A DNA stretch of 64,000 nt from Calothrix sp. NIES-4101. GTDB taxonomy: Bacteria > Cyanobacteriota > Cyanobacteriia > Cyanobacteriales > Nostocaceae. Shown one piece after another: positions 1 through 64,000 of this stretch. Where the stretch lies: assembly GCA_004296455.1 (NCBI GenBank), contig AP018280.1, positions 3,224,001 to 3,288,000 on the forward strand, given 5' to 3'. The notes below the pieces were generated by a model. The model was not told where the DNA came from, did not search any database, and was given only the letters and a program-made list of their open reading frames with translations. The number at the start of each line of letters is the position of its first letter. Position 1 is the first letter of the stretch. The translations under genes were made by a program, and so were the position numbers.

Positions 1-2
1 CA

Positions 3-611
3 GGGTGTGGGATGTCAAAAGAGGTTCGGGAGCGAATTTTTGAACCATTTTTTACCACCAAAGAACACGGCAAAGGAACTGGGCTAGGGCTGGCAACTGT
101 TATTGGTATCATCAAAAACCACGGTGGTTTTGTGAATGTCCAGAGCGAGTTAGGCGAAGGCTGCCAATTTCAAATTTACTTGCCAGCCATTCAGCAAGGG
201 ATAACGTCGGCAACTGAGGACTTACAGACGATTAGAGGTAAGGGCGAATTAATTTTGGTTGTGGATGACGAAGCCTTTGTGCGAGATGTAGTCAAATCCT
301 CCCTGGAGGAGTTTAACTACAAAGTTTTGGTTGCTAGCGATGGGATTGAGGCGTTTTCACTTTATGCACAACACAAAAATGAAATCAGCTTAGTATTAAT
401 GGATATACAGATGCCCTCGATAGATGGGTTAAAGGCTATCAGGGTTCTGCAACAAATAAATCCCTGCGTCAAAATTATTATTATTAGTGGACTGGCTTCC
501 AATCGTCAGGCTCTACAATTTAGTAACATTAACGTGCAAGCATTTTTAGCAAAGCCCTACAGAATTAAGGAATTATTGGCTAGCATTCAAGAGGTTTTAA
601 GTAAAACATAG
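3..611 (+). CDS. Hybrid sensor histidine kinase / response regulator, C-terminal part
   Basis: The gene is cut by the left window edge; the reading frame is open from base 3, where the first visible residues are the GCGM of a histidine-kinase ATP-binding G1 box. It continues with the F box (FEPFFTT) and the G2 box (GKGTGLGLATV), so this is the end of a HATPase_c domain. A receiver domain follows from about visible residue 80: acidic pair in VVDDE, phospho-acceptor Asp in LVLMDIQMP, and the conserved Lys in FLAKPY. It would be the signalling output end of a hybrid kinase; the sensor part lies upstream and cannot be seen. It sits directly before a regulatory site shared by several operons of this window (645-677), so it is a candidate partner for that system, but this is only proximity. 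The family call is solid; the signal is unknown. Confidence 0.9.
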   Translation, partial: GCGMSKEVRERIFEPFFTTKEHGKGTGLGLATVIGIIKNHGGFVNVQSELGEGCQFQIYLPAIQQGITSATEDLQTIRGKGELILVVDDEAFVRDVVKSSLEEFNYKVLVASDGIEAFSLYAQHKNEISLVLMDIQMPSIDGLKAIRVLQQINPCVKIIIISGLASNRQALQFSNINVQAFLAKPYRIKELLASIQEVLSKT

Positions 612-644
612 ATATAGGGACGTTATCTTTAGAATCGGGGGCAT

Positions 645-677
645 CTTCACATTTTCCTCACAATTAATCAATAAAGT
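645..677 (+). promoter_or_regulatory. Shared promoter motif, site 1 (upstream of uspA)
   Basis: CTTCACATTTTCCTCACA at 645-662 contains two half-sites (CTTCACA and CCTCACA) 11 nt apart. Exactly 11 nt after CCTCA comes a -10-like TAAAGT at 672-677. The site points toward the UspA gene, whose start is 143 nt after position 662. Five more sites with the same sequence and the same spacing to a TANNNT box occur in the window. Confidence 0.7.
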
Positions 678-805
678 AAAAATAAAGCGATCGCTAACAG
701 GATGCCATATGTACAACTATATTTCTAAATCTAGGTTACATCGCTTAGTAATGTAGTTTAAATAAAGCGGCTCATCAAACTTATATTAATTGTTGGGGAA
801 GGGTT

Positions 806-1330
806 ATGAAATACAAAAAAATTCTAGTTGCTATGGATAATTCCCTCCAAGCTGCAAAAGTTTTTCAAGCAGCATTAGATATTGCTCAAAAATGTGGAAG
901 TAAGCTAATGTTATTTAATTGCATCAATAGCTACTTTCTGGATGAGTCAGCTATCTCGATTGGTACAATGGCAGATGTTGATATTTATGGGACTCTCCAA
1001 CAGCAACACAGGCAAAATTTACAGCAAGAAACCGCAAAAATCCAGGCTTGGTTAGAAGCTTACTGTCAACAAGCTAACCTTCGGAAAGTTGAGGCAGAAT
1101 ATACTTATAAATTCGGTGAAGCTAGTAAAGAAATTTGTAATTTTGCAAAAACTTGGAATGCAGATTTAATTGTATTAGGTCGTAGAGGGCATAAAGGTAT
1201 TACAGAAATTTTGCTGGGTAGTGTTAGCAATTATATTCTCCATAATGCTCCTTGTACAGTACTGGTTGTCCAAGAAAAGGTATTTCCAAAAGAAGAAAAA
1301 CAGGTTCATGCCACAACAGCCGCATATTAG
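806..1330 (+). CDS. Universal stress protein, UspA family
   Basis: A single Usp domain of 174 residues. The N-terminus has the family strand and Asp (KILVAMDNS), and the C-terminal half has the ATP-binding pattern G-x2-G-x9-G-(S/T) in GRRGHKGITEILLGS followed by a hydrophobic strand ending VLVVQ. Usp proteins are cytoplasmic nucleotide-binding proteins made under stress or starvation; the exact target is usually unknown. The presence of the ATP motif suggests the nucleotide-binding class. It stands alone in its transcription unit, behind promoter site 1 at 645-677, and converges on ftsH with a hairpin between them. A second Usp gene lies at 7362. The extra tail of about 20 charged residues after the domain is ordinary variation. 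Confidence 0.9.
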   Translation: MKYKKILVAMDNSLQAAKVFQAALDIAQKCGSKLMLFNCINSYFLDESAISIGTMADVDIYGTLQQQHRQNLQQETAKIQAWLEAYCQQANLRKVEAEYTYKFGEASKEICNFAKTWNADLIVLGRRGHKGITEILLGSVSNYILHNAPCTVLVVQEKVFPKEEKQVHATTAAY

Positions 1331-1351
1331 TAAATATTCATACCAGTATTT

Positions 1352-1382
1352 ATATCCTCGACTTTTTATAAGCCGGGGATAT
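1352..1382. terminator. Palindrome between convergent genes, member of the ATATCCCCGACTT repeat family
   Basis: ATATCCTCGACTT pairs with AAGCCGGGGATAT across a 5-nt loop, with one G-U pair and one mismatch. It lies between convergent uspA and ftsH, where a bidirectional terminator is expected. Near-copies of the same arm occur at 5192-5224 and 17272-17306, so this is a dispersed palindromic repeat that may also serve as a terminator. Confidence 0.55.
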
Positions 1383-1414
1383 TAAAATATGGTGCGGTTA
1401 AGTAAAAATGGCTA

Positions 1415-3355
1415 TTAGCTTTTAGAATAAATTAACGTATTTACTTCTGTAAACTTACCAGTACGCAACCACTGATGCATATTTTGAGGTAATTGAACTT
1501 GAAGAAGATAACTACGTAATTCCTCTCCTTCTAATACTTCTTTTTCCAAGAGAATCTCAGCAACTTCTTGTAACAGTTCCTGATTATCCTGAAGTATGAC
1601 TAACGCTAATTGATGGGCTCCATCAATGATTCCCTTCACTTCTTGGTCGATTTGTTCAGCTATTTTTTCACTAATTGCTCGTCGCGGATTAGTTAAATTA
1701 TTTAAAAATTGCTGTTGAATTTTCTCAAATGCAACAGGTCCTAATTTGGCACTCATTCCATACAGAGTCACAAATCTCTCAGCTAAATCAGTTGCTTTTT
1801 GAATATCATCGCTCGCACCCGTGGAAATGATTCCGAACATCAACTCTTCTGCTGCACGTCCACCTAATAATGTGACAATGCGTCCGCGAATTTCATCTTC
1901 AGTCATCAAAAAGCGGTCTTCTTCTGGTAATTGTAACGTATAACCTAAAGCCGCAATTCCACGGGGAACAATGGATATTTTTTCAACATTACCCGCACCA
2001 GGAGTAATTGCCCCAATAATTGCATGACCAACTTCATGATAGGCAACAGTCTTTTTCTCTACCTCATTGAGAACACGAGATTTTTTCTCTAAACCAGTTA
2101 ATACCCGTTCGACTGCTTCGTTTAAATCCTGCATCGTCACTGCATCGTGGTTTTCCCTAGCAGCTAAAAGCGCAGCTTCATTCACCAAGTTAGCTAAATC
2201 AGCACCTGCAAATCCAGGAGTTCTGGCTGCTAGCTTCGCTAAATCTACATCTTTGCCAAGTTTGACATTTTTAGCATGAATTTTGAGAATCGCTTCCCGA
2301 CCAATTTTATCCGGTCTATCAACAGCAATCTGCCGATCAAAACGTCCCGGACGCAGTAATGCTGGGTCTAAAACTTCAGGGCGGTTGGTAGCTGCCAAAA
2401 TAATCACACCCGTGTTTGTCTCAAAACCATCCATTTCCGAAAGTAATTGGTTGAGGGTTTGTTCCCGTTCATCATTCCCACCGAGCATATTCCCAAACCC
2501 TTCCCGTGATTTTCCCAAAGCATCCAATTCATCAATAAAAACAATACATGGAGCCTTTTGCTTTGCTTGTTCAAACAAATCCCGTACCCTTGCTGCCCCA
2601 ATTCCCACAAATAACTCAATAAATTCCGAACCAGAAATAGTAAAAAAAGGAACTCCAGCTTCACCCGCGATCGCTTTTGCTAATAATGTTTTCCCAGTTC
2701 CCGGAGGACCAACTAGTAATACACCTTTGGGAATTTTTGCGCCGAGGCGAACATACTTAGTTGCATTTTGTAAAAAATCGACTATTTCCCGCAGTTCGGT
2801 TTTTGCTTCATCGACTCCCGCAACATCATCAAATGTGACACCTGTACTGCCTTCTGCATAAATGCGGGCTTTACTTTTACCAATAGTCAATGCGGCAGGA
2901 CTATCCGTCCCCGAACGATTAAACATAAATCCCAACATGCTGAGGAATATTACAGGAGGTATTACCCAACTTAGTAAAACCCATATCCAAGCTGCACTGT
3001 TGGCAGTAGAGGCTGAATACTCAACTTGATGTGCGCGGAGAATTTTTGGTAGTTCTGTATCGTTGGGAATAGGTGTAGTTAGATAAACTTCTTTAGGTCT
3101 AATTTTTGATTGTTGTGGATTTGCATCTGGTTTGAGTTCGTACCTAATCCTTTCTGCACCAATTTCCGCACGGATAACTTTACCTGCTTCGACTTGAGAA
3201 ACAAAGGTGCTATAAGGAACTCGTTTTTGAGAAGGTTGTGCCCAAAACATCAAATTGATAAATATGAGCATTAACAACCAGAGCAATAAACTACCGCCAA
3301 TCTGTTTGGATTCTGGTTTAGGGATTGGGTTTTTACCATCTGTTTCTACTGGCAT
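1415..3355 (-). CDS. ftsH: ATP-dependent zinc metalloprotease FtsH
   Basis: A 646-residue membrane AAA+ protease that extracts and degrades membrane and soluble proteins. Two N-terminal membrane segments (about 22-39 and 121-145) flank a periplasmic or lumenal loop. Walker A is GPPGTGKT (216-223), Walker B is VFIDE (272-276), the second region of homology ends GRFDRQ (338-342), and the zinc site is HEVGH (440-444) with downstream acidic ligands near 516. HEVGH replaces the more usual HEAGH and keeps all ligands. The start is backed by GAGGAG 9 nt upstream. It is the last gene of a minus-strand run HtrA-like protease, hydrolase, FtsH, so a protein-quality-control operon is likely. Cyanobacteria usually have about four FtsH paralogues; which one this is cannot be said from the window. 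Confidence 0.96.
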
Positions 3356-3400
3356 AGTTCATTACTCCTCGTTAATTTTGCATTGAAATCCGAGATTTAT

Positions 3401-4150
3401 TTAGTGATGATTAATTTGTAGAGATGCTGCGGAAGTATATGTGCTTGACTGGCTGGGATGAGACATATCTGTAGTAGGCGATCGCAAATGACGCTTAAAC
3501 CATTGATTTGCTAATCTGGCAACTTCTTCTAATGCACCAGGCTCGTGAAATTGATGGGTTGCTTGCGGAATAATTTCTAACTTTTTGTTATTACTAGGAA
3601 TTTGATTGAAGGCATCTTCATTCATTGTAATTGTTGGATAATCATCACCACCAACTATTAATAATGTGGGCGTATGTAGGTAAGATAGTGCCGGACTAAA
3701 TAAATCTGTTCGTCCTCCTCTGGAAACAACTGCACCAACAGACATGGGACGCTCAGTTGCTGCCAGTAAGGCGGCTCCTCCATTTTCACTGGCACCAAAG
3801 TAACCAATATTGAGATGTTGGGTAATCGGGTTCAGCATCAACCAATCGGTAATTCCCACCAGTCGCGAGGCTAAGTGTCTAATATCATATCGAAAATGCT
3901 TGCTGCGACAATCGAGAGTTGCTTCTTCTTCCGTCAGTAGGTTAATTAAGATTGTGGCTAGTCCTGCTTGACGTAAAAGGTGAGCAAAGTATCGTAATCT
4001 GTAACTATATTTAATACTGCCAGATGTTTCTGGAATAACTATAATTCCGGCAGCATCTTCGGGAATCACTAATTCACCTTCTAGTTTGGCTGTTCCCACT
4101 TGAATAGTTAATATTTTTTCTTCAATGTTAAAGGCAAGTTTCTTATACAT
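3401..4150 (-). CDS. Alpha/beta hydrolase, dienelactone-hydrolase-like
   Basis: A 249-residue protein with the alpha/beta-hydrolase layout: nucleophile elbow G-A-S121-E-N-G, an acidic stretch GGDDY near 168-171 after a central strand, and a candidate catalytic His in ATHQFHEPG (199 or 202). Proteins of this type are often annotated as dienelactone hydrolases or phosphoribosyltransferase-fused hydrolases; the substrate is unknown. I chose the ATG at 4150 (MYKKLAF) because GGAG lies 7 nt upstream; the frame is open 11 codons further, to 4183, without a better site. It lies between the HtrA-like protease and ftsH, all on the minus strand with short gaps, so the three genes are probably cotranscribed from site 2 at 5418-5450. 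Confidence 0.8.
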   Translation of the reverse strand: MYKKLAFNIEEKILTIQVGTAKLEGELVIPEDAAGIIVIPETSGSIKYSYRLRYFAHLLRQAGLATILINLLTEEEATLDCRSKHFRYDIRHLASRLVGITDWLMLNPITQHLNIGYFGASENGGAALLAATERPMSVGAVVSRGGRTDLFSPALSYLHTPTLLIVGGDDYPTITMNEDAFNQIPSNNKKLEIIPQATHQFHEPGALEEVARLANQWFKRHLRSPTTDMSHPSQSSTYTSAASLQINHH

Positions 4151-4214
4151 TCTCATTCTCCAACTGCAATCATCATTTACCAAATTAGATAATCTTAACT
4201 AATGGAAAAATTAT

Positions 4215-5123
4215 CTAAGATTGAGCAATACTTTCACTGTCTACAAGTTTATCCTTGGCAGCAAAAAACTTCTCAATCGGAATTACTAACCCAATCGTTT
4301 CTCTATTAGATTTCACTATAGTATTAATCCCAATTAGTTGACCATTTTGATTGATTAATGCACCTCCGGAGTTGGCTTTATTAATTACAGCATCCGTTTG
4401 AATCCATTGCAATTTCTGACTCAATGTAGCAGCATTAGAATATTTTAAAGAACTCACAATCCCCACAGAAACCATTTGCTCACGTCCCAGAGGATTACCA
4501 ATACTAATTACCCAATCTCCCAACTGCAAATCTTGCGATTTCCCAAATGATGCAGTGGTGAGGTTATTCGCATTAATTTTTACGGTTGCTAAATCTGATT
4601 CCTGATCAATTCCTAATAAAGTCCCTGAAAACTCACTTCCATCTTTCAAAGTTACTTTGATATTTCCTGCTCCATTAACAATATGAGCATTAGTTAAAAT
4701 CACACCATCCCTACTAATAACTATACCGGAACCTTCGCCATTATAATGAAACTGAGGAATTTCTACTGATTTTCCATTACCAAAAAAGCCTTCAAAGGAT
4801 GGGTCATTAAATATAGGTGGTATCGGAATTTTCAAAGTGCGATCGCTATCTATTTTCACAACTGCTGGTGCAACTTTATTGATGGCTGTGACTATAAAGT
4901 TATGTTCTCCTTGCGAGAGTTGCATAACTTGAGATTTACTATTTGTATCTGTTGAGGCGATTTTTTGAGGATTTTCGTAAATATCCTGGGGAATAAATTT
5001 TGTGGGGAATAATCGTATTGCCGCTAATGCTAAGGTTCCACCTAATATAGCTGTAATAATATAAGCAGCAATTGGAGGGTGCAAATTAACCGTATTTTTA
5101 TCGGACGGATATGAAGATGTCAT
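4215..5123 (-). CDS. HtrA/HhoA-like trypsin-type serine protease without PDZ domain
   Basis: A 302-residue protein with an N-terminal membrane anchor (about residues 16-36) and a trypsin-fold domain with an intact triad: His147 in LTNAHIV, Asp177 in ESDLATV and Ser252 in KANSGGALI. The frame is open upstream to 5477, but the ATG at 5123 is preceded by AAGAGGTG at proper distance and begins directly before the membrane anchor, so it is taken as the start. Family members usually carry one or two PDZ domains after the protease domain; here the protein ends about 20 residues after the protease fold, so no PDZ domain is present and this looks like the native end. It would act in the periplasm or lumen on damaged proteins. 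It heads the operon with the hydrolase and ftsH. Confidence 0.88.
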   Translation of the reverse strand: MTSSYPSDKNTVNLHPPIAAYIITAILGGTLALAAIRLFPTKFIPQDIYENPQKIASTDTNSKSQVMQLSQGEHNFIVTAINKVAPAVVKIDSDRTLKIPIPPIFNDPSFEGFFGNGKSVEIPQFHYNGEGSGIVISRDGVILTNAHIVNGAGNIKVTLKDGSEFSGTLLGIDQESDLATVKINANNLTTASFGKSQDLQLGDWVISIGNPLGREQMVSVGIVSSLKYSNAATLSQKLQWIQTDAVINKANSGGALINQNGQLIGINTIVKSNRETIGLVIPIEKFFAAKDKLVDSESIAQS

Positions 5124-5191
5124 ATTACACCTCTTGATTTGATAAATATAAACATGAAAATATAGAAAGTTTATATCCCTGGCTTTCTTTG

Positions 5192-5224
5192 ATATCCCCG
5201 ACTTAATTTCATAAATCAGGGACA
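5192..5224. repeat. Palindromic repeat, ATATCCCCGACTT family
   Basis: ATATCCCCGACTTAA faces an imperfect complement ending in ATCAGGGAC about 12 nt later. The left arm matches the repeats at 1352-1382 and 17272-17306. Here it lies in the leader between promoter site 2 and the protease start, so it could form a hairpin in the mRNA leader. Confidence 0.5.
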
Positions 5225-5417
5225 CAGGTTTTCTATTTTGTGTATAGTTTTCCCACCTGCAATGTCTCGGAACGATTGCCAACGATTCAGCCTCATACTT
5301 GTTGTTCCTCTCCAAATGTTTGTCAGTCCTAAATGCAAACTCCCCTCCGCTCAGGCTTGTGCTGATTAAAGCAAGCAAAACTGAACTTGATAAAGTCACT
5401 CTATGGACTCTACCTTC

Positions 5418-5450
5418 AGGATATAAAAAAATATTGAGGAAGTTGTGAAG
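5418..5450 (-). promoter_or_regulatory. Shared promoter motif, site 2 (upstream of HtrA-like/hydrolase/ftsH)
   Basis: On the minus strand CTTCACAACTTCCTCAAT (5450 to 5433) is followed, 11 nt after CCTCA, by TATCCT (5423 to 5418). It points at the protease gene, about 310 nt downstream, leaving a long leader. Confidence 0.7.
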
Positions 5451-5634
5451 ATGGTATTGAAACTTAGTTTCATTCATCAGCTAATCTATACAAGTTAATA
5501 TTCAAGAGGATTTAAAAGTATTGTTGCTTGCTCAACAGATAGGCAAAATTGATTCAAGTTGAAGTAATCAAATGCCGGGAGTACCTTGATAGGTTGGCTT
5601 TTTGTTAAAATTTCATAGCTAGTTGCTAATAGCT

Positions 5635-5757
5635 AGATACCTAGCAATACGGTTCGGTTAAAGGGAAAAGGGACAAGGGAAAAAACGTAAAAACAAGACT
5701 TACACCCGACAATTTTCTTTCATTTTTTGCTTATCCGAACCGTATTGAGATACCTAG
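5635..5757. mobile_element. MITE of 103 bp with 17-bp inverted ends and 10-bp target duplication
   Basis: The element spans 5645-5747. Its ends are CAATACGGTTCGGTTAA and, read on the other strand, CAATACGGTTCGGATAA: 16 of 17 identical. It is flanked by perfect direct repeats AGATACCTAG (5635-5644 and 5748-5757), a clean target-site duplication. There is no room for a transposase, so it must have been moved in trans. The 10-bp duplication fits IS4-type enzymes, but the ends do not match the IS4-like element at 36.6 kb. Confidence 0.85.
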
Positions 5758-6057
5758 AGCATAGCTATAAAAATCCTCAATTATTTGCAAAAATATTCGG
5801 CTCTTCGGCAAGTTTTATGGAGCTTGAGGTTTTTTTGCAGTAAAACCCTTACAAAACAATGATTACAAGCAACTATGATACTTTTTGAGGCTAAATTCCT
5901 ATGTAATAAGGCTTTCAAGGATTTTTAGCTAAGTTTTCCATAAAAAGAACTGAAGAGCCAAATATTCTTTGTAGCCTGGATATTTTGGATATATTTTTAA
6001 ACATCTCATAATCTTGACAGAAAACCTCCACATAAGTTCGATATTGTCAAGTGATTA

Positions 6058-6090
6058 CCTCACAAAATCCTCATATTTTGTGACTATATT
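6058..6090 (+). promoter_or_regulatory. Shared promoter motif, site 3 (upstream of flavoprotein/Usp/ATPase block)
   Basis: CCTCACAAAATCCTCATA (6058-6075) is followed 11 nt after CCTCA by TATATT (6085-6090). It is about 206 nt before the flavoprotein start. This copy also contains a perfect inverted repeat, TCACAAAAT-N6-ATTTTGTGA (6060-6083), which the other sites lack. Confidence 0.7.
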
Positions 6091-6281
6091 AAAAGTATGT
6101 CTACATGAGCAGTTTCTCTATTGGCTAGCAATGCAATTGAGAATGTAAAAATAACGAAGCAATTGAATAAGATACATTTTATACATTGTCTCAATTAACA
6201 ACAAAAATATTGCTAGTTATTTATAATTCTGCAAACAAGAGTATTCAGCATTATTACTAGTCAACATCAGGAGATGATGTT

Positions 6282-7319
6282 ATGAACTTAACAACAAGAT
6301 ACATGGGATTAAGCTTAAAGTCACCACTTGTTCCTTCTGCGTCTCCCCTATCTGAAGATATAGATAATATGAGACGGATGGAAGATGCTGGTGCTAGTGC
6401 AATTGTCATGCATTCGCTATTTGAAGAGCAATTTATGGATGATGAAGGGGTTAAATTCAATCACCATCCAATGACTCATAACAGTGATAAAAATTCATTT
6501 ACTCTCAACTATCAGCCCGAATCAATCAGATTTAGAGTTGATCCTCAAGAGTATCTCAATCATATCCGCAAGGCAAAAGCAATAGTTGATATTCCCATCA
6601 TTGCGAGTCTGAATGGTACATCGCTGGGAGGTTGGACAAATTATGCACGACTAATAGAATTAGCGGGTGCAGATGCCCTGGAGTTAAATATTTATAACGT
6701 ACCTACCGATATGAGTTTGACAGGTACACAACTCGAACAAAATTACATCGACATTCTTGATGCAGTCAAAAGTGTTGTCTCAATTCCTGTCGCCGTTAAA
6801 CTCAGTCCATATTTTACGAATATGGCAAATATGGCAAAACGTTTGGATGATGCAGGTGCTAATGCATTAGTCCTATTTAACCGTTTTTATCAACCAGATA
6901 TTAACTTGAAGAAATTACAAGTTGAGCCGAATATTATTTTGAGCGAACCCCAAGCAAAGCGTTTACCAATGCGTTGGATTGCAATTTTGTATGGTCAAAT
7001 TTATGCAAATTTAGCAGCTACAAGCGGTATTCATAAAGGTCATGATGTGGTAAAAATGCTTTTGGCTGGTGCTGATGTCACCATGATTTGTTCGGCTTTG
7101 TTGTTACATGGAATTGATTATCTACGAACCATTGAAAGTGAGCTTTGTGAATGGATGGATAAGCATGAATTTGCATCTGTGGAAGGAATGAAGGGTATTT
7201 TAAGTCAAAAAAATTGTGCAAATCCAAGTGCCTTTGAACGGGTTCAATATATGCGTAGCTTGTCTATATATAAACCGGAATGGGCACATACTCAAGATAC
7301 ATCTTACTACTTTGGTTGA
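6282..7319 (+). CDS. Dihydroorotate dehydrogenase-like flavoprotein
   Basis: A 345-residue FMN-barrel protein of the dihydroorotate-dehydrogenase-like group. It opens with the family's phosphate and pyrimidine-site stretch (LKSPLVPSASPLSED), has the SLNG strand near residue 109, a Lys-containing strand in VAVKLSP, and a C-terminal phosphate-binding part (ATSGIHKGHDVVKMLLAGADV). It is longer and diverged from biosynthetic PyrD, and many such proteins in anaerobes and cyanobacteria are of unproven substrate, so pyrimidine synthesis should not be assumed. The start follows AGGAG by 9 nt. It is followed after 42 bp by a Usp gene and then a P-type ATPase, suggesting a shared transcript from site 3. 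Confidence 0.85.
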   Translation: MNLTTRYMGLSLKSPLVPSASPLSEDIDNMRRMEDAGASAIVMHSLFEEQFMDDEGVKFNHHPMTHNSDKNSFTLNYQPESIRFRVDPQEYLNHIRKAKAIVDIPIIASLNGTSLGGWTNYARLIELAGADALELNIYNVPTDMSLTGTQLEQNYIDILDAVKSVVSIPVAVKLSPYFTNMANMAKRLDDAGANALVLFNRFYQPDINLKKLQVEPNIILSEPQAKRLPMRWIAILYGQIYANLAATSGIHKGHDVVKMLLAGADVTMICSALLLHGIDYLRTIESELCEWMDKHEFASVEGMKGILSQKNCANPSAFERVQYMRSLSIYKPEWAHTQDTSYYFG

Positions 7320-7361
7320 ACTCAAAAATATGATATCAACAGTGTAGCAGTGGGGTAAAAA

Positions 7362-7790
7362 ATGAGTTGGTTACAAAAGCAGTGTGTTCTGGTTCCAAAT
7401 GACTTTTCAGATGCTTCTTTTGAAGCGCTATTTCCAGCACGAGCATTCGTGAAGGATGTCTCTAACTTATATGTGCTTCACGTTATTACTCCAGTTTATG
7501 CTGTTGAAGTAGGAATGTTGTCCGAACAATTTGATGATGAGACACGCAAGAAAAAGTTTAGAGAAGCTATTTTGAGAAAGCTGCAAAATACAGAATTTGA
7601 GAATGTGAATATCCAAGTAATAATTGGAGACCCTAGTTCAGAAATAATTGATTATGCCAAAGAAATTCATGCTGATTTAATCGTCATACCTTCTGAAGGG
7701 CGCACAGGATTCAGTCGATTTTTGATTGGTTCTGTTGCTGAGAGAGTAGTTCGCTTTGCCCATTGTCCTGTTCTGGTTTTGAAGAAATAA
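7362..7790 (+). CDS. Universal stress protein, UspA family
   Basis: A 142-residue single-domain Usp. It has the N-terminal strand ending in VPNDFS and the ATP-binding pattern in EGRTGFSRFLIGSVAERVV, followed by the terminal strand CPVLVLKK. The length is typical. It sits 42 bp behind the flavoprotein gene and before the cation ATPase, all on the plus strand. Compared with the Usp at 806 it lacks the insert in the first half, so the two are paralogues rather than a recent duplication. Its role is probably stress-related nucleotide sensing; no target can be read from the sequence. Confidence 0.9.
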   Translation: MSWLQKQCVLVPNDFSDASFEALFPARAFVKDVSNLYVLHVITPVYAVEVGMLSEQFDDETRKKKFREAILRKLQNTEFENVNIQVIIGDPSSEIIDYAKEIHADLIVIPSEGRTGFSRFLIGSVAERVVRFAHCPVLVLKK

Positions 7791-7966
7791 ACTGAAAAAA
7801 ATCATCCATTAGCTGATAGTTTTTGAGTAAATTTCTGGGAAATTATCCAACAATTGCAATTTGAATAAAAATCACATTTTTTTTCAAAATACTAATCAAA
7901 TATTCGGAGAAAATTAAAAATGGACACTTTAACTTACTTTTAGCATCTGTAAATGAGGAGGATTTT

Positions 7967-10948
7967 GTGGTTCAAGCAATACATACTACTATCAAAGGTA
8001 GAGGTAGATATAAAGTTGATGGTCTCTATTTTCAAGAATCATTCAAGGAGTATCTTGAACTATCGATTACAGTAATGCCAGAGGTAATTTCTGTTGGTGC
8101 TAGCACATTAACTAGTAATATTTTGGTCATTTTTAACCCTGATATCAGCCATGCTTACATCCAGCAACTCATTGATAGAATAGTTTTAGATTATCAACAG
8201 CCGCCGAAGAAGTCTCAGCCCAAAAAAGTGTCTAAAATAGTAAGTAATTCGAGTCAAATTGTAGCCCCACTTGAAAATCAAAAAATAGAAGATTGGCATC
8301 TCATTGAAGCTAATGCTGTTGTCCAGTCTTTAAACTCCTCAAAAACTTTCGGCTTATCACACGAATCTGCTTTAGAAAATCTCCAAAAATATGGAAAAAA
8401 CCGTTTACCTGAGTCAGCATCGCGTTCTGAACTCAGTATTTTTGTTGAGCAGTTCAAATCCCTGCCTGTAGCCCTCTTAACTGGTGCTGCCGTGCTGTCA
8501 ACCGCAACAGGTGGCTGGATTGATGCTTTGGTAATTATGGGGGTTGTAGGCATTAATGCTGTGATTGGCTATTTTACGGAAAGTCAGTCGGAAAAAATTA
8601 TCCATTCCCTGAAAAAACGCGATCGCCCATTAACTGTAGTTGTCAGAAATGGTAATATTACCGAGATAAATACCGAAGATATTGTCCCCGGAGATATTCT
8701 CATTCTCAAGCCGGGTAGCTATGTCTCCGCAGATGCCAGATTGATTGAGACGGAAAATTTGAGTGTCGATGAATCCGCATTGACTGGTGAAAGTATACCA
8801 GTAAACAAAACTATTAAATCCCTTTGTAGTGAAAATATTCCCCTAGTAGACCGAATAAACATGGTATACAAAGGTACTCTTGTCACTGGTGGGCAAGGTA
8901 TTGCTGTAGTCACGGGAACGGGTAAATTTACGGAATTGGGTCACATTCAACAACTAGTAGGAGAAGCCAGTGTCACCGATACTCCTTTGGCAAAACAGTT
9001 GGATAAAGTTGGTAGCCAATTGGTAATCCTTAGTAGTGCTATCTGCGGAGTTGTGTTTCTGATTGGATTACTCCGGGGCTATCCTTGGTTAGTAATGTTG
9101 ACAACATCCATATCCCTGGCTGTCGCCGCAGTACCAGAGGGTTTACCAACAGTTGCCACAACTACCCTGGCTTTGGGAATTCGCGATATGCGCCAACACC
9201 AAGTCCTAGTTCGCAGTTTGAATGCTGTCGAAGCGCTGGGTTCGGTACAGAAAATTTGCTTGGACAAAACCGGGACAATTACCGAAAACCGCATGTCGGT
9301 TGTGGAAGTACATGCTGATTCCCAAGTAATTCAGGTATGTGATAGTGAATTTAGTCATGGAGACAAACTATTTTATCCCTACAGTTGCAAAGAACTGATT
9401 CAATTGATGCATATAGTGGTTCTTTGTAATGAAAGTGATGTAGTGCAACAGTCAGATGGCGAATATGCAGTTAATGGTTCCGCCACCGAAAATGCTTTAA
9501 TATATATGGCGATCGCAGCTGGGGTGGATGTAATTAGTCTGCGGGAAAAATACCCCCTCCAAGGGATTAACCAGCGCTCAGAAAATCGTAATATTATGAG
9601 TAGCCTTCATGGTACTTGCGACGAACAGATATTAGTTGCGGTGAAAGGAAGACCAACCGAAATTCTCCAACTCTGTAATTGGCGGATGCAGGCAGGAGAA
9701 ATAGTTCCCCTGACAGAAGAGGATAAACTAGCAATTGAATTAGAAAATGAGCGAATGGCGGGTAAAGCATTACGTGTACTGGCGGCAGCTTATACCCATG
9801 TACATAGTGATAAAAGCAGAGAAAATACTGAACGAAATTTAACTTGGTTAGGCTTAGTGGGGATGACAGACCCAGTTAGAAAAGGCGTTAAAGAGTTAAT
9901 GGGTCAATTTCATCAAGCAGGAATTGATACAGTCATGATTACAGGTGATCAAACTCCCACCGCATTTGCGATCGCCAAAGAATTAGAATTAGCTAACCAC
10001 AACCAACTACAAATCCTCGATGCTACAGACATGCTCAGTATTAATTCTGAGGCAAAAATAGCACTTTTTGACAAAGTAAATGTTTTCGCCCGGATTAGTC
10101 CCGCCAATAAACTCCAGATTGTCCAAGCATTACAGTCAGCAGGGCGAGTAGTAGCCATGACTGGTGATGGTATCAATGATGCCCCTGCCTTGAAGGCAGC
10201 GCAAGTAGGTGTGGCGATGGGTAACGGGGGAACAGATGCCGCGCGGGAGGTTGCAGATATCATCCTTGCCGATGATAACTTGGAAACCATGATTATTGCG
10301 GTGAGTCGGGGACGAACTATCTACAACAACATCAGAAAATCTGTACATTTTCTTCTCTCTACTAACCTCAGCGAAATCATGGTGATGTTAGCAGCAACAG
10401 CAATTGGTGTCGGACAACCGTTAAATGCAATTCAACTGCTGTGGTTGAACCTAGTTACAGATATCTTTCCTGGTTTAGCACTCGCATTAGAACCAAGCGA
10501 ACCGGATGTATTGAGCAAACCACCCCGCAATCCTGACGAAGCAATAGTTAAAACCTCAGATTTTGGCAACATTGCTTTTGAGTCTGGCAGTATATCCTTG
10601 AGTACTTTGGCAGCCTATGGTTATGGTATTAGTAAATATGGTGTCGGCACCCAAGCAAGTACCATTGCTTTTATGAGTTTAACTGTTGGACAACTTCTTC
10701 ATGCCCTTAGTTGTCGATCGCAAAAATATACCATCTTTGATATTGGCAAACTACCACAAAATCAATATTTAAATATCGCTATCTTTGGTTCCATCGGCTT
10801 GCAACTACTTTCCTTGGGGGTTCCCGGATTGCGAATGTTGTTAAGTTTAACCCCGATAAATCTTGCCGATAGTATTGTCATTAGTAGCAGCGCATTTTTA
10901 CCTTTGCTAATAAATGAAACCAGAAAAAAATTAAGTGCAGATAGGTAA
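7967..10948 (+). CDS. P-type cation-transporting ATPase, type II, with N-terminal HMA-like domain
   Basis: A 993-residue pump. Translation starts at GTG 7967, with GAGGAGG six nt upstream. The first 80 or so residues look like a small HMA-type ferredoxin fold without the metal-binding CxxC; a linker and the cation-ATPase N domain follow. The membrane core has PEGLP in the M4 segment, as in Ca2+ and Na+/K+ type II pumps, the phosphorylation motif DKTGT with Asp433, and the hinge [11 protein letters not shown] near 733. The C-terminal six-helix part is present ([23 protein letters not shown]). The ion is unknown; PEGLP argues for Ca2+, Na+ or another light cation rather than copper. The next gene, a divergent metK, begins only 6 nt after the stop. 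A second type II pump without this N-terminal domain is encoded at 40425. Confidence 0.9.
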
Positions 10949-10954
10949 GAAAAT

Positions 10955-12148
10955 ATGAAAAAAGATTTTTTGTTTACTTCGGAATCTGTAACCGAAGGAC
11001 ATCCAGATAAACTTTGCGACAAAATCAGTGATGCAATTGTAGACCGTTTTTTGCTCCAAGACCCCTATGCGAGAATTATTACAGAATGTGCCGTGTCTAC
11101 AGGTATTGTTTTCCTAGCAGCCAGATTTGAACCAAATGCGAATGTGGATTTTACAAATATAGCCAGACAAGTAATCGATAAAGTTGGCTATAATCGAGCA
11201 GATTTTAATGGGAAAACCTGTAGTATTTTAACTAGTTTACAAGAATTACCACCCGCTAGCATTCATAACTTTGCAGAAACTGATGAAAAAAAATTATCCG
11301 ACGCAGAAATTGAGCAAATTACCGTTAGGGATCAAGTTACAGTATTTGGATTTGCTTGCAAGCAAACCCCGATTTTGATGCCTTTACCTATTTATTTAGC
11401 CCATAAATTAGCAAGGCAATTGAGCGAGGTAAAATTGCAAAAAAAACTCAATTATTTATCGCCTGATGGTAAAACTCAAGTTGGAATTGAATATAAAAAT
11501 CATAAACCATACAGAATTAACGGTATTTCCATTATCGCCAGTCAAAATAGTTGGGAAAAGCCGAATTTTCAGGAACTTGATGATGATATCCGCGAAGCCG
11601 TAATTAAACCTGTCTTTTTACACGAAGACATCCAACCAGACAAAAACACGAGAATTTTTATTGACTTTGACGAACCATTTAATGTTGGTGGCCCTTCCAT
11701 TCATTCTGGCTTAACAGGTCGCAAAAATGCTATTGATACCTATGGAGAATATTCCCGACATAGTGGTGCAGCCTTAAGTGGCAAAGACCCCAGTAGAATA
11801 GATAGAATCGGAGCCTATGCTGCCCGTTATGCCGCGAAAAACATTGTCGCCGCCGATATAGCAGATGAATGCGAAGTGCAACTTAGCTATTCAATTGGAT
11901 GTGCCAGACCTTTGAGTATTCAAGTCGAAACCTTTGGGACTGGGAGAATATCTGATGAAGAAATTACAAAAATACTGGAAAAACATTTTGATTTCCGTTT
12001 AGCAGGAATTATCAAACAATTCAATTTGAGATTTTTACCTTCCCTACATAAAGGTAGTTTTTATGAAAAATTAGCAACCTACGGTCATGTAGGGAGGACA
12101 GATATGAGTTTACCGTGGGAAGTCACAGATAAGGTTGGTGTTTTTTAG
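10955..12148 (+). CDS. S-adenosylmethionine synthetase-like protein, divergent paralogue
   Basis: A 397-residue protein aligned to MetK over its full length: FTSESVTEGHPDK at the start, a Lys in DGKTQV, GLTGRK, SGKDPSRIDR and a C-terminal PWEVTDK. Several positions almost invariant in biosynthetic MetK differ: the GAGDQG loop reads TVRDQV, and GGPMGDCGLTGRK reads GGPSIHSGLTGRK, replacing an active-site Asp (E. coli Asp238) by His. Conserved Lys and Asp residues of the phosphate and metal sites remain. I infer an enzyme of the MAT fold with altered methionine-side binding or altered regulation, not the housekeeping MetK. It is tightly linked to the ATPase gene (6-nt gap), which is an unusual place for metK. 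I leave the symbol empty because activity is uncertain. Confidence 0.85.
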   Translation: MKKDFLFTSESVTEGHPDKLCDKISDAIVDRFLLQDPYARIITECAVSTGIVFLAARFEPNANVDFTNIARQVIDKVGYNRADFNGKTCSILTSLQELPPASIHNFAETDEKKLSDAEIEQITVRDQVTVFGFACKQTPILMPLPIYLAHKLARQLSEVKLQKKLNYLSPDGKTQVGIEYKNHKPYRINGISIIASQNSWEKPNFQELDDDIREAVIKPVFLHEDIQPDKNTRIFIDFDEPFNVGGPSIHSGLTGRKNAIDTYGEYSRHSGAALSGKDPSRIDRIGAYAARYAAKNIVAADIADECEVQLSYSIGCARPLSIQVETFGTGRISDEEITKILEKHFDFRLAGIIKQFNLRFLPSLHKGSFYEKLATYGHVGRTDMSLPWEVTDKVGVF

Positions 12149-12341
12149 AGATATTTAATTCATATCAGTATTGTAGGGTTGCCAATTATCGTGCTTTTGC
12201 AATTACCCAAGCTGACTTATCAGTTCGCGTAACAACCCTGCTTAATAGTAAACGCAGACATCACCACTATGAAATCATTAGGTACAGTGGATGATAAGAA
12301 GATGTAAAATTAAGTTTTAGATAGCAAAAATTTCCCAGATT

Positions 12342-12605
12342 ATGGAAATAACAAAAGTATCCAAGGAAGGACAAGTAATTATTCCCGAACAATTACGAAA
12401 ATCTCATGGATGGGAAACAGGTCAGGAGTTAATTGTAATTGATACAGGTGATGGAATTCTCCTGAAGCCGAAAAAAACTTTCGCAGAAACGACATTAAAC
12501 CAAGTTGCAGGCTGCTTAAAGTATCACGGTACGCCAAAATCCTTAGATGATATGGATGACGCTATCCGTCAAGGTGTAGAGGAATCATGGAATGGTGGTA
12601 GTTGA
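12342..12605 (+). CDS. AbrB/MazE-type antitoxin
   Basis: An 87-residue protein with a swapped-hairpin AbrB/SpoVT DNA-binding domain in the first 45 residues (KVSKEGQVIIPEQLRKSHGW...GDGILLKPKK) and a C-terminal tail of the kind that binds a VapC toxin (DDMDDAIRQGVEESW). Such proteins neutralise a PIN-domain RNase and repress their own operon. The partner toxin gene overlaps its end and is broken by an internal deletion (12592-12758), so this antitoxin is probably an orphan. No good ribosome-binding site precedes the ATG. Confidence 0.85.
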   Translation: MEITKVSKEGQVIIPEQLRKSHGWETGQELIVIDTGDGILLKPKKTFAETTLNQVAGCLKYHGTPKSLDDMDDAIRQGVEESWNGGS

Positions 12606-12758
12606 TACTAATAACTACAATGGCATGAAACAGGTTTAGATTTTGCTGACGCATTTCATCTCGCTCAAAGTCAAAATCATACTGAGTTTTACACATTTGA
12701 TGAAAAGTTTGTGAAAAAAGCGAAGGGGATAACTAATTGTGAAGTCAAGAGACCTTAG
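12592..12758 (+). pseudogene. VapC (PIN-domain toxin) remnant with internal deletion
   Basis: The ATG at 12592 overlaps the antitoxin end and codes MVVVDTN, the first strand and first catalytic Asp of a PIN domain. After eight more codons the frame stops. In another frame, from about 12630, the sequence reads GLDFADAFHLAQSQ, then TEFYTFDEKFVKKAKG and CEVKRP with a stop at 12758: the last third of a PIN domain with its C-terminal acidic residues. About 80-90 middle codons are missing, so the toxin is dead. This is a decayed VapBC-type pair. Confidence 0.85.
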
Positions 12759-12779
12759 CATCGCAGTTACCCATCCCTC

Positions 12780-12989
12780 TTGTTCGTAAGTTGTATTAGA
12801 TGTGCCATCCTTGACGCTACAAAGGACGTAATAAAGCGGCTACATCCTTTTATGACTGCCTTCTTCAATCTGGAAATGACGGAGGCGAACTGTACAGGAG
12901 AACTGGTAGAATACGATCGCAGTCCGATAATTTTTAACCAGCCGAAACTAGAAGTTACTTACCAATATGTTAAGGGTAGTTTTGGCTAG
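12780..12989 (+). CDS. Small open reading frame of unknown nature
   Basis: A 69-codon frame after the VapC remnant. It has no recognisable domain and no ribosome-binding site, and it may be a decayed fragment (the last part KLEVTYQYVKGSFG reads like the end of a real protein). It is listed only to account for the sequence between the toxin remnant and the GCS2 gene. Confidence 0.15.
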   Translation: MFVSCIRCAILDATKDVIKRLHPFMTAFFNLEMTEANCTGELVEYDRSPIIFNQPKLEVTYQYVKGSFG

Positions 12990-13050
12990 TAGTTTAGCAA
13001 AGCGAGCTTGCAGAGAGCAAAATCTGCCAGCCAAGTTCAACCCACAAATT

Positions 13051-14400
13051 TTAGTTTGGCGAACCAGTACTAGTAGGACTAAGGGAAGGAGGAAAGATAA
13101 AAACATCTTTGCGATCTAGCAATGATAATTCCTGTTCTAATTTATCGCAGGCATCACGCACCAAACGCAAACCCTCTTCTTGTGAAAGTTCGGCAACTGT
13201 GGGACTAAACTTTTGGAGAATTTCCGTTTCGATAGTTGTGTAATTGTCTAATTTCTCCCTCATTTCTAGCAAGTATTTACCTTCTTTGGTACCATCGATA
13301 ATGGCAAACTCCAAAATTGAATCGAGATAACTCTTGACTTTTGGATGCTTGACTCCCTCAGTAGCAGCAGCATAGAGCAAGTCACCATTTAAATACTCAA
13401 AATCTGGAACCCAAAGAGATTGCCCATCTAGCTCAAATACTTGCAGTCCTTTTGCTGGTCGAACTTTTAATTTTTCATAACGGACTCGACGAGCCGCATT
13501 TTCAATCAGTAGTATTACTGCTAAAGTTACCGATGGATAGTTACTATCTATGCATCTAATTTCCACCGTGCCCAATTTATTTAGTCTGACAGGGTTCCAT
13601 GCAGATTTGAGCAGACTTCCTCCGGCATCGAAGAAGAGATGACGCTCTACCCCTGCTTTATCCATTGCTTCCAACCAAGCATAAAAACGGGCAAATTGCT
13701 GTTCTACCAAGCCTTCAACGCAATGTGCATAAGGCATTAACCCACCAACTGGCTGTAAATGGGTGTAAACTCCCTCCCAGCCAAATTTTTCGCTTCCTCG
13801 GTAACGAATTGTGTGGGAAGCTAAACCAATTGCTTGACCTTCATAAAAAGGACATGCCCTTGCTAAAGATATCAATGCTGAATCTAGAGCAGTCGCGAGG
13901 TTATAGATATTTAACAACTCTTCCTGCTCAGGGATAGTTGAGTTGTAAGATACAGCAACGCGATCGCTAATTACTCCTGGTGATACTTCTAAATGGATGT
14001 GGGTGCCTGTACATTTGCCGGCGTGTAAAAATCTCTCATAACCAACAGTCCGGGCTTGAATGTGATAATTTAACTTGTCGCGGATAACTGGCATAATATG
14101 CAAGGGGTAACTAGAAAGGGGATAAAGCCGCAAACCCATTTTTTTCCCCGCAGTCACGGCAATTTTGAGGTTTTGCAGATATTCCCTGGCTAATTCCATC
14201 CCAGACTTACATGGAGGAGTGTTAATTTCCACCATACTTTTGACAAATTCCGTGACAAAATATTCTGGACTACGATTATTCTCCACAGCAACTTCATGAC
14301 AACAGTGCAAAAACTCATCAGCACTTTCAGTCAATGCACCAGTTTCATCGACGATAAAAAACTCTTGTTCTAAGCCAATGCGACGTTTGAGAAAATTCAT
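13051..14400 (-). CDS. GCS2-family carboxylate-amine ligase (glutamate-cysteine ligase-like)
   Basis: A 449-residue member of the glutamate-cysteine ligase type 2 / YbdK family. It starts with the family's ATP-site stretch (RRIGLEQEFFIVD) and has the acidic metal-binding run VKSMVEINTPP near residues 53-63 and a GTHIHLEVS motif near 132. These enzymes join an amino group to a gamma-carboxylate using ATP; glutamate plus cysteine is the classic reaction, but many relatives use other substrates. It is longer than the cyanobacterial GshA, so I do not name it gshA. AGGGGG precedes the start. It follows the acyl-CoA-synthetase/GNAT gene on the same strand with a gap of 64 bp and probably belongs to the same transcript. 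Confidence 0.8.
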   Translation of the reverse strand: MNFLKRRIGLEQEFFIVDETGALTESADEFLHCCHEVAVENNRSPEYFVTEFVKSMVEINTPPCKSGMELAREYLQNLKIAVTAGKKMGLRLYPLSSYPLHIMPVIRDKLNYHIQARTVGYERFLHAGKCTGTHIHLEVSPGVISDRVAVSYNSTIPEQEELLNIYNLATALDSALISLARACPFYEGQAIGLASHTIRYRGSEKFGWEGVYTHLQPVGGLMPYAHCVEGLVEQQFARFYAWLEAMDKAGVERHLFFDAGGSLLKSAWNPVRLNKLGTVEIRCIDSNYPSVTLAVILLIENAARRVRYEKLKVRPAKGLQVFELDGQSLWVPDFEYLNGDLLYAAATEGVKHPKVKSYLDSILEFAIIDGTKEGKYLLEMREKLDNYTTIETEILQKFSPTVAELSQEEGLRLVRDACDKLEQELSLLDRKDVFIFPPSLSPTSTGSPN

Positions 14401-14464
14401 ATATACCCCCTCTCGACTTGTTTGCTTAATTTGGTAGAATTACATTGCCACCAGTTTTCCCTCA

Positions 14465-17227
14465 TCATCGATTCTCAATTTCCGCCTTCACTACACTAAC
14501 TTCATCTGTATGATGGATGCGAAAACCCAATTTTTCACAAACTTTTTGCATTGCATAATTATCAGCCAGAATATCGGCTGTAATTTTAGTAATTTGCTCA
14601 TCAACACTAACTTGGATTAACCTACGTAATAACTCCGTTCCCAAACCCAGACATTGATAGCGATCGCTCACAACAATTGCAAATTCTGCTACCTTCAATG
14701 CATGTAATTTACTTAATCTCCCCACTGCTAATATTTCCCCTGCACATGTTTGCGGGTGTTTCAACTCTGCAATCAGTGCCATCTCGCGGTCATAATCTAT
14801 ACAACACATACGTGTCAAACGTTCATGGGCAACTCGCTGACTTAATTTAATCAGGTGGAAATAGCGGAAATAAACGCTTTCCTCCGATAATGTTTTGTGA
14901 AATTGCACCATCAAGGGTTCATCTTCGGGGCGGATGGGACGAATTGTCACCTGGGTGTTATTTTTCATCGTCCATTGTCCGACATATTGACTGGGATAAG
15001 GACGAATCGCTAGCCTGGGTAAATCCTCTTCGCGTATGTTTGCATCGTGGAGAATAATCCGCGCATCCAGTGCCAGAAAACTCTCCGCAGAAGCTAGCAA
15101 AGGGTTAATATCAATTTCCCGAATCCAACGTTGTTCAGCAACTAATTGACTAAATACCACCATTAATTGTTCGAGAGCAGCCATATTAACACTTTTATTG
15201 CCGCGAACACCCTGAAGCGCCTTGTAAATTTGGGTTTGTTCCATCATCCGTCGTGCTAAAGTTGCATTGAGAGGCGGAAGTGCGATCGCGCGATCGTGAA
15301 ATACTTCTACTAACTGTCCCCCAGCACCAAATAGCAACACTGCACCAAACTGGGAATCGATAGTGCTACCAATAATCAATTCATAACCATGCATTTTCAC
15401 CATTGGTTGCACAGTCACACCCAAAAAATTCTCCCTACCAGCCTTCTGACTCACCGATGCGGCAATATGACGATAGGCTTGACGTACTCCTTCCCCATCC
15501 TGGATATTTAGCTGGACACCGCCAACGTCAGTTTTATGGGTAATTGTCTGCGAAAACAGCTTGACAACTACTGGAAAACCGATTTTTTCAGCACATGCAA
15601 CAGCTTCATCTTCACTGGTAGCAACTGCCGTCGCCACAATCGGAATCCCGTAAGCTGCTAAAATTTGTTTTGATTCCAACTCCGTGAGAATAGTTCGCCC
15701 TGCTTGTCTGGCAGCAGCAATTATTTGTTTCACAACAGCCTGCCCATTCTCAGCATCCCATTCCCGATTTCCTAAAGCTGGAGTTTCGTAAATTCCTCTG
15801 AGGTTGTAGTTGTAACGCCACATATGGGTAAATACACGTGCAGCTTCATCAGGATAAGGATAAGTTGGAATCCGGTTGCGATTGAGAATTGCTTGACCTG
15901 CCGTTACCTCTGCTCCCCCCATCCAACTCGCAAAAATCGGCTTACTTTGCAACGCTTTGATTTTCGCCACCGAGTTTTTTAACTCCTCGGCAGTTTGAGT
16001 TGGGTTTGTCATTGCTTGTGGAGTTAAAATTACCAACAAACCATCACTATTGACATCATTGGCAATCACCTCAAGTGTTTTTGCATACCTTTGGGGGTCA
16101 GCATCACCCAGAATATCAATCGGGTTGCTGTGGCTCCAATGTAGTGGCAGGAATTGGTTGAGGGATGTACGAGTCTCTTCTGAGACAGGTGCTAATTCGC
16201 CCCCCGTAGCCATGAGGGCATCAGTCGCCAGAACCCCAGGACCACCTGCATTTGTGATAATTGTCAGTCGTGAACCTTGAGGAAGGGGTTGTTTTGCCAA
16301 AACCTCCGCCATATCAAACAAGTCTGCAATACTCTCAACCCGCAATACCCCACACCGCCGGAAAGCCGCATCCAGAACCTCATCACTACCAGTAAGTGCC
16401 CCCGTGTGGGAATTTGCCGCCTGGGCTGCGGCTTCAGTCCGCCCAGCTTTAATCACAATAATTGGTTTCGTTAATGCCACTTCCCGCGCTGCTGAGAGAA
16501 ACGATCGCGCATCACCAATCGACTCCATGTAAATCACAATACTTTGTGTCTGCGGGTCATCACCAAGATAGTAAATTAAATCTCCCCAGCCCACATCTAG
16601 CATGGAACCAATGGACACAAAAGCACTAAAACCGACATTCTCCTGAAAACTCCAATCGAGAATCGCCGTACAAAGCGCACCACTTTGACTAATAAAAGCG
16701 ACATTCCCGGGACGAGCCACAGCACTCGCAAAAGTTGCATTCAAACCGATACGCGGACTCATCACACCCAAGCAATTAGGCCCAATGATTCGCAGATTGC
16801 CGCGACGAGCCTGTTGTAAAATTTCCCGTTCTAACTCCGCACCCTCAACACCAGATTCTTTAAAACCAGCACTGAGAATAATTGCTCCCTTGACTCCAAA
16901 ATCAACACAGTCACTGATAATTTGGGGAACTGTTGCTGCTGGTGTGGCAATAATTGCTAAATCAACTGATTCGGGGACAGCAGAAATATTTGGATAAGCT
17001 TTGATACCTAATATACTGTGTCGCTTCGGATTTACAGGGTAAACGGTTCCACCAAAAGGATTGCTAATCAAATTCCATAGCACCGTGCGTCCCACACTAC
17101 CAGTTTTTTCGCTCGCACCAATCACCGCAACACTCTTCGGCGTAAAGATGGCATCAAGGGGATTGAGACTCTCAGTTCGCAAGATATCATAAGCGCGATC
17201 GATAATTGGTTCCACAGGCTTAGGCAT
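14465..17227 (-). CDS. Acetyl-CoA synthetase (ADP-forming)-like protein fused to GNAT acetyltransferase
   Basis: About 920 residues in the domain order of Pat/PatZ-type protein lysine acetyltransferases: CoA-binding Rossmann domain ([15 protein letters not shown]), succinyl-CoA-ligase-like domain with [11 protein letters not shown] near residue 273, ATP-grasp domain ([25 protein letters not shown]...HKTDVGGV), and a C-terminal GNAT domain from about 740 ([14 protein letters not shown]...[11 protein letters not shown]). The His that is phosphorylated in active ADP-forming synthetases is kept. Such proteins acetylate metabolic enzymes such as acetyl-CoA synthetase in response to acetyl-CoA. The ATG at 17227 has AAGG 9 nt upstream; an upstream TTG at 17236 is the alternative. 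It follows hypA by 84 bp, with a palindromic repeat in the gap. Confidence 0.88.
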
Positions 17228-17271
17228 GGTTTGCAACCTTTTTTGGATGGCTTTTAAGATTGAGATTATTA

Positions 17272-17306
17272 ATATCCCCGACTTCTACCCTAGGAGAAAT
17301 CGGGAT
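17272..17306. repeat. Palindromic repeat, ATATCCCCGACTT family
   Basis: AATATCCCCGACTTCT faces AGAAATCGGGATTT across a short loop. It is the third copy of the palindrome family in the window and lies between hypA and the acetyltransferase gene, where it may attenuate or separate the two cistrons. Confidence 0.6.
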
Positions 17307-17311
17307 TTGAT

Positions 17312-17653
17312 TTAGGAAACAGCTAAAGTTGCTAATTCCAATTCTTTACCATGCCGTATCTCGCAATAGGGTTGTTGGCATTCCGGGCATTGATACAGTG
17401 AATTAATCGGCTTAAACTCAATATTACAATTAGAACAGTAACAAACTGTGGGCACATAGTTAATCTGGAGTTGTGCCATTTCCGCAATAGTCCCTTGTTT
17501 GACGACATCAAAGGCTTGCTCTAACGACTCCTTCGCCACATCAGCAGCCTCACCCAGGCGCATTTCCACCAGATAAATGTGATGAGCACCTTCTTGGGTA
17601 GCACGTTCCACAGCAGAGTCTAAAATATTTCGCATTAATCCAATTTCATGCAT
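17312..17653 (-). CDS. hypA: Hydrogenase nickel incorporation protein HypA
   Basis: A 113-residue HypA with the N-terminal nickel-binding MHE and a zinc site built from two CxxC motifs (Cys73/76 and Cys89/92). HypA delivers nickel to the hydrogenase large subunit, usually together with HypB. The start codon overlaps the end of the maturation-protease gene by 19 bp, so the two are translationally coupled. No other hyp gene and no hydrogenase subunit is encoded in this window. Confidence 0.95.
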   Translation of the reverse strand: MHEIGLMRNILDSAVERATQEGAHHIYLVEMRLGEAADVAKESLEQAFDVVKQGTIAEMAQLQINYVPTVCYCSNCNIEFKPINSLYQCPECQQPYCEIRHGKELELATLAVS

Positions 17654-18141
17654 ATATTTGCACCTTTGTCAATAATTTTGTTGATTTTTTCCAGCGCGAT
17701 CGCTACTCCTCTTTCTCCAATTAGTGATAGATTTTCACCCAGTTCAAAATTCACTCCTGGTACTGTCACCAGCCAAGTGGGGGGATAATGACCGTAAATT
17801 GCTTGGGTAAGTGCTAATAGCGATTCAGGATTAGTGATATGTCCGGTGATAATTTTGTTGTTGCTAGGTTCCAGCCAGCGTACTTGGACATCAGGTGGGC
17901 TGTTTTCTAAGTTATTTTCTGAGCTATTTGGCAAACATTGTTGCCAAATTTCCGAACTGATACAAGCATCAACAAAAATCACTAAATCAGCAGCAATTAA
18001 ATTTTCGGTAAGTTCAGGAGTAAGTTGGTGAACAGCAATGGACTTGACGTGAGTTAGATGTAAGCTATTGGCGACTCTTTGCCCAATGCCATCATCACTC
18101 CGTAAGGTATTACCGTAACCAATTACCACTACATTACCCAT
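17635..18141 (-). CDS. Hydrogenase maturation protease (HyaD/HoxW-type)
   Basis: A 168-residue endopeptidase of the type that clips the C-terminus of a [NiFe] hydrogenase large subunit after nickel insertion. It starts GYGNTLRSDDGIG, where the usual nickel-sensing Glu is Asp, and has a second Asp in VIFVDAC and the third ligand His in GHITNPESLL. The ATG at 18141 (MGNVVV) is preferred over the longer frame to 18174 because the Rossmann-like strand begins there. It overlaps hypA and is 44 nt downstream of the -10 of promoter site 4. Its substrate is not in the window; which hydrogenase it serves cannot be told. Confidence 0.88.
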   Translation of the reverse strand: MGNVVVIGYGNTLRSDDGIGQRVANSLHLTHVKSIAVHQLTPELTENLIAADLVIFVDACISSEIWQQCLPNSSENNLENSPPDVQVRWLEPSNNKIITGHITNPESLLALTQAIYGHYPPTWLVTVPGVNFELGENLSLIGERGVAIALEKINKIIDKGANICMKLD

Positions 18142-18184
18142 CGTTGTCAACTTTGTGATTGAGTACAACACCACTTTTACTTAG

Positions 18185-18217
18185 AAGTTAAGCAAAAAAA
18201 ATGAGGAACTTGTGAGG
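18185..18217 (-). promoter_or_regulatory. Shared promoter motif, site 4 (upstream of hydrogenase protease/hypA)
   Basis: On the minus strand CCTCACAAGTTCCTCATT (18217 to 18200) is followed 11 nt after CCTCA by TAACTT (18190 to 18185). The protease start is 58 nt from the motif edge. The IS at 18257 inserted only 40 bp upstream of this site. Confidence 0.7.
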
Positions 18218-18496
18218 AATGGAATAGATGAATCAAACATTCATTAATTTAAGTAACCTGAGTTCAGGATCAGCTGAGATAATGGTTGTGATGTTACTTT
18301 GTTCCAATTTCAGCACAATTCCTTGAATCCAACTGATATTTTTCTGTTATTAACAGCTAAAACCAAGAATTGGGGGATTCTCCCCCAAACCCCCTATCGG
18401 GGGACGGTTGCGTCTAGGCTGTTGACTTTGTTGGTTTTAAGGCACCATTGCTTCATACAATAATAGTGTCGTTAATACTTAGCACATTCAAAGCCC

Positions 18497-18748
18497 ATGC
18501 AGGAGTTTAAAAGCCCAGTTAGTAGATTAGCACGTTTGTTTCAGAAAGGTCGAGATAACTGGAAAGAAAAAGCACTATTAAAACAAAAAAAGATTAGAGC
18601 CTTAGAAATCAAGGTTAGAGATCTATTAGATTCAAGAGAAGAATGGAAAAATCGCGCGTTGATGGCAGAGTCAAAACTAAAAGAGTTAAACATTGAAGGA
18701 GATTTAGACGAAAAAAAGAGGAAATTCAAGTCGAAGCAGAAATCATAG
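18497..18748 (+). CDS. Small coiled-coil protein encoded by the IS (first ORF)
   Basis: An 83-residue, highly charged, lysine-rich protein with a predicted coiled coil through most of its length (WKEKALLKQKKIRALEIKVRDLL...). It lies just ahead of the transposase-like gene inside the IS, separated by 5 bp and in another frame. It is probably an accessory or DNA-binding factor for transposition, or an N-terminal part joined to the second protein by frameshifting. No catalytic residues are seen. Confidence 0.7.
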   Translation: MQEFKSPVSRLARLFQKGRDNWKEKALLKQKKIRALEIKVRDLLDSREEWKNRALMAESKLKELNIEGDLDEKKRKFKSKQKS

Positions 18749-18753
18749 AAGCT

Positions 18754-20055
18754 ATGGAATTAAATGTGAAGGGTCATCATTATGATGCCAAAATAATTCA
18801 GCAAGCACTCTTACTTTTAATTGAATGTGGTATCAGTTTTAGAGGAGTAGAAAAAGTATTTGAGTTGTTTAATAATTATGAAGAGCAGGCAACTCCAAGT
18901 TTCAGTTGTGTGAGAAAGTGGTTGGCTCGGATTGGAATATATGAATTGACAAAAGAGAAAGAATATCGTGATGATTGGATATTTATTGTCGATTTGACAT
19001 TAGAATTAGGGAAACAAAAAGCGTTGGTAATTTTAGGCGTTTCACAGCAGCATATTGAAGAAAATGTGATGAAGCAGAAAAGAGGGTTGGCGCATGAAGA
19101 CGTGAAAATTTTCGGATTAGAAATTATGGATTCTACGAAAGGAGAGATTATAGAATCAAAACTAGAAAAAATCAGTCAAAAAGTCGGCGTACCAGTACAA
19201 ATAGTAGCGGACAATGGTAGCGACCTAGCTCGTGGAATCAAGCTATACCAGCAAAATCACCCAGATATTATCTATACCCATGATGTGACTCATGCAATGG
19301 CTTTACTTTTAAAATACCAGCTAGATTCGGATGAGAGATATCAGTCATTTATTCAAAAATGTAATATCAGCAGACAAAAATTACAACAAACAGATTTATC
19401 ATTTTTATCTCCTCCAACACAACGTTCTCAATGTCGTTTTTTTAATGTAGAAAGGTTGACAAATTGGGGGATTAAATTACTAAATTCTTCTCCAGACACT
19501 TTAATTAAATTAATGCCAGATTCTGACCCTTCGCTGATTACTCAGAAAATAGTAGATAAATTGGGATGGTTAGTTGACTACGAATCAGACCTAATTCAAT
19601 GGAACCAAATGGTGTCACTCACACGAGGTGTTGAAACTCAACTCAAACAATCAGGAATTAGTCATAAAACTCTCGATTTTTTTGAACAAAATAAAGTTAT
19701 ATTTGATGATAATTCTCTCCAGAAACTTCAACAAAGTATTTTGGGTTATTTGTCTGTTCAATGCCGAAAAATTAAAAACCAATCTACTTTTTTAGCTACT
19801 TCTGATGTGATTGAGTCATTGTTTGGAAAATATAAGCAATTTTCCGCGCGCTGTCCATTTAAAGAAATGGGTCAGATGCTGCTAACCATCTGTTTATCTA
19901 CTATGAATCTGACGACAGCTTTGATTAAAAACGCACTTGAAACAATTAGTTTTTCAGACGTTGAAGCATGGCTATCTGAAGTTTTTGGTCAATCCACACT
20001 ATCAAAACGAAAAACGTTGTTTTCAGGGGATTGTGACGACATTAAAAGTGCATGA
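18754..20055 (+). CDS. Transposase-like protein of the IS (second ORF)
   Basis: A 433-residue protein lying between the inverted ends of the IS. An RNase-H-like DDE core is suggested by IFIVDLTLELG (first Asp), IVADNGSDLARG (second Asp, after a strand) and SDVIESLFGKYKQFS (Glu followed by a basic helix). The N-terminal 70 residues include a helix-turn-helix-like part (CGISFRGVEKVFELF). The ATG overlaps no upstream gene and follows a purine-rich stretch. Frame, ends and target duplication are all intact, so the element may be active. The DDE assignment is read by eye and the family is not identified. Confidence 0.75.
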   Translation: MELNVKGHHYDAKIIQQALLLLIECGISFRGVEKVFELFNNYEEQATPSFSCVRKWLARIGIYELTKEKEYRDDWIFIVDLTLELGKQKALVILGVSQQHIEENVMKQKRGLAHEDVKIFGLEIMDSTKGEIIESKLEKISQKVGVPVQIVADNGSDLARGIKLYQQNHPDIIYTHDVTHAMALLLKYQLDSDERYQSFIQKCNISRQKLQQTDLSFLSPPTQRSQCRFFNVERLTNWGIKLLNSSPDTLIKLMPDSDPSLITQKIVDKLGWLVDYESDLIQWNQMVSLTRGVETQLKQSGISHKTLDFFEQNKVIFDDNSLQKLQQSILGYLSVQCRKIKNQSTFLATSDVIESLFGKYKQFSARCPFKEMGQMLLTICLSTMNLTTALIKNALETISFSDVEAWLSEVFGQSTLSKRKTLFSGDCDDIKSA

Positions 20056-20303
20056 ACTTTTACCATGTCAAAAGGCACAGAGTCAACAGCCTAGGTTGCG
20101 TCCCCCAAGCCCCCTCCAAATAAGAAAGACAAAAGTTTTTGCAATCGACCAATTGCAAGGCTTCTTAATTCAAATGGAAACAAAACTCTTAACCCGAACT
20201 CAGGTTAAGTAACTAAACAAATTAATTACGCAATGGCAGCTTTTGGATCAATCAGTCTGTGGAGTTCTCTATATTCTTCAAGAGTCTTCACCAAAACCAC
20301 ATT

Positions 20304-21164
20304 TCAGTTCAATTTAAAATTACTTTGACTTTCTGCCAGCAAAGTATCTAATTCCTCCTGCATCTTACTAACCACTAGTTCATAGCAATAATTAACATAA
20401 CCTCTATCCATTGCCGCCTCATTCCCATACCTTTCAAAGACGATCGCCGGACAAACTCTAGTGTGAATAGTTACAGGCAAAGGAATATTCGGTAGAGGGC
20501 CTATAGATAATCCCCAAGGTAAACCTAAATAGATGGGGAATACTTCCGGGTCAATTCCCATTAACCAGGGCATTCCCCATTGGTGGAATTGCTTAAATAA
20601 AGGGTATAAATCTGTCAAAACAAAGAAAGTATCGTGAGCACCTGTGGAGATGACGGGGATAATGGGGACATGGGCGCGCAATGCCAGTTTGATAAATCCC
20701 TGTCTACCAGCAAAATATATTTTATTACTCAGGGAATGGGGGCGAAATAAATCCTGTGCCCCACCCGGATATACTAATAAACTCGCATCGCTACGTAGGG
20801 CGGCGGCGGCCATTTTCGGATGAGCAATAATTGCCCCTGTTTTGGCGGCAAACTCAGCTAATTCTGGACTTACCCGCCAAGCTTTGGGGTGCATTAACCC
20901 ATAAATTGGGCGTTCGACACCAAACCGAGAAAACCAGTCATACATCATCATGTGCATGTCTGGGGAAGCCATACCACCATTATGGGAACCGACGAGTAAA
21001 ACTTTTTCATTTGCTGGTATATTTTCCCAACCGCTTGTTTGCACGCGGAAGTAATAGCGATAAGCAAACTCCCAGAAAGGCATTAGCGAGCGAATAAAAT
21101 TGCGATCGCGTTTTTCTAACGACCATCCCAGTTTAGTTTTTACGGTTAGTTGCGGTTCGGACAT
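20304..21164 (-). CDS. Lysophospholipid acyltransferase family protein (phytyl-ester-synthase-like), copy 1
   Basis: A 286-residue LPLAT-fold protein. It has the His/Asp site in GSHNGGMASPDMHMMMYDWF, the VYPGGAQDLFRP motif typical of the diacylglycerol-acyltransferase / phytyl-ester-synthase branch, and FIKLALRAHVPIIPVISTGAHDTFF. The family includes the Synechocystis protein Slr2103, which makes acylated plastoquinol and triacylglycerol-like lipids; a similar job is plausible but unproven here. It is one of two tandem copies that share most of their sequence, so they arose by duplication. There is no strong ribosome-binding site. Confidence 0.85.
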   Translation of the reverse strand: MSEPQLTVKTKLGWSLEKRDRNFIRSLMPFWEFAYRYYFRVQTSGWENIPANEKVLLVGSHNGGMASPDMHMMMYDWFSRFGVERPIYGLMHPKAWRVSPELAEFAAKTGAIIAHPKMAAAALRSDASLLVYPGGAQDLFRPHSLSNKIYFAGRQGFIKLALRAHVPIIPVISTGAHDTFFVLTDLYPLFKQFHQWGMPWLMGIDPEVFPIYLGLPWGLSIGPLPNIPLPVTIHTRVCPAIVFERYGNEAAMDRGYVNYCYELVVSKMQEELDTLLAESQSNFKLN

Positions 21165-21237
21165 TCAAGCAAGTTTCCCAAAAAGCAGATGTGCTATTAC
21201 TTATATTGAATGTCTCCATCAGAATTAGCAATATAAC

Positions 21238-22080
21238 TTAAGCTTGAGTTTGCTTAACTAACGTATCTAACTCTTGCTGCATATGATTTACAACCATCTC
21301 ATAACATGTATTTACATAGGCGCGATCGCTTGCTGCTGCTTTTCCATATTCAGGAAATGCGATCGCCCGACAAACTCTGGTATGAATTTTTACGGGCAAG
21401 GGAATGTTCGGTAAAGGGCCAATTGCCAATCCCCAAGGTAATCCTAGATAAATTGGAAATACTTCTGGATCAACCCCCATTAACCAGGGCATTCCCCACT
21501 GGTGCAATTGCTTAAATAAGGGGTATAAATCTGTCAAGACAAAGAACGTGTCGTGAGCACCTGTAGAAATTACGGGAACAATGGGTACTTTTTCTTGCAA
21601 CGCTAACTTAATAAAACCCTTTCGTCCGGCGAAATGAATTTGATGGCGCATTGAATAGGGACGAAATACATCTTGAGCACCGCCAGGATAAACCAAGACA
21701 CTTGCGCCACTACGCAGTGCGGCGCTTGCCATTTTTGGATGTGCGGCAATTGCCCCGACTTTGGCAACTAACTCAGCTAATTCTGGGCTGACTTGCCATA
21801 CTTTTGGATGCATTAACCCGTAAACTGGTCGTTCTAGCCCAAATCGATGAAACCAGTCATACATCATCATAATCATATCTGGAGCCGCCAGTCCGCCGTT
21901 GTGGGTGCCTACCAGTAAAACTTTTTCATCAGGGATATGATGCCAGCCACTTGTTTGGACACGGAAATAGTAGTGATATAGTAAACTCCAGATTGGCATT
22001 AGCGACTTGATAGAATTGCGATCGCGTTTATCTAACGACCATCCTGGTTTGGTTGTATATTGTGCTTGTGGCTCTGACAT
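21238..22080 (-). CDS. Lysophospholipid acyltransferase family protein (phytyl-ester-synthase-like), copy 2
   Basis: A 280-residue paralogue of the neighbouring protein, with the same GTHNGGLAAPDMIMMMYDWF and VYPGGAQDVFRP motifs and a nearly identical central block (TGAHDTFFVLTDLYPLFKQ). Differences cluster at the N-terminus, around residue 50-60 and in the last 40 residues, which suggests separate acyl or alcohol preferences. It is 73 bp upstream of copy 1 on the same strand, so the pair is probably one transcript. Confidence 0.85.
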   Translation of the reverse strand: MSEPQAQYTTKPGWSLDKRDRNSIKSLMPIWSLLYHYYFRVQTSGWHHIPDEKVLLVGTHNGGLAAPDMIMMMYDWFHRFGLERPVYGLMHPKVWQVSPELAELVAKVGAIAAHPKMASAALRSGASVLVYPGGAQDVFRPYSMRHQIHFAGRKGFIKLALQEKVPIVPVISTGAHDTFFVLTDLYPLFKQLHQWGMPWLMGVDPEVFPIYLGLPWGLAIGPLPNIPLPVKIHTRVCRAIAFPEYGKAAASDRAYVNTCYEMVVNHMQQELDTLVKQTQA

Positions 22081-22251
22081 GAATGCATCTTTCCCAAAAT
22101 TGCAATGGTGTTCCTATGATTTAAGGTTCCCAATGGCAATTATTAATCATCGCTGCCGGAAAGTTGTACAGAAAGTTGTACTTTTTGGATGATTCGGGAA
22201 GTTACATCAACAATAATCACATCTTTTCGGCTAATCAGTGACAATAAAAAT

Positions 22252-22288
22252 TTCCCCGCGTCTCCGCGTCTCTAAGTCTCCGTGTCAG
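22252..22288. repeat. Dispersed GGAGACGCGGAGA-type repeat
   Basis: On the minus strand this reads CTGACACGGAGACTTAGAGA followed by CGCGGAGACGCGGGG. Related copies lie at 27763-27803, 45205-45241 and 56425-56461. All are intergenic. Confidence 0.65.
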
Positions 22289-22327
22289 TCTTAATAATTA
22301 AGTCAATATCACACAATATCTCCTCCC

Positions 22328-23458
22328 CTATCCCCAAAGTCTTCTTCCAGCCTTCCCTTGCAATCTCTCATGAGCATCATTTAACAAAGCCGGAATATCT
22401 AAATTTTCTGGACATTTTGGCAAACAATCACCGCATTCTGTACAGCGATTACCTTTCATTCCCGGAAACCAATGTCCAGCATTTTCAAACATGCCATAAC
22501 GATATTGCCCATAATCTGTCATCTCGTAGGCAACAGCCAGATTTCGCAATCGCAATACTTCCGGAATATGAATATTTTCAGGACAGGGCAAACAAGCATA
22601 GCACTGGCTACATTTTTCAGTCCCTAAAGCTAAATTTTGCTGCTGTTCCAACTTTGCAAGAGCGATCGCTTCTGCCTGAGTCAATTCTCCCCCATTATCT
22701 GCCACTTGTAACGGTGCAATTAATTCTTCGGGATTGGCTGCACCTACACTCAAAGTCGTTATCCGCCCATCACTAAGTAAAAAACGATAACTTAATGCTA
22801 GCGGTGAAAAAGGCTGGCAAAGTTCTCGCAGCTTTGCGGGTGGAGTGTATAATTTACCACCCTTATCGGCTGGAGAAATAATAAATATGCCCATATCTTT
22901 CTCTGCCGCCCGTTGAATTGCTGGGGCATTTCGCTGGTGAAAATAGTAATAATGCAGATTGACAAATTCAAACAAATCTGTATCTATCGCCGCTAAAATC
23001 AATTCGAGGGAACCGTGGGTAGAAAAACCAACATGACGCACTTTCCCCTCAGCGACAGCTTCCCGAACAGCTTGCATACAGCCATCTTCTGACTTTACCC
23101 AGTCGAGATGCTCCCAAGTATTTAAACCGTGAATCCCCAAACAATCCAGATAATCTAGATTTAACCGTACTAAGGATTCATGAATGTACCGACGCATGGT
23201 TTCCGCATCCGGTGTCGGTGGAATTTTGGTGGTGATGTAAATCTGGGAACGACACACCGATAGCCCAGATGTCACCGCACCACCCAAATACTCTTCACTA
23301 TTCCCGTATCCCCTGGCAGTTTCGATATGATTTATACCCAGCGCGATCGCTTTAAAAATGGTTTGCTGGGCAATTTCCTCTGAACCCAAGTAACGCATGG
23401 TTCCCAAGGAAAAAACAGACAACTTGAGATTGGTTTTCCCAAAGCGTCGATATAACAT
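22328..23458 (-). CDS. Aldo/keto reductase with C-terminal 4Fe-4S ferredoxin domain
   Basis: A 376-residue fusion. The first 270 residues form an aldo/keto reductase barrel (MLYRRFGKTNLKLSVFSLGT, then an AGAT-free NAD(P)H site ending SVGAANPEEL). The last 100 residues carry two iron-sulfur motifs, CSQCYACLPCP and CTECGDCLPKCP, as in a two-cluster ferredoxin. Such fusions probably pass electrons between ferredoxin and a carbonyl substrate; the substrate is unknown. The plus-strand frame at 22282-22776 overlaps its 3' part and looks like a shadow. Confidence 0.9.
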   Translation of the reverse strand: MLYRRFGKTNLKLSVFSLGTMRYLGSEEIAQQTIFKAIALGINHIETARGYGNSEEYLGGAVTSGLSVCRSQIYITTKIPPTPDAETMRRYIHESLVRLNLDYLDCLGIHGLNTWEHLDWVKSEDGCMQAVREAVAEGKVRHVGFSTHGSLELILAAIDTDLFEFVNLHYYYFHQRNAPAIQRAAEKDMGIFIISPADKGGKLYTPPAKLRELCQPFSPLALSYRFLLSDGRITTLSVGAANPEELIAPLQVADNGGELTQAEAIALAKLEQQQNLALGTEKCSQCYACLPCPENIHIPEVLRLRNLAVAYEMTDYGQYRYGMFENAGHWFPGMKGNRCTECGDCLPKCPENLDIPALLNDAHERLQGKAGRRLWG

Positions 23459-23562
23459 TTTGGTTTTTAGATTTGAGATTGTATACTCTAGACTGTAGAC
23501 TGTTGCTTAATTAACCTTTACCTTAGCCCAATCCAAAATCCAAAATTTCCAATCTCCAATCC

Positions 23563-24057
23563 TTAACTGTCCGTACCGAAGCGTTTGATTAAGTCTTCAG
23601 GTCTGAGGTTGGAGATAAATTCACGGAAAGCTTCTTGTTCCGCTTCATCAGCATCTCTGTCTACGGGTATTGATGCATCCGCTATCACCTCTTCCATTAC
23701 CCATATTGGCGTATTTGTACGTAGAGCAACAGCGATCGCATCACTAGGACGTGCATCGATTTCCTTTTTATTTTCTCCCTGCTGCAAAATTAAAGCCGCG
23801 TAAAACGTATCTTTTTGCAGCGAGTGGATAATTACCTTTTCTAAAGTCATATTCCATGCTTCCAGAATATTGACTATTAGATCATGGGTGAGGGGACGAG
23901 GAGGCTTTTGGTTCTCCAACGCGCCCATAATTGCTTTTGCCTGTTCTTGACCTATGTAAATTGGCAAAGCACGACGTTCGGTGCTGTCTTTGAGTAGCAC
24001 AATCGGGCTGCGGGTCATCGCATCTAATGCTATACCAGCGACTCTCATTTCAATCAT
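23563..24057 (-). CDS. Bifunctional nuclease family protein (DUF151)
   Basis: A 164-residue protein of the DUF151 / bifunctional nuclease family, common in cyanobacteria and plants. Recognisable are the start MIEMRVAGIALDAMTRSPIV, the strand ALPIYIGQEQAKAI and the invariant block IDARPSDAIAVALRTNTPIWV. Plant relatives have RNase and DNase activity; the bacterial role is not well known. GAGG lies about 8 nt before the ATG. Confidence 0.9.
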   Translation of the reverse strand: MIEMRVAGIALDAMTRSPIVLLKDSTERRALPIYIGQEQAKAIMGALENQKPPRPLTHDLIVNILEAWNMTLEKVIIHSLQKDTFYAALILQQGENKKEIDARPSDAIAVALRTNTPIWVMEEVIADASIPVDRDADEAEQEAFREFISNLRPEDLIKRFGTDS

Positions 24058-24431
24058 TGGTTAAGCCTCTACAATCCTTATGAATACTAGAAGTGTATGT
24101 AACAAATCACACCTGCAAAAAGGTAAGATTAAGATTGACATAAACATTAGTCTTTACTCGCTATAATTGCTTCTATTAAACTCCCTATTTGTGATGAATG
24201 CCAGAGTAAGTTAAGTCAGTTGATTTTGACAATAATCTACTTACCCAAGTATGCCTTGAATTTACTATTCATGTATTGATATGTTTATACAAAATAAACT
24301 CAGAAATTATACTGAAATAGTTGGACAACAAGGTACTAAATACTGGGAAAAGAATTGGTGCTCATCGAGTGTCTCCTGTGGAGAATCGCGTTGCTAATGG
24401 GGAAAAAATCAAGCTAGATAAAACAAAAGCT
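24058..24431. other. Intergenic region between divergent genes
   Basis: About 370 bp, AT rich, upstream of the DUF151 gene (minus) and riboflavin synthase (plus). I looked for an FMN riboswitch before the riboflavin gene and saw no conserved RFN core. No gene or repeat is recognised. Confidence 0.5.
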
Positions 24432-25103
24432 GTGTTTACAGGATTAATTCAAGCATTAGGAACAATGAAACCCTTAGGAGGGGATAGTTGGCAAATTTCA
24501 TTTATCAGCCATTCGTTAGATGTTATTTTACAAGATTTGGCATATGGCGATAGTGTAGCAGTTGATGGAGTATGTTTGACGGTCGAAAAAATATTAAATA
24601 ATGGATTTGTGGCGACAGCTTCTCCTGAAACATTGCGAAAAACAACTTTAGGACAGGAATCAATGCAAAGCCGATATGTCAATATCGAAACCTCGCTGCG
24701 GGTTGGCAGTAAAATTGGCGGACATTTTGTCATGGGACATGTTGACGGCATTGGGGAGTTGGTGTCAACACAACAAACTGCGACTTCTTGGGAAATGACT
24801 TTTTCGGCTCCCAGTCATGTGGCTCGGTACATCGTCCCTAAAGGTAGTATTGCCATTAATGGTATTAGTCTAACTGTTGCGGAGTACAACCCTGATGCGA
24901 TGCAGTTTCAAGTAGCCGTGATTCCGCTTACCTATGCTGAAACAAATCTCAGTCAACTTATACCTGGCAATTCGGTAAATCTTGAGGGGGATATTCTGGG
25001 TAAGTATGTCGAAAAATTCTTGACTTCTGGCAACCCCCAGCGAAATACGGATGAAGGTAATGCTATCACACCTGCCTTTCTGGCGGAAAACGGGTATTTA
25101 TAA
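24432..25103 (+). CDS. ribE: Riboflavin synthase, alpha subunit
   Basis: It makes riboflavin from two molecules of 6,7-dimethyl-8-ribityllumazine. The protein has the two lumazine-binding repeats: FTGLIQALG...GVCLTV and ATASPETLRKTTLG in the first, GHFVMGHVDG...GISLTV and IPLTYAETNL in the second, with the C-terminal LEGDILGKYVEK. The frame is open from a TTG at 24321, but all relatives begin MFTGLIQ, so the GTG at 24432 giving (M)FTGLIQ is chosen; that yields 223 residues, the normal length. The extra 37 upstream codons would have no counterpart. There is no clear ribosome-binding site at either place. Confidence 0.9.
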   Translation: MFTGLIQALGTMKPLGGDSWQISFISHSLDVILQDLAYGDSVAVDGVCLTVEKILNNGFVATASPETLRKTTLGQESMQSRYVNIETSLRVGSKIGGHFVMGHVDGIGELVSTQQTATSWEMTFSAPSHVARYIVPKGSIAINGISLTVAEYNPDAMQFQVAVIPLTYAETNLSQLIPGNSVNLEGDILGKYVEKFLTSGNPQRNTDEGNAITPAFLAENGYL

Positions 25104-25104
25104 A

Positions 25105-25140
25105 AGGGATAGGACAGGGGAAAGTTCCCTTGTCCCTATT
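25105..25140. terminator. Hairpin between convergent ribE and M23 peptidase genes
   Basis: ATAGGACAGGGGAA pairs with TTCCCTTGTCCCTAT across a 2-nt gap, with one bulge and one G-U pair. It lies between two convergent stops and is probably a bidirectional terminator. Confidence 0.6.
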
Positions 25141-25142
25141 TC

Positions 25143-26828
25143 CTAATTACTGGGTTGCTGTGGTACTTGTGGCAGTCGTGCAGTTTGTATACTTTGCATT
25201 AGCTGCGCCAGAGCATACTGTAAATGTACACCAGGGTCAGTGGCTACCCATCCATTTTGTGTTAGCTGGCGAACTTCAAAGTGGAGGTGAGGGCCAGTAG
25301 AATTACCAGTGCTACCCACTAGTCCAATGACAGTTCCTTGCTGTACCCATTGACCTGGTTGAACATAAATTTGCGACATATGCCCATAAAGGGTTTGCAG
25401 GGCGTTGCTATGGTTGACTACAACCGTTAAACCGTAGCCACCAACAAAATCAGCAACTTCAATTTGACCTGTGTAAGCTGCTAGGACTGGCGTGCCCATT
25501 GCTGCGCCAATATCAGTACCACTGTGGAATCTTCTATTTCCGGTAATCGGGTGTGTTCTCCAACCAAATATGGAAGTAATTGGTGAGGGAACTGATAGGG
25601 GGAAAATAAATCCATTAGGATTGTAAGCTAATCCGCCTGTGTAATTGACACGGGGTAAAGTCGATTCTAAAGGAATGTTGTAGGCGACTTTACTGTCACG
25701 GGGTGCGACATTGGCAGCAGTCATTGGTAAGGGTAAAGTACCAGCATTGCCTGTGGGTGTTGCACTTAGGGTTGTACCTTGGGGTATAAAACTACTCGGT
25801 GCAGGAATAAAACGATTGGGGTGATAGGTATTTTTGTTTGATGATGCAACTAAATTCGCTGTATTCGTGCGATTAACACTGCGATTGTTCTCAGAGATTG
25901 GCATGTTGCTAGCAGCAGCGATTCGCGAAGCTCTCCAACCACTATTATTTTCCCTTGTTGCAGTTCCTTTGGTGGGAATTGTACTGGCGACATCACTGTG
26001 ACTCTTACGAATCCAGCTTGGGGCAGTCGCGGAAGTCCGCTCACTTCTGGATATTGCTAAACGCTCAGCAAGGGAAGGGGTAATGGTTGCATTGACACAA
26101 TTACCGGAAATATTATCTCCTGTGCCAATTACCGCACGGCAACCGTTAGAGCGATTTGTCAGGATGACGCTACTAGGGATGCTATTTGCTGATTCGTTGC
26201 GGTTAGTGTTGGCTGTGTTGTAATTGCTGGGGTCAATGTAGGCGTTATTATAATCTTTGGGTTTATTGCCTGTATTGTCGATATTTACAGGTTGATTTGG
26301 CTGTGCTAAAGCAGGTAATTTCTTGGGCGCGATGCGGACAACAGGCGATTTGATTTCGACTTGAGCTTTTTCTTCTCGATTTTGTATACTTGGCTGCGAA
26401 GTAACTTCTACCTGTTTTTTTTCAAAGCGATCGCTTGGAGTTACAACTTGATTGCGGCGAGATTCAGCAACCTTAACTCTTAATTTTCTCACAACTGGAA
26501 CAGTTGCTGCTTCAGGAGTTTTTTGCTCACGAACTTTCCGGGTTGCTTGGGAAGATTGGGAAGCAACATTACGCTGCAAACGCTGTTTGAGTCGGGTACG
26601 GCGTGAAGAAAATTCAACCTGTGGCGATTCACTTGCAGTTTTGGGTGTACTTTCCGTAGTGGGAACTATATTATCGATCGCGGACTCTGTTTGAGCCAGC
26701 ACCAAGCCACTACTCATTAAGCTCAAGCTACTCAGCCAGCAGAGGCTTTGTGCGGGCAGAGAGCGCTGCCACGATTGATTTTGCGATCGATTGGCATCTT
26801 TCCGGGCAGAATGTTTGCGCTGCGTCAT
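25143..26828 (-). CDS. M23 (LytM-type) peptidoglycan endopeptidase with long disordered linker
   Basis: A 561-residue exported protein. A hydrophobic signal or anchor lies near residues 26-46 (SLCWLSSLSLMSSGLVLAQ). About 350 residues rich in Ser, Thr, Asn and Arg follow, then a C-terminal M23 domain: SIFGWRTHPITG, HSGTDIG (zinc His and Asp) and GPHLHFEVR (HxH zinc ligands), so the metal site is complete. It should cut cross-links in peptidoglycan during growth or division. The N-terminal part has no LysM domain that I can see. It converges on ribE and follows birA by 38 bp. Confidence 0.9.
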   Translation of the reverse strand: MTQRKHSARKDANRSQNQSWQRSLPAQSLCWLSSLSLMSSGLVLAQTESAIDNIVPTTESTPKTASESPQVEFSSRRTRLKQRLQRNVASQSSQATRKVREQKTPEAATVPVVRKLRVKVAESRRNQVVTPSDRFEKKQVEVTSQPSIQNREEKAQVEIKSPVVRIAPKKLPALAQPNQPVNIDNTGNKPKDYNNAYIDPSNYNTANTNRNESANSIPSSVILTNRSNGCRAVIGTGDNISGNCVNATITPSLAERLAISRSERTSATAPSWIRKSHSDVASTIPTKGTATRENNSGWRASRIAAASNMPISENNRSVNRTNTANLVASSNKNTYHPNRFIPAPSSFIPQGTTLSATPTGNAGTLPLPMTAANVAPRDSKVAYNIPLESTLPRVNYTGGLAYNPNGFIFPLSVPSPITSIFGWRTHPITGNRRFHSGTDIGAAMGTPVLAAYTGQIEVADFVGGYGLTVVVNHSNALQTLYGHMSQIYVQPGQWVQQGTVIGLVGSTGNSTGPHLHFEVRQLTQNGWVATDPGVHLQYALAQLMQSIQTARLPQVPQQPSN

Positions 26829-26866
26829 GGGTTCTGGTGGATTTTACTGTAAGATAACTGGCAAAT

Positions 26867-27691
26867 TTAATTAGAGGAATTACTGTAGCCCAGACTGATT
26901 GTACCTGGTTGTAAATAAAAATCCGGTGTTCTTACCGATTTTGATTCGGAATTTTCCATGCGAACATGGAGACATCCAGAAGAAGTAACGCCGATTACTG
27001 TACCTAGAAGGTTTTCTACGTATACGCTATTGCCGATATTCGTTAACAGATTGGTGTATCTCGGTAAAAGTATATCAATTCCTTTTTCTAAAAGACATTC
27101 AATCCCAGATTCTATACCAAGTAAGACCTGGGTGGCGAGGTTTTCTAAGTTGGTAATTCCGGTAACATGATGCAGTTTTTGCCAAGATTGCAAATTAATC
27201 CCTGTATCTGGTACTGGGTTTGACCAGTTGATACCAACGCCAATCACTGCTCGGTTGATTTTGTTGCCGCTAATTTTGGTTTCGGTCAGAATTCCGCCCA
27301 ATTTACGTTGATTCAAAATTAAGTCATTGGGCCATTTGATGCCGACAGGAATATTGCACTTTTGCAATTGTCTAGTAATTCCCCAGGCAGTTGCAAAGGT
27401 TAGCTGATAACTATTTATAACATCCAAAGTCAGTGCAATTGCAGTTGATATATATAATCCTCCGCTCTGCGACAGCCATTGACGACCCCATTGTCCACGC
27501 CCTGCTGTTTGTTCGGTAGCAATTACTACTGTTCCTGATGTTGCGCCGTTTTGTAGTAATTCCCACAGAGTTTGGTTTGTGGAGTTGACAGTTTCGTAGA
27601 GATGTAGCGAAAAGGGTAAATAAGCTTGTTGACGAGCAGTATTTAAAGCAGTTTCTATTTTTTCTTGTTCGAGTCTCACAGGATTTAACAC
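26867..27691 (-). CDS. birA: Biotin--[acetyl-CoA-carboxylase] ligase
   Basis: A 274-residue biotin protein ligase without the N-terminal DNA-binding domain, so it attaches biotin to the BCCP subunit of acetyl-CoA carboxylase but should not repress transcription. It has the substrate-recognition loop TAGRGQWGRQWLS and the catalytic KWPNDL. A GTG start is used at 27691. Its end lies 38 bp from the start of the M23 gene. Confidence 0.92.
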   Translation of the reverse strand: MLNPVRLEQEKIETALNTARQQAYLPFSLHLYETVNSTNQTLWELLQNGATSGTVVIATEQTAGRGQWGRQWLSQSGGLYISTAIALTLDVINSYQLTFATAWGITRQLQKCNIPVGIKWPNDLILNQRKLGGILTETKISGNKINRAVIGVGINWSNPVPDTGINLQSWQKLHHVTGITNLENLATQVLLGIESGIECLLEKGIDILLPRYTNLLTNIGNSVYVENLLGTVIGVTSSGCLHVRMENSESKSVRTPDFYLQPGTISLGYSNSSN

Positions 27692-28010
27692 AGATTTACG
27701 CTGTTAAGTTTAGCTTGAAATTGGCAAGTGGGGTATATAGGCATTCTCCAGAAGAAAGCAGCAGATGGAGACGGGGAGACGGGGAGATGGAGAGAGAGGG
27801 AGATTTATTTTATGTGTTGCCGGATTTTGAAGAAACGGTATTACTCATTATGATTAATTGCGTTTAGATAAATAGTTCGTCAAAATCAACTATTCAATCA
27901 GCTTTGAATTCAATTGACGGGTTATGTTGAGATTTACTTAAATACTCCCCCATCTCCCTATCATCTGCTGCAAAAAACATCTCTCCAGCAAGTGTTAAGT
28001 AACTTCCGAT
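27692..28010. other. Intergenic region with a GGAGACGCGGAGA-type repeat
   Basis: No gene is supported. It contains the purine-rich repeat at 27763-27803. A plus-strand frame from 27914 runs antisense into the small membrane-protein gene and is considered a shadow. Confidence 0.6.
27763..27803. repeat. Dispersed GGAGACGCGGAGA-type repeat
   Basis: GATGGAGACGGGGAGACGGG and the following GAGATGGAGAGAGAGG form short tandem GGAGA units of the same family as the copies at 22252, 45205 and 56425. Confidence 0.55.
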
Positions 28011-28280
28011 TCAAGACTCACCTGTTTTTCCTGATTTCGACTTACTCAACAAAAACCACCATATTTCCAAACCAATTAACCCAAAGCCAAAAGTTGTCAC
28101 TGCTACTTTTCCCCATAACGGCTGTTCAATCCGTTGAAACTCACTTGGGGGTGATATCTCAGACTTATGGGTGGTATGGGGTACTTCTGCAACTGTTCTG
28201 TAATTAGGAATACTGCACAAAAAACCTAAACCAACAAGCACACCAATAATTACCTTTTTCCTGAACATCATGCCCTCCAT
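28011..28280 (-). CDS. Small membrane protein downstream of copA
   Basis: An 85-89 residue protein with an N-terminal hydrophobic segment (VIIGVLVGLGFLCSI), a polar loop with HTTHK, and a second hydrophobic segment (VAVTTFGFGLIGLEIWWFLL). The first possible ATG directly follows the copA stop, but GGAGGG lies right after it, so the ATG at 28268 (MFRKK) is the better start. The position at the end of the copZ-copA operon suggests a role in copper handling. I do not recognise the family. Confidence 0.65.
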   Translation of the reverse strand: MEGMMFRKKVIIGVLVGLGFLCSIPNYRTVAEVPHTTHKSEISPPSEFQRIEQPLWGKVAVTTFGFGLIGLEIWWFLLSKSKSGKTGES

Positions 28281-30542
28281 TTATGCAATTGCCTTGGGTT
28301 TAAAATTACGCAAACGTAGCGCATTTGTTAATACCGAAACAGAACTAAATGCCATCGCTGCTCCGGCAATAATTGGGTTCAGTAACCAACCGAAAATCGG
28401 AAACAGAATACCAGCCGCAAGCGGAATTCCCGCAACGTTATAAATAAAGGCAAAAAATAGATTTTGGCGAATATTACGAATTGTTGCGTGGCTGAGTTGA
28501 ATCGCCGTTACTACACCTTGTAAATCACCAGAAATCAAAGTAATATCGCTAGCAGCGATCGCGACATCTGTTCCCGTACCAATGGCAATCCCGACATCCG
28601 CCTGAGCTAAGGCAGGTGCATCATTAATCCCATCACCCACCATTGCCACAATTTTGCCTTCACTTTGTAATCTTTTAATGGTGTTAGCTTTTTGTTCGGG
28701 TCGAATTTCTGCCAAGACACGTTTTATACCCACTTCATCAGCGATAATCTGGGCAGTACGATGGTTATCTCCTGTGAGCATGACGACTTCTAAGCCCAAT
28801 TTTTGTAGTGCTTTAATGGCTTGGGTAGATGTTGGTTTGACTGCATCAGTGATCGCAATTAAGCCTTGAATTTTACTTTCAATTGCGATGTATATGGCAG
28901 TTTTACCAAGAGACTCCAAACGTTCTTTTTCTGTTGCTAAAGCTTGAGTGTTGATACCCAACTCTGACATCCAGGCTTCTGTTCCAATTTGTACTAAGTA
29001 AACATCCACAATCCCCTGTACACCACTACCAGTGACAGCTGCAAACTTTTTCGCATCTACTAACCCGATTTCTTGAACTTGGGCATATCTAACAATTGCT
29101 TCTGCAAGGGGGTGTTCGGAATTACGTTCTAAAGATGCAGCTAATTGCAACAATTTGATTTCATTACCATTTGCTGTGCCATTGACAGTAACAAAATCGG
29201 TAACTGTGGGTTTCCCTGCGGTGATAGTTCCGGTTTTATCCAGGACAATTGTTTGGATTTTGTGGGCTAATTCTAAACTATCGGCACCTTTAATCAAAAT
29301 ACCGTTTTCTGCACCTTTACCAGTTCCCACCATGACTGATGTTGGAGTTGCTAAACCCAAGGCACAGGGACAAGCAATTATTAATACCCCCACCATCGTC
29401 ATCAAAGCCAGGGTAAGATTACCCATGACATTAAACCAAATGATAAACGTTAAAAGTGCGATCGCAATTACTGCCGGGACAAAAAATCCTGTGACTTGGT
29501 CTGCTAACCTTTGAATGGGTGCCTTGCTACCTTGAGCCTGTTGTACTAGCTGGACAATTTGCGCCAATACTGTATCTTTTCCTACTCGTGTAGTTTGAAA
29601 TTTAAAACTACCTGTTTTATTAATCGTTGCACCAATTACCTCATCTCCAGGTTGTTTCTTCACAGCAATACTTTCACCTGTCACCATCGATTCATCAATT
29701 GTTGATGTCCCAGAAATGACTTCACCATCAACAGGGATTTTCTCGCCAGGGCGTACTAATATCACATCTCCAATTTGTACCTCAGTAATAGGGATATCAA
29801 TTTCTTCCCCATTACGAATTAAACGTGCTGTTTTTGGTTGTAAACCCATGAGTTTACGGATAGCTTCTCCAGTTTGTTTTTTGGCGCGACTTTCTAAGAG
29901 TCTTCCAAGTAAAATTAAGGCAATAATCACGGCAGAAGCTTCATAATATACATCTGCTCTTAAACCTTGAGAGATGAATAAATTCGGGAAAAAAGTAGGA
30001 AATAGCGAGTAAATAAATGCCGTACTCGTGCCTAATGCCACAAGAGTATCCATAGTTGCCGCATGACGTTTCCATGCTTTCCAGGCATTGATGTAGAAAG
30101 ATAAACCGCACCAAAATTGGATTGGGATTGTTAGTCCTAATTGCGCCCAGGGGTGATGTAACCACATGGGGATAACAGGTATCTCTAAGCCTGTCATCAT
30201 CGGCATGGAACCAATGACAATTATGGCACTCAGGATACATGAAACTACCACCTTGCGGGTTAACTGATTGGCTGCTCTTGATTCTCGACGTTTTTCGGCT
30301 ACATCTTCCTCTATTGTTGGGTTTTGTTCTGATAAAAGAAATGCAGAATAACCAGCTTCATTTACAGCATTTTGGATAGTTGCAATATCTATTTTTTGGG
30401 CATCATATGCCACTGTTGCCAGTTCTGCACCAAAATTGACGATACATTCATTTACACCCTGGAGAGAATTAATTGCATCTTCAATGCTTCTCGCACAGGA
30501 TGCACAACTCATCCCGCGTAGTTTTAAGGTTACATTTTCCAT
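28281..30542 (-). CDS. copA: Copper-transporting P1B-type ATPase
   Basis: A 753-residue Cu+ pump. An N-terminal HMA domain has GMSCASC (Cys13 and Cys16); the membrane metal site is Cys391-Pro-Cys393; the phosphorylated Asp is 435 in DKTGT; and the hinge is [12 protein letters not shown]-terminal NAL..R motif ([13 protein letters not shown]) agrees with P1B-1 copper pumps. It may export copper, or supply plastocyanin and oxidase as CtaA/PacS do; the nearby resistance genes favour export. AGGGG lies about 9 nt before the ATG. It is preceded by the chaperone gene copZ (24 bp) and followed immediately by a small membrane-protein gene. Confidence 0.93.
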
Positions 30543-30566
30543 TTTTTTACCCCTATTCCCTACTTT

Positions 30567-30761
30567 TTATGCAACTAAGTAACCAGCAGTTGTAATTACT
30601 TCTTTAATTAGAGCTTCAGATGCTTGGGTTTCAACGTTAACTAACTTTGTTTTCGGGTTAGTTTGGACTACAGCCGTTGAATCAACTGCTTTTATTGCTG
30701 CTGTGATTGTCTCCCCACAGGCAGAACAAGCCATATTAGGAACTGTGAGTTGAAGTTTCAT
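30567..30761 (-). CDS. copZ: Copper chaperone, Atx1/CopZ type
   Basis: A 64-residue soluble HMA-domain protein with the Cu+ site MACSAC near residues 10-15. It would hand Cu+ to the CopA encoded 24 bp downstream. AAGGTGG precedes the start by 6 nt. It is the first gene of the operon, behind a MerR-type promoter at 30794-30825. Confidence 0.93.
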   Translation of the reverse strand: MKLQLTVPNMACSACGETITAAIKAVDSTAVVQTNPKTKLVNVETQASEALIKEVITTAGYLVA

Positions 30762-30793
30762 CTTTAACCACCTTTCTTCTAGAAACTAATCCT

Positions 30794-30825
30794 ATTGTGA
30801 ATTCTCCTGTCTACTGGAGAGTCAA
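30794..30825 (-). promoter_or_regulatory. MerR/CueR-type promoter of copZ-copA
   Basis: On the minus strand a -35 box TTGACT (30825 to 30820) is separated by 19-20 nt from a -10-like CACAAT (30799 to 30794). The spacer holds an inverted repeat, ACTCTCC-N8-GGAGAAT (30822 to 30801). A dyad within an over-long spacer is the mark of promoters twisted open by MerR-family activators such as CueR. No merR-type gene is in the window. Confidence 0.65.
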
Positions 30826-30964
30826 GGGGGTAATATAAATAATTTTTTTTGCTAGATATAAGGAGTCAAGAAAAGGGGATGTGTTCACAGGTAGTGAATT
30901 CAAAATTGGAAAAATGCCTAGAAATGAGATTCTATGTGTACGCAGAGACAGCCTGAAGCCGAAA

Positions 30965-30981
30965 TTTCATCCTGATTTCAT
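30965..30981 (+). promoter_or_regulatory. CopR-type box 1 (TTTCAT-N5-TTTCAT)
   Basis: TTTCATCCTGATTTCAT is a perfect direct repeat with an 11-nt period, as bound by OmpR-family response regulators. It lies 69 nt before the lipoprotein gene that precedes copRS. An identical 17-mer is at 35108-35124 and a one-base variant at 38066-38082. Confidence 0.75.
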
Positions 30982-31049
30982 TTTTAGCTGAAAAACTGAG
31001 TATTAGCTTTCCCTATTCAGACTCGGCATTTTATTGATTGGAGACGAAT

Positions 31050-31961
31050 GTGAAATATATTCTGACGGCACTGGCGATTACTTCAACTCTTGTTGCTACT
31101 GGTTGTATCAAAGAAACTGCCAGCAGCCAGACAACTACTCCGAATACGACTACTACTGCGGAGGCAAACCATCACGAAGGTCATAATATGGATGGAGGGA
31201 AAACCTCGGGGACAGAACACAACTCCCATGGTAATCATTCTGCTGATTCTACATTAAAACCTGCAAATGCGATCGCAAAACTAACTGTTCCCACTAAAAT
31301 TACTCCTAAGATACCTGTAGAGTTAGTAATTGATATTAAAGATAAAGAAGGGAAAACAATTGATAATTTTGATCAATTTCAAGAACAATTAATGCATTTA
31401 ATCATTGTTAGCGATAATCTGGAATCTTTTAATCATATTCATCCAATATACAAAGGCAAGGGAAGATTTACAGTTAAAACAGATTTTCCCCAGGCAGGAG
31501 GTTATACACTCTTTAGTGACTATAAAGTCGCTGGGAAAGCAGAACAGGTTTCAATATTAAAAACTCAAGTTTCAGGTGCAAGTGGTAACAATACAGCCAA
31601 AATTGATTTGGCAACTACTAAAACTTTTGGCAATACTCAAGCTAATCTCAAATTATCTCAACCCACTATCAAAGCTGGGAAAAATGTACATTTGATTTTT
31701 AATTTATTAGATACTAAAAGTAATCAACCACTAAAAGATTTACAAAATTATTTAGGAGAAAAAGGTCATTTAGTTATCCTCAAACAATCATCATCATTCA
31801 CAGAAGCTGACTATATCCATGCCCATGCCATGAAAGATACTCCAGAGGGTGAGATTCATTTTATGACTAGTTTTCCAAAACCAGGAAAATATAAGATGTG
31901 GGGACAATTTAATCGTAATGGGAAAATTATTACTGCTGATTTTTGGGTTGATGTACAATAA
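31050..31961 (+). CDS. His-rich periplasmic lipoprotein, probably copper-binding
   Basis: About 303 residues. The frame opens at a TTG (31038), but the GTG at 31050 has GGAG 5 nt upstream and starts a lipoprotein signal (VKYILTALAITSTLVATGC). After the Cys comes a His-rich stretch (NHHEGHNMDGG, EHNSHGNH) of the sort that binds copper or other metals. Two similar beta-sandwich domains follow, each with a His pair after a strand (LMHLIIV...FNHIHP, then GHLVIL...YIHAHAM). It is probably anchored to the inner or outer membrane and faces the periplasm. It lies behind a CopR-type box and ahead of copRS, so it is likely part of the copper response. The family name is not known to me. Confidence 0.75.
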   Translation: MKYILTALAITSTLVATGCIKETASSQTTTPNTTTTAEANHHEGHNMDGGKTSGTEHNSHGNHSADSTLKPANAIAKLTVPTKITPKIPVELVIDIKDKEGKTIDNFDQFQEQLMHLIIVSDNLESFNHIHPIYKGKGRFTVKTDFPQAGGYTLFSDYKVAGKAEQVSILKTQVSGASGNNTAKIDLATTKTFGNTQANLKLSQPTIKAGKNVHLIFNLLDTKSNQPLKDLQNYLGEKGHLVILKQSSSFTEADYIHAHAMKDTPEGEIHFMTSFPKPGKYKMWGQFNRNGKIITADFWVDVQ

Positions 31962-32089
31962 ATATAGTTAGTATTGCATCTTAATTGAATTCTCATTTTA
32001 TCAAAGAAGCTCAATCATATTTATTCTATCTGGGAATTTGATGCTCAGGGAAGCCAATTCGCAAAGAACCTTTAATTGCTGCATGTGAT

Positions 32090-32794
32090 ATGCGTGTGTT
32101 GCTAGTCGAAGATGAACCTGATTTGGGACTTGCTATCAAACGCACTCTCAACCAACATAAATACTTGGTTGATTGGGTAATGGATGGTACAGAAGCATGG
32201 ATATATTTAGAAAATAGCTCGGCTCAATACACTGTAGTAATTCTAGATTGGATGCTGCCAGGAATTAGTGGTTTAGAATTGTGCCAAAGAATACGTTTGC
32301 AAGGCAACCCTCTTCCTATTTTGATGCTCACAGCTAAAGATAGAATGGAAGATAAGATTGCGGGTTTGGATGCGGGTGCTGATGACTATTTAATCAAACC
32401 ATTTGGGATGGGAGAATTACTGGCGAGATTGCGAGCTTTGCAGCGTCGTTCTCCACAGTTCCAGCCCCAAATACTCACTGTTGGTAAATTTTGTCTGGAT
32501 TATAGTCGCAGCGAAATTGTGAGTCAAAATGAAGCGGGTGAAAAGCAAATAATTTCTTTAACTAATAAAGAATTTCAACTGTTGGAATATTTTATGAAGC
32601 ATCCGAATCAGATATTAACAACTGAACAAATCCGCAATCAACTATGGGAAGTAAATGCAGAAACAGGTAGTAATGTGGTGGCAGCCCAAATCCGTTTGTT
32701 ACGTCGTAAACTCACAAATACTGGTTGTATAAACCCGATTGAAACTTTACACGGTTTGGGATATCGGCTGAATTTTACTGATGAATCAAAATAA
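32090..32794 (+). CDS. copR: OmpR-family response regulator, CopR-like
   Basis: A 234-residue two-domain regulator: receiver (acidic pocket in EDEPD, phosphorylated Asp53 in ILDWMLPG, Lys in LIKPFG) and winged-helix DNA-binding domain (LTNKEFQLLEYFMKHPNQIL...VAAQIRLLRRKL). The stop overlaps the kinase start by 14 nt. Three direct repeats with 11-nt spacing (TTTCAT-N5-TTTCAT) near copper genes are its most likely targets. It resembles CopR of Synechocystis in context (next to copM and copS); the name rests on that context. Confidence 0.88.
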   Translation: MRVLLVEDEPDLGLAIKRTLNQHKYLVDWVMDGTEAWIYLENSSAQYTVVILDWMLPGISGLELCQRIRLQGNPLPILMLTAKDRMEDKIAGLDAGADDYLIKPFGMGELLARLRALQRRSPQFQPQILTVGKFCLDYSRSEIVSQNEAGEKQIISLTNKEFQLLEYFMKHPNQILTTEQIRNQLWEVNAETGSNVVAAQIRLLRRKLTNTGCINPIETLHGLGYRLNFTDESK

Positions 32795-34217
32795 ACTTTT
32801 TAGGCTCACTCGTATCCGTTTAGCTTTATATTATGTAGTTGTCATGGGTTTAATTTTAAGCCTATGCGCTTTTGGCTTTTACCGAGCAGTATTTCATGCT
32901 CATGTTGTCGCTTTGGATAATGAAATTGAGTCGGTAACTGGGACACTGCATGATAGTTTAGAACTCAAGTTACAACAACCGGGAATTTTAGAACCAATTG
33001 CACAGCAGCTATTTCCAAATATCAATGATTGTAGTGCAGCAGTTACCTGTACTCAAAAACCACTGGATTCTAAACGCCATTTTCTCGGTATAGTCACCAA
33101 AAATAATTACTATGTGCGTTTTTTTGATACTTCAGGAAGATTAATTGCAACTGCTGGTGATTATCCACAGGGATTACCTACTATTTTTAATTCCCAAATA
33201 TGGCAATTCATTCAAGACAATAAAGGAAAAGAATACCATCAAATTTCTGTAGAGTTGCATACCCAAAATCATCAAAACTGGGGTTATATGCAAGTTGGAC
33301 GCAGCTTAGAAGAGTTTAATAGTTATCTTGATAGTGTCAAGTTAAGTTTAATCTTAGGGCTGCCCTTGGCGATGTTCATGATTGCTATTGCTAGTTGGTG
33401 GTTAGCTGGATTAGCAATGCAACCAATATATCAATCTTATCGACAAATCCAACAATTTACAGCCGATGTTGCCCATGAATTACGAACACCATTAGCTGCT
33501 ACAGGTGCAACAGTTGAATCAGCACTTTTAATGCCTCAATTAGCAGAGGAAGAAACACGAGATATTTTACAAACTATATACCGTCAACATCGGCGACTTA
33601 CTAGTTTAGTTGCTGATTTACTGATGTTAGCGCGTTTAGATAAACAACCAATTAAACAACAGGAATTATGTTGTCTCAATGAGATTGTTAGCGATTTGAT
33701 TGAGGAATTTGCAGCGATGGCAACTTCTGTAGGAGTCACACTAAAATCTATAATTAGAGTGCAGCAACCTTTAAATATTATTGGCAATTCTGACCAACTT
33801 TACCGCCTAATTTCTAACTTAATTGTGAATGCAGTTCAATACACACCCACAGGTGGAGAAGTGACAGTATTTTTAAAGAAAAGTGATTCTTTTGCCATAA
33901 TTAAAGTACAGGATACAGGTATTGGTATCCCCAAACATGAACTCCCTCATATCTTTGATCGATTTTACCGTGTAAATAGCGATCGCTCGCGCCGGACTGG
34001 TGGTTCTGGATTAGGTTTAGCCATTGTCCAAGCTATAGTTGCTCTCCATAAAGGTGAGTTAGATGTGGAAAGTGAATTAGGAAAAGGTAGCACTTTTACA
34101 GTTAAATTACCTTTAGATGTTACCCCACTGAAACGGAAGCCTTCCATTTCCTTGTTGAAAAATTGGTATCGCCACAGTTATCAGTTGCTGAGAGTTTGGT
34201 TAGCTGATTTCTTCTGA
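32781..34217 (+). CDS. copS: Sensor histidine kinase, CopS-like
   Basis: A 478-residue membrane kinase. Two membrane segments (about 14-34 and 187-212) enclose a periplasmic sensor domain of about 150 residues with paired Cys (NDCSAAVTCTQ), possibly a metal or redox site. The phosphorylated His232 is in DVAHELRTPL, and the ATP site has VNAVQYT, DTGIGI and GGSGLGLAIV. It overlaps copR and converges on copM. By context it senses periplasmic copper; the direct ligand residues cannot be assigned. Confidence 0.88.
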   Translation: MNQNKLFRLTRIRLALYYVVVMGLILSLCAFGFYRAVFHAHVVALDNEIESVTGTLHDSLELKLQQPGILEPIAQQLFPNINDCSAAVTCTQKPLDSKRHFLGIVTKNNYYVRFFDTSGRLIATAGDYPQGLPTIFNSQIWQFIQDNKGKEYHQISVELHTQNHQNWGYMQVGRSLEEFNSYLDSVKLSLILGLPLAMFMIAIASWWLAGLAMQPIYQSYRQIQQFTADVAHELRTPLAATGATVESALLMPQLAEEETRDILQTIYRQHRRLTSLVADLLMLARLDKQPIKQQELCCLNEIVSDLIEEFAAMATSVGVTLKSIIRVQQPLNIIGNSDQLYRLISNLIVNAVQYTPTGGEVTVFLKKSDSFAIIKVQDTGIGIPKHELPHIFDRFYRVNSDRSRRTGGSGLGLAIVQAIVALHKGELDVESELGKGSTFTVKLPLDVTPLKRKPSISLLKNWYRHSYQLLRVWLADFF

Positions 34218-34268
34218 CTAAAAAGAGTTAAATATTCATTAAACTTTTGAATGAAACTTAACTTTTTC
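34216..34268. terminator. Weak hairpin between convergent copS and copM
   Basis: AAAAAG and TTAA, then TTCATT, face AATGAA and TTAACTTTTT with small mismatches, between the two convergent stops. The stem is AT rich, so a terminator is only likely from position. Confidence 0.35.
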
Positions 34269-34947
34269 CCGGCGTTGAATTATACCAAACTTGATACCAT
34301 TGCTGCATCTGATTAATTTCTAGAGTTTGGGTTTTAATCATCGATTGGGCTAACTGGCGAAGTTCTGGTTTTGTACCTTTGTTAGCCACCATCTGCGACA
34401 TCTTCACAGCCATTTTGTGATGGGGAATCATTTGACGAATAAATTCTTTGTCAAAATCAGAGGCACTTTTCAAAGCTTCTAAATCCACCTTCATATTCAT
34501 CATATTCTTGTGCATTGATGCATCCATCATCCCTTGGTGCATCATTTGTTGGTGCCTTTGCATCATGGTTTCACTATTCATCGCCATAATCGGTACATCC
34601 TTGCCATACCATGCTTGATACCAAGTTTGCATTTGCTTAATTTCGCGGTTTTGGTCTTTTTTAATTACTTGCGCTAGTTTTTTTATTTCCGGACGTTTAG
34701 AGCTAGTTAAAGCTAAATCTGCCATCTGTACTGCTTGTTGATGATGGGGAATCATCATTTCGATAAAATGCTGATCAATGTGCAGCATCATTCCTCGTTT
34801 TTGAGTAAGATTCACTTGGCTTGGGTGATGGATATTATGCTGCGAATTTGGAGACTGAGCTTGGGTATTATTAGTAACTAACAATGTAGCGATCGCACTG
34901 CTAGTTAATAAGCCAACTAACCCATAAATCAGAGTATTATTTTTCAT
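34258..34947 (-). CDS. copM: CopM-like periplasmic copper-binding protein (DUF305)
   Basis: A 229-residue exported protein with two DUF305 repeats. Each has MIPHHxxAVxM (FIEMMIPHHQQAVQMA and FIRQMIPHHKMAVKMS) followed by a helix ending in MQTWYQAWYG or MQQWYQVWY, and Met/His-rich motifs in between (MMQRHQQMMHQGMMDASMHKNMMNM) that suit Cu+ or Ag+ binding. The ATG at 34947 begins a signal peptide (LIYGLVGLLTSSAIATLLVTNNTQA); the frame extends 42 codons upstream without sense. Synechocystis CopM lowers copper in the periplasm and is controlled by CopRS. A CopR-type box lies 161 nt upstream. Confidence 0.88.
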   Translation of the reverse strand: MKNNTLIYGLVGLLTSSAIATLLVTNNTQAQSPNSQHNIHHPSQVNLTQKRGMMLHIDQHFIEMMIPHHQQAVQMADLALTSSKRPEIKKLAQVIKKDQNREIKQMQTWYQAWYGKDVPIMAMNSETMMQRHQQMMHQGMMDASMHKNMMNMKVDLEALKSASDFDKEFIRQMIPHHKMAVKMSQMVANKGTKPELRQLAQSMIKTQTLEINQMQQWYQVWYNSTPGKS

Positions 34948-34983
34948 GGTTTTACCCGATCTCTTAAATGAAAATCTACTATA

Positions 34984-35061
34984 TACAGCACTTTTGAGGT
35001 ACGTGAGGTACACAAATTTCAGGTTAGCGTTTAAGCCTTTGAATTTTGATTGAGTGCTGTA
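34984..35061. repeat. Short element with 9-bp inverted ends
   Basis: TACAGCACT (34984-34992) is the exact complement of AGTGCTGTA (35053-35061), and GAGGTAC recurs inside. It could be a small dispersed repeat inserted in the copM leader; no target duplication was found. Confidence 0.35.
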
Positions 35062-35107
35062 CCTCATAAACATCGAATCTGCTGTATTTTCAGTGTTTCA
35101 TTTGTAG

Positions 35108-35124
35108 ATGAAATCAGGATGAAA
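35108..35124 (-). promoter_or_regulatory. CopR-type box 2 (upstream of copM)
   Basis: On the minus strand TTTCATCCTGATTTCAT, identical to box 1 and pointing at copM. A further TTTCAT in the opposite direction at 35096-35101 makes a partial palindrome with one half-site. Confidence 0.75.
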
Positions 35125-35360
35125 TATAGTTATTGTCTTAATATTTATTAAAAATACTAATTATTACTTAATAAATTAACTATGTACTATACAAGAACAA
35201 ATTTAGATAAAATATGCTTTTAGCTATATATTTTTTATCAAAGCTATTGCCTTATTAAATTATAGTAATTTTTCAAAATATATACAATTATTTTTTCATA
35301 GCCAATAGCTCCATAAAAATAGAGCTATAGTGCCTTGAAATATGATATTAATTTTTCGGT

Positions 35361-35867
35361 TTATAGATTCACGCTAAACCTGCCGTTAACTTTTTCACCA
35401 CTAATATCTGCATTAATTCTCACCTGATATTGACCAGTTGTAATCCTATCTAATGTAGCAGCATAGTGTTTACCATCAGCATCATAGATTAGAGGAATTG
35501 TTTTTTGCTTGCCATCGGGTGACTGAATATCAGCAGTAACTTTTGCATTGGAAATAGCTTTGTGTGTATCGCCTGTTTGTAAATAAAAATCTAAGTGAGT
35601 TGCCTTCCCTTGCTTTTCAGGGACTAATTCTAAATGATACTTTCCAGTTTCCACAACTTCACCACCTTTACTACTACGAGAATGGTCAGTATTTTTCTGG
35701 CTATTTGTTGTAGCTTTCGCTGTGGATGCAGTTTGATTCTTTGCAATAGTTCCTGTTTTCTCAGTCTGAGAATTACCACTAGAATCAGCAGTTTGATTTG
35801 CACAAGCACTTAAAAAAAGTAATCCCACACTAGCCAGTATGAAAAAATTTAACTTGAGCGATCGCAT
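35361..35867 (-). CDS. Lipoprotein with FixH/YtkA-like domain
   Basis: A 168-residue lipoprotein: signal peptide with lipobox LLFLSAC, then a Ser/Thr/Lys-rich linker to about residue 70 and a compact beta-sandwich (GKYHLELVPEKQGKATHLDFYL...ITTGQYQVRINADISG) like the YtkA/FixH group found beside metal transporters. GAGGAG precedes the start. It follows the truncated RND gene by 94 bp on the same strand and was probably the last gene of that efflux operon; its own promoter, if any, is not clear since the operon's front is gone. Confidence 0.75.
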   Translation of the reverse strand: MRSLKLNFFILASVGLLFLSACANQTADSSGNSQTEKTGTIAKNQTASTAKATTNSQKNTDHSRSSKGGEVVETGKYHLELVPEKQGKATHLDFYLQTGDTHKAISNAKVTADIQSPDGKQKTIPLIYDADGKHYAATLDRITTGQYQVRINADISGEKVNGRFSVNL

Positions 35868-35961
35868 AATTGTCTCCTCATCAATTTTTAATTTTTTATC
35901 AGCAAAATGGTATATATATTACCATCGGGATATCTAGTAAAAAGCACCAGCCAATAAATAT

Positions 35962-36597
35962 TTAGATAACTGAACTTTGGATAGTCTTAATATCTTGAAT
36001 ATTTTGCTGGGAATTATTAGTAATTAAAAACTTACCAAACTTGGCATACAAAGCAGGTAAAACTAATAAAGTTAATGCCGTAGAAGTAAATAAGCCACCC
36101 AAAACTACAATTGCTAAAGGCTGCAAAATTTCCTTACCTGCACCACTACCAATCACTAATGGAACCATCCCTAAAGCAGATGTGAAAGCAGTCATTAAAA
36201 TTGCCGCTAAACGCTCCATTGAACCGGCAAAAATTACCTCTTTTAAAGGCATTCCTTGAGCAATTTTACTATTATAATTATCCACCAATAACAAACCATT
36301 CCGTGTGGCAACACCAAATAAAGTAATAAATCCCACCAACGAAGCAACAGAAACTATTCCCCCGGAAATCGCAATTGAAAATACACCTCCAACTACCGCT
36401 AAAGGTAGATTAATCATAATCATCAACATAGCGGCGATAGATTTAACTGCAAAGTACATCAACACGGCGATAATTATAATTGAGATCGCACTAAATATCA
36501 GTAAATTTTGGGTGGCACGTTGTTCTGATTCAAACTGACCACCATACTGAATAAAGTAACCTGTGGGTAACTGGACTGATTGACTCATATCTTGCAC
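35962..36597 (-). pseudogene. CusA/CzcA-type RND efflux pump, C-terminal fragment cut by an IS
   Basis: Only the last 211 residues or so of a pump that normally has about 1,030. The fragment begins near SVQLPTGYFIQYGGQFESEQ, a block seen about 800 residues into heavy-metal RND pumps, and continues through the last membrane helices (LMYFAVKSIAAMLMIMINLPLAVVGG..., RNGLLLVDNYN) to a normal end. The first codons (GTG CAA GAT) come from the IS end. The rest of the pump and the usual membrane-fusion and outer-membrane genes are not found on the other side of the IS. The remnant cannot work as a pump. Confidence 0.88.
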
Positions 36598-37968
36598 CTA
36601 GCTGTGTAAACACGTAAAAGCGAATATAATGATGCAAAATCTTACAGGAAGCAAAGGCTTGTCGAAAGCAAAAAAAAGGTAATTAATAATACTACAAGCT
36701 AACTAATACTACGGGTTCGGATGCCAAAATAACAGATGCTAAGATGCTGTACGTTTCAAAGGGGATGACCGCCATGAAATTGTCAGATTTGCATTGGCAA
36801 CCGAAAACATGAGAGAAAAGGCGTGAAATATCTGATTAAACAAAGCACTAAGAAAATGCTTGCTCACGCCCAAGATTTAGTGTACACCCTCAAAGAACTG
36901 ATGCCGACGCAGTACCAAAAAGATAACCTAGAAGCGATGTTGGCGTTATTCTTAGAGGCACAAGGACACCCATTACCTGAACATAGTCAGACAAAATCCC
37001 CAAGCGCAATCAGTCGATTTTTAAATATCAATCCTTGGTCAACAAGGGAAATGATTCGGATAATTCGCTCTTCAGTATTACAAAAAGTTATCAATTCATT
37101 ATCGTCATCAGGCAAAGGGCGCAGACCATTTTTACAAGTAATTATTGACCTGACGACTTTAGAAAAACGTGGCAAATTCCCAGAATTTAGTGATTTAATC
37201 AAAGTCTATAATGGTAAGCGTGGTCTCCATCTAGTCGTAGTTTATTTGGTAATAGGACAATGGCGCATTCCTTGGAGTTTTCGTGTTTGGCGAGGTAAGG
37301 GAACTCCTTCCCCTGCAATGCTTGGGCTCAAACTGGTTAAACGTTTACCTCTTTCTTTAACTCAACATTTTCAAACAATTATTTTAGCTGACACAGCCTT
37401 TGGCAGTGTAGAATTCCTTGAGGGTGTACGTCGGCTTAAATATCATGCTGTTACAGGTGTATCTAGTAGTCGTAAGTTGGCTGATGGCAGATTTTTAAGA
37501 CGTTTACATCAACAGGGTCAACAGGTTTATTTATTTGGTTTAAATTTCCCCGTTACCGTTTCTTGGTATTACTTAAAACGCGATAATGGCAAACTAGAAA
37601 AACGCTTTGTTTTGTCTACTCGTCCAATTAAAGCTTCTACTCTTAAGTGGTGGGGCAAGCGTCGGTGGCAGATTGAGGGGTGGTTTAAAACTGCAAAGCA
37701 TCGTTTTGGCTTACACCGTTTTGGGCAAGGGACTCTGCTGGGTATGTATCGCTGGCTTATCCTTTCACTGACTGCTTACCTCATTGCCCATTGGACTTAT
37801 CTCCATTTTCAGGGCGCATCGCCACCTGATTGGGGTCAGGCTGCACAATCTGCCCTTGAATCTATTTTTCCACATATAATTGTGTATCTTCTTTTACTTG
37901 ATATTCAACGGCTAACTCCCCTTGCACGTAGTCATGGTTTTGACATTCATATTTCCAGGTGCAAGATG
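36589..37968 (+). mobile_element. IS4-family insertion sequence in the copper efflux operon
   Basis: The ends are ATCTTGCACCT on the left (36589-36599) and its complement AGGTGCAAGAT on the right (37957-37967), with CTCAY just outside both. No target duplication is seen (ACTGATTGA on the left, TAAATGGA on the right), which fits a deletion next to the element after insertion, or recombination between two copies. The element carries one transposase gene. The exact outer base is uncertain by a few nucleotides. Confidence 0.8.
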
Positions 37969-37971
37969 TGA
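36823..37971 (+). CDS. IS4-family transposase
   Basis: A 382-residue DDE transposase. The first Asp is in VIIDLTTLEKRG, the second in IILADTAFGS, and the Glu is in the IS4 signature R-x3-E-x6-K (RRWQIEGWFKTAKH). A GTG start is used. The stop codon TGA lies at or just beyond the IS right end, so the last codon depends on the insertion site. The frame is intact, so it may still be active. Confidence 0.9.
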   Translation: MKYLIKQSTKKMLAHAQDLVYTLKELMPTQYQKDNLEAMLALFLEAQGHPLPEHSQTKSPSAISRFLNINPWSTREMIRIIRSSVLQKVINSLSSSGKGRRPFLQVIIDLTTLEKRGKFPEFSDLIKVYNGKRGLHLVVVYLVIGQWRIPWSFRVWRGKGTPSPAMLGLKLVKRLPLSLTQHFQTIILADTAFGSVEFLEGVRRLKYHAVTGVSSSRKLADGRFLRRLHQQGQQVYLFGLNFPVTVSWYYLKRDNGKLEKRFVLSTRPIKASTLKWWGKRRWQIEGWFKTAKHRFGLHRFGQGTLLGMYRWLILSLTAYLIAHWTYLHFQGASPPDWGQAAQSALESIFPHIIVYLLLLDIQRLTPLARSHGFDIHISRCKM

Positions 37972-38065
37972 GTAAATGGAGCAGGGTGAAGCAAACCGTT
38001 TTACTCCTAAAATTGCCTGGAAATGCGATCGCACATCACTTAACTTTAGAGTTTTACAGATGGGT

Positions 38066-38082
38066 ATGAAATTAGGATGAAA
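38066..38082 (-). promoter_or_regulatory. CopR-type box 3, orphaned promoter of the lost efflux operon
   Basis: On the minus strand TTTCATCCTAATTTCAT, one base different from boxes 1 and 2. It points toward the IS and the RND remnant. About 95 bp separate it from the IS end, so it was most likely the promoter of the intact efflux operon. Confidence 0.7.
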
Positions 38083-38124
38083 TTCAGGGCGAAGGGAATA
38101 TGATGCTCTGCAACGCCCAAAAAT

Positions 38125-39696
38125 TTATGTATGCCCATCTAGTTGATCATTGATTGTTTGTAAAAAGGGTGAAAGTTCTTTATTTAATCTACCTGCGCGG
38201 ACAAACTCTGCATAGGTATCAGCTTCAATAGCTAATAGCTCTCCTCGCAATTCGTCAGTTGTAAATTCTTGCAAATTGGGATATTCGTCAAGTAACTTGT
38301 CAATTTTTTCTTGCAAAATATTAATTTCTCCAACAATTAGCGTCTTTTGGTAGTTATAAAACTCAGACTTAATTCCGGGACGCTTTTGTGTTGTTTCTAA
38401 ATATTCTAGTGTTCGTTCGAGAGCAACTTGACGGGCAATTGCTTCCATGTATTCTTGACGCAGTGGTTGCGAACCTAAAAGTCTCAGTTTTTCTAACAAT
38501 GGCTGAGTAGTCAATCCTTGCACTAACAGTGTAAATAAAACGACTCCAAATACTGTGGCGATAATTTCTTCTCTTTGTGGCAGTGTCGCTGGTACACTCA
38601 AAGCCAGAGCAATTGAGACAGAGCCGCGTAGCCCACCCCACCACAACACAGTTTGTTCAGGTAAAGAAATTTCCGATTTAGCTAGCCAATTACTAAGATT
38701 ACTCAATGCATAAATAGATACTGCTCTTGCCAAAATCATAGCGGCAATTGTAACTGCAATAGTTTTGAGATTATCCCCTAAGATAACAAAGCGAATCTGA
38801 TCACCTATTAAGAGAAAAACAATCGAATTCACGAAAAAAGCTAGAAATTCCCAAAATTCAGTGACAATAATCCTGGTGCGGGGATTCATACCAATACGCG
38901 AACCAAAGTTACCCAAAATTAAAGCTGTGGTAACTACGCCAATCACTCCAGAACCACCAAAATTTTCTGTAATTAGGTACGTGCTGTAGGCGGAAACTAG
39001 GGTGAGGGATTGTTCTACTAGGGGTAAATCAAAACGTTGTGTCAGGTAGGAAATGCCAAACCCTACTAGTCCTCCGATACCGATACCAATACCCACCACC
39101 TGAAAAAATTCCCATAAAGCAGACTGTAGATTGATTGTGGTAGTACCTAATGGGAGAGCCACTAGCAAACCAAAAGCGACAACCGCCATACCATCATTAA
39201 ATAAGCTTTCCCCTTCCATGAGCATTGTTAGGCGTTTACCTGCTCCTAGTTCCCGAAACAAAGCTGTTACCGAAACTGGATCAGTTGCTGATAAACTAGC
39301 TCCTACCAATAGAGCAATGCTCAATTCCATTCCCGCGAATTGATTTAGCCCCAAAGCGACTCCAGCAATGGAAATTACCACCCCTATTACTGCATACAGA
39401 CAAATAGGTAACAAATCCCGTTTTAAATCTGACCATTTTAAGTTCCAAGCAGCTTCAAACAGCAGGGGTGGGAGGAAAATCACCAGAATCAATTCTGGGG
39501 AGAGATTTACTAATCGCACATTCACAAATGCTAGCCCTAATCCCACAATGACTAGTAGTAGTGTGTAGGGGATACGGCGAAACCAACTAAAAACCTGTGG
39601 CAGTGTGGCAACACCTAAAGAGACGGAGAGGACTAGGAGAAATTGTTGGAGTTGTTCTACAATTACAACTTCACCCGTGGCAGATTCTAATGCCAT
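38125..39696 (-). CDS. Na+/H+ antiporter, CPA1 (NhaP) family
   Basis: A 523-residue membrane antiporter with about 12 hydrophobic segments. It has the CPA1 ion-site motif LLVGASLSATDPVSVTALFRELG and LFNDGMAVVAFGLL, followed by WWGGLRGSVSIALALSVP. The last 110 residues form a cytoplasmic tail (LEYLETTQKRPGIKSEFYNYQ...). It exchanges Na+ (or K+) for H+. The ATG at 39696 (MALESATG) is preferred over 39732. The next gene on the right is a divergent P-type ATPase. Confidence 0.9.
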   Translation of the reverse strand: MALESATGEVVIVEQLQQFLLVLSVSLGVATLPQVFSWFRRIPYTLLLVIVGLGLAFVNVRLVNLSPELILVIFLPPLLFEAAWNLKWSDLKRDLLPICLYAVIGVVISIAGVALGLNQFAGMELSIALLVGASLSATDPVSVTALFRELGAGKRLTMLMEGESLFNDGMAVVAFGLLVALPLGTTTINLQSALWEFFQVVGIGIGIGGLVGFGISYLTQRFDLPLVEQSLTLVSAYSTYLITENFGGSGVIGVVTTALILGNFGSRIGMNPRTRIIVTEFWEFLAFFVNSIVFLLIGDQIRFVILGDNLKTIAVTIAAMILARAVSIYALSNLSNWLAKSEISLPEQTVLWWGGLRGSVSIALALSVPATLPQREEIIATVFGVVLFTLLVQGLTTQPLLEKLRLLGSQPLRQEYMEAIARQVALERTLEYLETTQKRPGIKSEFYNYQKTLIVGEINILQEKIDKLLDEYPNLQEFTTDELRGELLAIEADTYAEFVRAGRLNKELSPFLQTINDQLDGHT

Positions 39697-40150
39697 AAGA
39701 ATATTCCAATTACAGAAAATATTGAGCATCAATAAAAGATATATAAACTATCAAAACACCAACATTTTATCCTGATATAATACTTTCGCCAAATTTAATC
39801 ATCTCTTGAAAAGAGACTATAGGATTTAAATTTTCAGTCGAGTGAGTAAGTTTGTTATGTAGCCATTAGATGAAGAGAGGCAATCTGATTTAATAGAAAA
39901 GCCAATTTAAATGTATTTTCTAGTATAAAAATTAGTTTTATGATTCTTGTTTGAGAGAAAATAGTATCCTCGAGTTATACAAGAAATCGAGAACATAAAA
40001 TAATATTATGAAAGCAAATTTTAACAAAATGAAGAGACTTTGCTTTCGTAGAGTTATTAAGCTTTAAAAAACTCCAGCTTTCAACATGGACGAGGTTTAC
40101 AAAACATCTTCATCATAAAATCGAAGTGACAACAGCACATATGTTAAAAG

Positions 40151-40168
40151 TCATAAATACATTTATGA
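40151..40168. promoter_or_regulatory. Perfect palindrome upstream of the P-type ATPase gene
   Basis: TCATAAAT-AC-ATTTATGA, with AAAGTCATA on both sides as a direct repeat. It resembles an operator for a dimeric repressor or activator; no regulator can be named. Confidence 0.4.
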
Positions 40169-40299
40169 TTAAAGTCATATTTTTTCTCACGTCCTGATGC
40201 TTTGCTCAACAAATCATTTTCCGTCACGTTTATTGTTTATAATCTAGCTAATGAACTCATCAGGAACAGTTATTTAATAACTGGCAATTCTGAGCGAGT

Positions 40300-40365
40300 A
40301 TGAGATGGTGCGTTACGCTGCGCTAACAGCATCCTAGTTTTGCGCTTTATTTAATTCACATTCCT
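40300..40365. repeat. Dispersed repeat (ATGGTGCGTTACGCTGCGCT type)
   Basis: ATGGTGCGTTACGCTGCGCT and TTTATTTAATTCACATTCCT are shared with 56479-56586, and the second half resembles 45388-45443. It is probably a genome-wide intergenic repeat. Confidence 0.65.
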
Positions 40366-40424
40366 AACTAAAATTTTCATCATTTCAATTTGCTCTGCCG
40401 ATAGTATTAGTTTTGAGGCAAATT

Positions 40425-43172
40425 ATGGCAATAACATCTCAAGAATCGAAAGAAATCACGCAGCCACATCAATGGCATAATCTACCTGCATCGAAGGTTG
40501 CTCAACATTTAGACGTAAATCTGGAAACAGGTTTAACTTCAGATGAGGTAGTTAAACGGCAAGAGCGTTTTGGGGTGAATGAGCTTAAGGGCAAACCTGG
40601 AACCAGCCCAGTATTAAAATTTTTGTTGCAATTTAACCAACCACTACTGTATATTTTGCTGATTGCTGGGGCAATCAAAGCCTTAATTGGACAGTGGGTA
40701 AATGCTTGGGTAATTTGGGGTGTAACTCTAATTAACGCTATTATTGGCTTTATCCAAGAATCGAAAGCCGAAAGCGCGATCGCAGCTTTAGCTTCTTCAG
40801 TCCAAACTAATGCAACTATCCTCCGCAACGGTCGAAAGGTAGAAGTTCCCTCAACAGATTTAGTACCGGGGGATTTGGTACTTCTTGCTTCTGGCGATAA
40901 AGTCCCCGCCGATTTACGTCTTGTACAATCTCGGGATTTGCAAGTGAATGAATCAGCACTGACGGGTGAGTCAGTCGCTATTGAAAAAAACACCCAAGCT
41001 GTTCAGGTAGATGCGATTCTAGCAGAACGTACCAACATGGCTTATGCTGGCAGCTTTGTGACTTTTGGCACTGGTAAGGGAATTGTAGTCGCGATTGGAG
41101 AAGCGACGGAAACCGGACGTATTTCTCAACTCATTGAGCAAGGAACGAGCCTAAAAACCCCCTTAACCCGGAAATTTGATAAATTTAGCCGCACCTTGCT
41201 GTACATCATTCTCGGCATCGCTGCATTGACATTTGCGGTTGGGTTAGGATACGGCAATTCCTGGGTAGGAATGTTTGAAGCGGCGATCGCTTTTGCAGTG
41301 AGTGCGATTCCGGAAGGATTGCCAGCTGTTGTAACTGTGACATTAGCTATAGGGGTTTCCCGCATGGCGCGGCGACATGCGATCGTCCGCAAATTGCCAG
41401 CAGTAGAAACTCTCGGTGGTGCTACTGTTATCTGCTCTGATAAAACTGGCACGTTAACCGAAAACCAGATGACTGTACAAGCAATTTATGCAGGTGGTGA
41501 ACAATATACAGCCACAGGTACGGGATATGCTCCAGAAGGAGAAATTTTATTAGATGAACAGCGAATAGATTGGCAGAATCTTCCGGCTTTAGGAGAATGT
41601 CTCCAAGCTGGATTATTATGTAATGATTCGTACCTAGAACAAAAGGAAGGAGAATGGCAGGTTTTTGGTGATCCCACAGAGGGAGCATTGATAGTTGTTG
41701 CCGATAAAGTGGGACTGCAACGCCATCACTTAGAAGCCCAAATGCCGAGGTTAGATGTCATCCCCTTTGAGTCAGAGTTTCAATACATGGCAACTTTGCA
41801 TGAAGATGGGAATAGAGAAAATTCTTCACGACTGAGAACTATTTATGTGAAAGGTTCGGTAGAGGCAATTCTGAAACGTTGTCAGCAGATGTTCAATGTG
41901 GAGGGGAATATTACCCCTATCGATGCAGAAACTGTACATCAAGAAGTAGATGTGATGGCAAACCTGGGTTTACGGGTGTTAGCTTTTGCGAAGAAATCTG
42001 TACCTAATACTCAAGATTCCCTCAACCATGCAGATATCGAACAGGATTTGATTTTCTTGGGATTGCAAGGGATGATTGATCCACCCAGAAATGAGGCTAT
42101 CAAGGCAGTAGCAGCCTGTCAAAATGCTGGTATTCAAGTCAAAATGATTACAGGAGATCATGCTGTAACTGCACGAGCGATCGCTCAAAGTATGGGTTTT
42201 AATAAAAATGGGGAAGTGCTAGCTTTTACAGGCAGTGAACTTGCCCAAATGGATAAATCACAACTGGCTACAGCGATAGAAGATGGGGCGGTATTCGCCC
42301 GTGTTGCCCCAGAACAGAAACTCCGCATCGTGGAAGCCCTGCAATCGAAAGGAGAAGTCGTGGCGATGACGGGGGATGGTGTCAATGATGCACCAGCTTT
42401 GAAACAAGCAGATATTGGCATTGCCATGGGAGGTGCGGGGACGGAGGTAGCCAAAGAAGCCTCAGATATGATTTTGACAGATGATAACTTTGCTTCTATC
42501 GAGGCTGCGGTTGAGGAAGGGCGGACTGTTTATCGAAATTTGCAGAAAGCGATCGCCTTTATTTTACCTGTTAATGGTGGCGAATCGATGACGATTTTGA
42601 TTAGTGTATTATTTGCCAGGGAATTGCCTATTTTATCTTTACAAGTTTTGTGGCTGAATATGGTTAATTCTATTGCCATGACTGTACCCTTAGCCTTTGA
42701 GCCAAAGTCGGAACGGGTAATGCAACAATCACCGCGTAGCCCCCGTGAACCATTACTTTCTAAGAGTTTAGTCAAGCGGATTTTGGCAATTTCTATCTTT
42801 AACTGGATTTTGATTTTTGGTGTCTTTGAATGGATACGACAAACTACAGGAAATATCGATTTAGCCCGCACAATGGCAATTCAGGCTTTAGTAGCTGGGA
42901 GAATTTTTTATCTTTTAAGTATTAGTCAATTAGGGGTGGCTCTAGTTAAGCGGATTCGGGGGATGAAACAAACATTTAGTGATGCCTCAGCAATTGGAAT
43001 TGGTATTGCGACTACAATAGTTTTACAGCTTATTTTTAGTCAGTGGAACATCATGAATAGTTTATTTGCAACTGCTCCCCTGACTTGGAATCAGTGGTTA
43101 ATTTGCTTTCTCATTGGACTACCAATGATTGTCGTATCAATTATAGTAGATCGTTTTGACCCTCTCAACTAA
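40425..43172 (+). CDS. P-type cation-transporting ATPase, type II (Ca2+/Na+ pump-like)
   Basis: A 915-residue pump. The ATG at 40425 follows TTGAGGC by a normal spacing; an in-frame TTG at 40413 is less likely. It has an N-terminal cation-ATPase domain ([14 protein letters not shown]), TGES, PEGLP in M4, Asp339 in DKTGT, KMITGDH, and [20 protein letters not shown], then six C-terminal helices ([19 protein letters not shown]). This is the PacL/SERCA-like group, with Ca2+ or Na+ as likely ions; MVN at the M6 site instead of the usual LVTD differs from classic Ca2+ pumps. It is divergent from the Na+/H+ antiporter and may work with it in salt or pH balance. Confidence 0.9.
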
Positions 43173-43387
43173 TATCGAAAATTTTCGCCTGAATAATGAC
43201 AATCGAACTGACGCAATCAGACTAATGGGGAGATAGGGAAACACAAAGAACAATTAATGAACACTGAATTAGCTGGAGTAGATATTATATCCGGTTAAAT
43301 ATTGCTCATGAAGACTGACAAAGGGATTTAGAGACGCGGGACTCGGATAATTTTTTTCATCAGTGATTAGCTGGAATAGATATTACA

Positions 43388-44089
43388 TCATGTTGAAAAT
43401 ATTTCCATGACTCTTTCTAATTCTAAGTCGGAAAGATAATCAACAGTCCAATTTGCTTGGCGCTGTAACATATGAAATGGGTAAGTGTTCGCCACTCCTA
43501 AAACCTGCATTCCCGCACGTTTTGCTGCTTGGATTCCTGCGGGAGTATCTTCGATCGCTAAACATTGATTTGGTAGTAAATTTAAATCAGGATATTTTTG
43601 ATTGAGGGATTGTACAGCAAAGCGATAACCATCGGGTTCGGGCTTGCTAGTGGTGATATCATCCCCAGCGATAATCACGGGAAAATAATCTCTTAACTTT
43701 GCCCTTTCTAAGACAAGTTCAATTTCTTGACGGATTGCACCACTAACTAAACCTAATTTCAAGTCTTTGGAACGTATTTGAAAAATTAAGTCATCTACAC
43801 CAGAAAATAGTGGTAATTTGTCTAATTTTTCTAATTCTTGGATATATAAATGAGCTTTTTTGGCAACTAACTGCGTCACATATTCTTCACGAATTACTCT
43901 CCCACGACTATTCAGTAACTCTTGTAAACAAACTCTATCACCACGTCCCAAACAAACTTTTTCAAATTCACCTGGTTTTAATCCTGTAACATTTTCACTA
44001 ATTAAAATGTCCTTAATTAATCGCTTGTGGATTGGTTCATCATTAATAATGACACCATTAAAGTCAAATAGAACTGCCTTTAAACTCAT
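43388..44089 (-). CDS. HAD-superfamily hydrolase, beta-phosphoglucomutase-like
   Basis: A 233-residue phosphatase or mutase of HAD subfamily IA. The nucleophile is in FDFNGVI, where the second catalytic Asp of the usual DxD is Asn; the strand GLVSGA carries the motif II Ser, and KPEPDGY plus AIEDTPAGIQAAKRAGM form motifs III and IV. The N replacing D at the acid/base position argues against normal phosphatase or mutase catalysis, so the function is uncertain. The ATG at 44089 is used; the frame extends six codons further to a TTG. Two near-identical 24-nt direct repeats lie around its 3' end (43268-43291 and 43366-43389). Confidence 0.8.
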   Translation of the reverse strand: MSLKAVLFDFNGVIINDEPIHKRLIKDILISENVTGLKPGEFEKVCLGRGDRVCLQELLNSRGRVIREEYVTQLVAKKAHLYIQELEKLDKLPLFSGVDDLIFQIRSKDLKLGLVSGAIRQEIELVLERAKLRDYFPVIIAGDDITTSKPEPDGYRFAVQSLNQKYPDLNLLPNQCLAIEDTPAGIQAAKRAGMQVLGVANTYPFHMLQRQANWTVDYLSDLELERVMEIFST

Positions 44090-44220
44090 TCGATTTTGGG
44101 TTTGCAATTTTATGTTTCTGATTTTAGGTTGGCAACTTTAGATTTTAGATTGATTTTTATCGAATTGAAAGCCCTATAAATTTATTGACAATATTTATTG
44201 ACAATATTTAACACACAATA

Positions 44221-45120
44221 TTAATCCAAATTCTCAAATGCAGGAGCAGGAAAACCCTGTAAATTATCATCTAATTTTTTAGGTACATATTGCTTGACAT
44301 TTGCTCCCTGGGTACTTTCCCCATAAATTGGTTTCACACCACTAGTCACTTGATGTAACCACCACACATCTTGAGTGTGTACCGCTCCAAATCCAGCAGC
44401 ACCCATCCATGCATCCGTACTACTGAACCCATAATCTCTGATATATGGTTCTTCAAAAACATGATTTAGCCATTCCATCTGCCGGAGTGACTTTTGATTC
44501 CCATCCAAAACTAATATTTGTCCGCCAAATGTTAGCAAACGGAAAGATTCGCACAGAATATTCTGGGATATATTAGTTGGTGTCTCATGAAACAACAATG
44601 AGGCGGTAATTAAATCAAACGATGCATCAGGAAAGCCAGTTATCTCTGCATTACCATGTCGCCAATTAATTTCTAAATTAGCCTCCATCGCTTTATGTTC
44701 AGCCCTTACCAACATGTATGGAGATAAATCTAAACCAACCACTTCAGCTTCTGGGAATGCTTTCTTCAACATTAACGTTGTCGAACCTGTACCACAACCT
44801 AAATCGAGAATACGGCGTGGCTTCACCTTTACCGCATCAATCAAAGCCTGTCGAATCCAACTTTCATGGGGAGGTAGCACATACTGAGTGACTGAATCGT
44901 AAGTAACCGCAGCCGATGGAGTCAGATATCCGCCCTTGATACCATGAAAATTTTGACTCCTGTAGTATTCTGGGATAACTACATCTGCACGTCGAATGTG
45001 ATCGCACTCTTTTTCCCAATCTATACTTTTACTATACTGACTTAAAGCTTCTTCATCAATTAAGAAACGAACTACAGGTGATAAAAAACGCTCCCAGATA
45101 GTACTTTCACCTATTTTCAT
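44221..45120 (-). CDS. SAM-dependent methyltransferase, class I
   Basis: A 299-residue protein. The SAM-binding motif is ILDLGCGTGSTT, with the acidic end of strand 2 in VVGLDLSPYM and the later motif FDLITASLLFHE. The first 90 residues form an extra helical domain. The substrate is unknown. It stands alone, with GGAG upstream of the ATG. Confidence 0.85.
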   Translation of the reverse strand: MKIGESTIWERFLSPVVRFLIDEEALSQYSKSIDWEKECDHIRRADVVIPEYYRSQNFHGIKGGYLTPSAAVTYDSVTQYVLPPHESWIRQALIDAVKVKPRRILDLGCGTGSTTLMLKKAFPEAEVVGLDLSPYMLVRAEHKAMEANLEINWRHGNAEITGFPDASFDLITASLLFHETPTNISQNILCESFRLLTFGGQILVLDGNQKSLRQMEWLNHVFEEPYIRDYGFSSTDAWMGAAGFGAVHTQDVWWLHQVTSGVKPIYGESTQGANVKQYVPKKLDDNLQGFPAPAFENLD

Positions 45121-45204
45121 GGTCTTTTCGGCTCCATTTAGCTACTGAGATGACAATCCATTCTTTACAAATTGTAACGGAAAGTACTAGAATCTGCTCT
45201 AATT

Positions 45205-45241
45205 GACGCGGGGACTTAAAAGACGTGGGGATGCGGAGAAG
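45205..45241. repeat. Dispersed GGAGACGCGGAGA-type repeat
   Basis: TTGACGCGGGGACTTAAAAG followed by ACGTGGGGATGCGGAGAAG, the same pattern as at 56425-56461. Confidence 0.6.
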
Positions 45242-45387
45242 TTTTACTTGTAAGTGATTAGGTGAACATAAAATGACAAATATCTAGAAATTCCTTGAGA
45301 ATTGATGTATTTTGCCCAAAAACAAGAATTTGCTCACCTAAAATTCGATTTGCTTGGGAATAGTACGTTAAACTCTGCTTTTATTGA

Positions 45388-45443
45388 ATGCCGTAAGGCT
45401 ATACAGCACCCTACTTTTGTACTTGATTTAATCCACATTCCTT
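45388..45443. repeat. Dispersed repeat (ACAGCACCCTACTTTTGTAC type)
   Basis: About 55 nt nearly identical to 56531-56586, beginning ATGCCGTAAGGCTATACAGC and ending CACATTCCT. Confidence 0.7.
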
Positions 45444-45477
45444 GGCATACCTCTGCGTTCAAAAAATCATACAAAAA

Positions 45478-47472
45478 TCATAAATTAAACCAAACACGCA
45501 ACACTTCCGCAACTGTCCAAGCTTGAGCAAAACAACCTCGTGGTGTAAATGGTGCATCCCCATCAAAAATTTCACTCAAGCTCCCAACTCCGTGAGCATT
45601 AAGATGATTTGCCATTGGCTTGAGAAATTGACGTGCTTGTGCAGGATTCGCATATACCTTCAGATGTGCCGACACAAATGCACCTAGCAACCATCCCCAC
45701 ACCGTACCTTGATGATAAGCTCCATCTCGTTGATACTGGCTGCCTTCGTAATTCCCCTGATAGTCTTTATCATTAGGACTGAGTGATCGCAAACCGTAGG
45801 ATGTGAGTAAAAAACGCCCGCAAACATCGACTATAGACTTTTGTTGGAGAGGTGACAAAGCAGTTTCTGGTAAGGAAACAGCAAAAAGTTGATTGGGGCG
45901 TAATGTGGCATCATCTCCATCGGGTGTATCCAAAACATCATAACAATAGCCGAGTTGCGGATGCCAAAACCGTGAAAATTTCGCTAACGTTCGATCTGCG
46001 ATCGCTGTATATTCTAAGTGGGGTTTACCAAGATGACGGGCAAAACTATCCATTGCTCGTACTGCGTTATACCAAAGAGCGTTAATTTCGATTGGTTTAC
46101 CAATGCGAGGTGTCACTACCCAGTTATCAACTTTGGCATCCATCCAAGTTAATTGGGTTCCATTTTCTCCTGCATACAATAAACCATCGGTAGCATCGAG
46201 GTGGATATTGTAGCGAGTTCCTCGACAGTGCCAATCAATGATATCTGCAAGTATGGGAAAGAGTTGTTCGAGTAAGGTGTCGTCTCCTGTTGCTTGATAA
46301 TAGGCGCGAATTGCTTCAAAGTACCAAAGTGTCGCATCAACAGTATTGTATTCGGGTATTTCTCCGGCATCGGGGAAGCGGTTAGGTAACATGCCCTCAT
46401 TCACATACTTGGCGAAGGTACGAAGAATTGAACGGGCAACTTCCGGTCTTCCGGTGGCAAGGGTTAATCCTGGTAAACTAATCATGGTGTCCCTTCCCCA
46501 GTCACTAAACCACGGATAACCAGCAATCACAGTTTTACCGTGGGGTTCGGTGGGGGATGGACGTTCGACAATAAATTGATCTGCTGCTAATACTAAATGT
46601 TGAATCCAGGCTGGAGATTCTTTGCTTGGGGAGTTATTTGATTGCTGGGAATGTTCAATTTTGCACAGTTCTAGTAGTTTTTGCTCGTGGCTATGACGAG
46701 ACTTGAGAGCAATTTCTCCCTGATGATGTTGAATTTTTGCTTCGGTACCGGCAATAACAGTAAAAGTTTCTCCAGGGTTAATAGTGACTTGAAATGTGGC
46801 AGCATGAAGATGATCTTCACTATCACTTAATCCTCGGTAACGTTCGATCGCGAGATCAAAACCATAGTACCAGTTATGTACTGGGGATATATTGGCATTT
46901 TCCGCAAATAAATATAGGGGTGTTGCACCGGGATATGCAGTTACAGAAATTCCTCCCTCCATCTGTTCTATCGTCATCTGCCAACCATTGGCTTGAGTAC
47001 TGCCGTGGTAGTCACGATAATTCACCATTGCTTTGAGCGAGAGTTTCAATGGCTGAGTTGCACGTCGCAGCAGGTATTGAACATAAGTTGTATTTTCCCC
47101 TTGTTGCATCCAAATGCGTTTTTCCAGAATTGCATCCGCACAAGCAAATCGCCACAGAGGAATCGTTCCTTCCATGGTAAAACTTTCGATGTGACGAAAT
47201 CCCTGGGGACTAACTATACCATCAGCCCAACGATTGGCATGTAAAGGGTAAGTACGCTCGTCGTAAACGACTGTCTCATCTAGTTTCGTAAGTAGCAAAG
47301 TTCGTCCTAGTGGTGGTTTTAGGGCTGCCATTAATAGCCCGTGGTAGCGACGTGTCAGTAATCCCGCGATCGTTCCTGAAGCAAACCCACCAATACCATT
47401 TGTTACTAACCATTCACGTGATTCTGCGGTGTCTAGATGACCACAAATTTCTCGCCCAAATTCGATGCACAT
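45478..47472 (-). CDS. Amylo-alpha-1,6-glucosidase / glycogen-debranching-type enzyme
   Basis: A 664-residue protein with an N-terminal beta-sandwich (REWLVTNGIGGFASGTIAG) and a C-terminal (alpha/alpha)6 barrel of the GDE C-terminal family. Active-site acids are expected in WFSDWGRDTMISLPG, FPDAGEIPEYNTVDATLWY and DGAYHQGTVWGW, all present. It should hydrolyse alpha-1,6 branches of glycogen or related glucans. No partner gene is adjacent. Confidence 0.9.
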   Translation of the reverse strand: MCIEFGREICGHLDTAESREWLVTNGIGGFASGTIAGLLTRRYHGLLMAALKPPLGRTLLLTKLDETVVYDERTYPLHANRWADGIVSPQGFRHIESFTMEGTIPLWRFACADAILEKRIWMQQGENTTYVQYLLRRATQPLKLSLKAMVNYRDYHGSTQANGWQMTIEQMEGGISVTAYPGATPLYLFAENANISPVHNWYYGFDLAIERYRGLSDSEDHLHAATFQVTINPGETFTVIAGTEAKIQHHQGEIALKSRHSHEQKLLELCKIEHSQQSNNSPSKESPAWIQHLVLAADQFIVERPSPTEPHGKTVIAGYPWFSDWGRDTMISLPGLTLATGRPEVARSILRTFAKYVNEGMLPNRFPDAGEIPEYNTVDATLWYFEAIRAYYQATGDDTLLEQLFPILADIIDWHCRGTRYNIHLDATDGLLYAGENGTQLTWMDAKVDNWVVTPRIGKPIEINALWYNAVRAMDSFARHLGKPHLEYTAIADRTLAKFSRFWHPQLGYCYDVLDTPDGDDATLRPNQLFAVSLPETALSPLQQKSIVDVCGRFLLTSYGLRSLSPNDKDYQGNYEGSQYQRDGAYHQGTVWGWLLGAFVSAHLKVYANPAQARQFLKPMANHLNAHGVGSLSEIFDGDAPFTPRGCFAQAWTVAEVLRVWFNL

Positions 47473-47859
47473 TGCTCAACTCTGAGGAACAATATTTCGA
47501 TTATCTGTGTTTGGGCTAAGTTTGTGTTGTGACTTCGGTTAAGAGTTGTTGAGGAGAATTTCGCTCATACCAGGTTTATCTAACAATAATTGCGAGAAAA
47601 TTGATGCGGAGAAATTTGCGTCTGGAAAAATATGTAACGTCGAATCCAAGAAATATAACCTCAATCAACAAAAACATATCGCATCAGACTTGATATGAAA
47701 GGATTCAGAAGAAAATTATGCATAAACTTTCCGTATAATAAATAGCTAGCCTTATTGGGTGATTGGTTTAGTAAGTAAGCTTGATCATTCTGAGGAAGAA
47801 GTAGTAAATATAATGTGATTGTAATTTTGCGACGTAAGGTAGTTGGAGATGAGAGCGTA
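47473..47859. other. Intergenic region between divergent genes
   Basis: About 390 bp with no repeat, RNA or gene that I can recognise. The OLD-type gene frame is open from 47815, but the first 15 codons have no family match. Confidence 0.4.
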
Positions 47860-49530
47860 GTGATAAAGACTATCAAACTAAAATTTGGTAAAGCACCCAA
47901 CTTGCCCTCGGCAGAAATACTTACTACACCTGTAACCGTATTTGTAGGACCAAATAACTCTGGAAAAAGCAAAATTCTTTCTGAGATTCATTATCGATGT
48001 ACAAGCGGTCAATTAAACTCAATGGATGTTATCTTAACTGAAATTGAGTTTGACTCTTTTACGCTTGATATAGCACAAGAAAAAATCAGCAAAATTACTC
48101 TAAAGCCTGATTATAATGAAGCTCTTATGCCTGACAATATTATTGTTGGCAAGGGAGGAAACCGACAGCAGGTAAACGAGAACCAACTTCTTAGTGCGCT
48201 CCAAGATACAAATAGTCAAATCAATCTTTTCTGTCGGTGGTATCTTGCATTTAACACATTAATTCTTGATGGCAGAAATCGGATTAATCTCGTGAATCAG
48301 CAGTCTGCTGGTGATCTACAACAACCTCCTCACACTAGTTTTCAGGTTTTGTTTCGAGATGATGATAAGAGAAAGAAAGTTAGACGGATTATTTATGATG
48401 CATTTGGTTTACACTTGGTTGTCGATCCAACTAACTTGGGACAGTTAAGACTTCGTTTGTCTTCTCGCCCTCCCGCTACAGATATAGAGGAACGAGGTAT
48501 TCACGAAGATGCTTTAAAGTTCCACTCAGATGCGATTCTCGTTGAACAAGCTAGTGATGGTGTAAAAGCTTTCACAGGAATAGTTACAGAAATAATTGCT
48601 GGTGATCCTGCTGTTCTTCTAATTGATGAACCTGAAGCCTTCTTACATCCTTCTCTAGCATTTAATTTAGGTAAAGAGATTGCTCTTACTAGCTCCGGAA
48701 CTGAGAAAAGAATCTTTGTCTCGACACACAGTCCAAATTTCGTTATGGGCTGCATACAATCGGGTGCGCCAGTTAATATTGTAAGGCTGACTTACCGCAA
48801 TGGAACTCCCACAGCACGAATTCTTTCTAATCAAGATATTTTGCGATTGATGAGGAATCCTCTATTGCGTTCAACAGGAGTGCTGAGTGGATTATTTTAT
48901 GAATTTGTTATTGTTACAGAATCAGATGCAGATCGTGCTTTTTATCAGGAGATAAATGAACGTCTACTGCGATACAAACCAGAGTTAGGCATTATTAACT
49001 GTTTATTTATTAATGCCCAAAATAAGCAAACTGTTAAGACTATTATTAAACCCTTAAGAGAATTAGGTATACCAGCAGTCGGTCTTGTCGATATTGATAT
49101 TTTGAAAGATGGAGGACAAGTCTGGACTGGTTTTCTAGAAAGTAGTTTTATTCCAGCATTAGAGCATCAATCTCTGGCAACCCTGCGTAGTCATATCGAG
49201 CAAAAACTTAAGGAGTCAGGAAAAAATATGAAGCGTAATGGTGGTGTAGAGATACTTTCTCATAGTGACCAAGAAGCAGCTAATAATCTATTTGATAAAC
49301 TTGCTGAATATGGTTTATTCGTTGTACGTAAGGGTGAGCTAGAATCTTGGCTTCCTAATCTGGGTGCAACAGGGCATGGACCTACTTGGTTGATTGATAT
49401 CTTTGAAAAGATGGGAGAAGATCCAGAATCATCAAGCTATCTAAAGCCATCAAGCGGGGATGTATGGTCGTTTCTTGGTGAAATAAAAAAATGGTTTGAT
49501 AACCCAACTAGAAAAGGTATACCTTTATAA
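47860..49530 (+). CDS. OLD-family ATPase with TOPRIM nuclease domain
   Basis: A 556-residue protein. Walker A is GPNNSGKS (30-37), an ABC-like signature lies in ASDGVKAF, Walker B is VLLIDEPEAFLHPS, and the switch His is in STHSPN. From about residue 345 a TOPRIM domain follows: EFVIVTESDADR (first Glu) and GLVDIDIL (DxD). OLD proteins are DNA nucleases, and many act against phages; class 1 members stand alone as here. The GTG at 47860 has GGAGATGAG upstream and gives a natural N-terminus (VIKTIKLKFG); the frame extends to a GTG at 47815. IS fragments follow it, which suggests an accessory region. Defence function is inference. Confidence 0.82.
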   Translation: MIKTIKLKFGKAPNLPSAEILTTPVTVFVGPNNSGKSKILSEIHYRCTSGQLNSMDVILTEIEFDSFTLDIAQEKISKITLKPDYNEALMPDNIIVGKGGNRQQVNENQLLSALQDTNSQINLFCRWYLAFNTLILDGRNRINLVNQQSAGDLQQPPHTSFQVLFRDDDKRKKVRRIIYDAFGLHLVVDPTNLGQLRLRLSSRPPATDIEERGIHEDALKFHSDAILVEQASDGVKAFTGIVTEIIAGDPAVLLIDEPEAFLHPSLAFNLGKEIALTSSGTEKRIFVSTHSPNFVMGCIQSGAPVNIVRLTYRNGTPTARILSNQDILRLMRNPLLRSTGVLSGLFYEFVIVTESDADRAFYQEINERLLRYKPELGIINCLFINAQNKQTVKTIIKPLRELGIPAVGLVDIDILKDGGQVWTGFLESSFIPALEHQSLATLRSHIEQKLKESGKNMKRNGGVEILSHSDQEAANNLFDKLAEYGLFVVRKGELESWLPNLGATGHGPTWLIDIFEKMGEDPESSSYLKPSSGDVWSFLGEIKKWFDNPTRKGIPL

Positions 49531-49623
49531 GGTATTACATTCTATATTCAAACTGACATAGACAGCTAACACCTTGTTGGTACGGACAGGACAGAGGTTA
49601 TGGCTAAGAGGGTATTTATGTAA

Positions 49624-49764
49624 AGATCAACAACACCGCATTCATTAAAAAAGGATATTGACGACTATAATGCCGGAAAAAAGATTAATAGTAGTAAACG
49701 TCATATCCTTGTTGATACAATAGGTTTAATTTTAATGGTAGTTGTAATAGCTAAGAATTATTGA
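49624..49764 (+). pseudogene. IS5-family transposase fragment
   Basis: A 46-codon stretch reading IDDYNAGKKINSSKRHILVD and then TIGLILMVVVIAKNY before a stop. This is the central DDE-region block ([22 protein letters not shown]) of IS5-type transposases. Front and end are missing, so it is a dead relic. It is not from the same IS type as the 52.9-53.8 kb element. Confidence 0.8.
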
Positions 49765-49798
49765 GCATAGGGACAAAGATGTAGGTTCTGTAAATACT

Positions 49799-49878
49799 TT
49801 ACTCGAAAGATGGGTAATGCTCTGGTGATGGCTGGGGTTTGTGAGCAGAAACATCTCGTAGCCAGCGTTCTAATGTGA
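49799..49878 (-). pseudogene. C-terminal tail of a second FAD-dependent monooxygenase copy
   Basis: On the minus strand it reads TLERWLRDVSAHKPQPSPEH followed by YPSFE and a stop. The end of the full gene at 51030 reads HWLRDVFAHKSQPSPESYPSFE. About 75 nt are clearly duplicated, so pyrC now lies between two copies of the same gene end. Confidence 0.8.
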
Positions 49879-49893
49879 AATAACCCGAAGTTT

Positions 49894-50928
49894 TTATTCC
49901 GTCAATTGCCAAGTGATTTCCTCCCCCGCTCGTAACGGCACAAGTCCGGATTCAGGAAATGGCAATTCATCGGGAATGCGCCAAGTCGTTTTGGTCAATG
50001 TGATTTGTTCAGTATTGCGGGGGAGTTGATAAAAATCTGGACCATGGAAGCTGGCGAACGCTTCAAGTTTGTCGAGGGCATCAACGCTTTCAAATGCTTC
50101 TGCGTACAACTCCAGGGCGTGCAGAGCCGAATAGCAACCCGCGCAACCACAGGAACTTTCTTTGCTGTTGCGAGCATGAGGGGCACTATCGGTACCCAGA
50201 AAAAACTTGGGATTGCCCGATGTTGCCGCTTGCAAAAGTGCCAAGCGATGCTCCTCGCGTTTCAAAATGGGCAGGCAATAAAAATGGGGACGAATACCGC
50301 CTGTGAATAGAATGTTTCGGCTAAACAATAAATGTTGGGGTGTAATCGTGGCAGCAACATTGTTGTGAGCAGATAGGACAAACCTCACAGCATCGGCGGT
50401 GGTAATGTGTTCAAGCACCACACGCAGTTTGGGAAATCGTGATATGAGTGGAATCAAGTGCTTCTCAATGAACACTTTCTCGCGATCAAAGACATCAATA
50501 TCGCCATGAGTCACTTCTCCGTGCAGTAATAGTGGCATGTCTACCTGCTGCATCGCTTCAAAAACGCGATCGCACTTGCGAATGTCCGTCACCCCGAAGT
50601 CTGAGTTGGTTGTTGCACCAGCTGGGTAGTACTTCACTGCTTTGATAAACTGAGAGGCTTTCGCTGCAATAATTTCTTCGGGGCTAGTGTTGTCGGTGAG
50701 GTAGAGTGTCATCAGTGGCTCGAACTGGTTGCTAGCCGGAATCGCTGCGATGATGCGATCGCGGTATAACGCAGCATCAGCGACCGAGCGTACTGGAGGC
50801 TTCAAATTTGGCATGATGATGGCACGGGCAAACTGGCGCACCGTATGGGTTATAACTGCTTTCAATGCCGCACCATCGCGGAGATGAAGGTGCCAGTCGT
50901 CGGGTCGAGTCATTGTGAGTTTTTGCAT
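49894..50928 (-). CDS. pyrC: Dihydroorotase, PyrC (class II)
   Basis: A 344-residue zinc enzyme of pyrimidine synthesis that closes carbamoyl-aspartate to dihydroorotate. It starts [12 protein letters not shown] with the HxH metal pair, has the carboxylated Lys in [24 protein letters not shown] and GTDSAPH. It resembles the E. coli-type enzyme rather than the long class I type. It is flanked by two copies of a monooxygenase gene end, so it may have been inserted there or left by a deletion. Confidence 0.95.
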
Positions 50929-51029
50929 CTTTCAATCATAAATACAGTTAGCGATAGGACGAGAACCTGTGGAACCCATGTGTTTTCCGATTCTCGAATG
51001 GTACGCTGATTTGAGGTTGTGGAGGTGCT

Positions 51030-52490
51030 TTACTCGAAGGATGGGTAACTTTCTGGTGATGGCTGGGATTTGTGAGCAAAAACATCTCGTAGCCAGTGTT
51101 TTGCTACAGTTAGCACCACGTGGGGATGAAAAAAAGCAGTGGGTGGTTTGACTAGGTGAAAAACTTCAATAAAAAGTTGATGCATCTCCGGGTTTTCTGC
51201 ACCTGTAAGCAAGATTTGGTCGGTGTAATATTGCATTATCCGCTCGATAAAATTTTGTTTTCCCCCTTCGGTGCTTTGCCAGCGAAAATCTTCTCCTGTC
51301 GCCATCATCCAAGCTACATCTACAGTTTTACTCAATTTGCGCTGGAAGGTACGCGAAAAACCACGAAGAAGCTGAGAATTAACGCCTTTCGATACATATT
51401 TTTGCAAGCATTGATCTAGTGTAACTGCCTCTAAAGCTGCAACCGTCATCCCTTGCCCATAAACGGGATTGAAACAGCAAAATGCATCTCCCATCACAAT
51501 TAAACCATCGGGAAATTTAGTTAATTTTTCGTAATGTCGGCGGCAGCTTTCAGTATTTCTATACCCGTATATGGGAGATATTGGTTTAGCATCAGTGATT
51601 AATTCGTCTAGGTAGCGATATACACCCGCAGGAGCAACTTGCTGCGATCGCAAACTTTTAGCAAATTCTAAAAATCCCGCTTCATCTGTGGGGGGATAAT
51701 CTTTGGCAATACCTGCCAATGTAATGACAAGGCGATTACCCTCAACTACTAACCAAACTGCACTGCGTTTCTTGTCGGGTGCTTGCGATAACGTCATGGC
51801 ACCTTTGACACCTGGATACAGTGATTCTTTATACTCATACCAACGAGTAGCATATGCTAAGAATGGGTTGATTTTGGTTTCTTTTGGAGGTACGTAACCC
51901 ATTGCCGTCAACCACTTGGGTGTTTGGGAATTGCGCCCACTCGCATCTACAACTAAATTAGCAGTTTGCTCGGTTTCGTTGCTTGTCTGCTTTTCTGTGT
52001 CTGGGATAACTCGCCACTTGACTCCCGTGATATTTTCTTGGGAGTCTGCCAGGAAACCTGTCACCATTCCCCGGACAAATTTAACTTGAGGATTTGCTTC
52101 TACGCGACGACGAATGAGATGCTCTACCAAATTCCGGCTACACAAATGGATACTAAAATCCGATGAGAATTGCGGATGTAAACCTCGCCAACCAAACCAT
52201 TGAAAATCCTTTGTCACATCCACAAGTGGCGCACCTGCGGCAGTTAATTCGGCTTTAAAACCTGGAAAGATTTCTTCGAGAATATTTTGTCCCCGTTTGA
52301 GGAAAGCATGTAAATGTTGAGATTGGGGAACACCATGACGAGATTCGGCTTGATTGGGGAGGCGATCGCGTTCGATAATGATCACTTGATGGAAATATCG
52401 TGATAGTGTTTGTGCTGCTAGCAACCCAGCTATACTTCCACCAATCACAATTGCCTGAGTTTGATTTTTGATATCCCCATCAGCGTACAT
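51030..52490 (-). CDS. FAD-dependent monooxygenase/oxidoreductase
   Basis: A 486-residue flavoprotein with an N-terminal Rossmann motif (AIVIGGSIAGLLAAQTLS), a conserved region QSQHLHAFLKRGQ, a DAS motif in NLVVDASGRNS, and the FAD-ribityl motif GDAFCCFNPVYGQGMTVAALEA. Such proteins hydroxylate or oxidise polyketide-, tetracycline- or geranylgeranyl-like substrates; the substrate is unknown. The ATG at 52490 (MYADGD) has AGGAG 9-10 nt upstream and is preferred over the ATG at 52544. A duplicate of its last 25 codons lies at 49799-49878. Confidence 0.85.
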   Translation of the reverse strand: MYADGDIKNQTQAIVIGGSIAGLLAAQTLSRYFHQVIIIERDRLPNQAESRHGVPQSQHLHAFLKRGQNILEEIFPGFKAELTAAGAPLVDVTKDFQWFGWRGLHPQFSSDFSIHLCSRNLVEHLIRRRVEANPQVKFVRGMVTGFLADSQENITGVKWRVIPDTEKQTSNETEQTANLVVDASGRNSQTPKWLTAMGYVPPKETKINPFLAYATRWYEYKESLYPGVKGAMTLSQAPDKKRSAVWLVVEGNRLVITLAGIAKDYPPTDEAGFLEFAKSLRSQQVAPAGVYRYLDELITDAKPISPIYGYRNTESCRRHYEKLTKFPDGLIVMGDAFCCFNPVYGQGMTVAALEAVTLDQCLQKYVSKGVNSQLLRGFSRTFQRKLSKTVDVAWMMATGEDFRWQSTEGGKQNFIERIMQYYTDQILLTGAENPEMHQLFIEVFHLVKPPTAFFHPHVVLTVAKHWLRDVFAHKSQPSPESYPSFE

Positions 52491-52879
52491 TTGACAACTC
52501 TCCTGTTTGCAAACTACTCTTGCTGTTCTGGTCTGCGGTGACATTTTTGTATTATTACTCAGTTTTTATTGTCTGGAAATAAATCTTCCCCTTGATAGAA
52601 AAATACTAAAAAGAAGTTGAATCTCTTTCAAAAATCAAAAATTAGGTTTTATATTACCAATTAACCATATTGATACTACATAAAATTTAACTAATCTCAC
52701 CAATAGACTTATCTACGAAAGATAAAGTGCTTGCAGTAAAAGCTTCTTAGATACAAAGGTACACTTGTACTGTTTTGAGTGTCAAACGTAAAAATGAGGT
52801 TTCTGGGGTTTAAAAACAAAAATATTAAAAGTTGGGAAAAACATAGCTCTATTTTCAAGTAAATGTGGATGGATAAAGC
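52491..52879. other. AT-rich intergenic region
   Basis: It lies between the monooxygenase start and the IS5 transposase end and must contain the IS left end, which I could not place. No gene is recognised. Confidence 0.4.
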
Positions 52880-53798
52880 TCAAAGATTATCACTTAAGAT
52901 CAAAGAAGAATTTAGATGTAATCTAACTAAACCGCATACTGCCATTATTACGTGGTTGTAACGATGTCTAGCTAGGCGAAATCTGTCACTAGCAACGTGA
53001 AAAGTTTTAACTCGACAAATCAGATGCTCAACACCAATTCGTAAGGAGGATAACTGTTTATTTTCCTCTTTTTTTGCTTCGCAAAGCTCTGCCTTTTTTG
53101 GTTTCTTATGAGGTGTTGTAATCAGTTCTTCTCCAATGTAAGCTTTATCTCCTAAAAATCTTTGTCTTTTATCTAGTTTATCTCGATGATTTCTAAATAA
53201 TTTAATATCACTTATCTTGCCAAAATGCCCTATGCAAATATCAACAATATCTTTACCTCCTGGCATCACTATAAACTGATTTTTAATTGTGTGCATTTTT
53301 TTCTTCCCTGAGTAATACTTTTTTTGCTCTTGATAATCACCAGGTCTCTCTATTGCTTGCTCTGCACTGTCTACTATTAATTCATACTCGCATAATTTTT
53401 CACAGAGTGCTTGGTATTTTTCACTATCATTTTCTACTTCTTCCATTTGAGAAGCAGGTAAAATTTCAAGGGAGAATTTCCACCCAATAATTAAATGTCT
53501 TATTTGCTTTGTTTCTTGAGACGCTGAATAGTAATCCTAGTATTTCAAATGTCGGCTTTTGTCTCAAATATACTAAACAAAGACATATTCCTTGTTTTAC
53601 TGTCATTTCTGCGCTCCTTCCTCCTCCAGGAGCAATTAAACGAATCTTGTTTTTTTCAATTTCTGCTTGTTTCTCTATGTGCCTTTGTTCTGCTAACATT
53701 ACTAATGAAATAAAATCCTCATATCTAATCCCAATCAATCGCTTTGCTTCCTGTGGGTGTGACTCTATTCTCTCTAAAGGACTTGTCATTGGTAGCAT
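52880..53798 (-). mobile_element. IS5-family transposase gene in two frames
   Basis: The two parts together make one DDE transposase of about 300 residues. Frame A (53798 to 53466) gives the N-terminal helix-turn-helix domain (TVKQGICLCLVYLRQKPTFEILGLLFSVSRNKANKTFNYW). Frame B, open to 52880, gives the catalytic domain (IVDSAEQAIERP, DKAYIGEE, IGVEHLICRVKTF). Frame A ends CTC CCT TGA; skipping one base (+1) continues GAA ATT TTA in frame B and restores the family block YWVEIL-PEILPASQMEEVE. The inverted ends were not found. It is either a recoded IS or one broken by a one-base insertion. Confidence 0.8.
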
Positions 53799-53857
53799 GC
53801 GTAATTTTACTTAGTCCTGATTATTCTCTCACGGAATTTATTTTAAAGACAGCTCTA

Positions 53858-54454
53858 ATGAAAATAACTAAAGTGCTAGTGAATGCGATCGCTAGTTTCG
53901 GCTGTCTATTGGCATCTTTTCCCGCCAAAGCGGAATGGAAACCACAAGCTGTGATCCAAGGTGTGTATACTGGTATACAACAAATTCATGGATATCAAGG
54001 CACGCCGAAAGTTGTGTGGGATGTAGAGAATGGAGCGCGTGGAGGTTGCGGGAGAATTTATGGCAGTCATTATTGTCCCCGGAATCATACCGTTTATGTG
54101 ACGAGAGAGCATATTCGTCTGGCTTATCAACATGGAGATGGGGCATTAGCATATATTGTTGCCCATGAATATGCCCATGCGATGCAAATTGCCTATGGAT
54201 TTGGCGCTAGCAGTACACCAATTTCGGAATTACAAGCTGATTGTTTGGCAGGAGTTTATATTGGTTTAATTCCCAATATTGAATTTGATAATCGAGATAT
54301 TCAAGAAATAGCTTCCTTTGCATATCGTATTGGTGATTATAATTGGCATGATCCCCAGCATCACGGTACACCAAAACAGAGAGTTCAAGCTGTTGTTTTG
54401 GGAATGCAATCTTCATTAAAAGGAAAAAGTGGTGTTGCCTCTTGTTTGAGGTGA
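53858..54454 (+). CDS. Exported neutral zinc metallopeptidase (YpfJ-like)
   Basis: A 198-residue protein with a signal peptide (ITKVLVNAIASFGCLLASFPAKA). The zinc motif is HEYAH in YIVAHEYAHAMQIAYG, and the third ligand block is ELQADCLAGVYIG, as in YpfJ-type putative neutral metallopeptidases. The ATG at 53858 starts the signal peptide; the frame extends back to 53744 through the IS5 region without sense. The start is only 60 bp from the transposase gene, so the IS may have changed its promoter. Confidence 0.8.
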   Translation: MKITKVLVNAIASFGCLLASFPAKAEWKPQAVIQGVYTGIQQIHGYQGTPKVVWDVENGARGGCGRIYGSHYCPRNHTVYVTREHIRLAYQHGDGALAYIVAHEYAHAMQIAYGFGASSTPISELQADCLAGVYIGLIPNIEFDNRDIQEIASFAYRIGDYNWHDPQHHGTPKQRVQAVVLGMQSSLKGKSGVASCLR

Positions 54455-54541
54455 AAAAATATCGGTATCAATAACTGCAAAGAATATATTACTATTACCA
54501 ATAGAATCAATTTTGCTTGTGCATCACTGCCGAACAAATAT

Positions 54542-55522
54542 ATGTCTATAATTATTGCTCAAAACTTGAGCAAATCATACCCCGTAGCTATTAAAGAGCC
54601 AGGGTTTCAAGGTACAATATCCCATTTTTTTCGGCGCACTTACCGGCAAATTCGCGCGGTTCAAGATGTGTCCTTTGAAATTACTCCTGGTGAAATTGTT
54701 GGCTTTTTGGGACCAAATGGCGCTGGAAAAACGACGACATTGAAAATGCTCACGGGGTTAATTCATCCCACTAGCGGCAATGTCAGAGTGGCGGGACATA
54801 TCCCATTTCGCCGACAAGAGAGTTTTTTGCAAAAAATAACCCTGGTGATGGGACAAAAGCAGCAGTTGATTTGGGACTTACCAGCGCTGGACTCGCTGAA
54901 AATTAATGCCGCAGTATATGGAATTAGCGATCGCGAATTATGGGAAAGGGTGGGAGAATTAAGTGAAATGCTGTCATTGGATGGCAAGCTTGTCCAACCA
55001 GTACGCAAGTTATCTTTAGGCGAACGGATGAAAGCCGAGTTACTGGCAGCATTATTACACCGTCCTCAAGTTCTGTTTCTGGACGAACCGACTTTAGGTT
55101 TGGATGTGAATGCTCAAGTTAGTGTCCGCGAGTTTCTCCGCCAGTATAATCAACGTTATGGAGCCACGGTACTTTTAACTAGTCATTACATGGCTGACAT
55201 TACCGCCCTCTGTGAACGAGTATTAATGATTCATCAAGGCACTTTGATGTACGATGGCAGCTTAGATGGATTATTGGAACGCTTTGCGCCGTATCGTGAG
55301 ATACATGTAGAATTTGCAGAACCCATTTCCAAAGAAAAGCTGAGATTTTACGGTGATGTCAAGCATGTTGAAGGGCGTTCGGCTTGTTTTATCGTCGCTC
55401 AGGAACAATTAACAGGCGTAGTTTCACGGTTACTATCTGAGTTGGAAGTAATAGATTTAACAGTTACAGAGCCACCTGTTGAGGAAGTAATTGGTAGAGT
55501 ATTTGCAGCTGGAGTTGTTTAA
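54542..55522 (+). CDS. ABC-2 type transporter, ATP-binding protein
   Basis: A 326-residue ABC ATPase: Walker A GPNGAGKTT, Q loop near VMGQKQQL, signature LSLGERMKAELLAALLH, Walker B VLFLDEPTLGLD, and switch His in LLTSHYM. The C-terminal 90 residues form an extra regulatory domain. It works with the membrane protein encoded 78 bp downstream to export lipid-, peptide- or drug-like molecules. Confidence 0.9.
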   Translation: MSIIIAQNLSKSYPVAIKEPGFQGTISHFFRRTYRQIRAVQDVSFEITPGEIVGFLGPNGAGKTTTLKMLTGLIHPTSGNVRVAGHIPFRRQESFLQKITLVMGQKQQLIWDLPALDSLKINAAVYGISDRELWERVGELSEMLSLDGKLVQPVRKLSLGERMKAELLAALLHRPQVLFLDEPTLGLDVNAQVSVREFLRQYNQRYGATVLLTSHYMADITALCERVLMIHQGTLMYDGSLDGLLERFAPYREIHVEFAEPISKEKLRFYGDVKHVEGRSACFIVAQEQLTGVVSRLLSELEVIDLTVTEPPVEEVIGRVFAAGVV

Positions 55523-55600
55523 GAAAGTTGCGAGTAACAACTGTTGGCTCATCAGTAGAGAATTACTTGTTTGCAATTAACCATTAACGATTAAGCAAAT

Positions 55601-56383
55601 ATGATTTGGAAGAAAGCAAAAACACTCTTAGTGGTGTACTACGCTTATATGGTAGAGTACCGGGCTGAATTGATTTTATGGGTTTTGGCGGGTTCGCTAC
55701 CAATAATTGTCATGGGGGTATGGATTCAGGCATCACAAGGTGGACAATTTGGATTGACTCCTATAGATTTTGCCCGTTACTTTCTGGCTGTATTTTTGGT
55801 GCGGCAATTTACAGTTGTCTGGGTGATTTGGGAATTTGAACGGGAAGTTGTTGAAGGTAAGCTCTCATCTCGATTATTGCAGCCTTTAGACCCGGCTTGG
55901 CATCATGTGACTTCACATATCTCCGAACGTGCTGCCCGAATGCCATTTACAATATTATTAATTGCTCTATTTTTTATTCTTTATCCCCAGGCTTTTTGGA
56001 TTCCTAGTATTTCACAAATATTTCTATTTACAATCGCAGTCCTGTTGGCATTTACTCTACGTTTTGTGATTCAATATACTTTTGCCATGTTTGCTTTCTG
56101 GACTGAACGGGCAAGTGCTTTAGAAAATTTTTGGTTCTTATTTTCTTTATTTTTGTCAGGGTTAATTGCTCCTTTGGAAGTATTTCCTGAATCTGTACGT
56201 GCTGTTGTTTTATGTACACCTTTTCCTTATCTAATTGATTTTCCCGTCAGCATTTTGGTGGGATTACCTACAGATATTGGCAGAGGATTTGCAATGATTA
56301 TCGGTTGGACATTATTATTTTTGGGTTTAAATCGAATTTTGTGGCGTGCAGGTTTGAAGAGGTATTCAGGAATGGGGGCTTAG
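55601..56383 (+). CDS. ABC-2 type transporter permease
   Basis: A 260-residue membrane protein with six hydrophobic segments, starting MIWKKAKTLLVVYYAYMVEYRAELILWVL, typical of the DUF990 / ABC-2 permease group. These systems often have a second, similar permease gene; none is present here, so the transporter is either a homodimer or uses a subunit encoded elsewhere. It is probably cotranscribed with the ATPase. Confidence 0.85.
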   Translation: MIWKKAKTLLVVYYAYMVEYRAELILWVLAGSLPIIVMGVWIQASQGGQFGLTPIDFARYFLAVFLVRQFTVVWVIWEFEREVVEGKLSSRLLQPLDPAWHHVTSHISERAARMPFTILLIALFFILYPQAFWIPSISQIFLFTIAVLLAFTLRFVIQYTFAMFAFWTERASALENFWFLFSLFLSGLIAPLEVFPESVRAVVLCTPFPYLIDFPVSILVGLPTDIGRGFAMIIGWTLLFLGLNRILWRAGLKRYSGMGA

Positions 56384-56424
56384 GAGTTATTTATATCAGG
56401 TTGCCCAAATAATTATGATAAAAC

Positions 56425-56461
56425 TGACGCGGAGATTGGGAGACGTGGAGACACGGAGAAA
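56425..56461. repeat. Dispersed GGAGACGCGGAGA-type repeat
   Basis: CTGACGCGGAGATTGGGAGA followed by CGTGGAGACACGGAGAA, the clearest member of the family also seen at 22252, 27763 and 45205. Confidence 0.7.
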
Positions 56462-56478
56462 AATTAATCAGAAGGAAT

Positions 56479-56586
56479 ATGAAATGGTGCGTTATGCTGC
56501 GCTTTTCTTGTAACTTGCTTCTTCAAGGGTATGCCGTAAGGCTATACAGCACCCTACTTTTGTACTTTATTTAATTCACATTCCTA
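56479..56586. repeat. Dispersed repeat combining both halves
   Basis: It starts GAAATGGTGCGTTATGCTGC like 40300-40365 and ends with about 55 nt nearly identical to 45388-45443. It appears to be the longest copy of the family in the window. Confidence 0.7.
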
Positions 56587-56676
56587 TTCTGCTGATGTAG
56601 TAGCGCTAAAGCACTACAAATATTTTGAGCAAAAAATATTTTGAGCAAAAACAAACAGCGCTACTACAAAACTTGC

Positions 56677-57828
56677 CTATGACTTCGGTAAAACTTGGCG
56701 CAATACATCAACCAAACTATCCACACTTTCGGGACGACTATTGTAACCCATCAAGCCAACTCGCCACACCTTGCCCGCAAGTTCTCCCAAACCACCACCA
56801 ATCTCAACATTATACTCATCCAATAACCGGCGTGCGATCGCTTTTCCATCTGCACCCTCAGGAATACGAACAGTTGTCAGTGTTGGCAGACGGTATTGCT
56901 TTTCCACATGCATAGTTAAACCCAGACTTTCCATGCTTTCCCACAGATATTCTGCATTCTTTTGATGACGCTGCCAGCAATTTTCAATCCCTTCTTCTGC
57001 AATTAACCGCAATGACTCCCGCAAAGCATAATACATATTAATCGGCGCAGTATGATGGTATATACGTTCATTACCCCAATACTTACCCAGCAAATTCATA
57101 TCGAGATACCAGTTTTGCACCTTTGTTGAGCGGTTTTGCAACTTCTCCATTGCCTTAGCACTCATTGTGAATGGTGATGCACCTGGAGGACAACCCAAAC
57201 CTTTCTGACTGCAACTATAGGCTAAATCCACACCCCATTCATCGAGGAAAATCGGCGCACCACCCAAGCTAGTAACTGTATCAATGAGTAATAATGTCCC
57301 GTATTTTTGACATAGTTCAGCTACCCCTTCCATCGGCTGACAAGCACCTGTTGAAGTTTCAGCATGGACAAGGGCGAGAATGCGGGGACGATGGGTTTCA
57401 ATGGCAGTTTTTAGCTCATCTAAACTAAAAACTTGTCCCCAGGGTTTAGTAATGGTTCGGACATCGGCTCCATAACGCCCCGCCATATCTACCAAACGAT
57501 TACCAAAGTAGCCCATGACACCAACAAGCACCACATCACCCGGTTCCACAGAGTTGGCGATAGTCGCTTCCATTGCTGCGGTTCCCGTACCGCTAACTGC
57601 AATCGTCATCTGGTTATCAGTTTGCCACACATACCGTAGTAGCGATTGTATCTCATCCATCAGAGCTAAAAACGTGGGGTCGAGGTGCCCTACTGGTGCT
57701 GTATTCATGGCTGCAAGCACGGCTGGATGAGCATTTGAGGGGCCAGGCCCTAATAACAAGCGGTTCGGCATGTTTAGGGGCTGGAGGTTTAATTTTTGAC
57801 TTGTGTTGAGAGAAATTGCTTGTGTCAT
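56677..57828 (-). CDS. Alanine--glyoxylate / serine--pyruvate class V aminotransferase
   Basis: A 383-residue PLP enzyme: LLLGPGPSNAHPAV at the N-terminus, SGTGTAAMEA, TSTGACQPMEG, DTVTSLGG, and the PLP-binding Lys in SCSQKGLGCPPG. In cyanobacteria such enzymes convert glyoxylate to glycine in photorespiration, or take part in serine metabolism. The ATG at 57828 (MTQAISLN) is preferred. The glycolate-dehydrogenase-type GlcD gene is about 1.1 kb away, consistent with a shared photorespiratory role. Confidence 0.9.
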   Translation of the reverse strand: MTQAISLNTSQKLNLQPLNMPNRLLLGPGPSNAHPAVLAAMNTAPVGHLDPTFLALMDEIQSLLRYVWQTDNQMTIAVSGTGTAAMEATIANSVEPGDVVLVGVMGYFGNRLVDMAGRYGADVRTITKPWGQVFSLDELKTAIETHRPRILALVHAETSTGACQPMEGVAELCQKYGTLLLIDTVTSLGGAPIFLDEWGVDLAYSCSQKGLGCPPGASPFTMSAKAMEKLQNRSTKVQNWYLDMNLLGKYWGNERIYHHTAPINMYYALRESLRLIAEEGIENCWQRHQKNAEYLWESMESLGLTMHVEKQYRLPTLTTVRIPEGADGKAIARRLLDEYNVEIGGGLGELAGKVWRVGLMGYNSRPESVDSLVDVLRQVLPKS

Positions 57829-58057
57829 GAGATTGGAAAAGAAATTGTATCTGTGCAAACTATTTTGACGATATCTTAAAGTTGGTCACAGTAAATATGA
57901 GAATTCCCCAGAACTCAGCTATGTTACGCATATTTAACTTAATTAACTCCAACATTAGAAGTTGATGTCATATTTGTGTGAGTCCTGGTAATATTGCGAT
58001 CGCAATAGTTATTTTCTTCCCAGTAAAGTAACCAATTTTACTCAAGATTAATCATTT

Positions 58058-58954
58058 ATGATGCATCTGTATCGCTTTCTAGTAATTCCCTTCAGTATAA
58101 ATTGGGTTATGACATCGCAAATTAGCCTCAGTCAAACACCAACTAACATCAACACCACTCAAAACTATGCCCAACAAATAGTTGTTGCTATGAACCGTGC
58201 CCAACAAGCTTATTATGTCAAAAATAATCGCTTTACCAATGACATCAAAGCACTAGCAGTAAATCCTGTGGATACAGTTGATAACTCTTACCAATTCCGT
58301 GTTTTCATACACCCCCAGCGCAATGCAGTTATGCAAGCTGCCATATCTAAAAACAATGGTTACAAAAGCTATATTGGCTTAGTGCGTACTTATAATTTCA
58401 CACTGCAAAATAAAACGCAAACCACCACCTTAGCAACTTTGTGTGAAAGTAGCGAAGCCAAACCCCAACTTCCCATCTGGGCAAATTATCAAATACCTGC
58501 AAATGATACTCCTGCTTGCCCAGTTGGATTTAGAGTTTCTATCGGAGGAAATCAAACTATCTCCGCCATAGAAAAAAAATCGCCCCCAGAACAAGCTTTA
58601 AGCAAGATGCTAGCGATAGCTGAGGAACAAGTGAGATACCACAGAAAACACAATCGTTTCAAAAAAGATTGGCAAGATATTCCTAGTGAAACAGATACTT
58701 ATCTTTACCGCAGTTTTATACATCCGAGTGGAAAAGCAACAATGGCAGCAGCTATTACCAAAGGCTCTCGTTTTAAAAGCTACATCACTTTAATTCATAC
58801 CTTAAAGTCTAAAGGTAATAAATCTAACTTGGCTTCCATTCAATGCATCAGTAAAGAAAACAAAGGGATTTTGCCCAAATGGTCAGATATTCAATTTTCT
58901 GAAGACAAACCAGCCATCTGTCCGACTGGATTTGAAGTGGAAAGGAGAAGATAA
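58058..58954 (+). CDS. Exported protein with two tandem pilin-like (GH-type) domains
   Basis: A 298-residue protein. An N-terminal signal (FLVIPFSINWVMTSQISLS) is followed by two copies of a domain: AQQIVVAMNRAQQAYYVKNNRFTNDI... and KMLAIAEEQVRYHRKHNRFKKDW..., each with a FIHP strand and closing Cys pair (LCESSE...ACPVGFRV and QCISKE...ICPTGFEV). This is the fold of the soluble part of cyanobacterial type IV pilins (Pilin_GH), but without a prepilin peptidase site or long hydrophobic helix, so it is not assembled as a pilin. The last codons overlap a GTGGAAAGG/CCTTTCCAC inverted repeat shared with the convergent glcD end. Confidence 0.75.
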   Translation: MMHLYRFLVIPFSINWVMTSQISLSQTPTNINTTQNYAQQIVVAMNRAQQAYYVKNNRFTNDIKALAVNPVDTVDNSYQFRVFIHPQRNAVMQAAISKNNGYKSYIGLVRTYNFTLQNKTQTTTLATLCESSEAKPQLPIWANYQIPANDTPACPVGFRVSIGGNQTISAIEKKSPPEQALSKMLAIAEEQVRYHRKHNRFKKDWQDIPSETDTYLYRSFIHPSGKATMAAAITKGSRFKSYITLIHTLKSKGNKSNLASIQCISKENKGILPKWSDIQFSEDKPAICPTGFEVERRR

Positions 58955-58960
58955 TCCCCA

Positions 58961-60451
58961 TCAATACCTTTCCACACCTGGAATATTTGCCAATTTTTTG
59001 GATACACTCGCCATTGCCTGTGCCGCCTCCCCACAAGTACGTGGTGTTGGAAAAATCTTACCAGGATTTGCTAAACCTTGAGGATTAAAAACCTCTCGTA
59101 CCCATTTCATTGTTTCTAAATCTGCATCAGTAAACATATCTGGCATATAACAGCGCTTTTCGGCACCAATCCCATGTTCTCCGGAAATGCTTCCACCGAC
59201 TCGCACACACAGCTTGAGAATTTCACCACCAACTGCTTCTACTTTTTCTAACTCGCCGGGAATGGCATTATTGTAAAGAATTAAAGGATGTAAATTACCA
59301 TCACCCGCATGGAAAACATTAGCAATCCGATATCCCGACTTTTGACTTAATTCCTCAATTTCTTTCAATACATAGGGTAACTGTGTACGCGGAATTACCC
59401 CATCTTGGACATAGTAATCAGGGCTGACATGTCCAGCTGCGGCAAAAGCTGCCTTTCGTCCTTTCCACAATTTTAAGCGCATCTCAGCATCGGCAGCCGA
59501 AGTCACATTCCGTGCCCCATTTTGTTTGCAAATCTCAATCACACGCTGCTTATTCGCTGCAACTTCAACTTCCAAACCATCGATTTCTATTAATAAAATC
59601 GAAACAGCATCGCGAGGATAGCAATTTGTTTTCACAACATCTTCTACCGCATTAATGCTGAGATTATCCATGATTTCCATCCCACCAGGAATTATCCCCG
59701 CACTGATAATATCAGCAACGCTTGCCCCAGCAGCTTCAACGGTGGTAAAGTCAGCCAGTAAGACACATATAGATTCCGCAGTTTTCAGGATTCGTAGCGT
59801 AATTTCTGTCGCAATACCTAAAGTTCCTTCCGAACCGACAAAAATACCCGTCAAATCATAACCAGGCATTTCTGGAACTTGTCCACCTAAATCGACAATA
59901 TCACCTTCTGGTGTGACAATCTTCAAGCCTAAAACGTGGTTCGTTGTTACACCATACTTCAAACAATGGACTCCACCGGAATTTTCTGCCACATTCCCAC
60001 CAATCGAACAAATAATTTGGCTAGAAGGATCAGGTGCGTAGTAAAAACCAGCACCACTAATGGATTGTGTCACCCAACTATTAATTACTCCAGGTTGAAC
60101 AACAACACGCTGATTCTCCAAATCAGTCTTCAAGATTTGCCGCATCATTGAAGTCACAATTAACACACAATCTTCGACAGGTAAAGCACCACCTGATAAT
60201 CCCGTGCCCGAACCACGCGCAATAAAAGGAAGATTATATTTATTGCATATTTTCACTGCGGCGGCGACTTGTTCGGTAGTACGAGGAAGTACCGCCAGTG
60301 CTGGACGTTCGCGGTAACTAGCTAATCCATCACACTCATAGGTAATCAATTCTTCTTGACGTTTAATGACATTTTTAGCACCTAACGCCACTTCGAGTTC
60401 TTTAATTATGGGTTTCCAGTTACGTTGCTGAATTTTTACTTGGGTTTGCAT
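58961..60451 (-). CDS. glcD: Glycolate oxidase subunit GlcD / FAD-linked oxidase
   Basis: A 496-residue FAD-linked oxidase of the VAO type: FAD-binding block PFIARGSGTGLSGGALP and DPSSQIICSIGGNVAENSGG, then FVGSEGTLGI, and the C-terminal lid with HAGDGNLHPL and SGEHGIGAEKR. Relatives oxidise glycolate or D-lactate; in cyanobacteria GlcD1 acts in photorespiration. GlcE and GlcF are not adjacent. It converges on the pilin-like gene with only 6 bp between stops. Confidence 0.92.
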   Translation of the reverse strand: MQTQVKIQQRNWKPIIKELEVALGAKNVIKRQEELITYECDGLASYRERPALAVLPRTTEQVAAAVKICNKYNLPFIARGSGTGLSGGALPVEDCVLIVTSMMRQILKTDLENQRVVVQPGVINSWVTQSISGAGFYYAPDPSSQIICSIGGNVAENSGGVHCLKYGVTTNHVLGLKIVTPEGDIVDLGGQVPEMPGYDLTGIFVGSEGTLGIATEITLRILKTAESICVLLADFTTVEAAGASVADIISAGIIPGGMEIMDNLSINAVEDVVKTNCYPRDAVSILLIEIDGLEVEVAANKQRVIEICKQNGARNVTSAADAEMRLKLWKGRKAAFAAAGHVSPDYYVQDGVIPRTQLPYVLKEIEELSQKSGYRIANVFHAGDGNLHPLILYNNAIPGELEKVEAVGGEILKLCVRVGGSISGEHGIGAEKRCYMPDMFTDADLETMKWVREVFNPQGLANPGKIFPTPRTCGEAAQAMASVSKKLANIPGVERY

Positions 60452-60538
60452 AGATGATTGTCTTTTGCTGTTTTAGTTTGATCATATGGGTGTTATTAAC
60501 ATTGTGGCAGGTAAAGACAAGTTAGATTTTTGTCGTCA

Positions 60539-60652
60539 CTAAAAAACGGGTATGGCAGTGATAGCCCACAATAACAGTAGCAAGACAATCAATACACAAA
60601 TTTTCAAAAATATATACTTGCCAATGAGGTCATATACTGAAGTGTTCAACAT
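60539..60652 (-). CDS. Unannotated 37-residue membrane peptide
   Basis: A short gene not expected from length-based gene finding. The ATG at 60652 has a near-perfect ribosome-binding site, GGAGGTGCGATT-ATG. The product starts MLNTSVYDLIGKYIFLK and then has one hydrophobic segment (ICVLIVLLLLWAITAIPVF), so it is a single-pass membrane protein with a short soluble N-terminus. Promoter site 5 lies 86 nt upstream and points at it. I do not recognise the family. The combination of strong RBS, membrane segment and shared promoter makes a real small protein likely. Confidence 0.7.
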   Translation of the reverse strand: MLNTSVYDLIGKYIFLKICVLIVLLLLLWAITAIPVF

Positions 60653-60723
60653 AATCGCACCTCCATCTTCGTCTTTCAACAAGCAATTCCAGGCAATAGG
60701 TCAGGACTCCTGACACTAATTAA

Positions 60724-60756
60724 AATATACAATCAGAATTTGAGGAAATTGTGAAG
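60724..60756 (-). promoter_or_regulatory. Shared promoter motif, site 5 (upstream of membrane peptide)
   Basis: On the minus strand CTTCACAATTTCCTCAAA (60756 to 60739), then 11 nt after CCTCA the box TATATT (60729 to 60724). The peptide start is 86 nt from the motif edge. Confidence 0.72.
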
Positions 60757-60892
60757 GAAGCTTGATTCTCTATTTAGAGTCATAGATATTACTCTTCATT
60801 TCTTCGAGGGCGATTTGCTGATGGGATGCTGATGATTTCAATACATATCGTAAAGTTAAGAAATATTATCAATCCTTTACGAAAATAATACT

Positions 60893-60925
60893 CTTCACAA
60901 CTTCCTCACATTTAAAAAATATGGT
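60893..60925 (+). promoter_or_regulatory. Shared promoter motif, site 6 (upstream of zinc-ribbon gene)
   Basis: CTTCACAACTTCCTCACA (60893-60910), then 11 nt after CCTCA the box TATGGT (60920-60925). The zinc-ribbon ATG is 88 nt from the motif edge. Confidence 0.72.
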
Positions 60926-60998
60926 TAATCGTATACAAATGATGAAGCAGTCTCAAAAGTTTCTAATTTGTATGCATGTCATAATTTGAGTGTTAGCC

Positions 60999-61202
60999 AT
61001 GAGTAATTGTCCTTGTTGTTCCAATGTCTTGCTAAGACATGTTCGCGGAAATGAAGTCTACTGGTTTTGCCGTAATTGCTGGCAAACTATGCCTATATTT
61101 GCGGAGAAGGAAGGATACTATGCATCAAAAGTTGTGAGTTTGGAATCAAAACGACCAATTTACTTGAAGCAAAAACATCGAGAAGTTTTATCAGCAGTTT
61201 AA
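60999..61202 (+). CDS. Small zinc-ribbon protein
   Basis: A 67-residue protein starting MSNCPCCSNVLLRHVRGNEVYW and then FCRNCWQTMP: two Cys pairs (CPCC and CRNC) that can hold one zinc. The rest is basic (KVVSLESKRPIYLKQKHREV). The ATG at 60999 is preferred over a GTG at 60990 because the Cys motif begins right after it. Such small zinc-ribbon proteins are common in cyanobacteria, without known function. The promoter is of the class shared with stress genes here, so it is probably part of the same response. Confidence 0.7.
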   Translation: MSNCPCCSNVLLRHVRGNEVYWFCRNCWQTMPIFAEKEGYYASKVVSLESKRPIYLKQKHREVLSAV

Positions 61203-61632
61203 TCCCTTAATTTCAGCATTGTCGGGGTTCATGAGTGTGTTCAAATAAAAATATTCTTTTTTCACCAAAGAAGTGGCACAATTAAACATTTGCAATTTTT
61301 CCGAACAAGAAAAAAATTAAATTTAGAACATTTCCAGTTAATTAAATATCAAATTTAAAACCCTCAATGTCAATTGAGGGTTTGCTTAATCTTAAGCTTG
61401 TTTTTTTACTTATTTCTGAGGTGATATTAGTTTGAGAGAGGGAAGATGCACTATCACTAGTACAGGTCGGCGGAAATAAACCAACCATTGCAAATAGACA
61501 AAAAGATTGTTTTATGGGCTTTATTCCTTCTGCCTTCACGTACTAGTTTTCCAGTTTTTTAAACACTTTTATTAACCAATTAAATAAAACTGAAATTTCC
61601 ATACATCTCTATCTCTACAATAATACTTATCC
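61203..61632. other. Intergenic region with a hairpin
   Basis: About 430 bp, AT rich. It contains the hairpin at 61358-61383. A 65-codon minus-strand frame (61342-61539) starts at GTG without a ribosome-binding site and is not accepted as a gene. Confidence 0.5.
61358..61383. terminator. Hairpin, probable terminator
   Basis: AAACCCTCAA and TTGAGGGTTT form a perfect 10-bp stem with a 6-nt loop. T-rich sequence follows on the minus strand, and the hairpin is about 155 bp after the zinc-ribbon stop on the plus strand. Confidence 0.55.
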
Positions 61633-62355
61633 CTACTTGTACAAATACTCCTCTTCAGGTTTCTTATCACTAAACAAGCCCAAAATAGGACCAAGAATTG
61701 CACCAAAAACAAAACCACCTGCATGTGCCCAATAAGCAATACCACCACTTTCCATGCCGATATTTGTAGGTGTTTCTAAACTAGCGAAACCGTAAAATCC
61801 TTGCTGGAGAAACCAAAAACCCAGGAAAAAATATGCAGGGACTCTAAAAGTAGGAAAAAAGATGCCTAAAGGAACAACACCGAGAATTTCAGCTTGAGGA
61901 AAACGTAGGATATACGCACCCATGACACCTGCGATCGCACCACTTGCACCTAAGTTCGGAATATTTGAACCTTGGGCAAAGTACCACTGTGTCAATGATG
62001 CTAAAATACCACAACCCAAGTAAAAAATTAAGTACTTAATATGACCGAGTTTTTCTTCAACGTTATTACCAAAAATCCAGAGAAATAACATATTTCCGCC
62101 TAAGTGTAGCAATCCACCATGTAGAAATTGGGCGGTAATTAATGTAGCCCATTCCGGAATTGGTTGATTGACAGCAACACCAGTAAAACTGAGGCTAAGT
62201 TCGCGGGGTACAACAGCGAACACATGCATGAATCCATCTAGATATTGTGGCGGCAAACTCGACTCATAGATAAAAGCGAGTACATTAATTGCAATTAGCC
62301 CAAAAGTAACGTAAGGGGTGATTGTCGTGGGATTATTATCGCGAATTGGAACCAC
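61633..62355 (-). CDS. Rhomboid-family intramembrane serine protease
   Basis: A 240-residue membrane protease with six or seven hydrophobic segments. The catalytic dyad is Ser138 in GASGA and His211 in AHAGGFVFG, with the supporting HGGLLHLGGN block (His79, His84, Asn88). The GTG at 62355 (MVPIRDNNPT) matches the usual rhomboid start and has AGGA 8 nt upstream; a TTG at 62376 would add seven residues. It cleaves membrane proteins within or near the bilayer; the substrate is unknown. Confidence 0.92.
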   Translation of the reverse strand: MVPIRDNNPTTITPYVTFGLIAINVLAFIYESSLPPQYLDGFMHVFAVVPRELSLSFTGVAVNQPIPEWATLITAQFLHGGLLHLGGNMLFLWIFGNNVEEKLGHIKYLIFYLGCGILASLTQWYFAQGSNIPNLGASGAIAGVMGAYILRFPQAEILGVVPLGIFFPTFRVPAYFFLGFWFLQQGFYGFASLETPTNIGMESGGIAYWAHAGGFVFGAILGPILGLFSDKKPEEEYLYK

Positions 62356-62763
62356 AGGCGTTTTCCTGATATGCAAGCAACAAGGTTCAGAGTACTTGAT
62401 TTTTTAGGCGATCGCTTCTAACTAAGGTATGGTAATAATGCTATCTGAGGGTTATTTACAAATGAGTTGCTCTAAGTAAATTAGATATTCTAGAGGAAAA
62501 CCCGCCAACAGAAAATATCCAAACTATTCGTTAAAAGTTAATTAGCTGCAATCTCATCTACCACTCACGTTATTTTTGCAACTCATAATTAACCACACAA
62601 TCTAAAAACTTGCTGATACTGCAATTCTACAACTAGAACAAGAAAGACAGCGCTATCAAGATTTATTGCAAAAATTGCAGGGAAAAGGTATTAATCCAGA
62701 GCAATTATAGATTGTACTTATCTGCATATACATTTCCGGGATAAACTACTGCTTACCCAAAAA
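62356..62763. other. Intergenic region with a gene remnant
   Basis: About 400 bp between the rhomboid gene and a hypothetical gene on the same strand. It holds the Uma2-type tail at 62612-62710 and nothing else that I recognise. Confidence 0.5.
62612..62710 (+). pseudogene. Tail of a Uma2-family endonuclease
   Basis: The plus strand reads ADTAILQLEQERQRYQDLLQ and then KLQGKGINPEQL before a stop. This is the coiled-coil tail typical of cyanobacterial Uma2/DUF820 proteins (ERQRYQDLLAKLRAQGIDPDQL). The nuclease domain is missing, so only a relic remains. Confidence 0.7.
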
Positions 62764-63372
62764 TTACACATTTTTGAAGTAGTGATAGAGATTCGCAACT
62801 ACCATATCTGAAGCCTGTTGTAAATTAGTTGTAACTAATATTTTATAACCAGCAGCAGATGATTTTTCCTGAATATAAAATTCGTATTGCCGACGTTTGG
62901 AAGGTTGAAACATAAAAAGTAATTGGTCTTGCAAGGAGTCAAAATGTGATTTTTTGACTAGGCTTGCGTAAGCTAATTGTTCTAGAGGTGCTGTCAATGA
63001 TGTTGTCTGTTGTGTATCGCTAGTTTCGCTTAATTCTAAATTCTTGGCATCAAAAGTGTTCAAAAGTTGGAGTTCTGACTCCGGGAGTAATCGCATCCAA
63101 TCAACTTGATGTTCCCACGTTTCAATGACAGCTAAATCGTGGTTACGAATTCGGCTAAATTCTGGGAAAAGAAAATCCAGTTCATCCTGGGAACTACAAT
63201 TTGCTATGATTGTGCAAGCATTTTCACAGATGTGCGATTGTAGATGAGAAAGGCGATCGCTCACAGCAGAGCTTCGCGTCACTAAATATATCTCAGCAGC
63301 AGATTTAAAACCGCCAAAGATTTGAATTATTCCAGCATGGATAACCAATAATTCTGGCGGTTCATTCTGCAA
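62764..63372 (-). CDS. Protein of unknown function
   Basis: About 202 residues, with no known motif, no signal peptide and no membrane segment. The N-terminal half has alternating strands and helices (ELLVIHAGIIQIFGGFKSAAEIYLV), and a central Glu/Ser/Thr-rich linker (ELSETSDTQQTTS) separates it from a C-terminal domain that ends VTTNLQQASDMVVANLYHYFKNV. The frame starts at TTG 63372 with AGGAG close upstream. It precedes no obvious partner; the pirin gene upstream is on the same strand. Confidence 0.55.
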   Translation of the reverse strand: MQNEPPELLVIHAGIIQIFGGFKSAAEIYLVTRSSAVSDRLSHLQSHICENACTIIANCSSQDELDFLFPEFSRIRNHDLAVIETWEHQVDWMRLLPESELQLLNTFDAKNLELSETSDTQQTTSLTAPLEQLAYASLVKKSHFDSLQDQLLFMFQPSKRRQYEFYIQEKSSAAGYKILVTTNLQQASDMVVANLYHYFKNV

Positions 63373-63473
63373 AACTCCTGAAGGTGGATTTATTCTTATC
63401 TCTGTAAAAAGGGGGTTTATTTAATTGATAATATACCCTAAAATACTGAAAAAAATACATAAGTGAAAGTAAT

Positions 63474-63998
63474 TTATGCCATATCAAATAACAAAAACTC
63501 CGCTGAAAATTCTGTTGTAATCATTAATAGTTGTGAATCATGAATTTGTACACTATCACCCATCACCAACAATTTACGATCAAATACAGCCACCCCTCGC
63601 ACCATATATAACCAAGCATAACGATGAGGTTTTAAATTATATTTGATATAATCTCCTGCCTGTAAATAACAGCTATACATTTGAACATCTTGGTTAATTG
63701 TCATCAAAGCATTACTGTTATCAGAGGCTGCTAAGAGTAATAGTTTTCCACTATTTTCCTCTAATGGTAAATATTCCTGTTGATATTTTGGTTGAACTGG
63801 ATGATTAGCATTAATCCAAATATTGAGAAAGTGAGTTGATTTGAACCTACAAGGATTCAATACTTGATAGCTCATGCTTGTTGTGGCGGTAGAGATTCCC
63901 ACTTCGCCAGCTTCAATTAATGACTTTTTTCCCCAACTATTTTTATGTTCAAGTTGTCCTTGCACTACGTAAGTGATAATTTCTGTATTGCAATGATT
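63474..63998 (-). CDS. Pirin-family protein (YhhW-like), N-terminus outside the window
   Basis: The frame is open through the right edge: upstream of VQGQLEHKNSWG it reads NHCNTEIITYV, the metal-site region of pirins ([22 protein letters not shown]), so the gene continues beyond the window and the internal Met-like start at 63965 is not the real one. The visible 175 residues hold the end of the first cupin and the second cupin (IWINANHPVQPKYQQ...LYMVRGVAVF). Pirins of this group include quercetin dioxygenases; here one of the usual metal-site residues near HCNTE seems changed, so activity is uncertain. Confidence 0.8.
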   Translation of the reverse strand, partial: NHCNTEIITYVVQGQLEHKNSWGKKSLIEAGEVGISTATTSMSYQVLNPCRFKSTHFLNIWINANHPVQPKYQQEYLPLEENSGKLLLLAASDNSNALMTINQDVQMYSCYLQAGDYIKYNLKPHRYAWLYMVRGVAVFDRKLLVMGDSVQIHDSQLLMITTEFSAEFLLFDMA

Positions 63999-64000
63999 TT

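Follow-up and report, generated by a model that had tools for sequence, protein, structure and literature searches.

What kind of promoter element stands in front of a series of stress genes in Calothrix sp. NIES-4101, which genes does it serve, and which protein reads it? The question arises from 64,000 nucleotides of contig AP018280.1 (positions 3,224,001 to 3,288,000; hereafter the window), for which an original prediction had described six copies of a two-part motif and had tied the genes behind them into one regulon. Our analysis indicates that heterocyst-forming cyanobacteria appear to use these boxes to turn on a set of low-oxygen genes, with induction under anoxia predicted from sequence, and that the boxes are most likely read by a transcription factor that is itself a single-chain phosphorelay.

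Exactly six copies of the motif CYTCACANNNTCCTCA lie in the window, at the places reported (645+, 5450-, 6058+, 18217-, 60756- and 60893+), and none arose in 100 dinucleotide-preserving shuffles; all six copies are followed, after 11 nucleotides, by TANNNT. When up to three mismatches are allowed, 37 matches appear in the window and 25 on average in the shuffles, and the site class is sharply bounded. Across the whole genome the 16-mer was found 25 times and its reversed control once, and in effect all of these sites are intergenic. The motif is not equally frequent inside genes: 22 of the 25 copies lie outside any open reading frame of at least 90 amino acids, while at one of the other three the target's own frame reaches over the site by an upstream extension of 9 codons, and the last two are covered by opposite-strand frames of 100 and 126 amino acids. 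At the expected -10 offset TANNNT is found in 20 of the 25 sites, as proposed, but the remaining five read TATAAC, TATAAG or TATACA; this definition is thus too narrow, since the -10 is either TANNNT or TATA[AC].

How is the element built? Taken over 197 contexts less than 85% alike, it is an 11-bp direct repeat, CYTCACAAGTT followed by CCTCAAATTTT; the fixed letters of this consensus were partly imposed by the search pattern, while the free columns follow the repeat. TA stands at a fixed offset of 26 in 80 of 83 distinct sites whose collection ignored the -10, which supports the idea of one promoter class with fixed spacing. What had been described as two half-sites 11 nucleotides apart, the second at the -35 position, is best described as this direct repeat before a -10. 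A tandem repeat of about 11 bp, in place of the -35 and at a fixed distance from the -10, bears out the OmpR/PhoB-type class II arrangement suggested earlier; the PhoB-like geometry is supported, and binding by an OmpR domain is predicted. The Pho box likewise has two 11-bp direct repeats, with a T/C-rich core (CTGTCAT) plus 4 A/T, of which PhoB uses the second in place of the -35, about 11 nucleotides before the -10. The likeness lies in this repeat pair and its placement, whereas the core here is CYTCACA, the targets belong to fermentation, and the DNA-binding domain of our candidate sits inside a hybrid kinase. The site also differs from the boxes quoted in the excerpts of PMC13421787, namely KTTACAWW-N2-KTTACAWW (HLR1, bound by RpaB, as the original prediction held), GTNCGGK (Rre1) and AAMAWCTCYYWCCCC (RppA), and with this misfit Rre1/Hik2, RpaB and RppA were set aside as readers.

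Table 1. Sites and genes of the window, and the candidate regulator encoded outside it.
Feature	Position	Strand	Match or context
REC-PAS3-HK-REC kinase, 3' end	12..611	+	beside site 1; whole protein 917 aa
Site 1: CTTCACATTTT-CCTCACAATTA, -10 TAAAGT (672-677)	645..677	+	upstream of Usp
Universal stress protein	806..1330	+	downstream of site 1; PF00582, 111 bits
FtsH-type AAA protease	1415..3355	-	PF01434, PF00004
Alpha/beta-hydrolase-like protein	3401..4183	-	weak PF12740 match, below cut-off
Trypsin-like (HtrA-like) protease, start position provisional	4215..5399	-	PF13365 Trypsin_2, 108 bits
Site 2: CTTCACAACTT-CCTCAATATTT, -10 TATCCT	5418..5450	-	upstream of protease / hydrolase-like / FtsH run
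Site 3: CCTCACAAAAT-CCTCATATTTT, -10 TATATT	6058..6090	+	upstream of dihydroorotate dehydrogenase-like / Usp / P-type ATPase / MetK run
Dihydroorotate dehydrogenase-like protein	6282..7319	+	NF005741, 477 bits over cut-off 303
Universal stress protein	7362..7790	+	PF00582
P-type cation ATPase	7967..10948	+	PF00122, PF00689
S-adenosylmethionine synthetase	10955..12148	+	PF02773, PF00438, PF02772
GCS2 family protein	13051..14400	-	PF04107
ADP-forming type acetate-CoA ligase fused to GNAT acetyltransferase	14465..17236	-	TIGR02717 (569 over cut-off 567, alpha part), PF13549, PF13302
HypA nickel chaperone	17312..17653	-	PF01155
Hydrogenase maturation protease	17635..18174	-	TIGR00072, 49.1 bits over cut-off 47.45; no Pfam match at 0.001
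Site 4: CCTCACAAGTT-CCTCATTTTTT, -10 TAACTT	18185..18217	-	upstream of hydrogenase-maturation / acetate-CoA ligase run
GlcD-like FAD-linked oxidase	58961..60451	-	PF02913, PF01565
Site 5: CTTCACAATTT-CCTCAAATTCT, -10 TATATT	60724..60756	-	upstream of FAD oxidase, the Pfam-supported gene, 272 nt on; small peptide between
Site 6: CTTCACAACTT-CCTCACATTTA, -10 TATGGT	60893..60925	+	upstream of zinc-ribbon-like protein
70-aa CPxC zinc-ribbon-like protein	60990..61202	+	named by eye; no Pfam match
Candidate regulator, 1139 aa	C1:4525939-4529358	-	outside window

Which genes lie behind the sites? The proposed stress regulon survives as one promoter class that includes some protein-quality genes, but its content is mostly fermentation and hydrogen metabolism. 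The targets in the organism's own genome comprise PFL (1244 bits over 994) and its activase PflA (322 over 232), HoxF-like and HoxY-like proteins, PPDK, PFK, HPF, Hsp20 and Usp, together with the hydrogenase protease/HypA pair and the acetate-CoA ligase. Several of these, namely PFL, PflA, the HoxY/HoxF-like proteins, the hydrogenase protease and HypA, are oxygen-sensitive fermentation enzymes. In relatives, the genes recognised by eye behind sites are hoxE/F, nifJ (PFOR), pflA, PPDK, ADH and psbA; protoglobin also occurs there, one such case having been identified otherwise than by eye, and CPxC zinc-ribbon look-alikes (by eye) follow sites in L097, L099, L102, L104, L105 and L241.

The kinase beside site 1, earlier pointed out as a cut hybrid sensor kinase, is not a plausible reader of the box: it is complete in the genome, no DNA-binding domain was found in it, and its PDB matches at 1e-12 chiefly cover the kinase and receiver segments. 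It is possibly a member of the regulon or a partner. We favour instead, with a probability of roughly 0.7, the reading in which the boxes serve to activate an anoxia (fermentation) regulon and are bound by a putative O2-sensing single-chain phosphorelay, the candidate regulator of Table 1. Its domains run REC, OmpR/PhoB DNA-binding domain, Hpt, REC, PAS, HisKA and HATPase, plus further REC domains. Among the organism's own OmpR proteins, only L084 to L086 are without a counterpart in the motif-poor genomes G284 and G103 while having relatives in the motif-bearing G233 and G070. The recognition segment AVRTHIK is identical in 29 of 29 rows of the candidate's clade, and both the N-terminal receiver Asp and the Hpt His are kept in 82 of 82 homologues. 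The kinase His is present in 64 of the 82 and missing in 18 of the alignment rows (16 gaps, 2 Glu), so not every homologue is a self-contained kinase; the organism's own protein has all three residues.

The distribution of box and gene argues for this candidate. Among 386 genomes the 33-mer site is found in 28 of 30 with a clade member and in 8 of 356 without one (p 4e-33, ignoring relatedness), and within the organism's own family in 26 of 28 and 2 of 15, respectively (p 3e-7, again ignoring relatedness), the clade being drawn from a tree built on few alignment columns. The two are also linked: of the 28 clade loci that were fetched, each about 3.7 kb long, 13 contain a site with at most one mismatch, as against 0 in the control. 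Around the best 80 of 223 homologues, which are not a random sample, 88 sites were counted in 1.46 Mb against 0 for the control, and among the same best 80 of 223 a site lies at most 1.5 kb upstream of the DNA-binding domain in 38 of 75. When the loci of OmpR proteins in six genomes (n=64) were surveyed, only two had a site, both of the candidate-regulator type. The organism's own regulator gene has no site in the 8.6 kb upstream of it or in the 5.9 kb downstream. Autoregulation of one of the organism's OmpR genes was considered and rejected: in the 500 nucleotides upstream of these genes no place with at most two mismatches was found except at L089, and this place, 312 nucleotides away with two mismatches, looks like chance.

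Exact sites occur but no clade member is found in eight genomes (G005, G070, G118, G072, G127, G195, G336 and G354). For the first six of these the recognition helix was compared: near relatives with an unchanged helix, or with a single residue altered, occur in G005, G070 (12 of 20 proteins fetched) and G118, a more distant relative with one helix change in G072, and a relative with two in G195, whereas no close relative was found in G127. In G068 and G051 the gene is present and there is no exact site; near-sites there number 5 (control 1) and 3 (control 0). Part of the co-occurrence could trace which organisms ferment, and not which protein regulates.

Could another protein read the box? 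It is unlikely, to our mind, that a same-subfamily paralogue, L085 or L086, or several jointly, perhaps with the split island kinases, does so. Both are likewise without counterparts in G284 and G103, and G070, with 24 near-sites, has several paralogues, with L214:8667-10517 beside a site together with a CBS-PAS kinase. However, the DNA-binding domains of L085 and L086 are only 53% and 57% identical to that of L084, their helices read TVKVHIR and TIKSHIK, and the site-linked gene in the fetched loci is of the L084 type. We hold it slightly less likely still that the reader is RpaA, the OmpR-type regulator of clock and dark output; in that case the boxes would mark a regulon of the night and not of oxygen. 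According to the abstract and excerpts of PMC4549654, RpaA influences primary metabolism and the response to darkness. Its gene (at 4.766 Mb) lies within the second site cluster, and it was initially favoured since no other own OmpR protein combines reciprocal best hits in G233 and G070 with the lack of one in the motif-poor G051. It was then weakened because it is nearly universal: at no less than 85% identity and nearly full length it is present in 70 of 72 genomes, motif-poor ones included (the exceptions being G051 with none and G185 with a 91% fragment), whereas sites occur in far fewer. Moreover, the RpaA locus, taken as the gene with 1.5 kb on each side, contains no site, and the RpaA motif in 7942 is A/T-rich in the same excerpts.

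A regulator of another family (AraC, NarL/LuxR or CRP/FNR) seems improbable, on a survey that covered OmpR-type proteins and one protein of the CRP type. The TCACA of the box resembles a CRP half-site, and a PAS-HTH_Crp protein lies within several regulon islands (those of four same-genus genomes); yet the motif is an 11-bp direct repeat and not an inverted one. The PAS-HTH_Crp protein itself was rejected because three of the genomes richest in sites, G000, G174 and G305, yield no match to it at E <= 1e-30, and because it is present in genomes with no exact site, for example G199, G251 and G284. Finally, that the motif is a repeat or mobile-element end spreading near promoters is very improbable, for although 15 of the 25 genome sites are concentrated in two genome regions, the 197 contexts have little in common beyond repeat and -10, similar genes follow the sites in different families, and the TA spacing is nearly invariant.

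How might the single-chain regulator sense oxygen? The best PDB matches of its PAS domain are FixL and DosP (about 1e-15), and the domain appears homologous to FixL with the haem-ligand His position kept. At the alignment positions of the FixL haem-ligand His and distal Arg, homologues have His in 61 of 62, and Arg in 54 or Gln in 8, the organism's own protein having Gln and not Arg; 2 of 12 other PAS matches in the islands also carry the His. This PAS subtype is common, and for that reason haem, and with it control by O2, is a prediction. We envisage that falling O2 would cause the haem-PAS to release the kinase, that phosphate would pass from the kinase His to a REC Asp, to the Hpt His and to the N-terminal REC Asp, and that two phosphorylated DNA-binding domains would then sit in tandem on CYTCACAAGTT-CCTCAAATTTT, with the second repeat over the -35 region. 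The bound pair would recruit RNA polymerase to the -10, 11 nucleotides past CCTCA, in class II activation.

Parts of such a circuit are familiar. In enterobacteria, ArcB-ArcA achieves anoxia control through a PAS-kinase, REC, Hpt and an OmpR-type protein acting on direct repeats, all of which have likenesses here, but our candidate is one cyanobacterial polypeptide with another domain order and a FixL-like PAS. FixL-FixJ and DosP provide the nearest solved PAS structures, with the His and Arg positions kept in most homologues, whereas the output of the candidate is an OmpR domain reached via Hpt, its haem is predicted and its own distal residue is Gln. ChlR is not of the OmpR type. This low-oxygen regulator of Synechocystis shares oxygen-responsive transcription control in cyanobacteria, but it is Fe-S-based and controls chlorophyll and tetrapyrrole genes (excerpts of PMC13421787). 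The known regulators of hox and nifJ, namely LexA, cyAbrB1/2, SigE and Rre34, studied mostly in Synechocystis 6803, act on overlapping genes under microoxic or dark conditions, but they are different proteins, and no comparable direct-repeat box appears in the excerpts of PMC11368403 and PMC4463661. The six box forms of 14-15 letters are absent from 5.39 million open-licence papers, a corpus to which subscription journals do not belong, and among the matches listed from that literature nothing corresponds to the regulon or the regulator.

In the excerpts of PMC11368403 and PMC4463661, LexA, AbrB-type proteins and SigE are credited with turning on fermentation and the bidirectional hydrogenase under dark or microoxic conditions, chiefly from work on a single model strain. 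Now that the box is defined, its targets are listed and a candidate regulator bearing an oxygen-sensor-like domain is named, the question of the switch becomes directly testable in other lineages; the boxes may also offer an anoxia-inducible promoter class for hydrogen work, and the candidate illustrates how sensor, relay and DNA-binding domain can be joined in one chain. More generally, we consider it about an even bet that heterocyst-formers and a few distant lineages possess a one-protein circuit from O2 to promoter, in which a haem-PAS kinase of the FixL kind is joined to an internal Asp-His-Asp relay and a DNA-binding domain like that of PhoB. By reading an undescribed 11-bp tandem box, this circuit would be the master control that shifts cells from oxygenic metabolism to fermentation and hydrogen production in the dark.

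At all six sites of the window TANNNT begins exactly 11 nt after CCTCA, the fixed spacing on which the original prediction was built. The repeat core without its -10 element, the 16-mer CYTCACANNNTCCTCA, has 6 copies there against 0 in 100 shuffles; at up to three mismatches there are 37 matches against a shuffle mean of 25, so that degenerate copies are near background. The window corresponds to C1:3224001-3288000, and the whole 7.59-Mb genome holds 25 copies of the 16-mer versus 1 for the reversed control (the same motif read backwards), 9 of them at 3.22-3.29 Mb and 6 at 4.75-4.82 Mb. With the -10 element included, 20 exact sites and 12 more at one mismatch are found, while shortening the pattern by one letter and tolerating a single mismatch yields 34 versus 3 for the control. 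The intergenic position claimed for the sites holds genome-wide: 22 of the 25 lie outside every ORF of at least 90 aa, and the remaining three overlap nothing but the target's own ORF, where it extends upstream, or short ORFs on the opposite strand.

Both halves of the box are copies of a single 11-bp unit in direct repeat, and the second copy covers the -35 region. This genome and its relatives supply 197 contexts, less than 85% alike, whose consensus reads TC-C/T-TCACAAGTT-CCTCAAATTTT-N5-TA, where the letters YTCACA, T and CCTCA are imposed by the search and the set takes in sites retrieved with the -10 in the query. A search around regulator genes with a 15-mer alone yields 83 distinct sites, and TA stands at offset 26 in 80 of them, at offsets 25 and 27 in none, and at offset 28 in 35, because TATA is common. 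The -10 elements of these sites are TANNNT in 47 and TATA[AC] in 32; the TATAA class is frequent before Usp genes adjoining the regulator gene, and could differ in the basal level that it sets. PhoB-type class II activation uses this same arrangement, and the geometry first proposed for these promoters is matched by the 11-bp layout.

What genes lie behind the boxes? We read the targets in this genome, whose names rest on Pfam or NCBIfam, as an anoxic fermentation set plus protein-maintenance genes (table). Further targets are two pentapeptide proteins and, among others, HlyD-like, ParB-like, DUF305 and TPR proteins. Some listed sites carry one or two mismatches and 6 of the 30 first downstream genes scanned have no Pfam match; therefore not all targets are fermentation genes. 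Beside site 1 lies a hybrid kinase of the order REC-PAS3-HK-REC, and related kinases occur in regulon islands (gene runs carrying sites) of four other genomes, at least two of these kinases having N-terminal CBS domains.

Box-linked targets, the candidate regulator and neighbouring features
Feature	Site (genome position)	Coordinates	Remark
Pyruvate formate-lyase	3218939		
EF-G paralogue (second EF-G-type gene), then PflA	3212515	L056:14645-17468	two-gene run under one site
NrdG/PflA-like radical SAM protein	5444527		
HoxF-like	6142318		NuoF models below cut-off
HoxY-like small subunit	2865062		NCBIfam equivalogs below cut-off
Hydrogenase protease, HypA, acetate-CoA ligase	3242185		
PPDK/PEP synthase	2276942		
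6-phosphofructokinase	4755115		
Ribosome hibernation factor	4807516		
Hsp20	4752009		
Dihydroorotate dehydrogenase-like, Usp, P-type ATPase, MetK	3230058		
Usp	3224645		
Trypsin-like protease, FtsH	3229418		
GlcD-like oxidase	3284724		
Second P-type ATPase	2857683		
Candidate regulator L084		C1:4525939-4529358, minus	1139 aa, outside window
Hybrid kinase beside site 1		L057:6858-9611 = C1:3221858-3224611	cut at window 12-611
OmpR response regulator L089 and kinase-like neighbour		window 32090-34217	without site
psbA copy, G278		L107	by eye
psbA copy, G174		L211:16396-17466	by eye
PAS-HTH_Crp regulator, G042		L127:102-1265	

Targets in relatives, named by eye, include hoxE-hoxF, nifJ, pflA, PPDK, HPF, Hsp20, alcohol dehydrogenase, a psbA copy, a protoglobin and the same zinc-ribbon peptide as in the present genome. 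In one relative (G005, locus L138) six sites at up to one mismatch fall within 16 kb among clustered fermentation and hydrogenase genes, where nifJ, hsp20, hoxE/F/U/Y-like genes, a hydrogenase protease and hypAB stand side by side (by eye). Stand-alone protoglobin genes follow the box in three genomes (L100, L110, L112), the identity being supported for one gene at 65 bits (Pfam, run on L100), and could possibly supply a second oxygen or NO sensor within the regulon. The psbA (D1) copy lies behind a box in two genomes, in one of which (G174) it adjoins hoxE/hoxF-like genes; it may be a D1 variant for low-oxygen conditions. In one genus the fermentation islands contain a PAS-HTH_Crp fusion regulator (G042, with homologues in G019, G024 and G340); it has full-length matches in 25 of 43 same-family genomes and none in the window's genome.

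Of 386 cyanobacterial genomes, 36 contain the exact 33-mer, which runs from repeat through -10, and the reversed control is 0 in every row listed; the 33-mer is concentrated in the family of the present genome and scattered in families f2, f3, f6, f11 and f22. Counts at up to one mismatch, made in 72 chosen genomes, are highest (control in brackets) in G000 with 34 (3), G174, of the same family, with 28 (1), G070 with 24 (0), G376 with 22 (1) and G305 with 18 (1), and several same-family genomes are near background.

Such a patchy distribution can be compared with that of candidate regulators. The 14 OmpR-type DNA-binding proteins of this genome were compared with motif-bearing G233 and G070 (the latter an incomplete set: 12 of 20 matches taken as loci, two of them, L178 and L187, translated in a wrong frame, plus two more) and with motif-poor G051, G284 and G103. 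Only the group of L084, L085 and L086 is without counterparts in both G284 and G103 (at most 44% identity) yet has relatives in G233 and G070; L079 has no counterpart in any of the five. The window's own OmpR response regulator, L089, has counterparts in motif-poor genomes too. Although paralogues of the same subfamily share this pattern with L084, we consider it unlikely that they are the proteins acting at the boxes. When the same 386 genomes are searched with the L084 region that spans the DNA-binding and Hpt domains, 31 reach at least 210 bits, 29 of which carry the exact 33-mer, and 29 rows form one clade in a tree of few columns (support 95/81). Scoring as positive these rows and G022, which was not placed on the tree, we find the motif in 28 of 30 clade-positive versus 8 of 356 other genomes (p 4e-33), and within the family in 26 of 28 versus 2 of 15 (p 3e-7), genomes being treated as independent in both; G376 is positive through a 74% identical match on contig C64, and G005, G070 and G118 are scored negative despite close relatives of the gene. 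G289, a distant genome from a different order, carries the gene together with the motif; G185, of the same genus as G289, lacks sites, and its nearest relative of the gene is at 46%.

Sites are moreover found next to the L084-type gene itself. In clade loci of about 3.7 kb a site (at up to one mismatch) occurs in 13 of 28, with a reversed control of 0; by eye, the first recognisable gene at 12 of the 13 is a Usp gene divergent from the regulator gene, and at the other a zinc-ribbon peptide precedes the regulator in the same direction. HoxE-like genes start after the Usp in G051 and G233. A homologue scan of one genome per species (84,980 species) gave 223 related places, of which the best 80 were retained; within the 1.46 Mb around these 80 there are 88 sites versus 0 controls, a site is present at 51 of the 80, and in 38 of 75 a site precedes the DNA-binding domain by no more than 1.5 kb. 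Among OmpR proteins of all kinds in six genomes, 2 of 64 loci have a site, both of the L084 type. No site lies near the L084 gene of the present genome.

L084 has the order REC-Trans_reg_C-Hpt-REC-PAS-HisKA-HATPase plus further REC domains, with four Response_reg stretches in all (median length 1305 aa among 80 complete ORFs). Its recognition segment AVRTHIK is identical in 29 of 29 clade rows and in a split 616-aa version in G070, with one helix residue changed in G005 and G118. All 82 homologues keep the N-terminal receiver Asp, the receiver Lys and the Hpt His (in L084 the REC Asp is residue 51 and the Hpt His residue 299), and 64 of 82 keep the kinase His; in this set a few genomes supply two copies, and L366, whose contig equals in length that of the G305 copy, is probably the same gene as that copy. 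The top PDB matches of the PAS domain are FixL (1e-15) and DosP (4e-15). His 579 of L084 aligns with the haem-ligand His of FixL, and of the 62 homologues that have this PAS domain 61 show His there; at the place of the distal Arg, Arg stands in 54 and Gln in 8 of 62, L084 having Gln. In a small control of 12 other PAS domains from fetched islands the His/Arg pair occurs in 0, His in 2, and four are unaligned there.

From this architecture and conservation we infer the following chain. Low O2 would switch on the predicted haem-PAS kinase, redox or darkness being alternative signals; REC and Hpt would relay phosphate from the kinase to the N-terminal REC, and a dimer would then sit on the tandem box and activate in the class II manner. 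Dark control of the RpaA type is improbable. G233 has an RpaA orthologue at 92%, while in the single-contig genome of G051, of the same genus, none was found, the best match (41%) being RpaB-like. No exact form of the box turned up in open-licence full text, and among the matches listed from that literature there is no such regulon or regulator. In the chain proposed for L084, the promoter logic is like that of PhoB, the relay like that of ArcB and the sensing like that of FixL, and the three would be combined here in a single polypeptide serving cyanobacterial fermentation.
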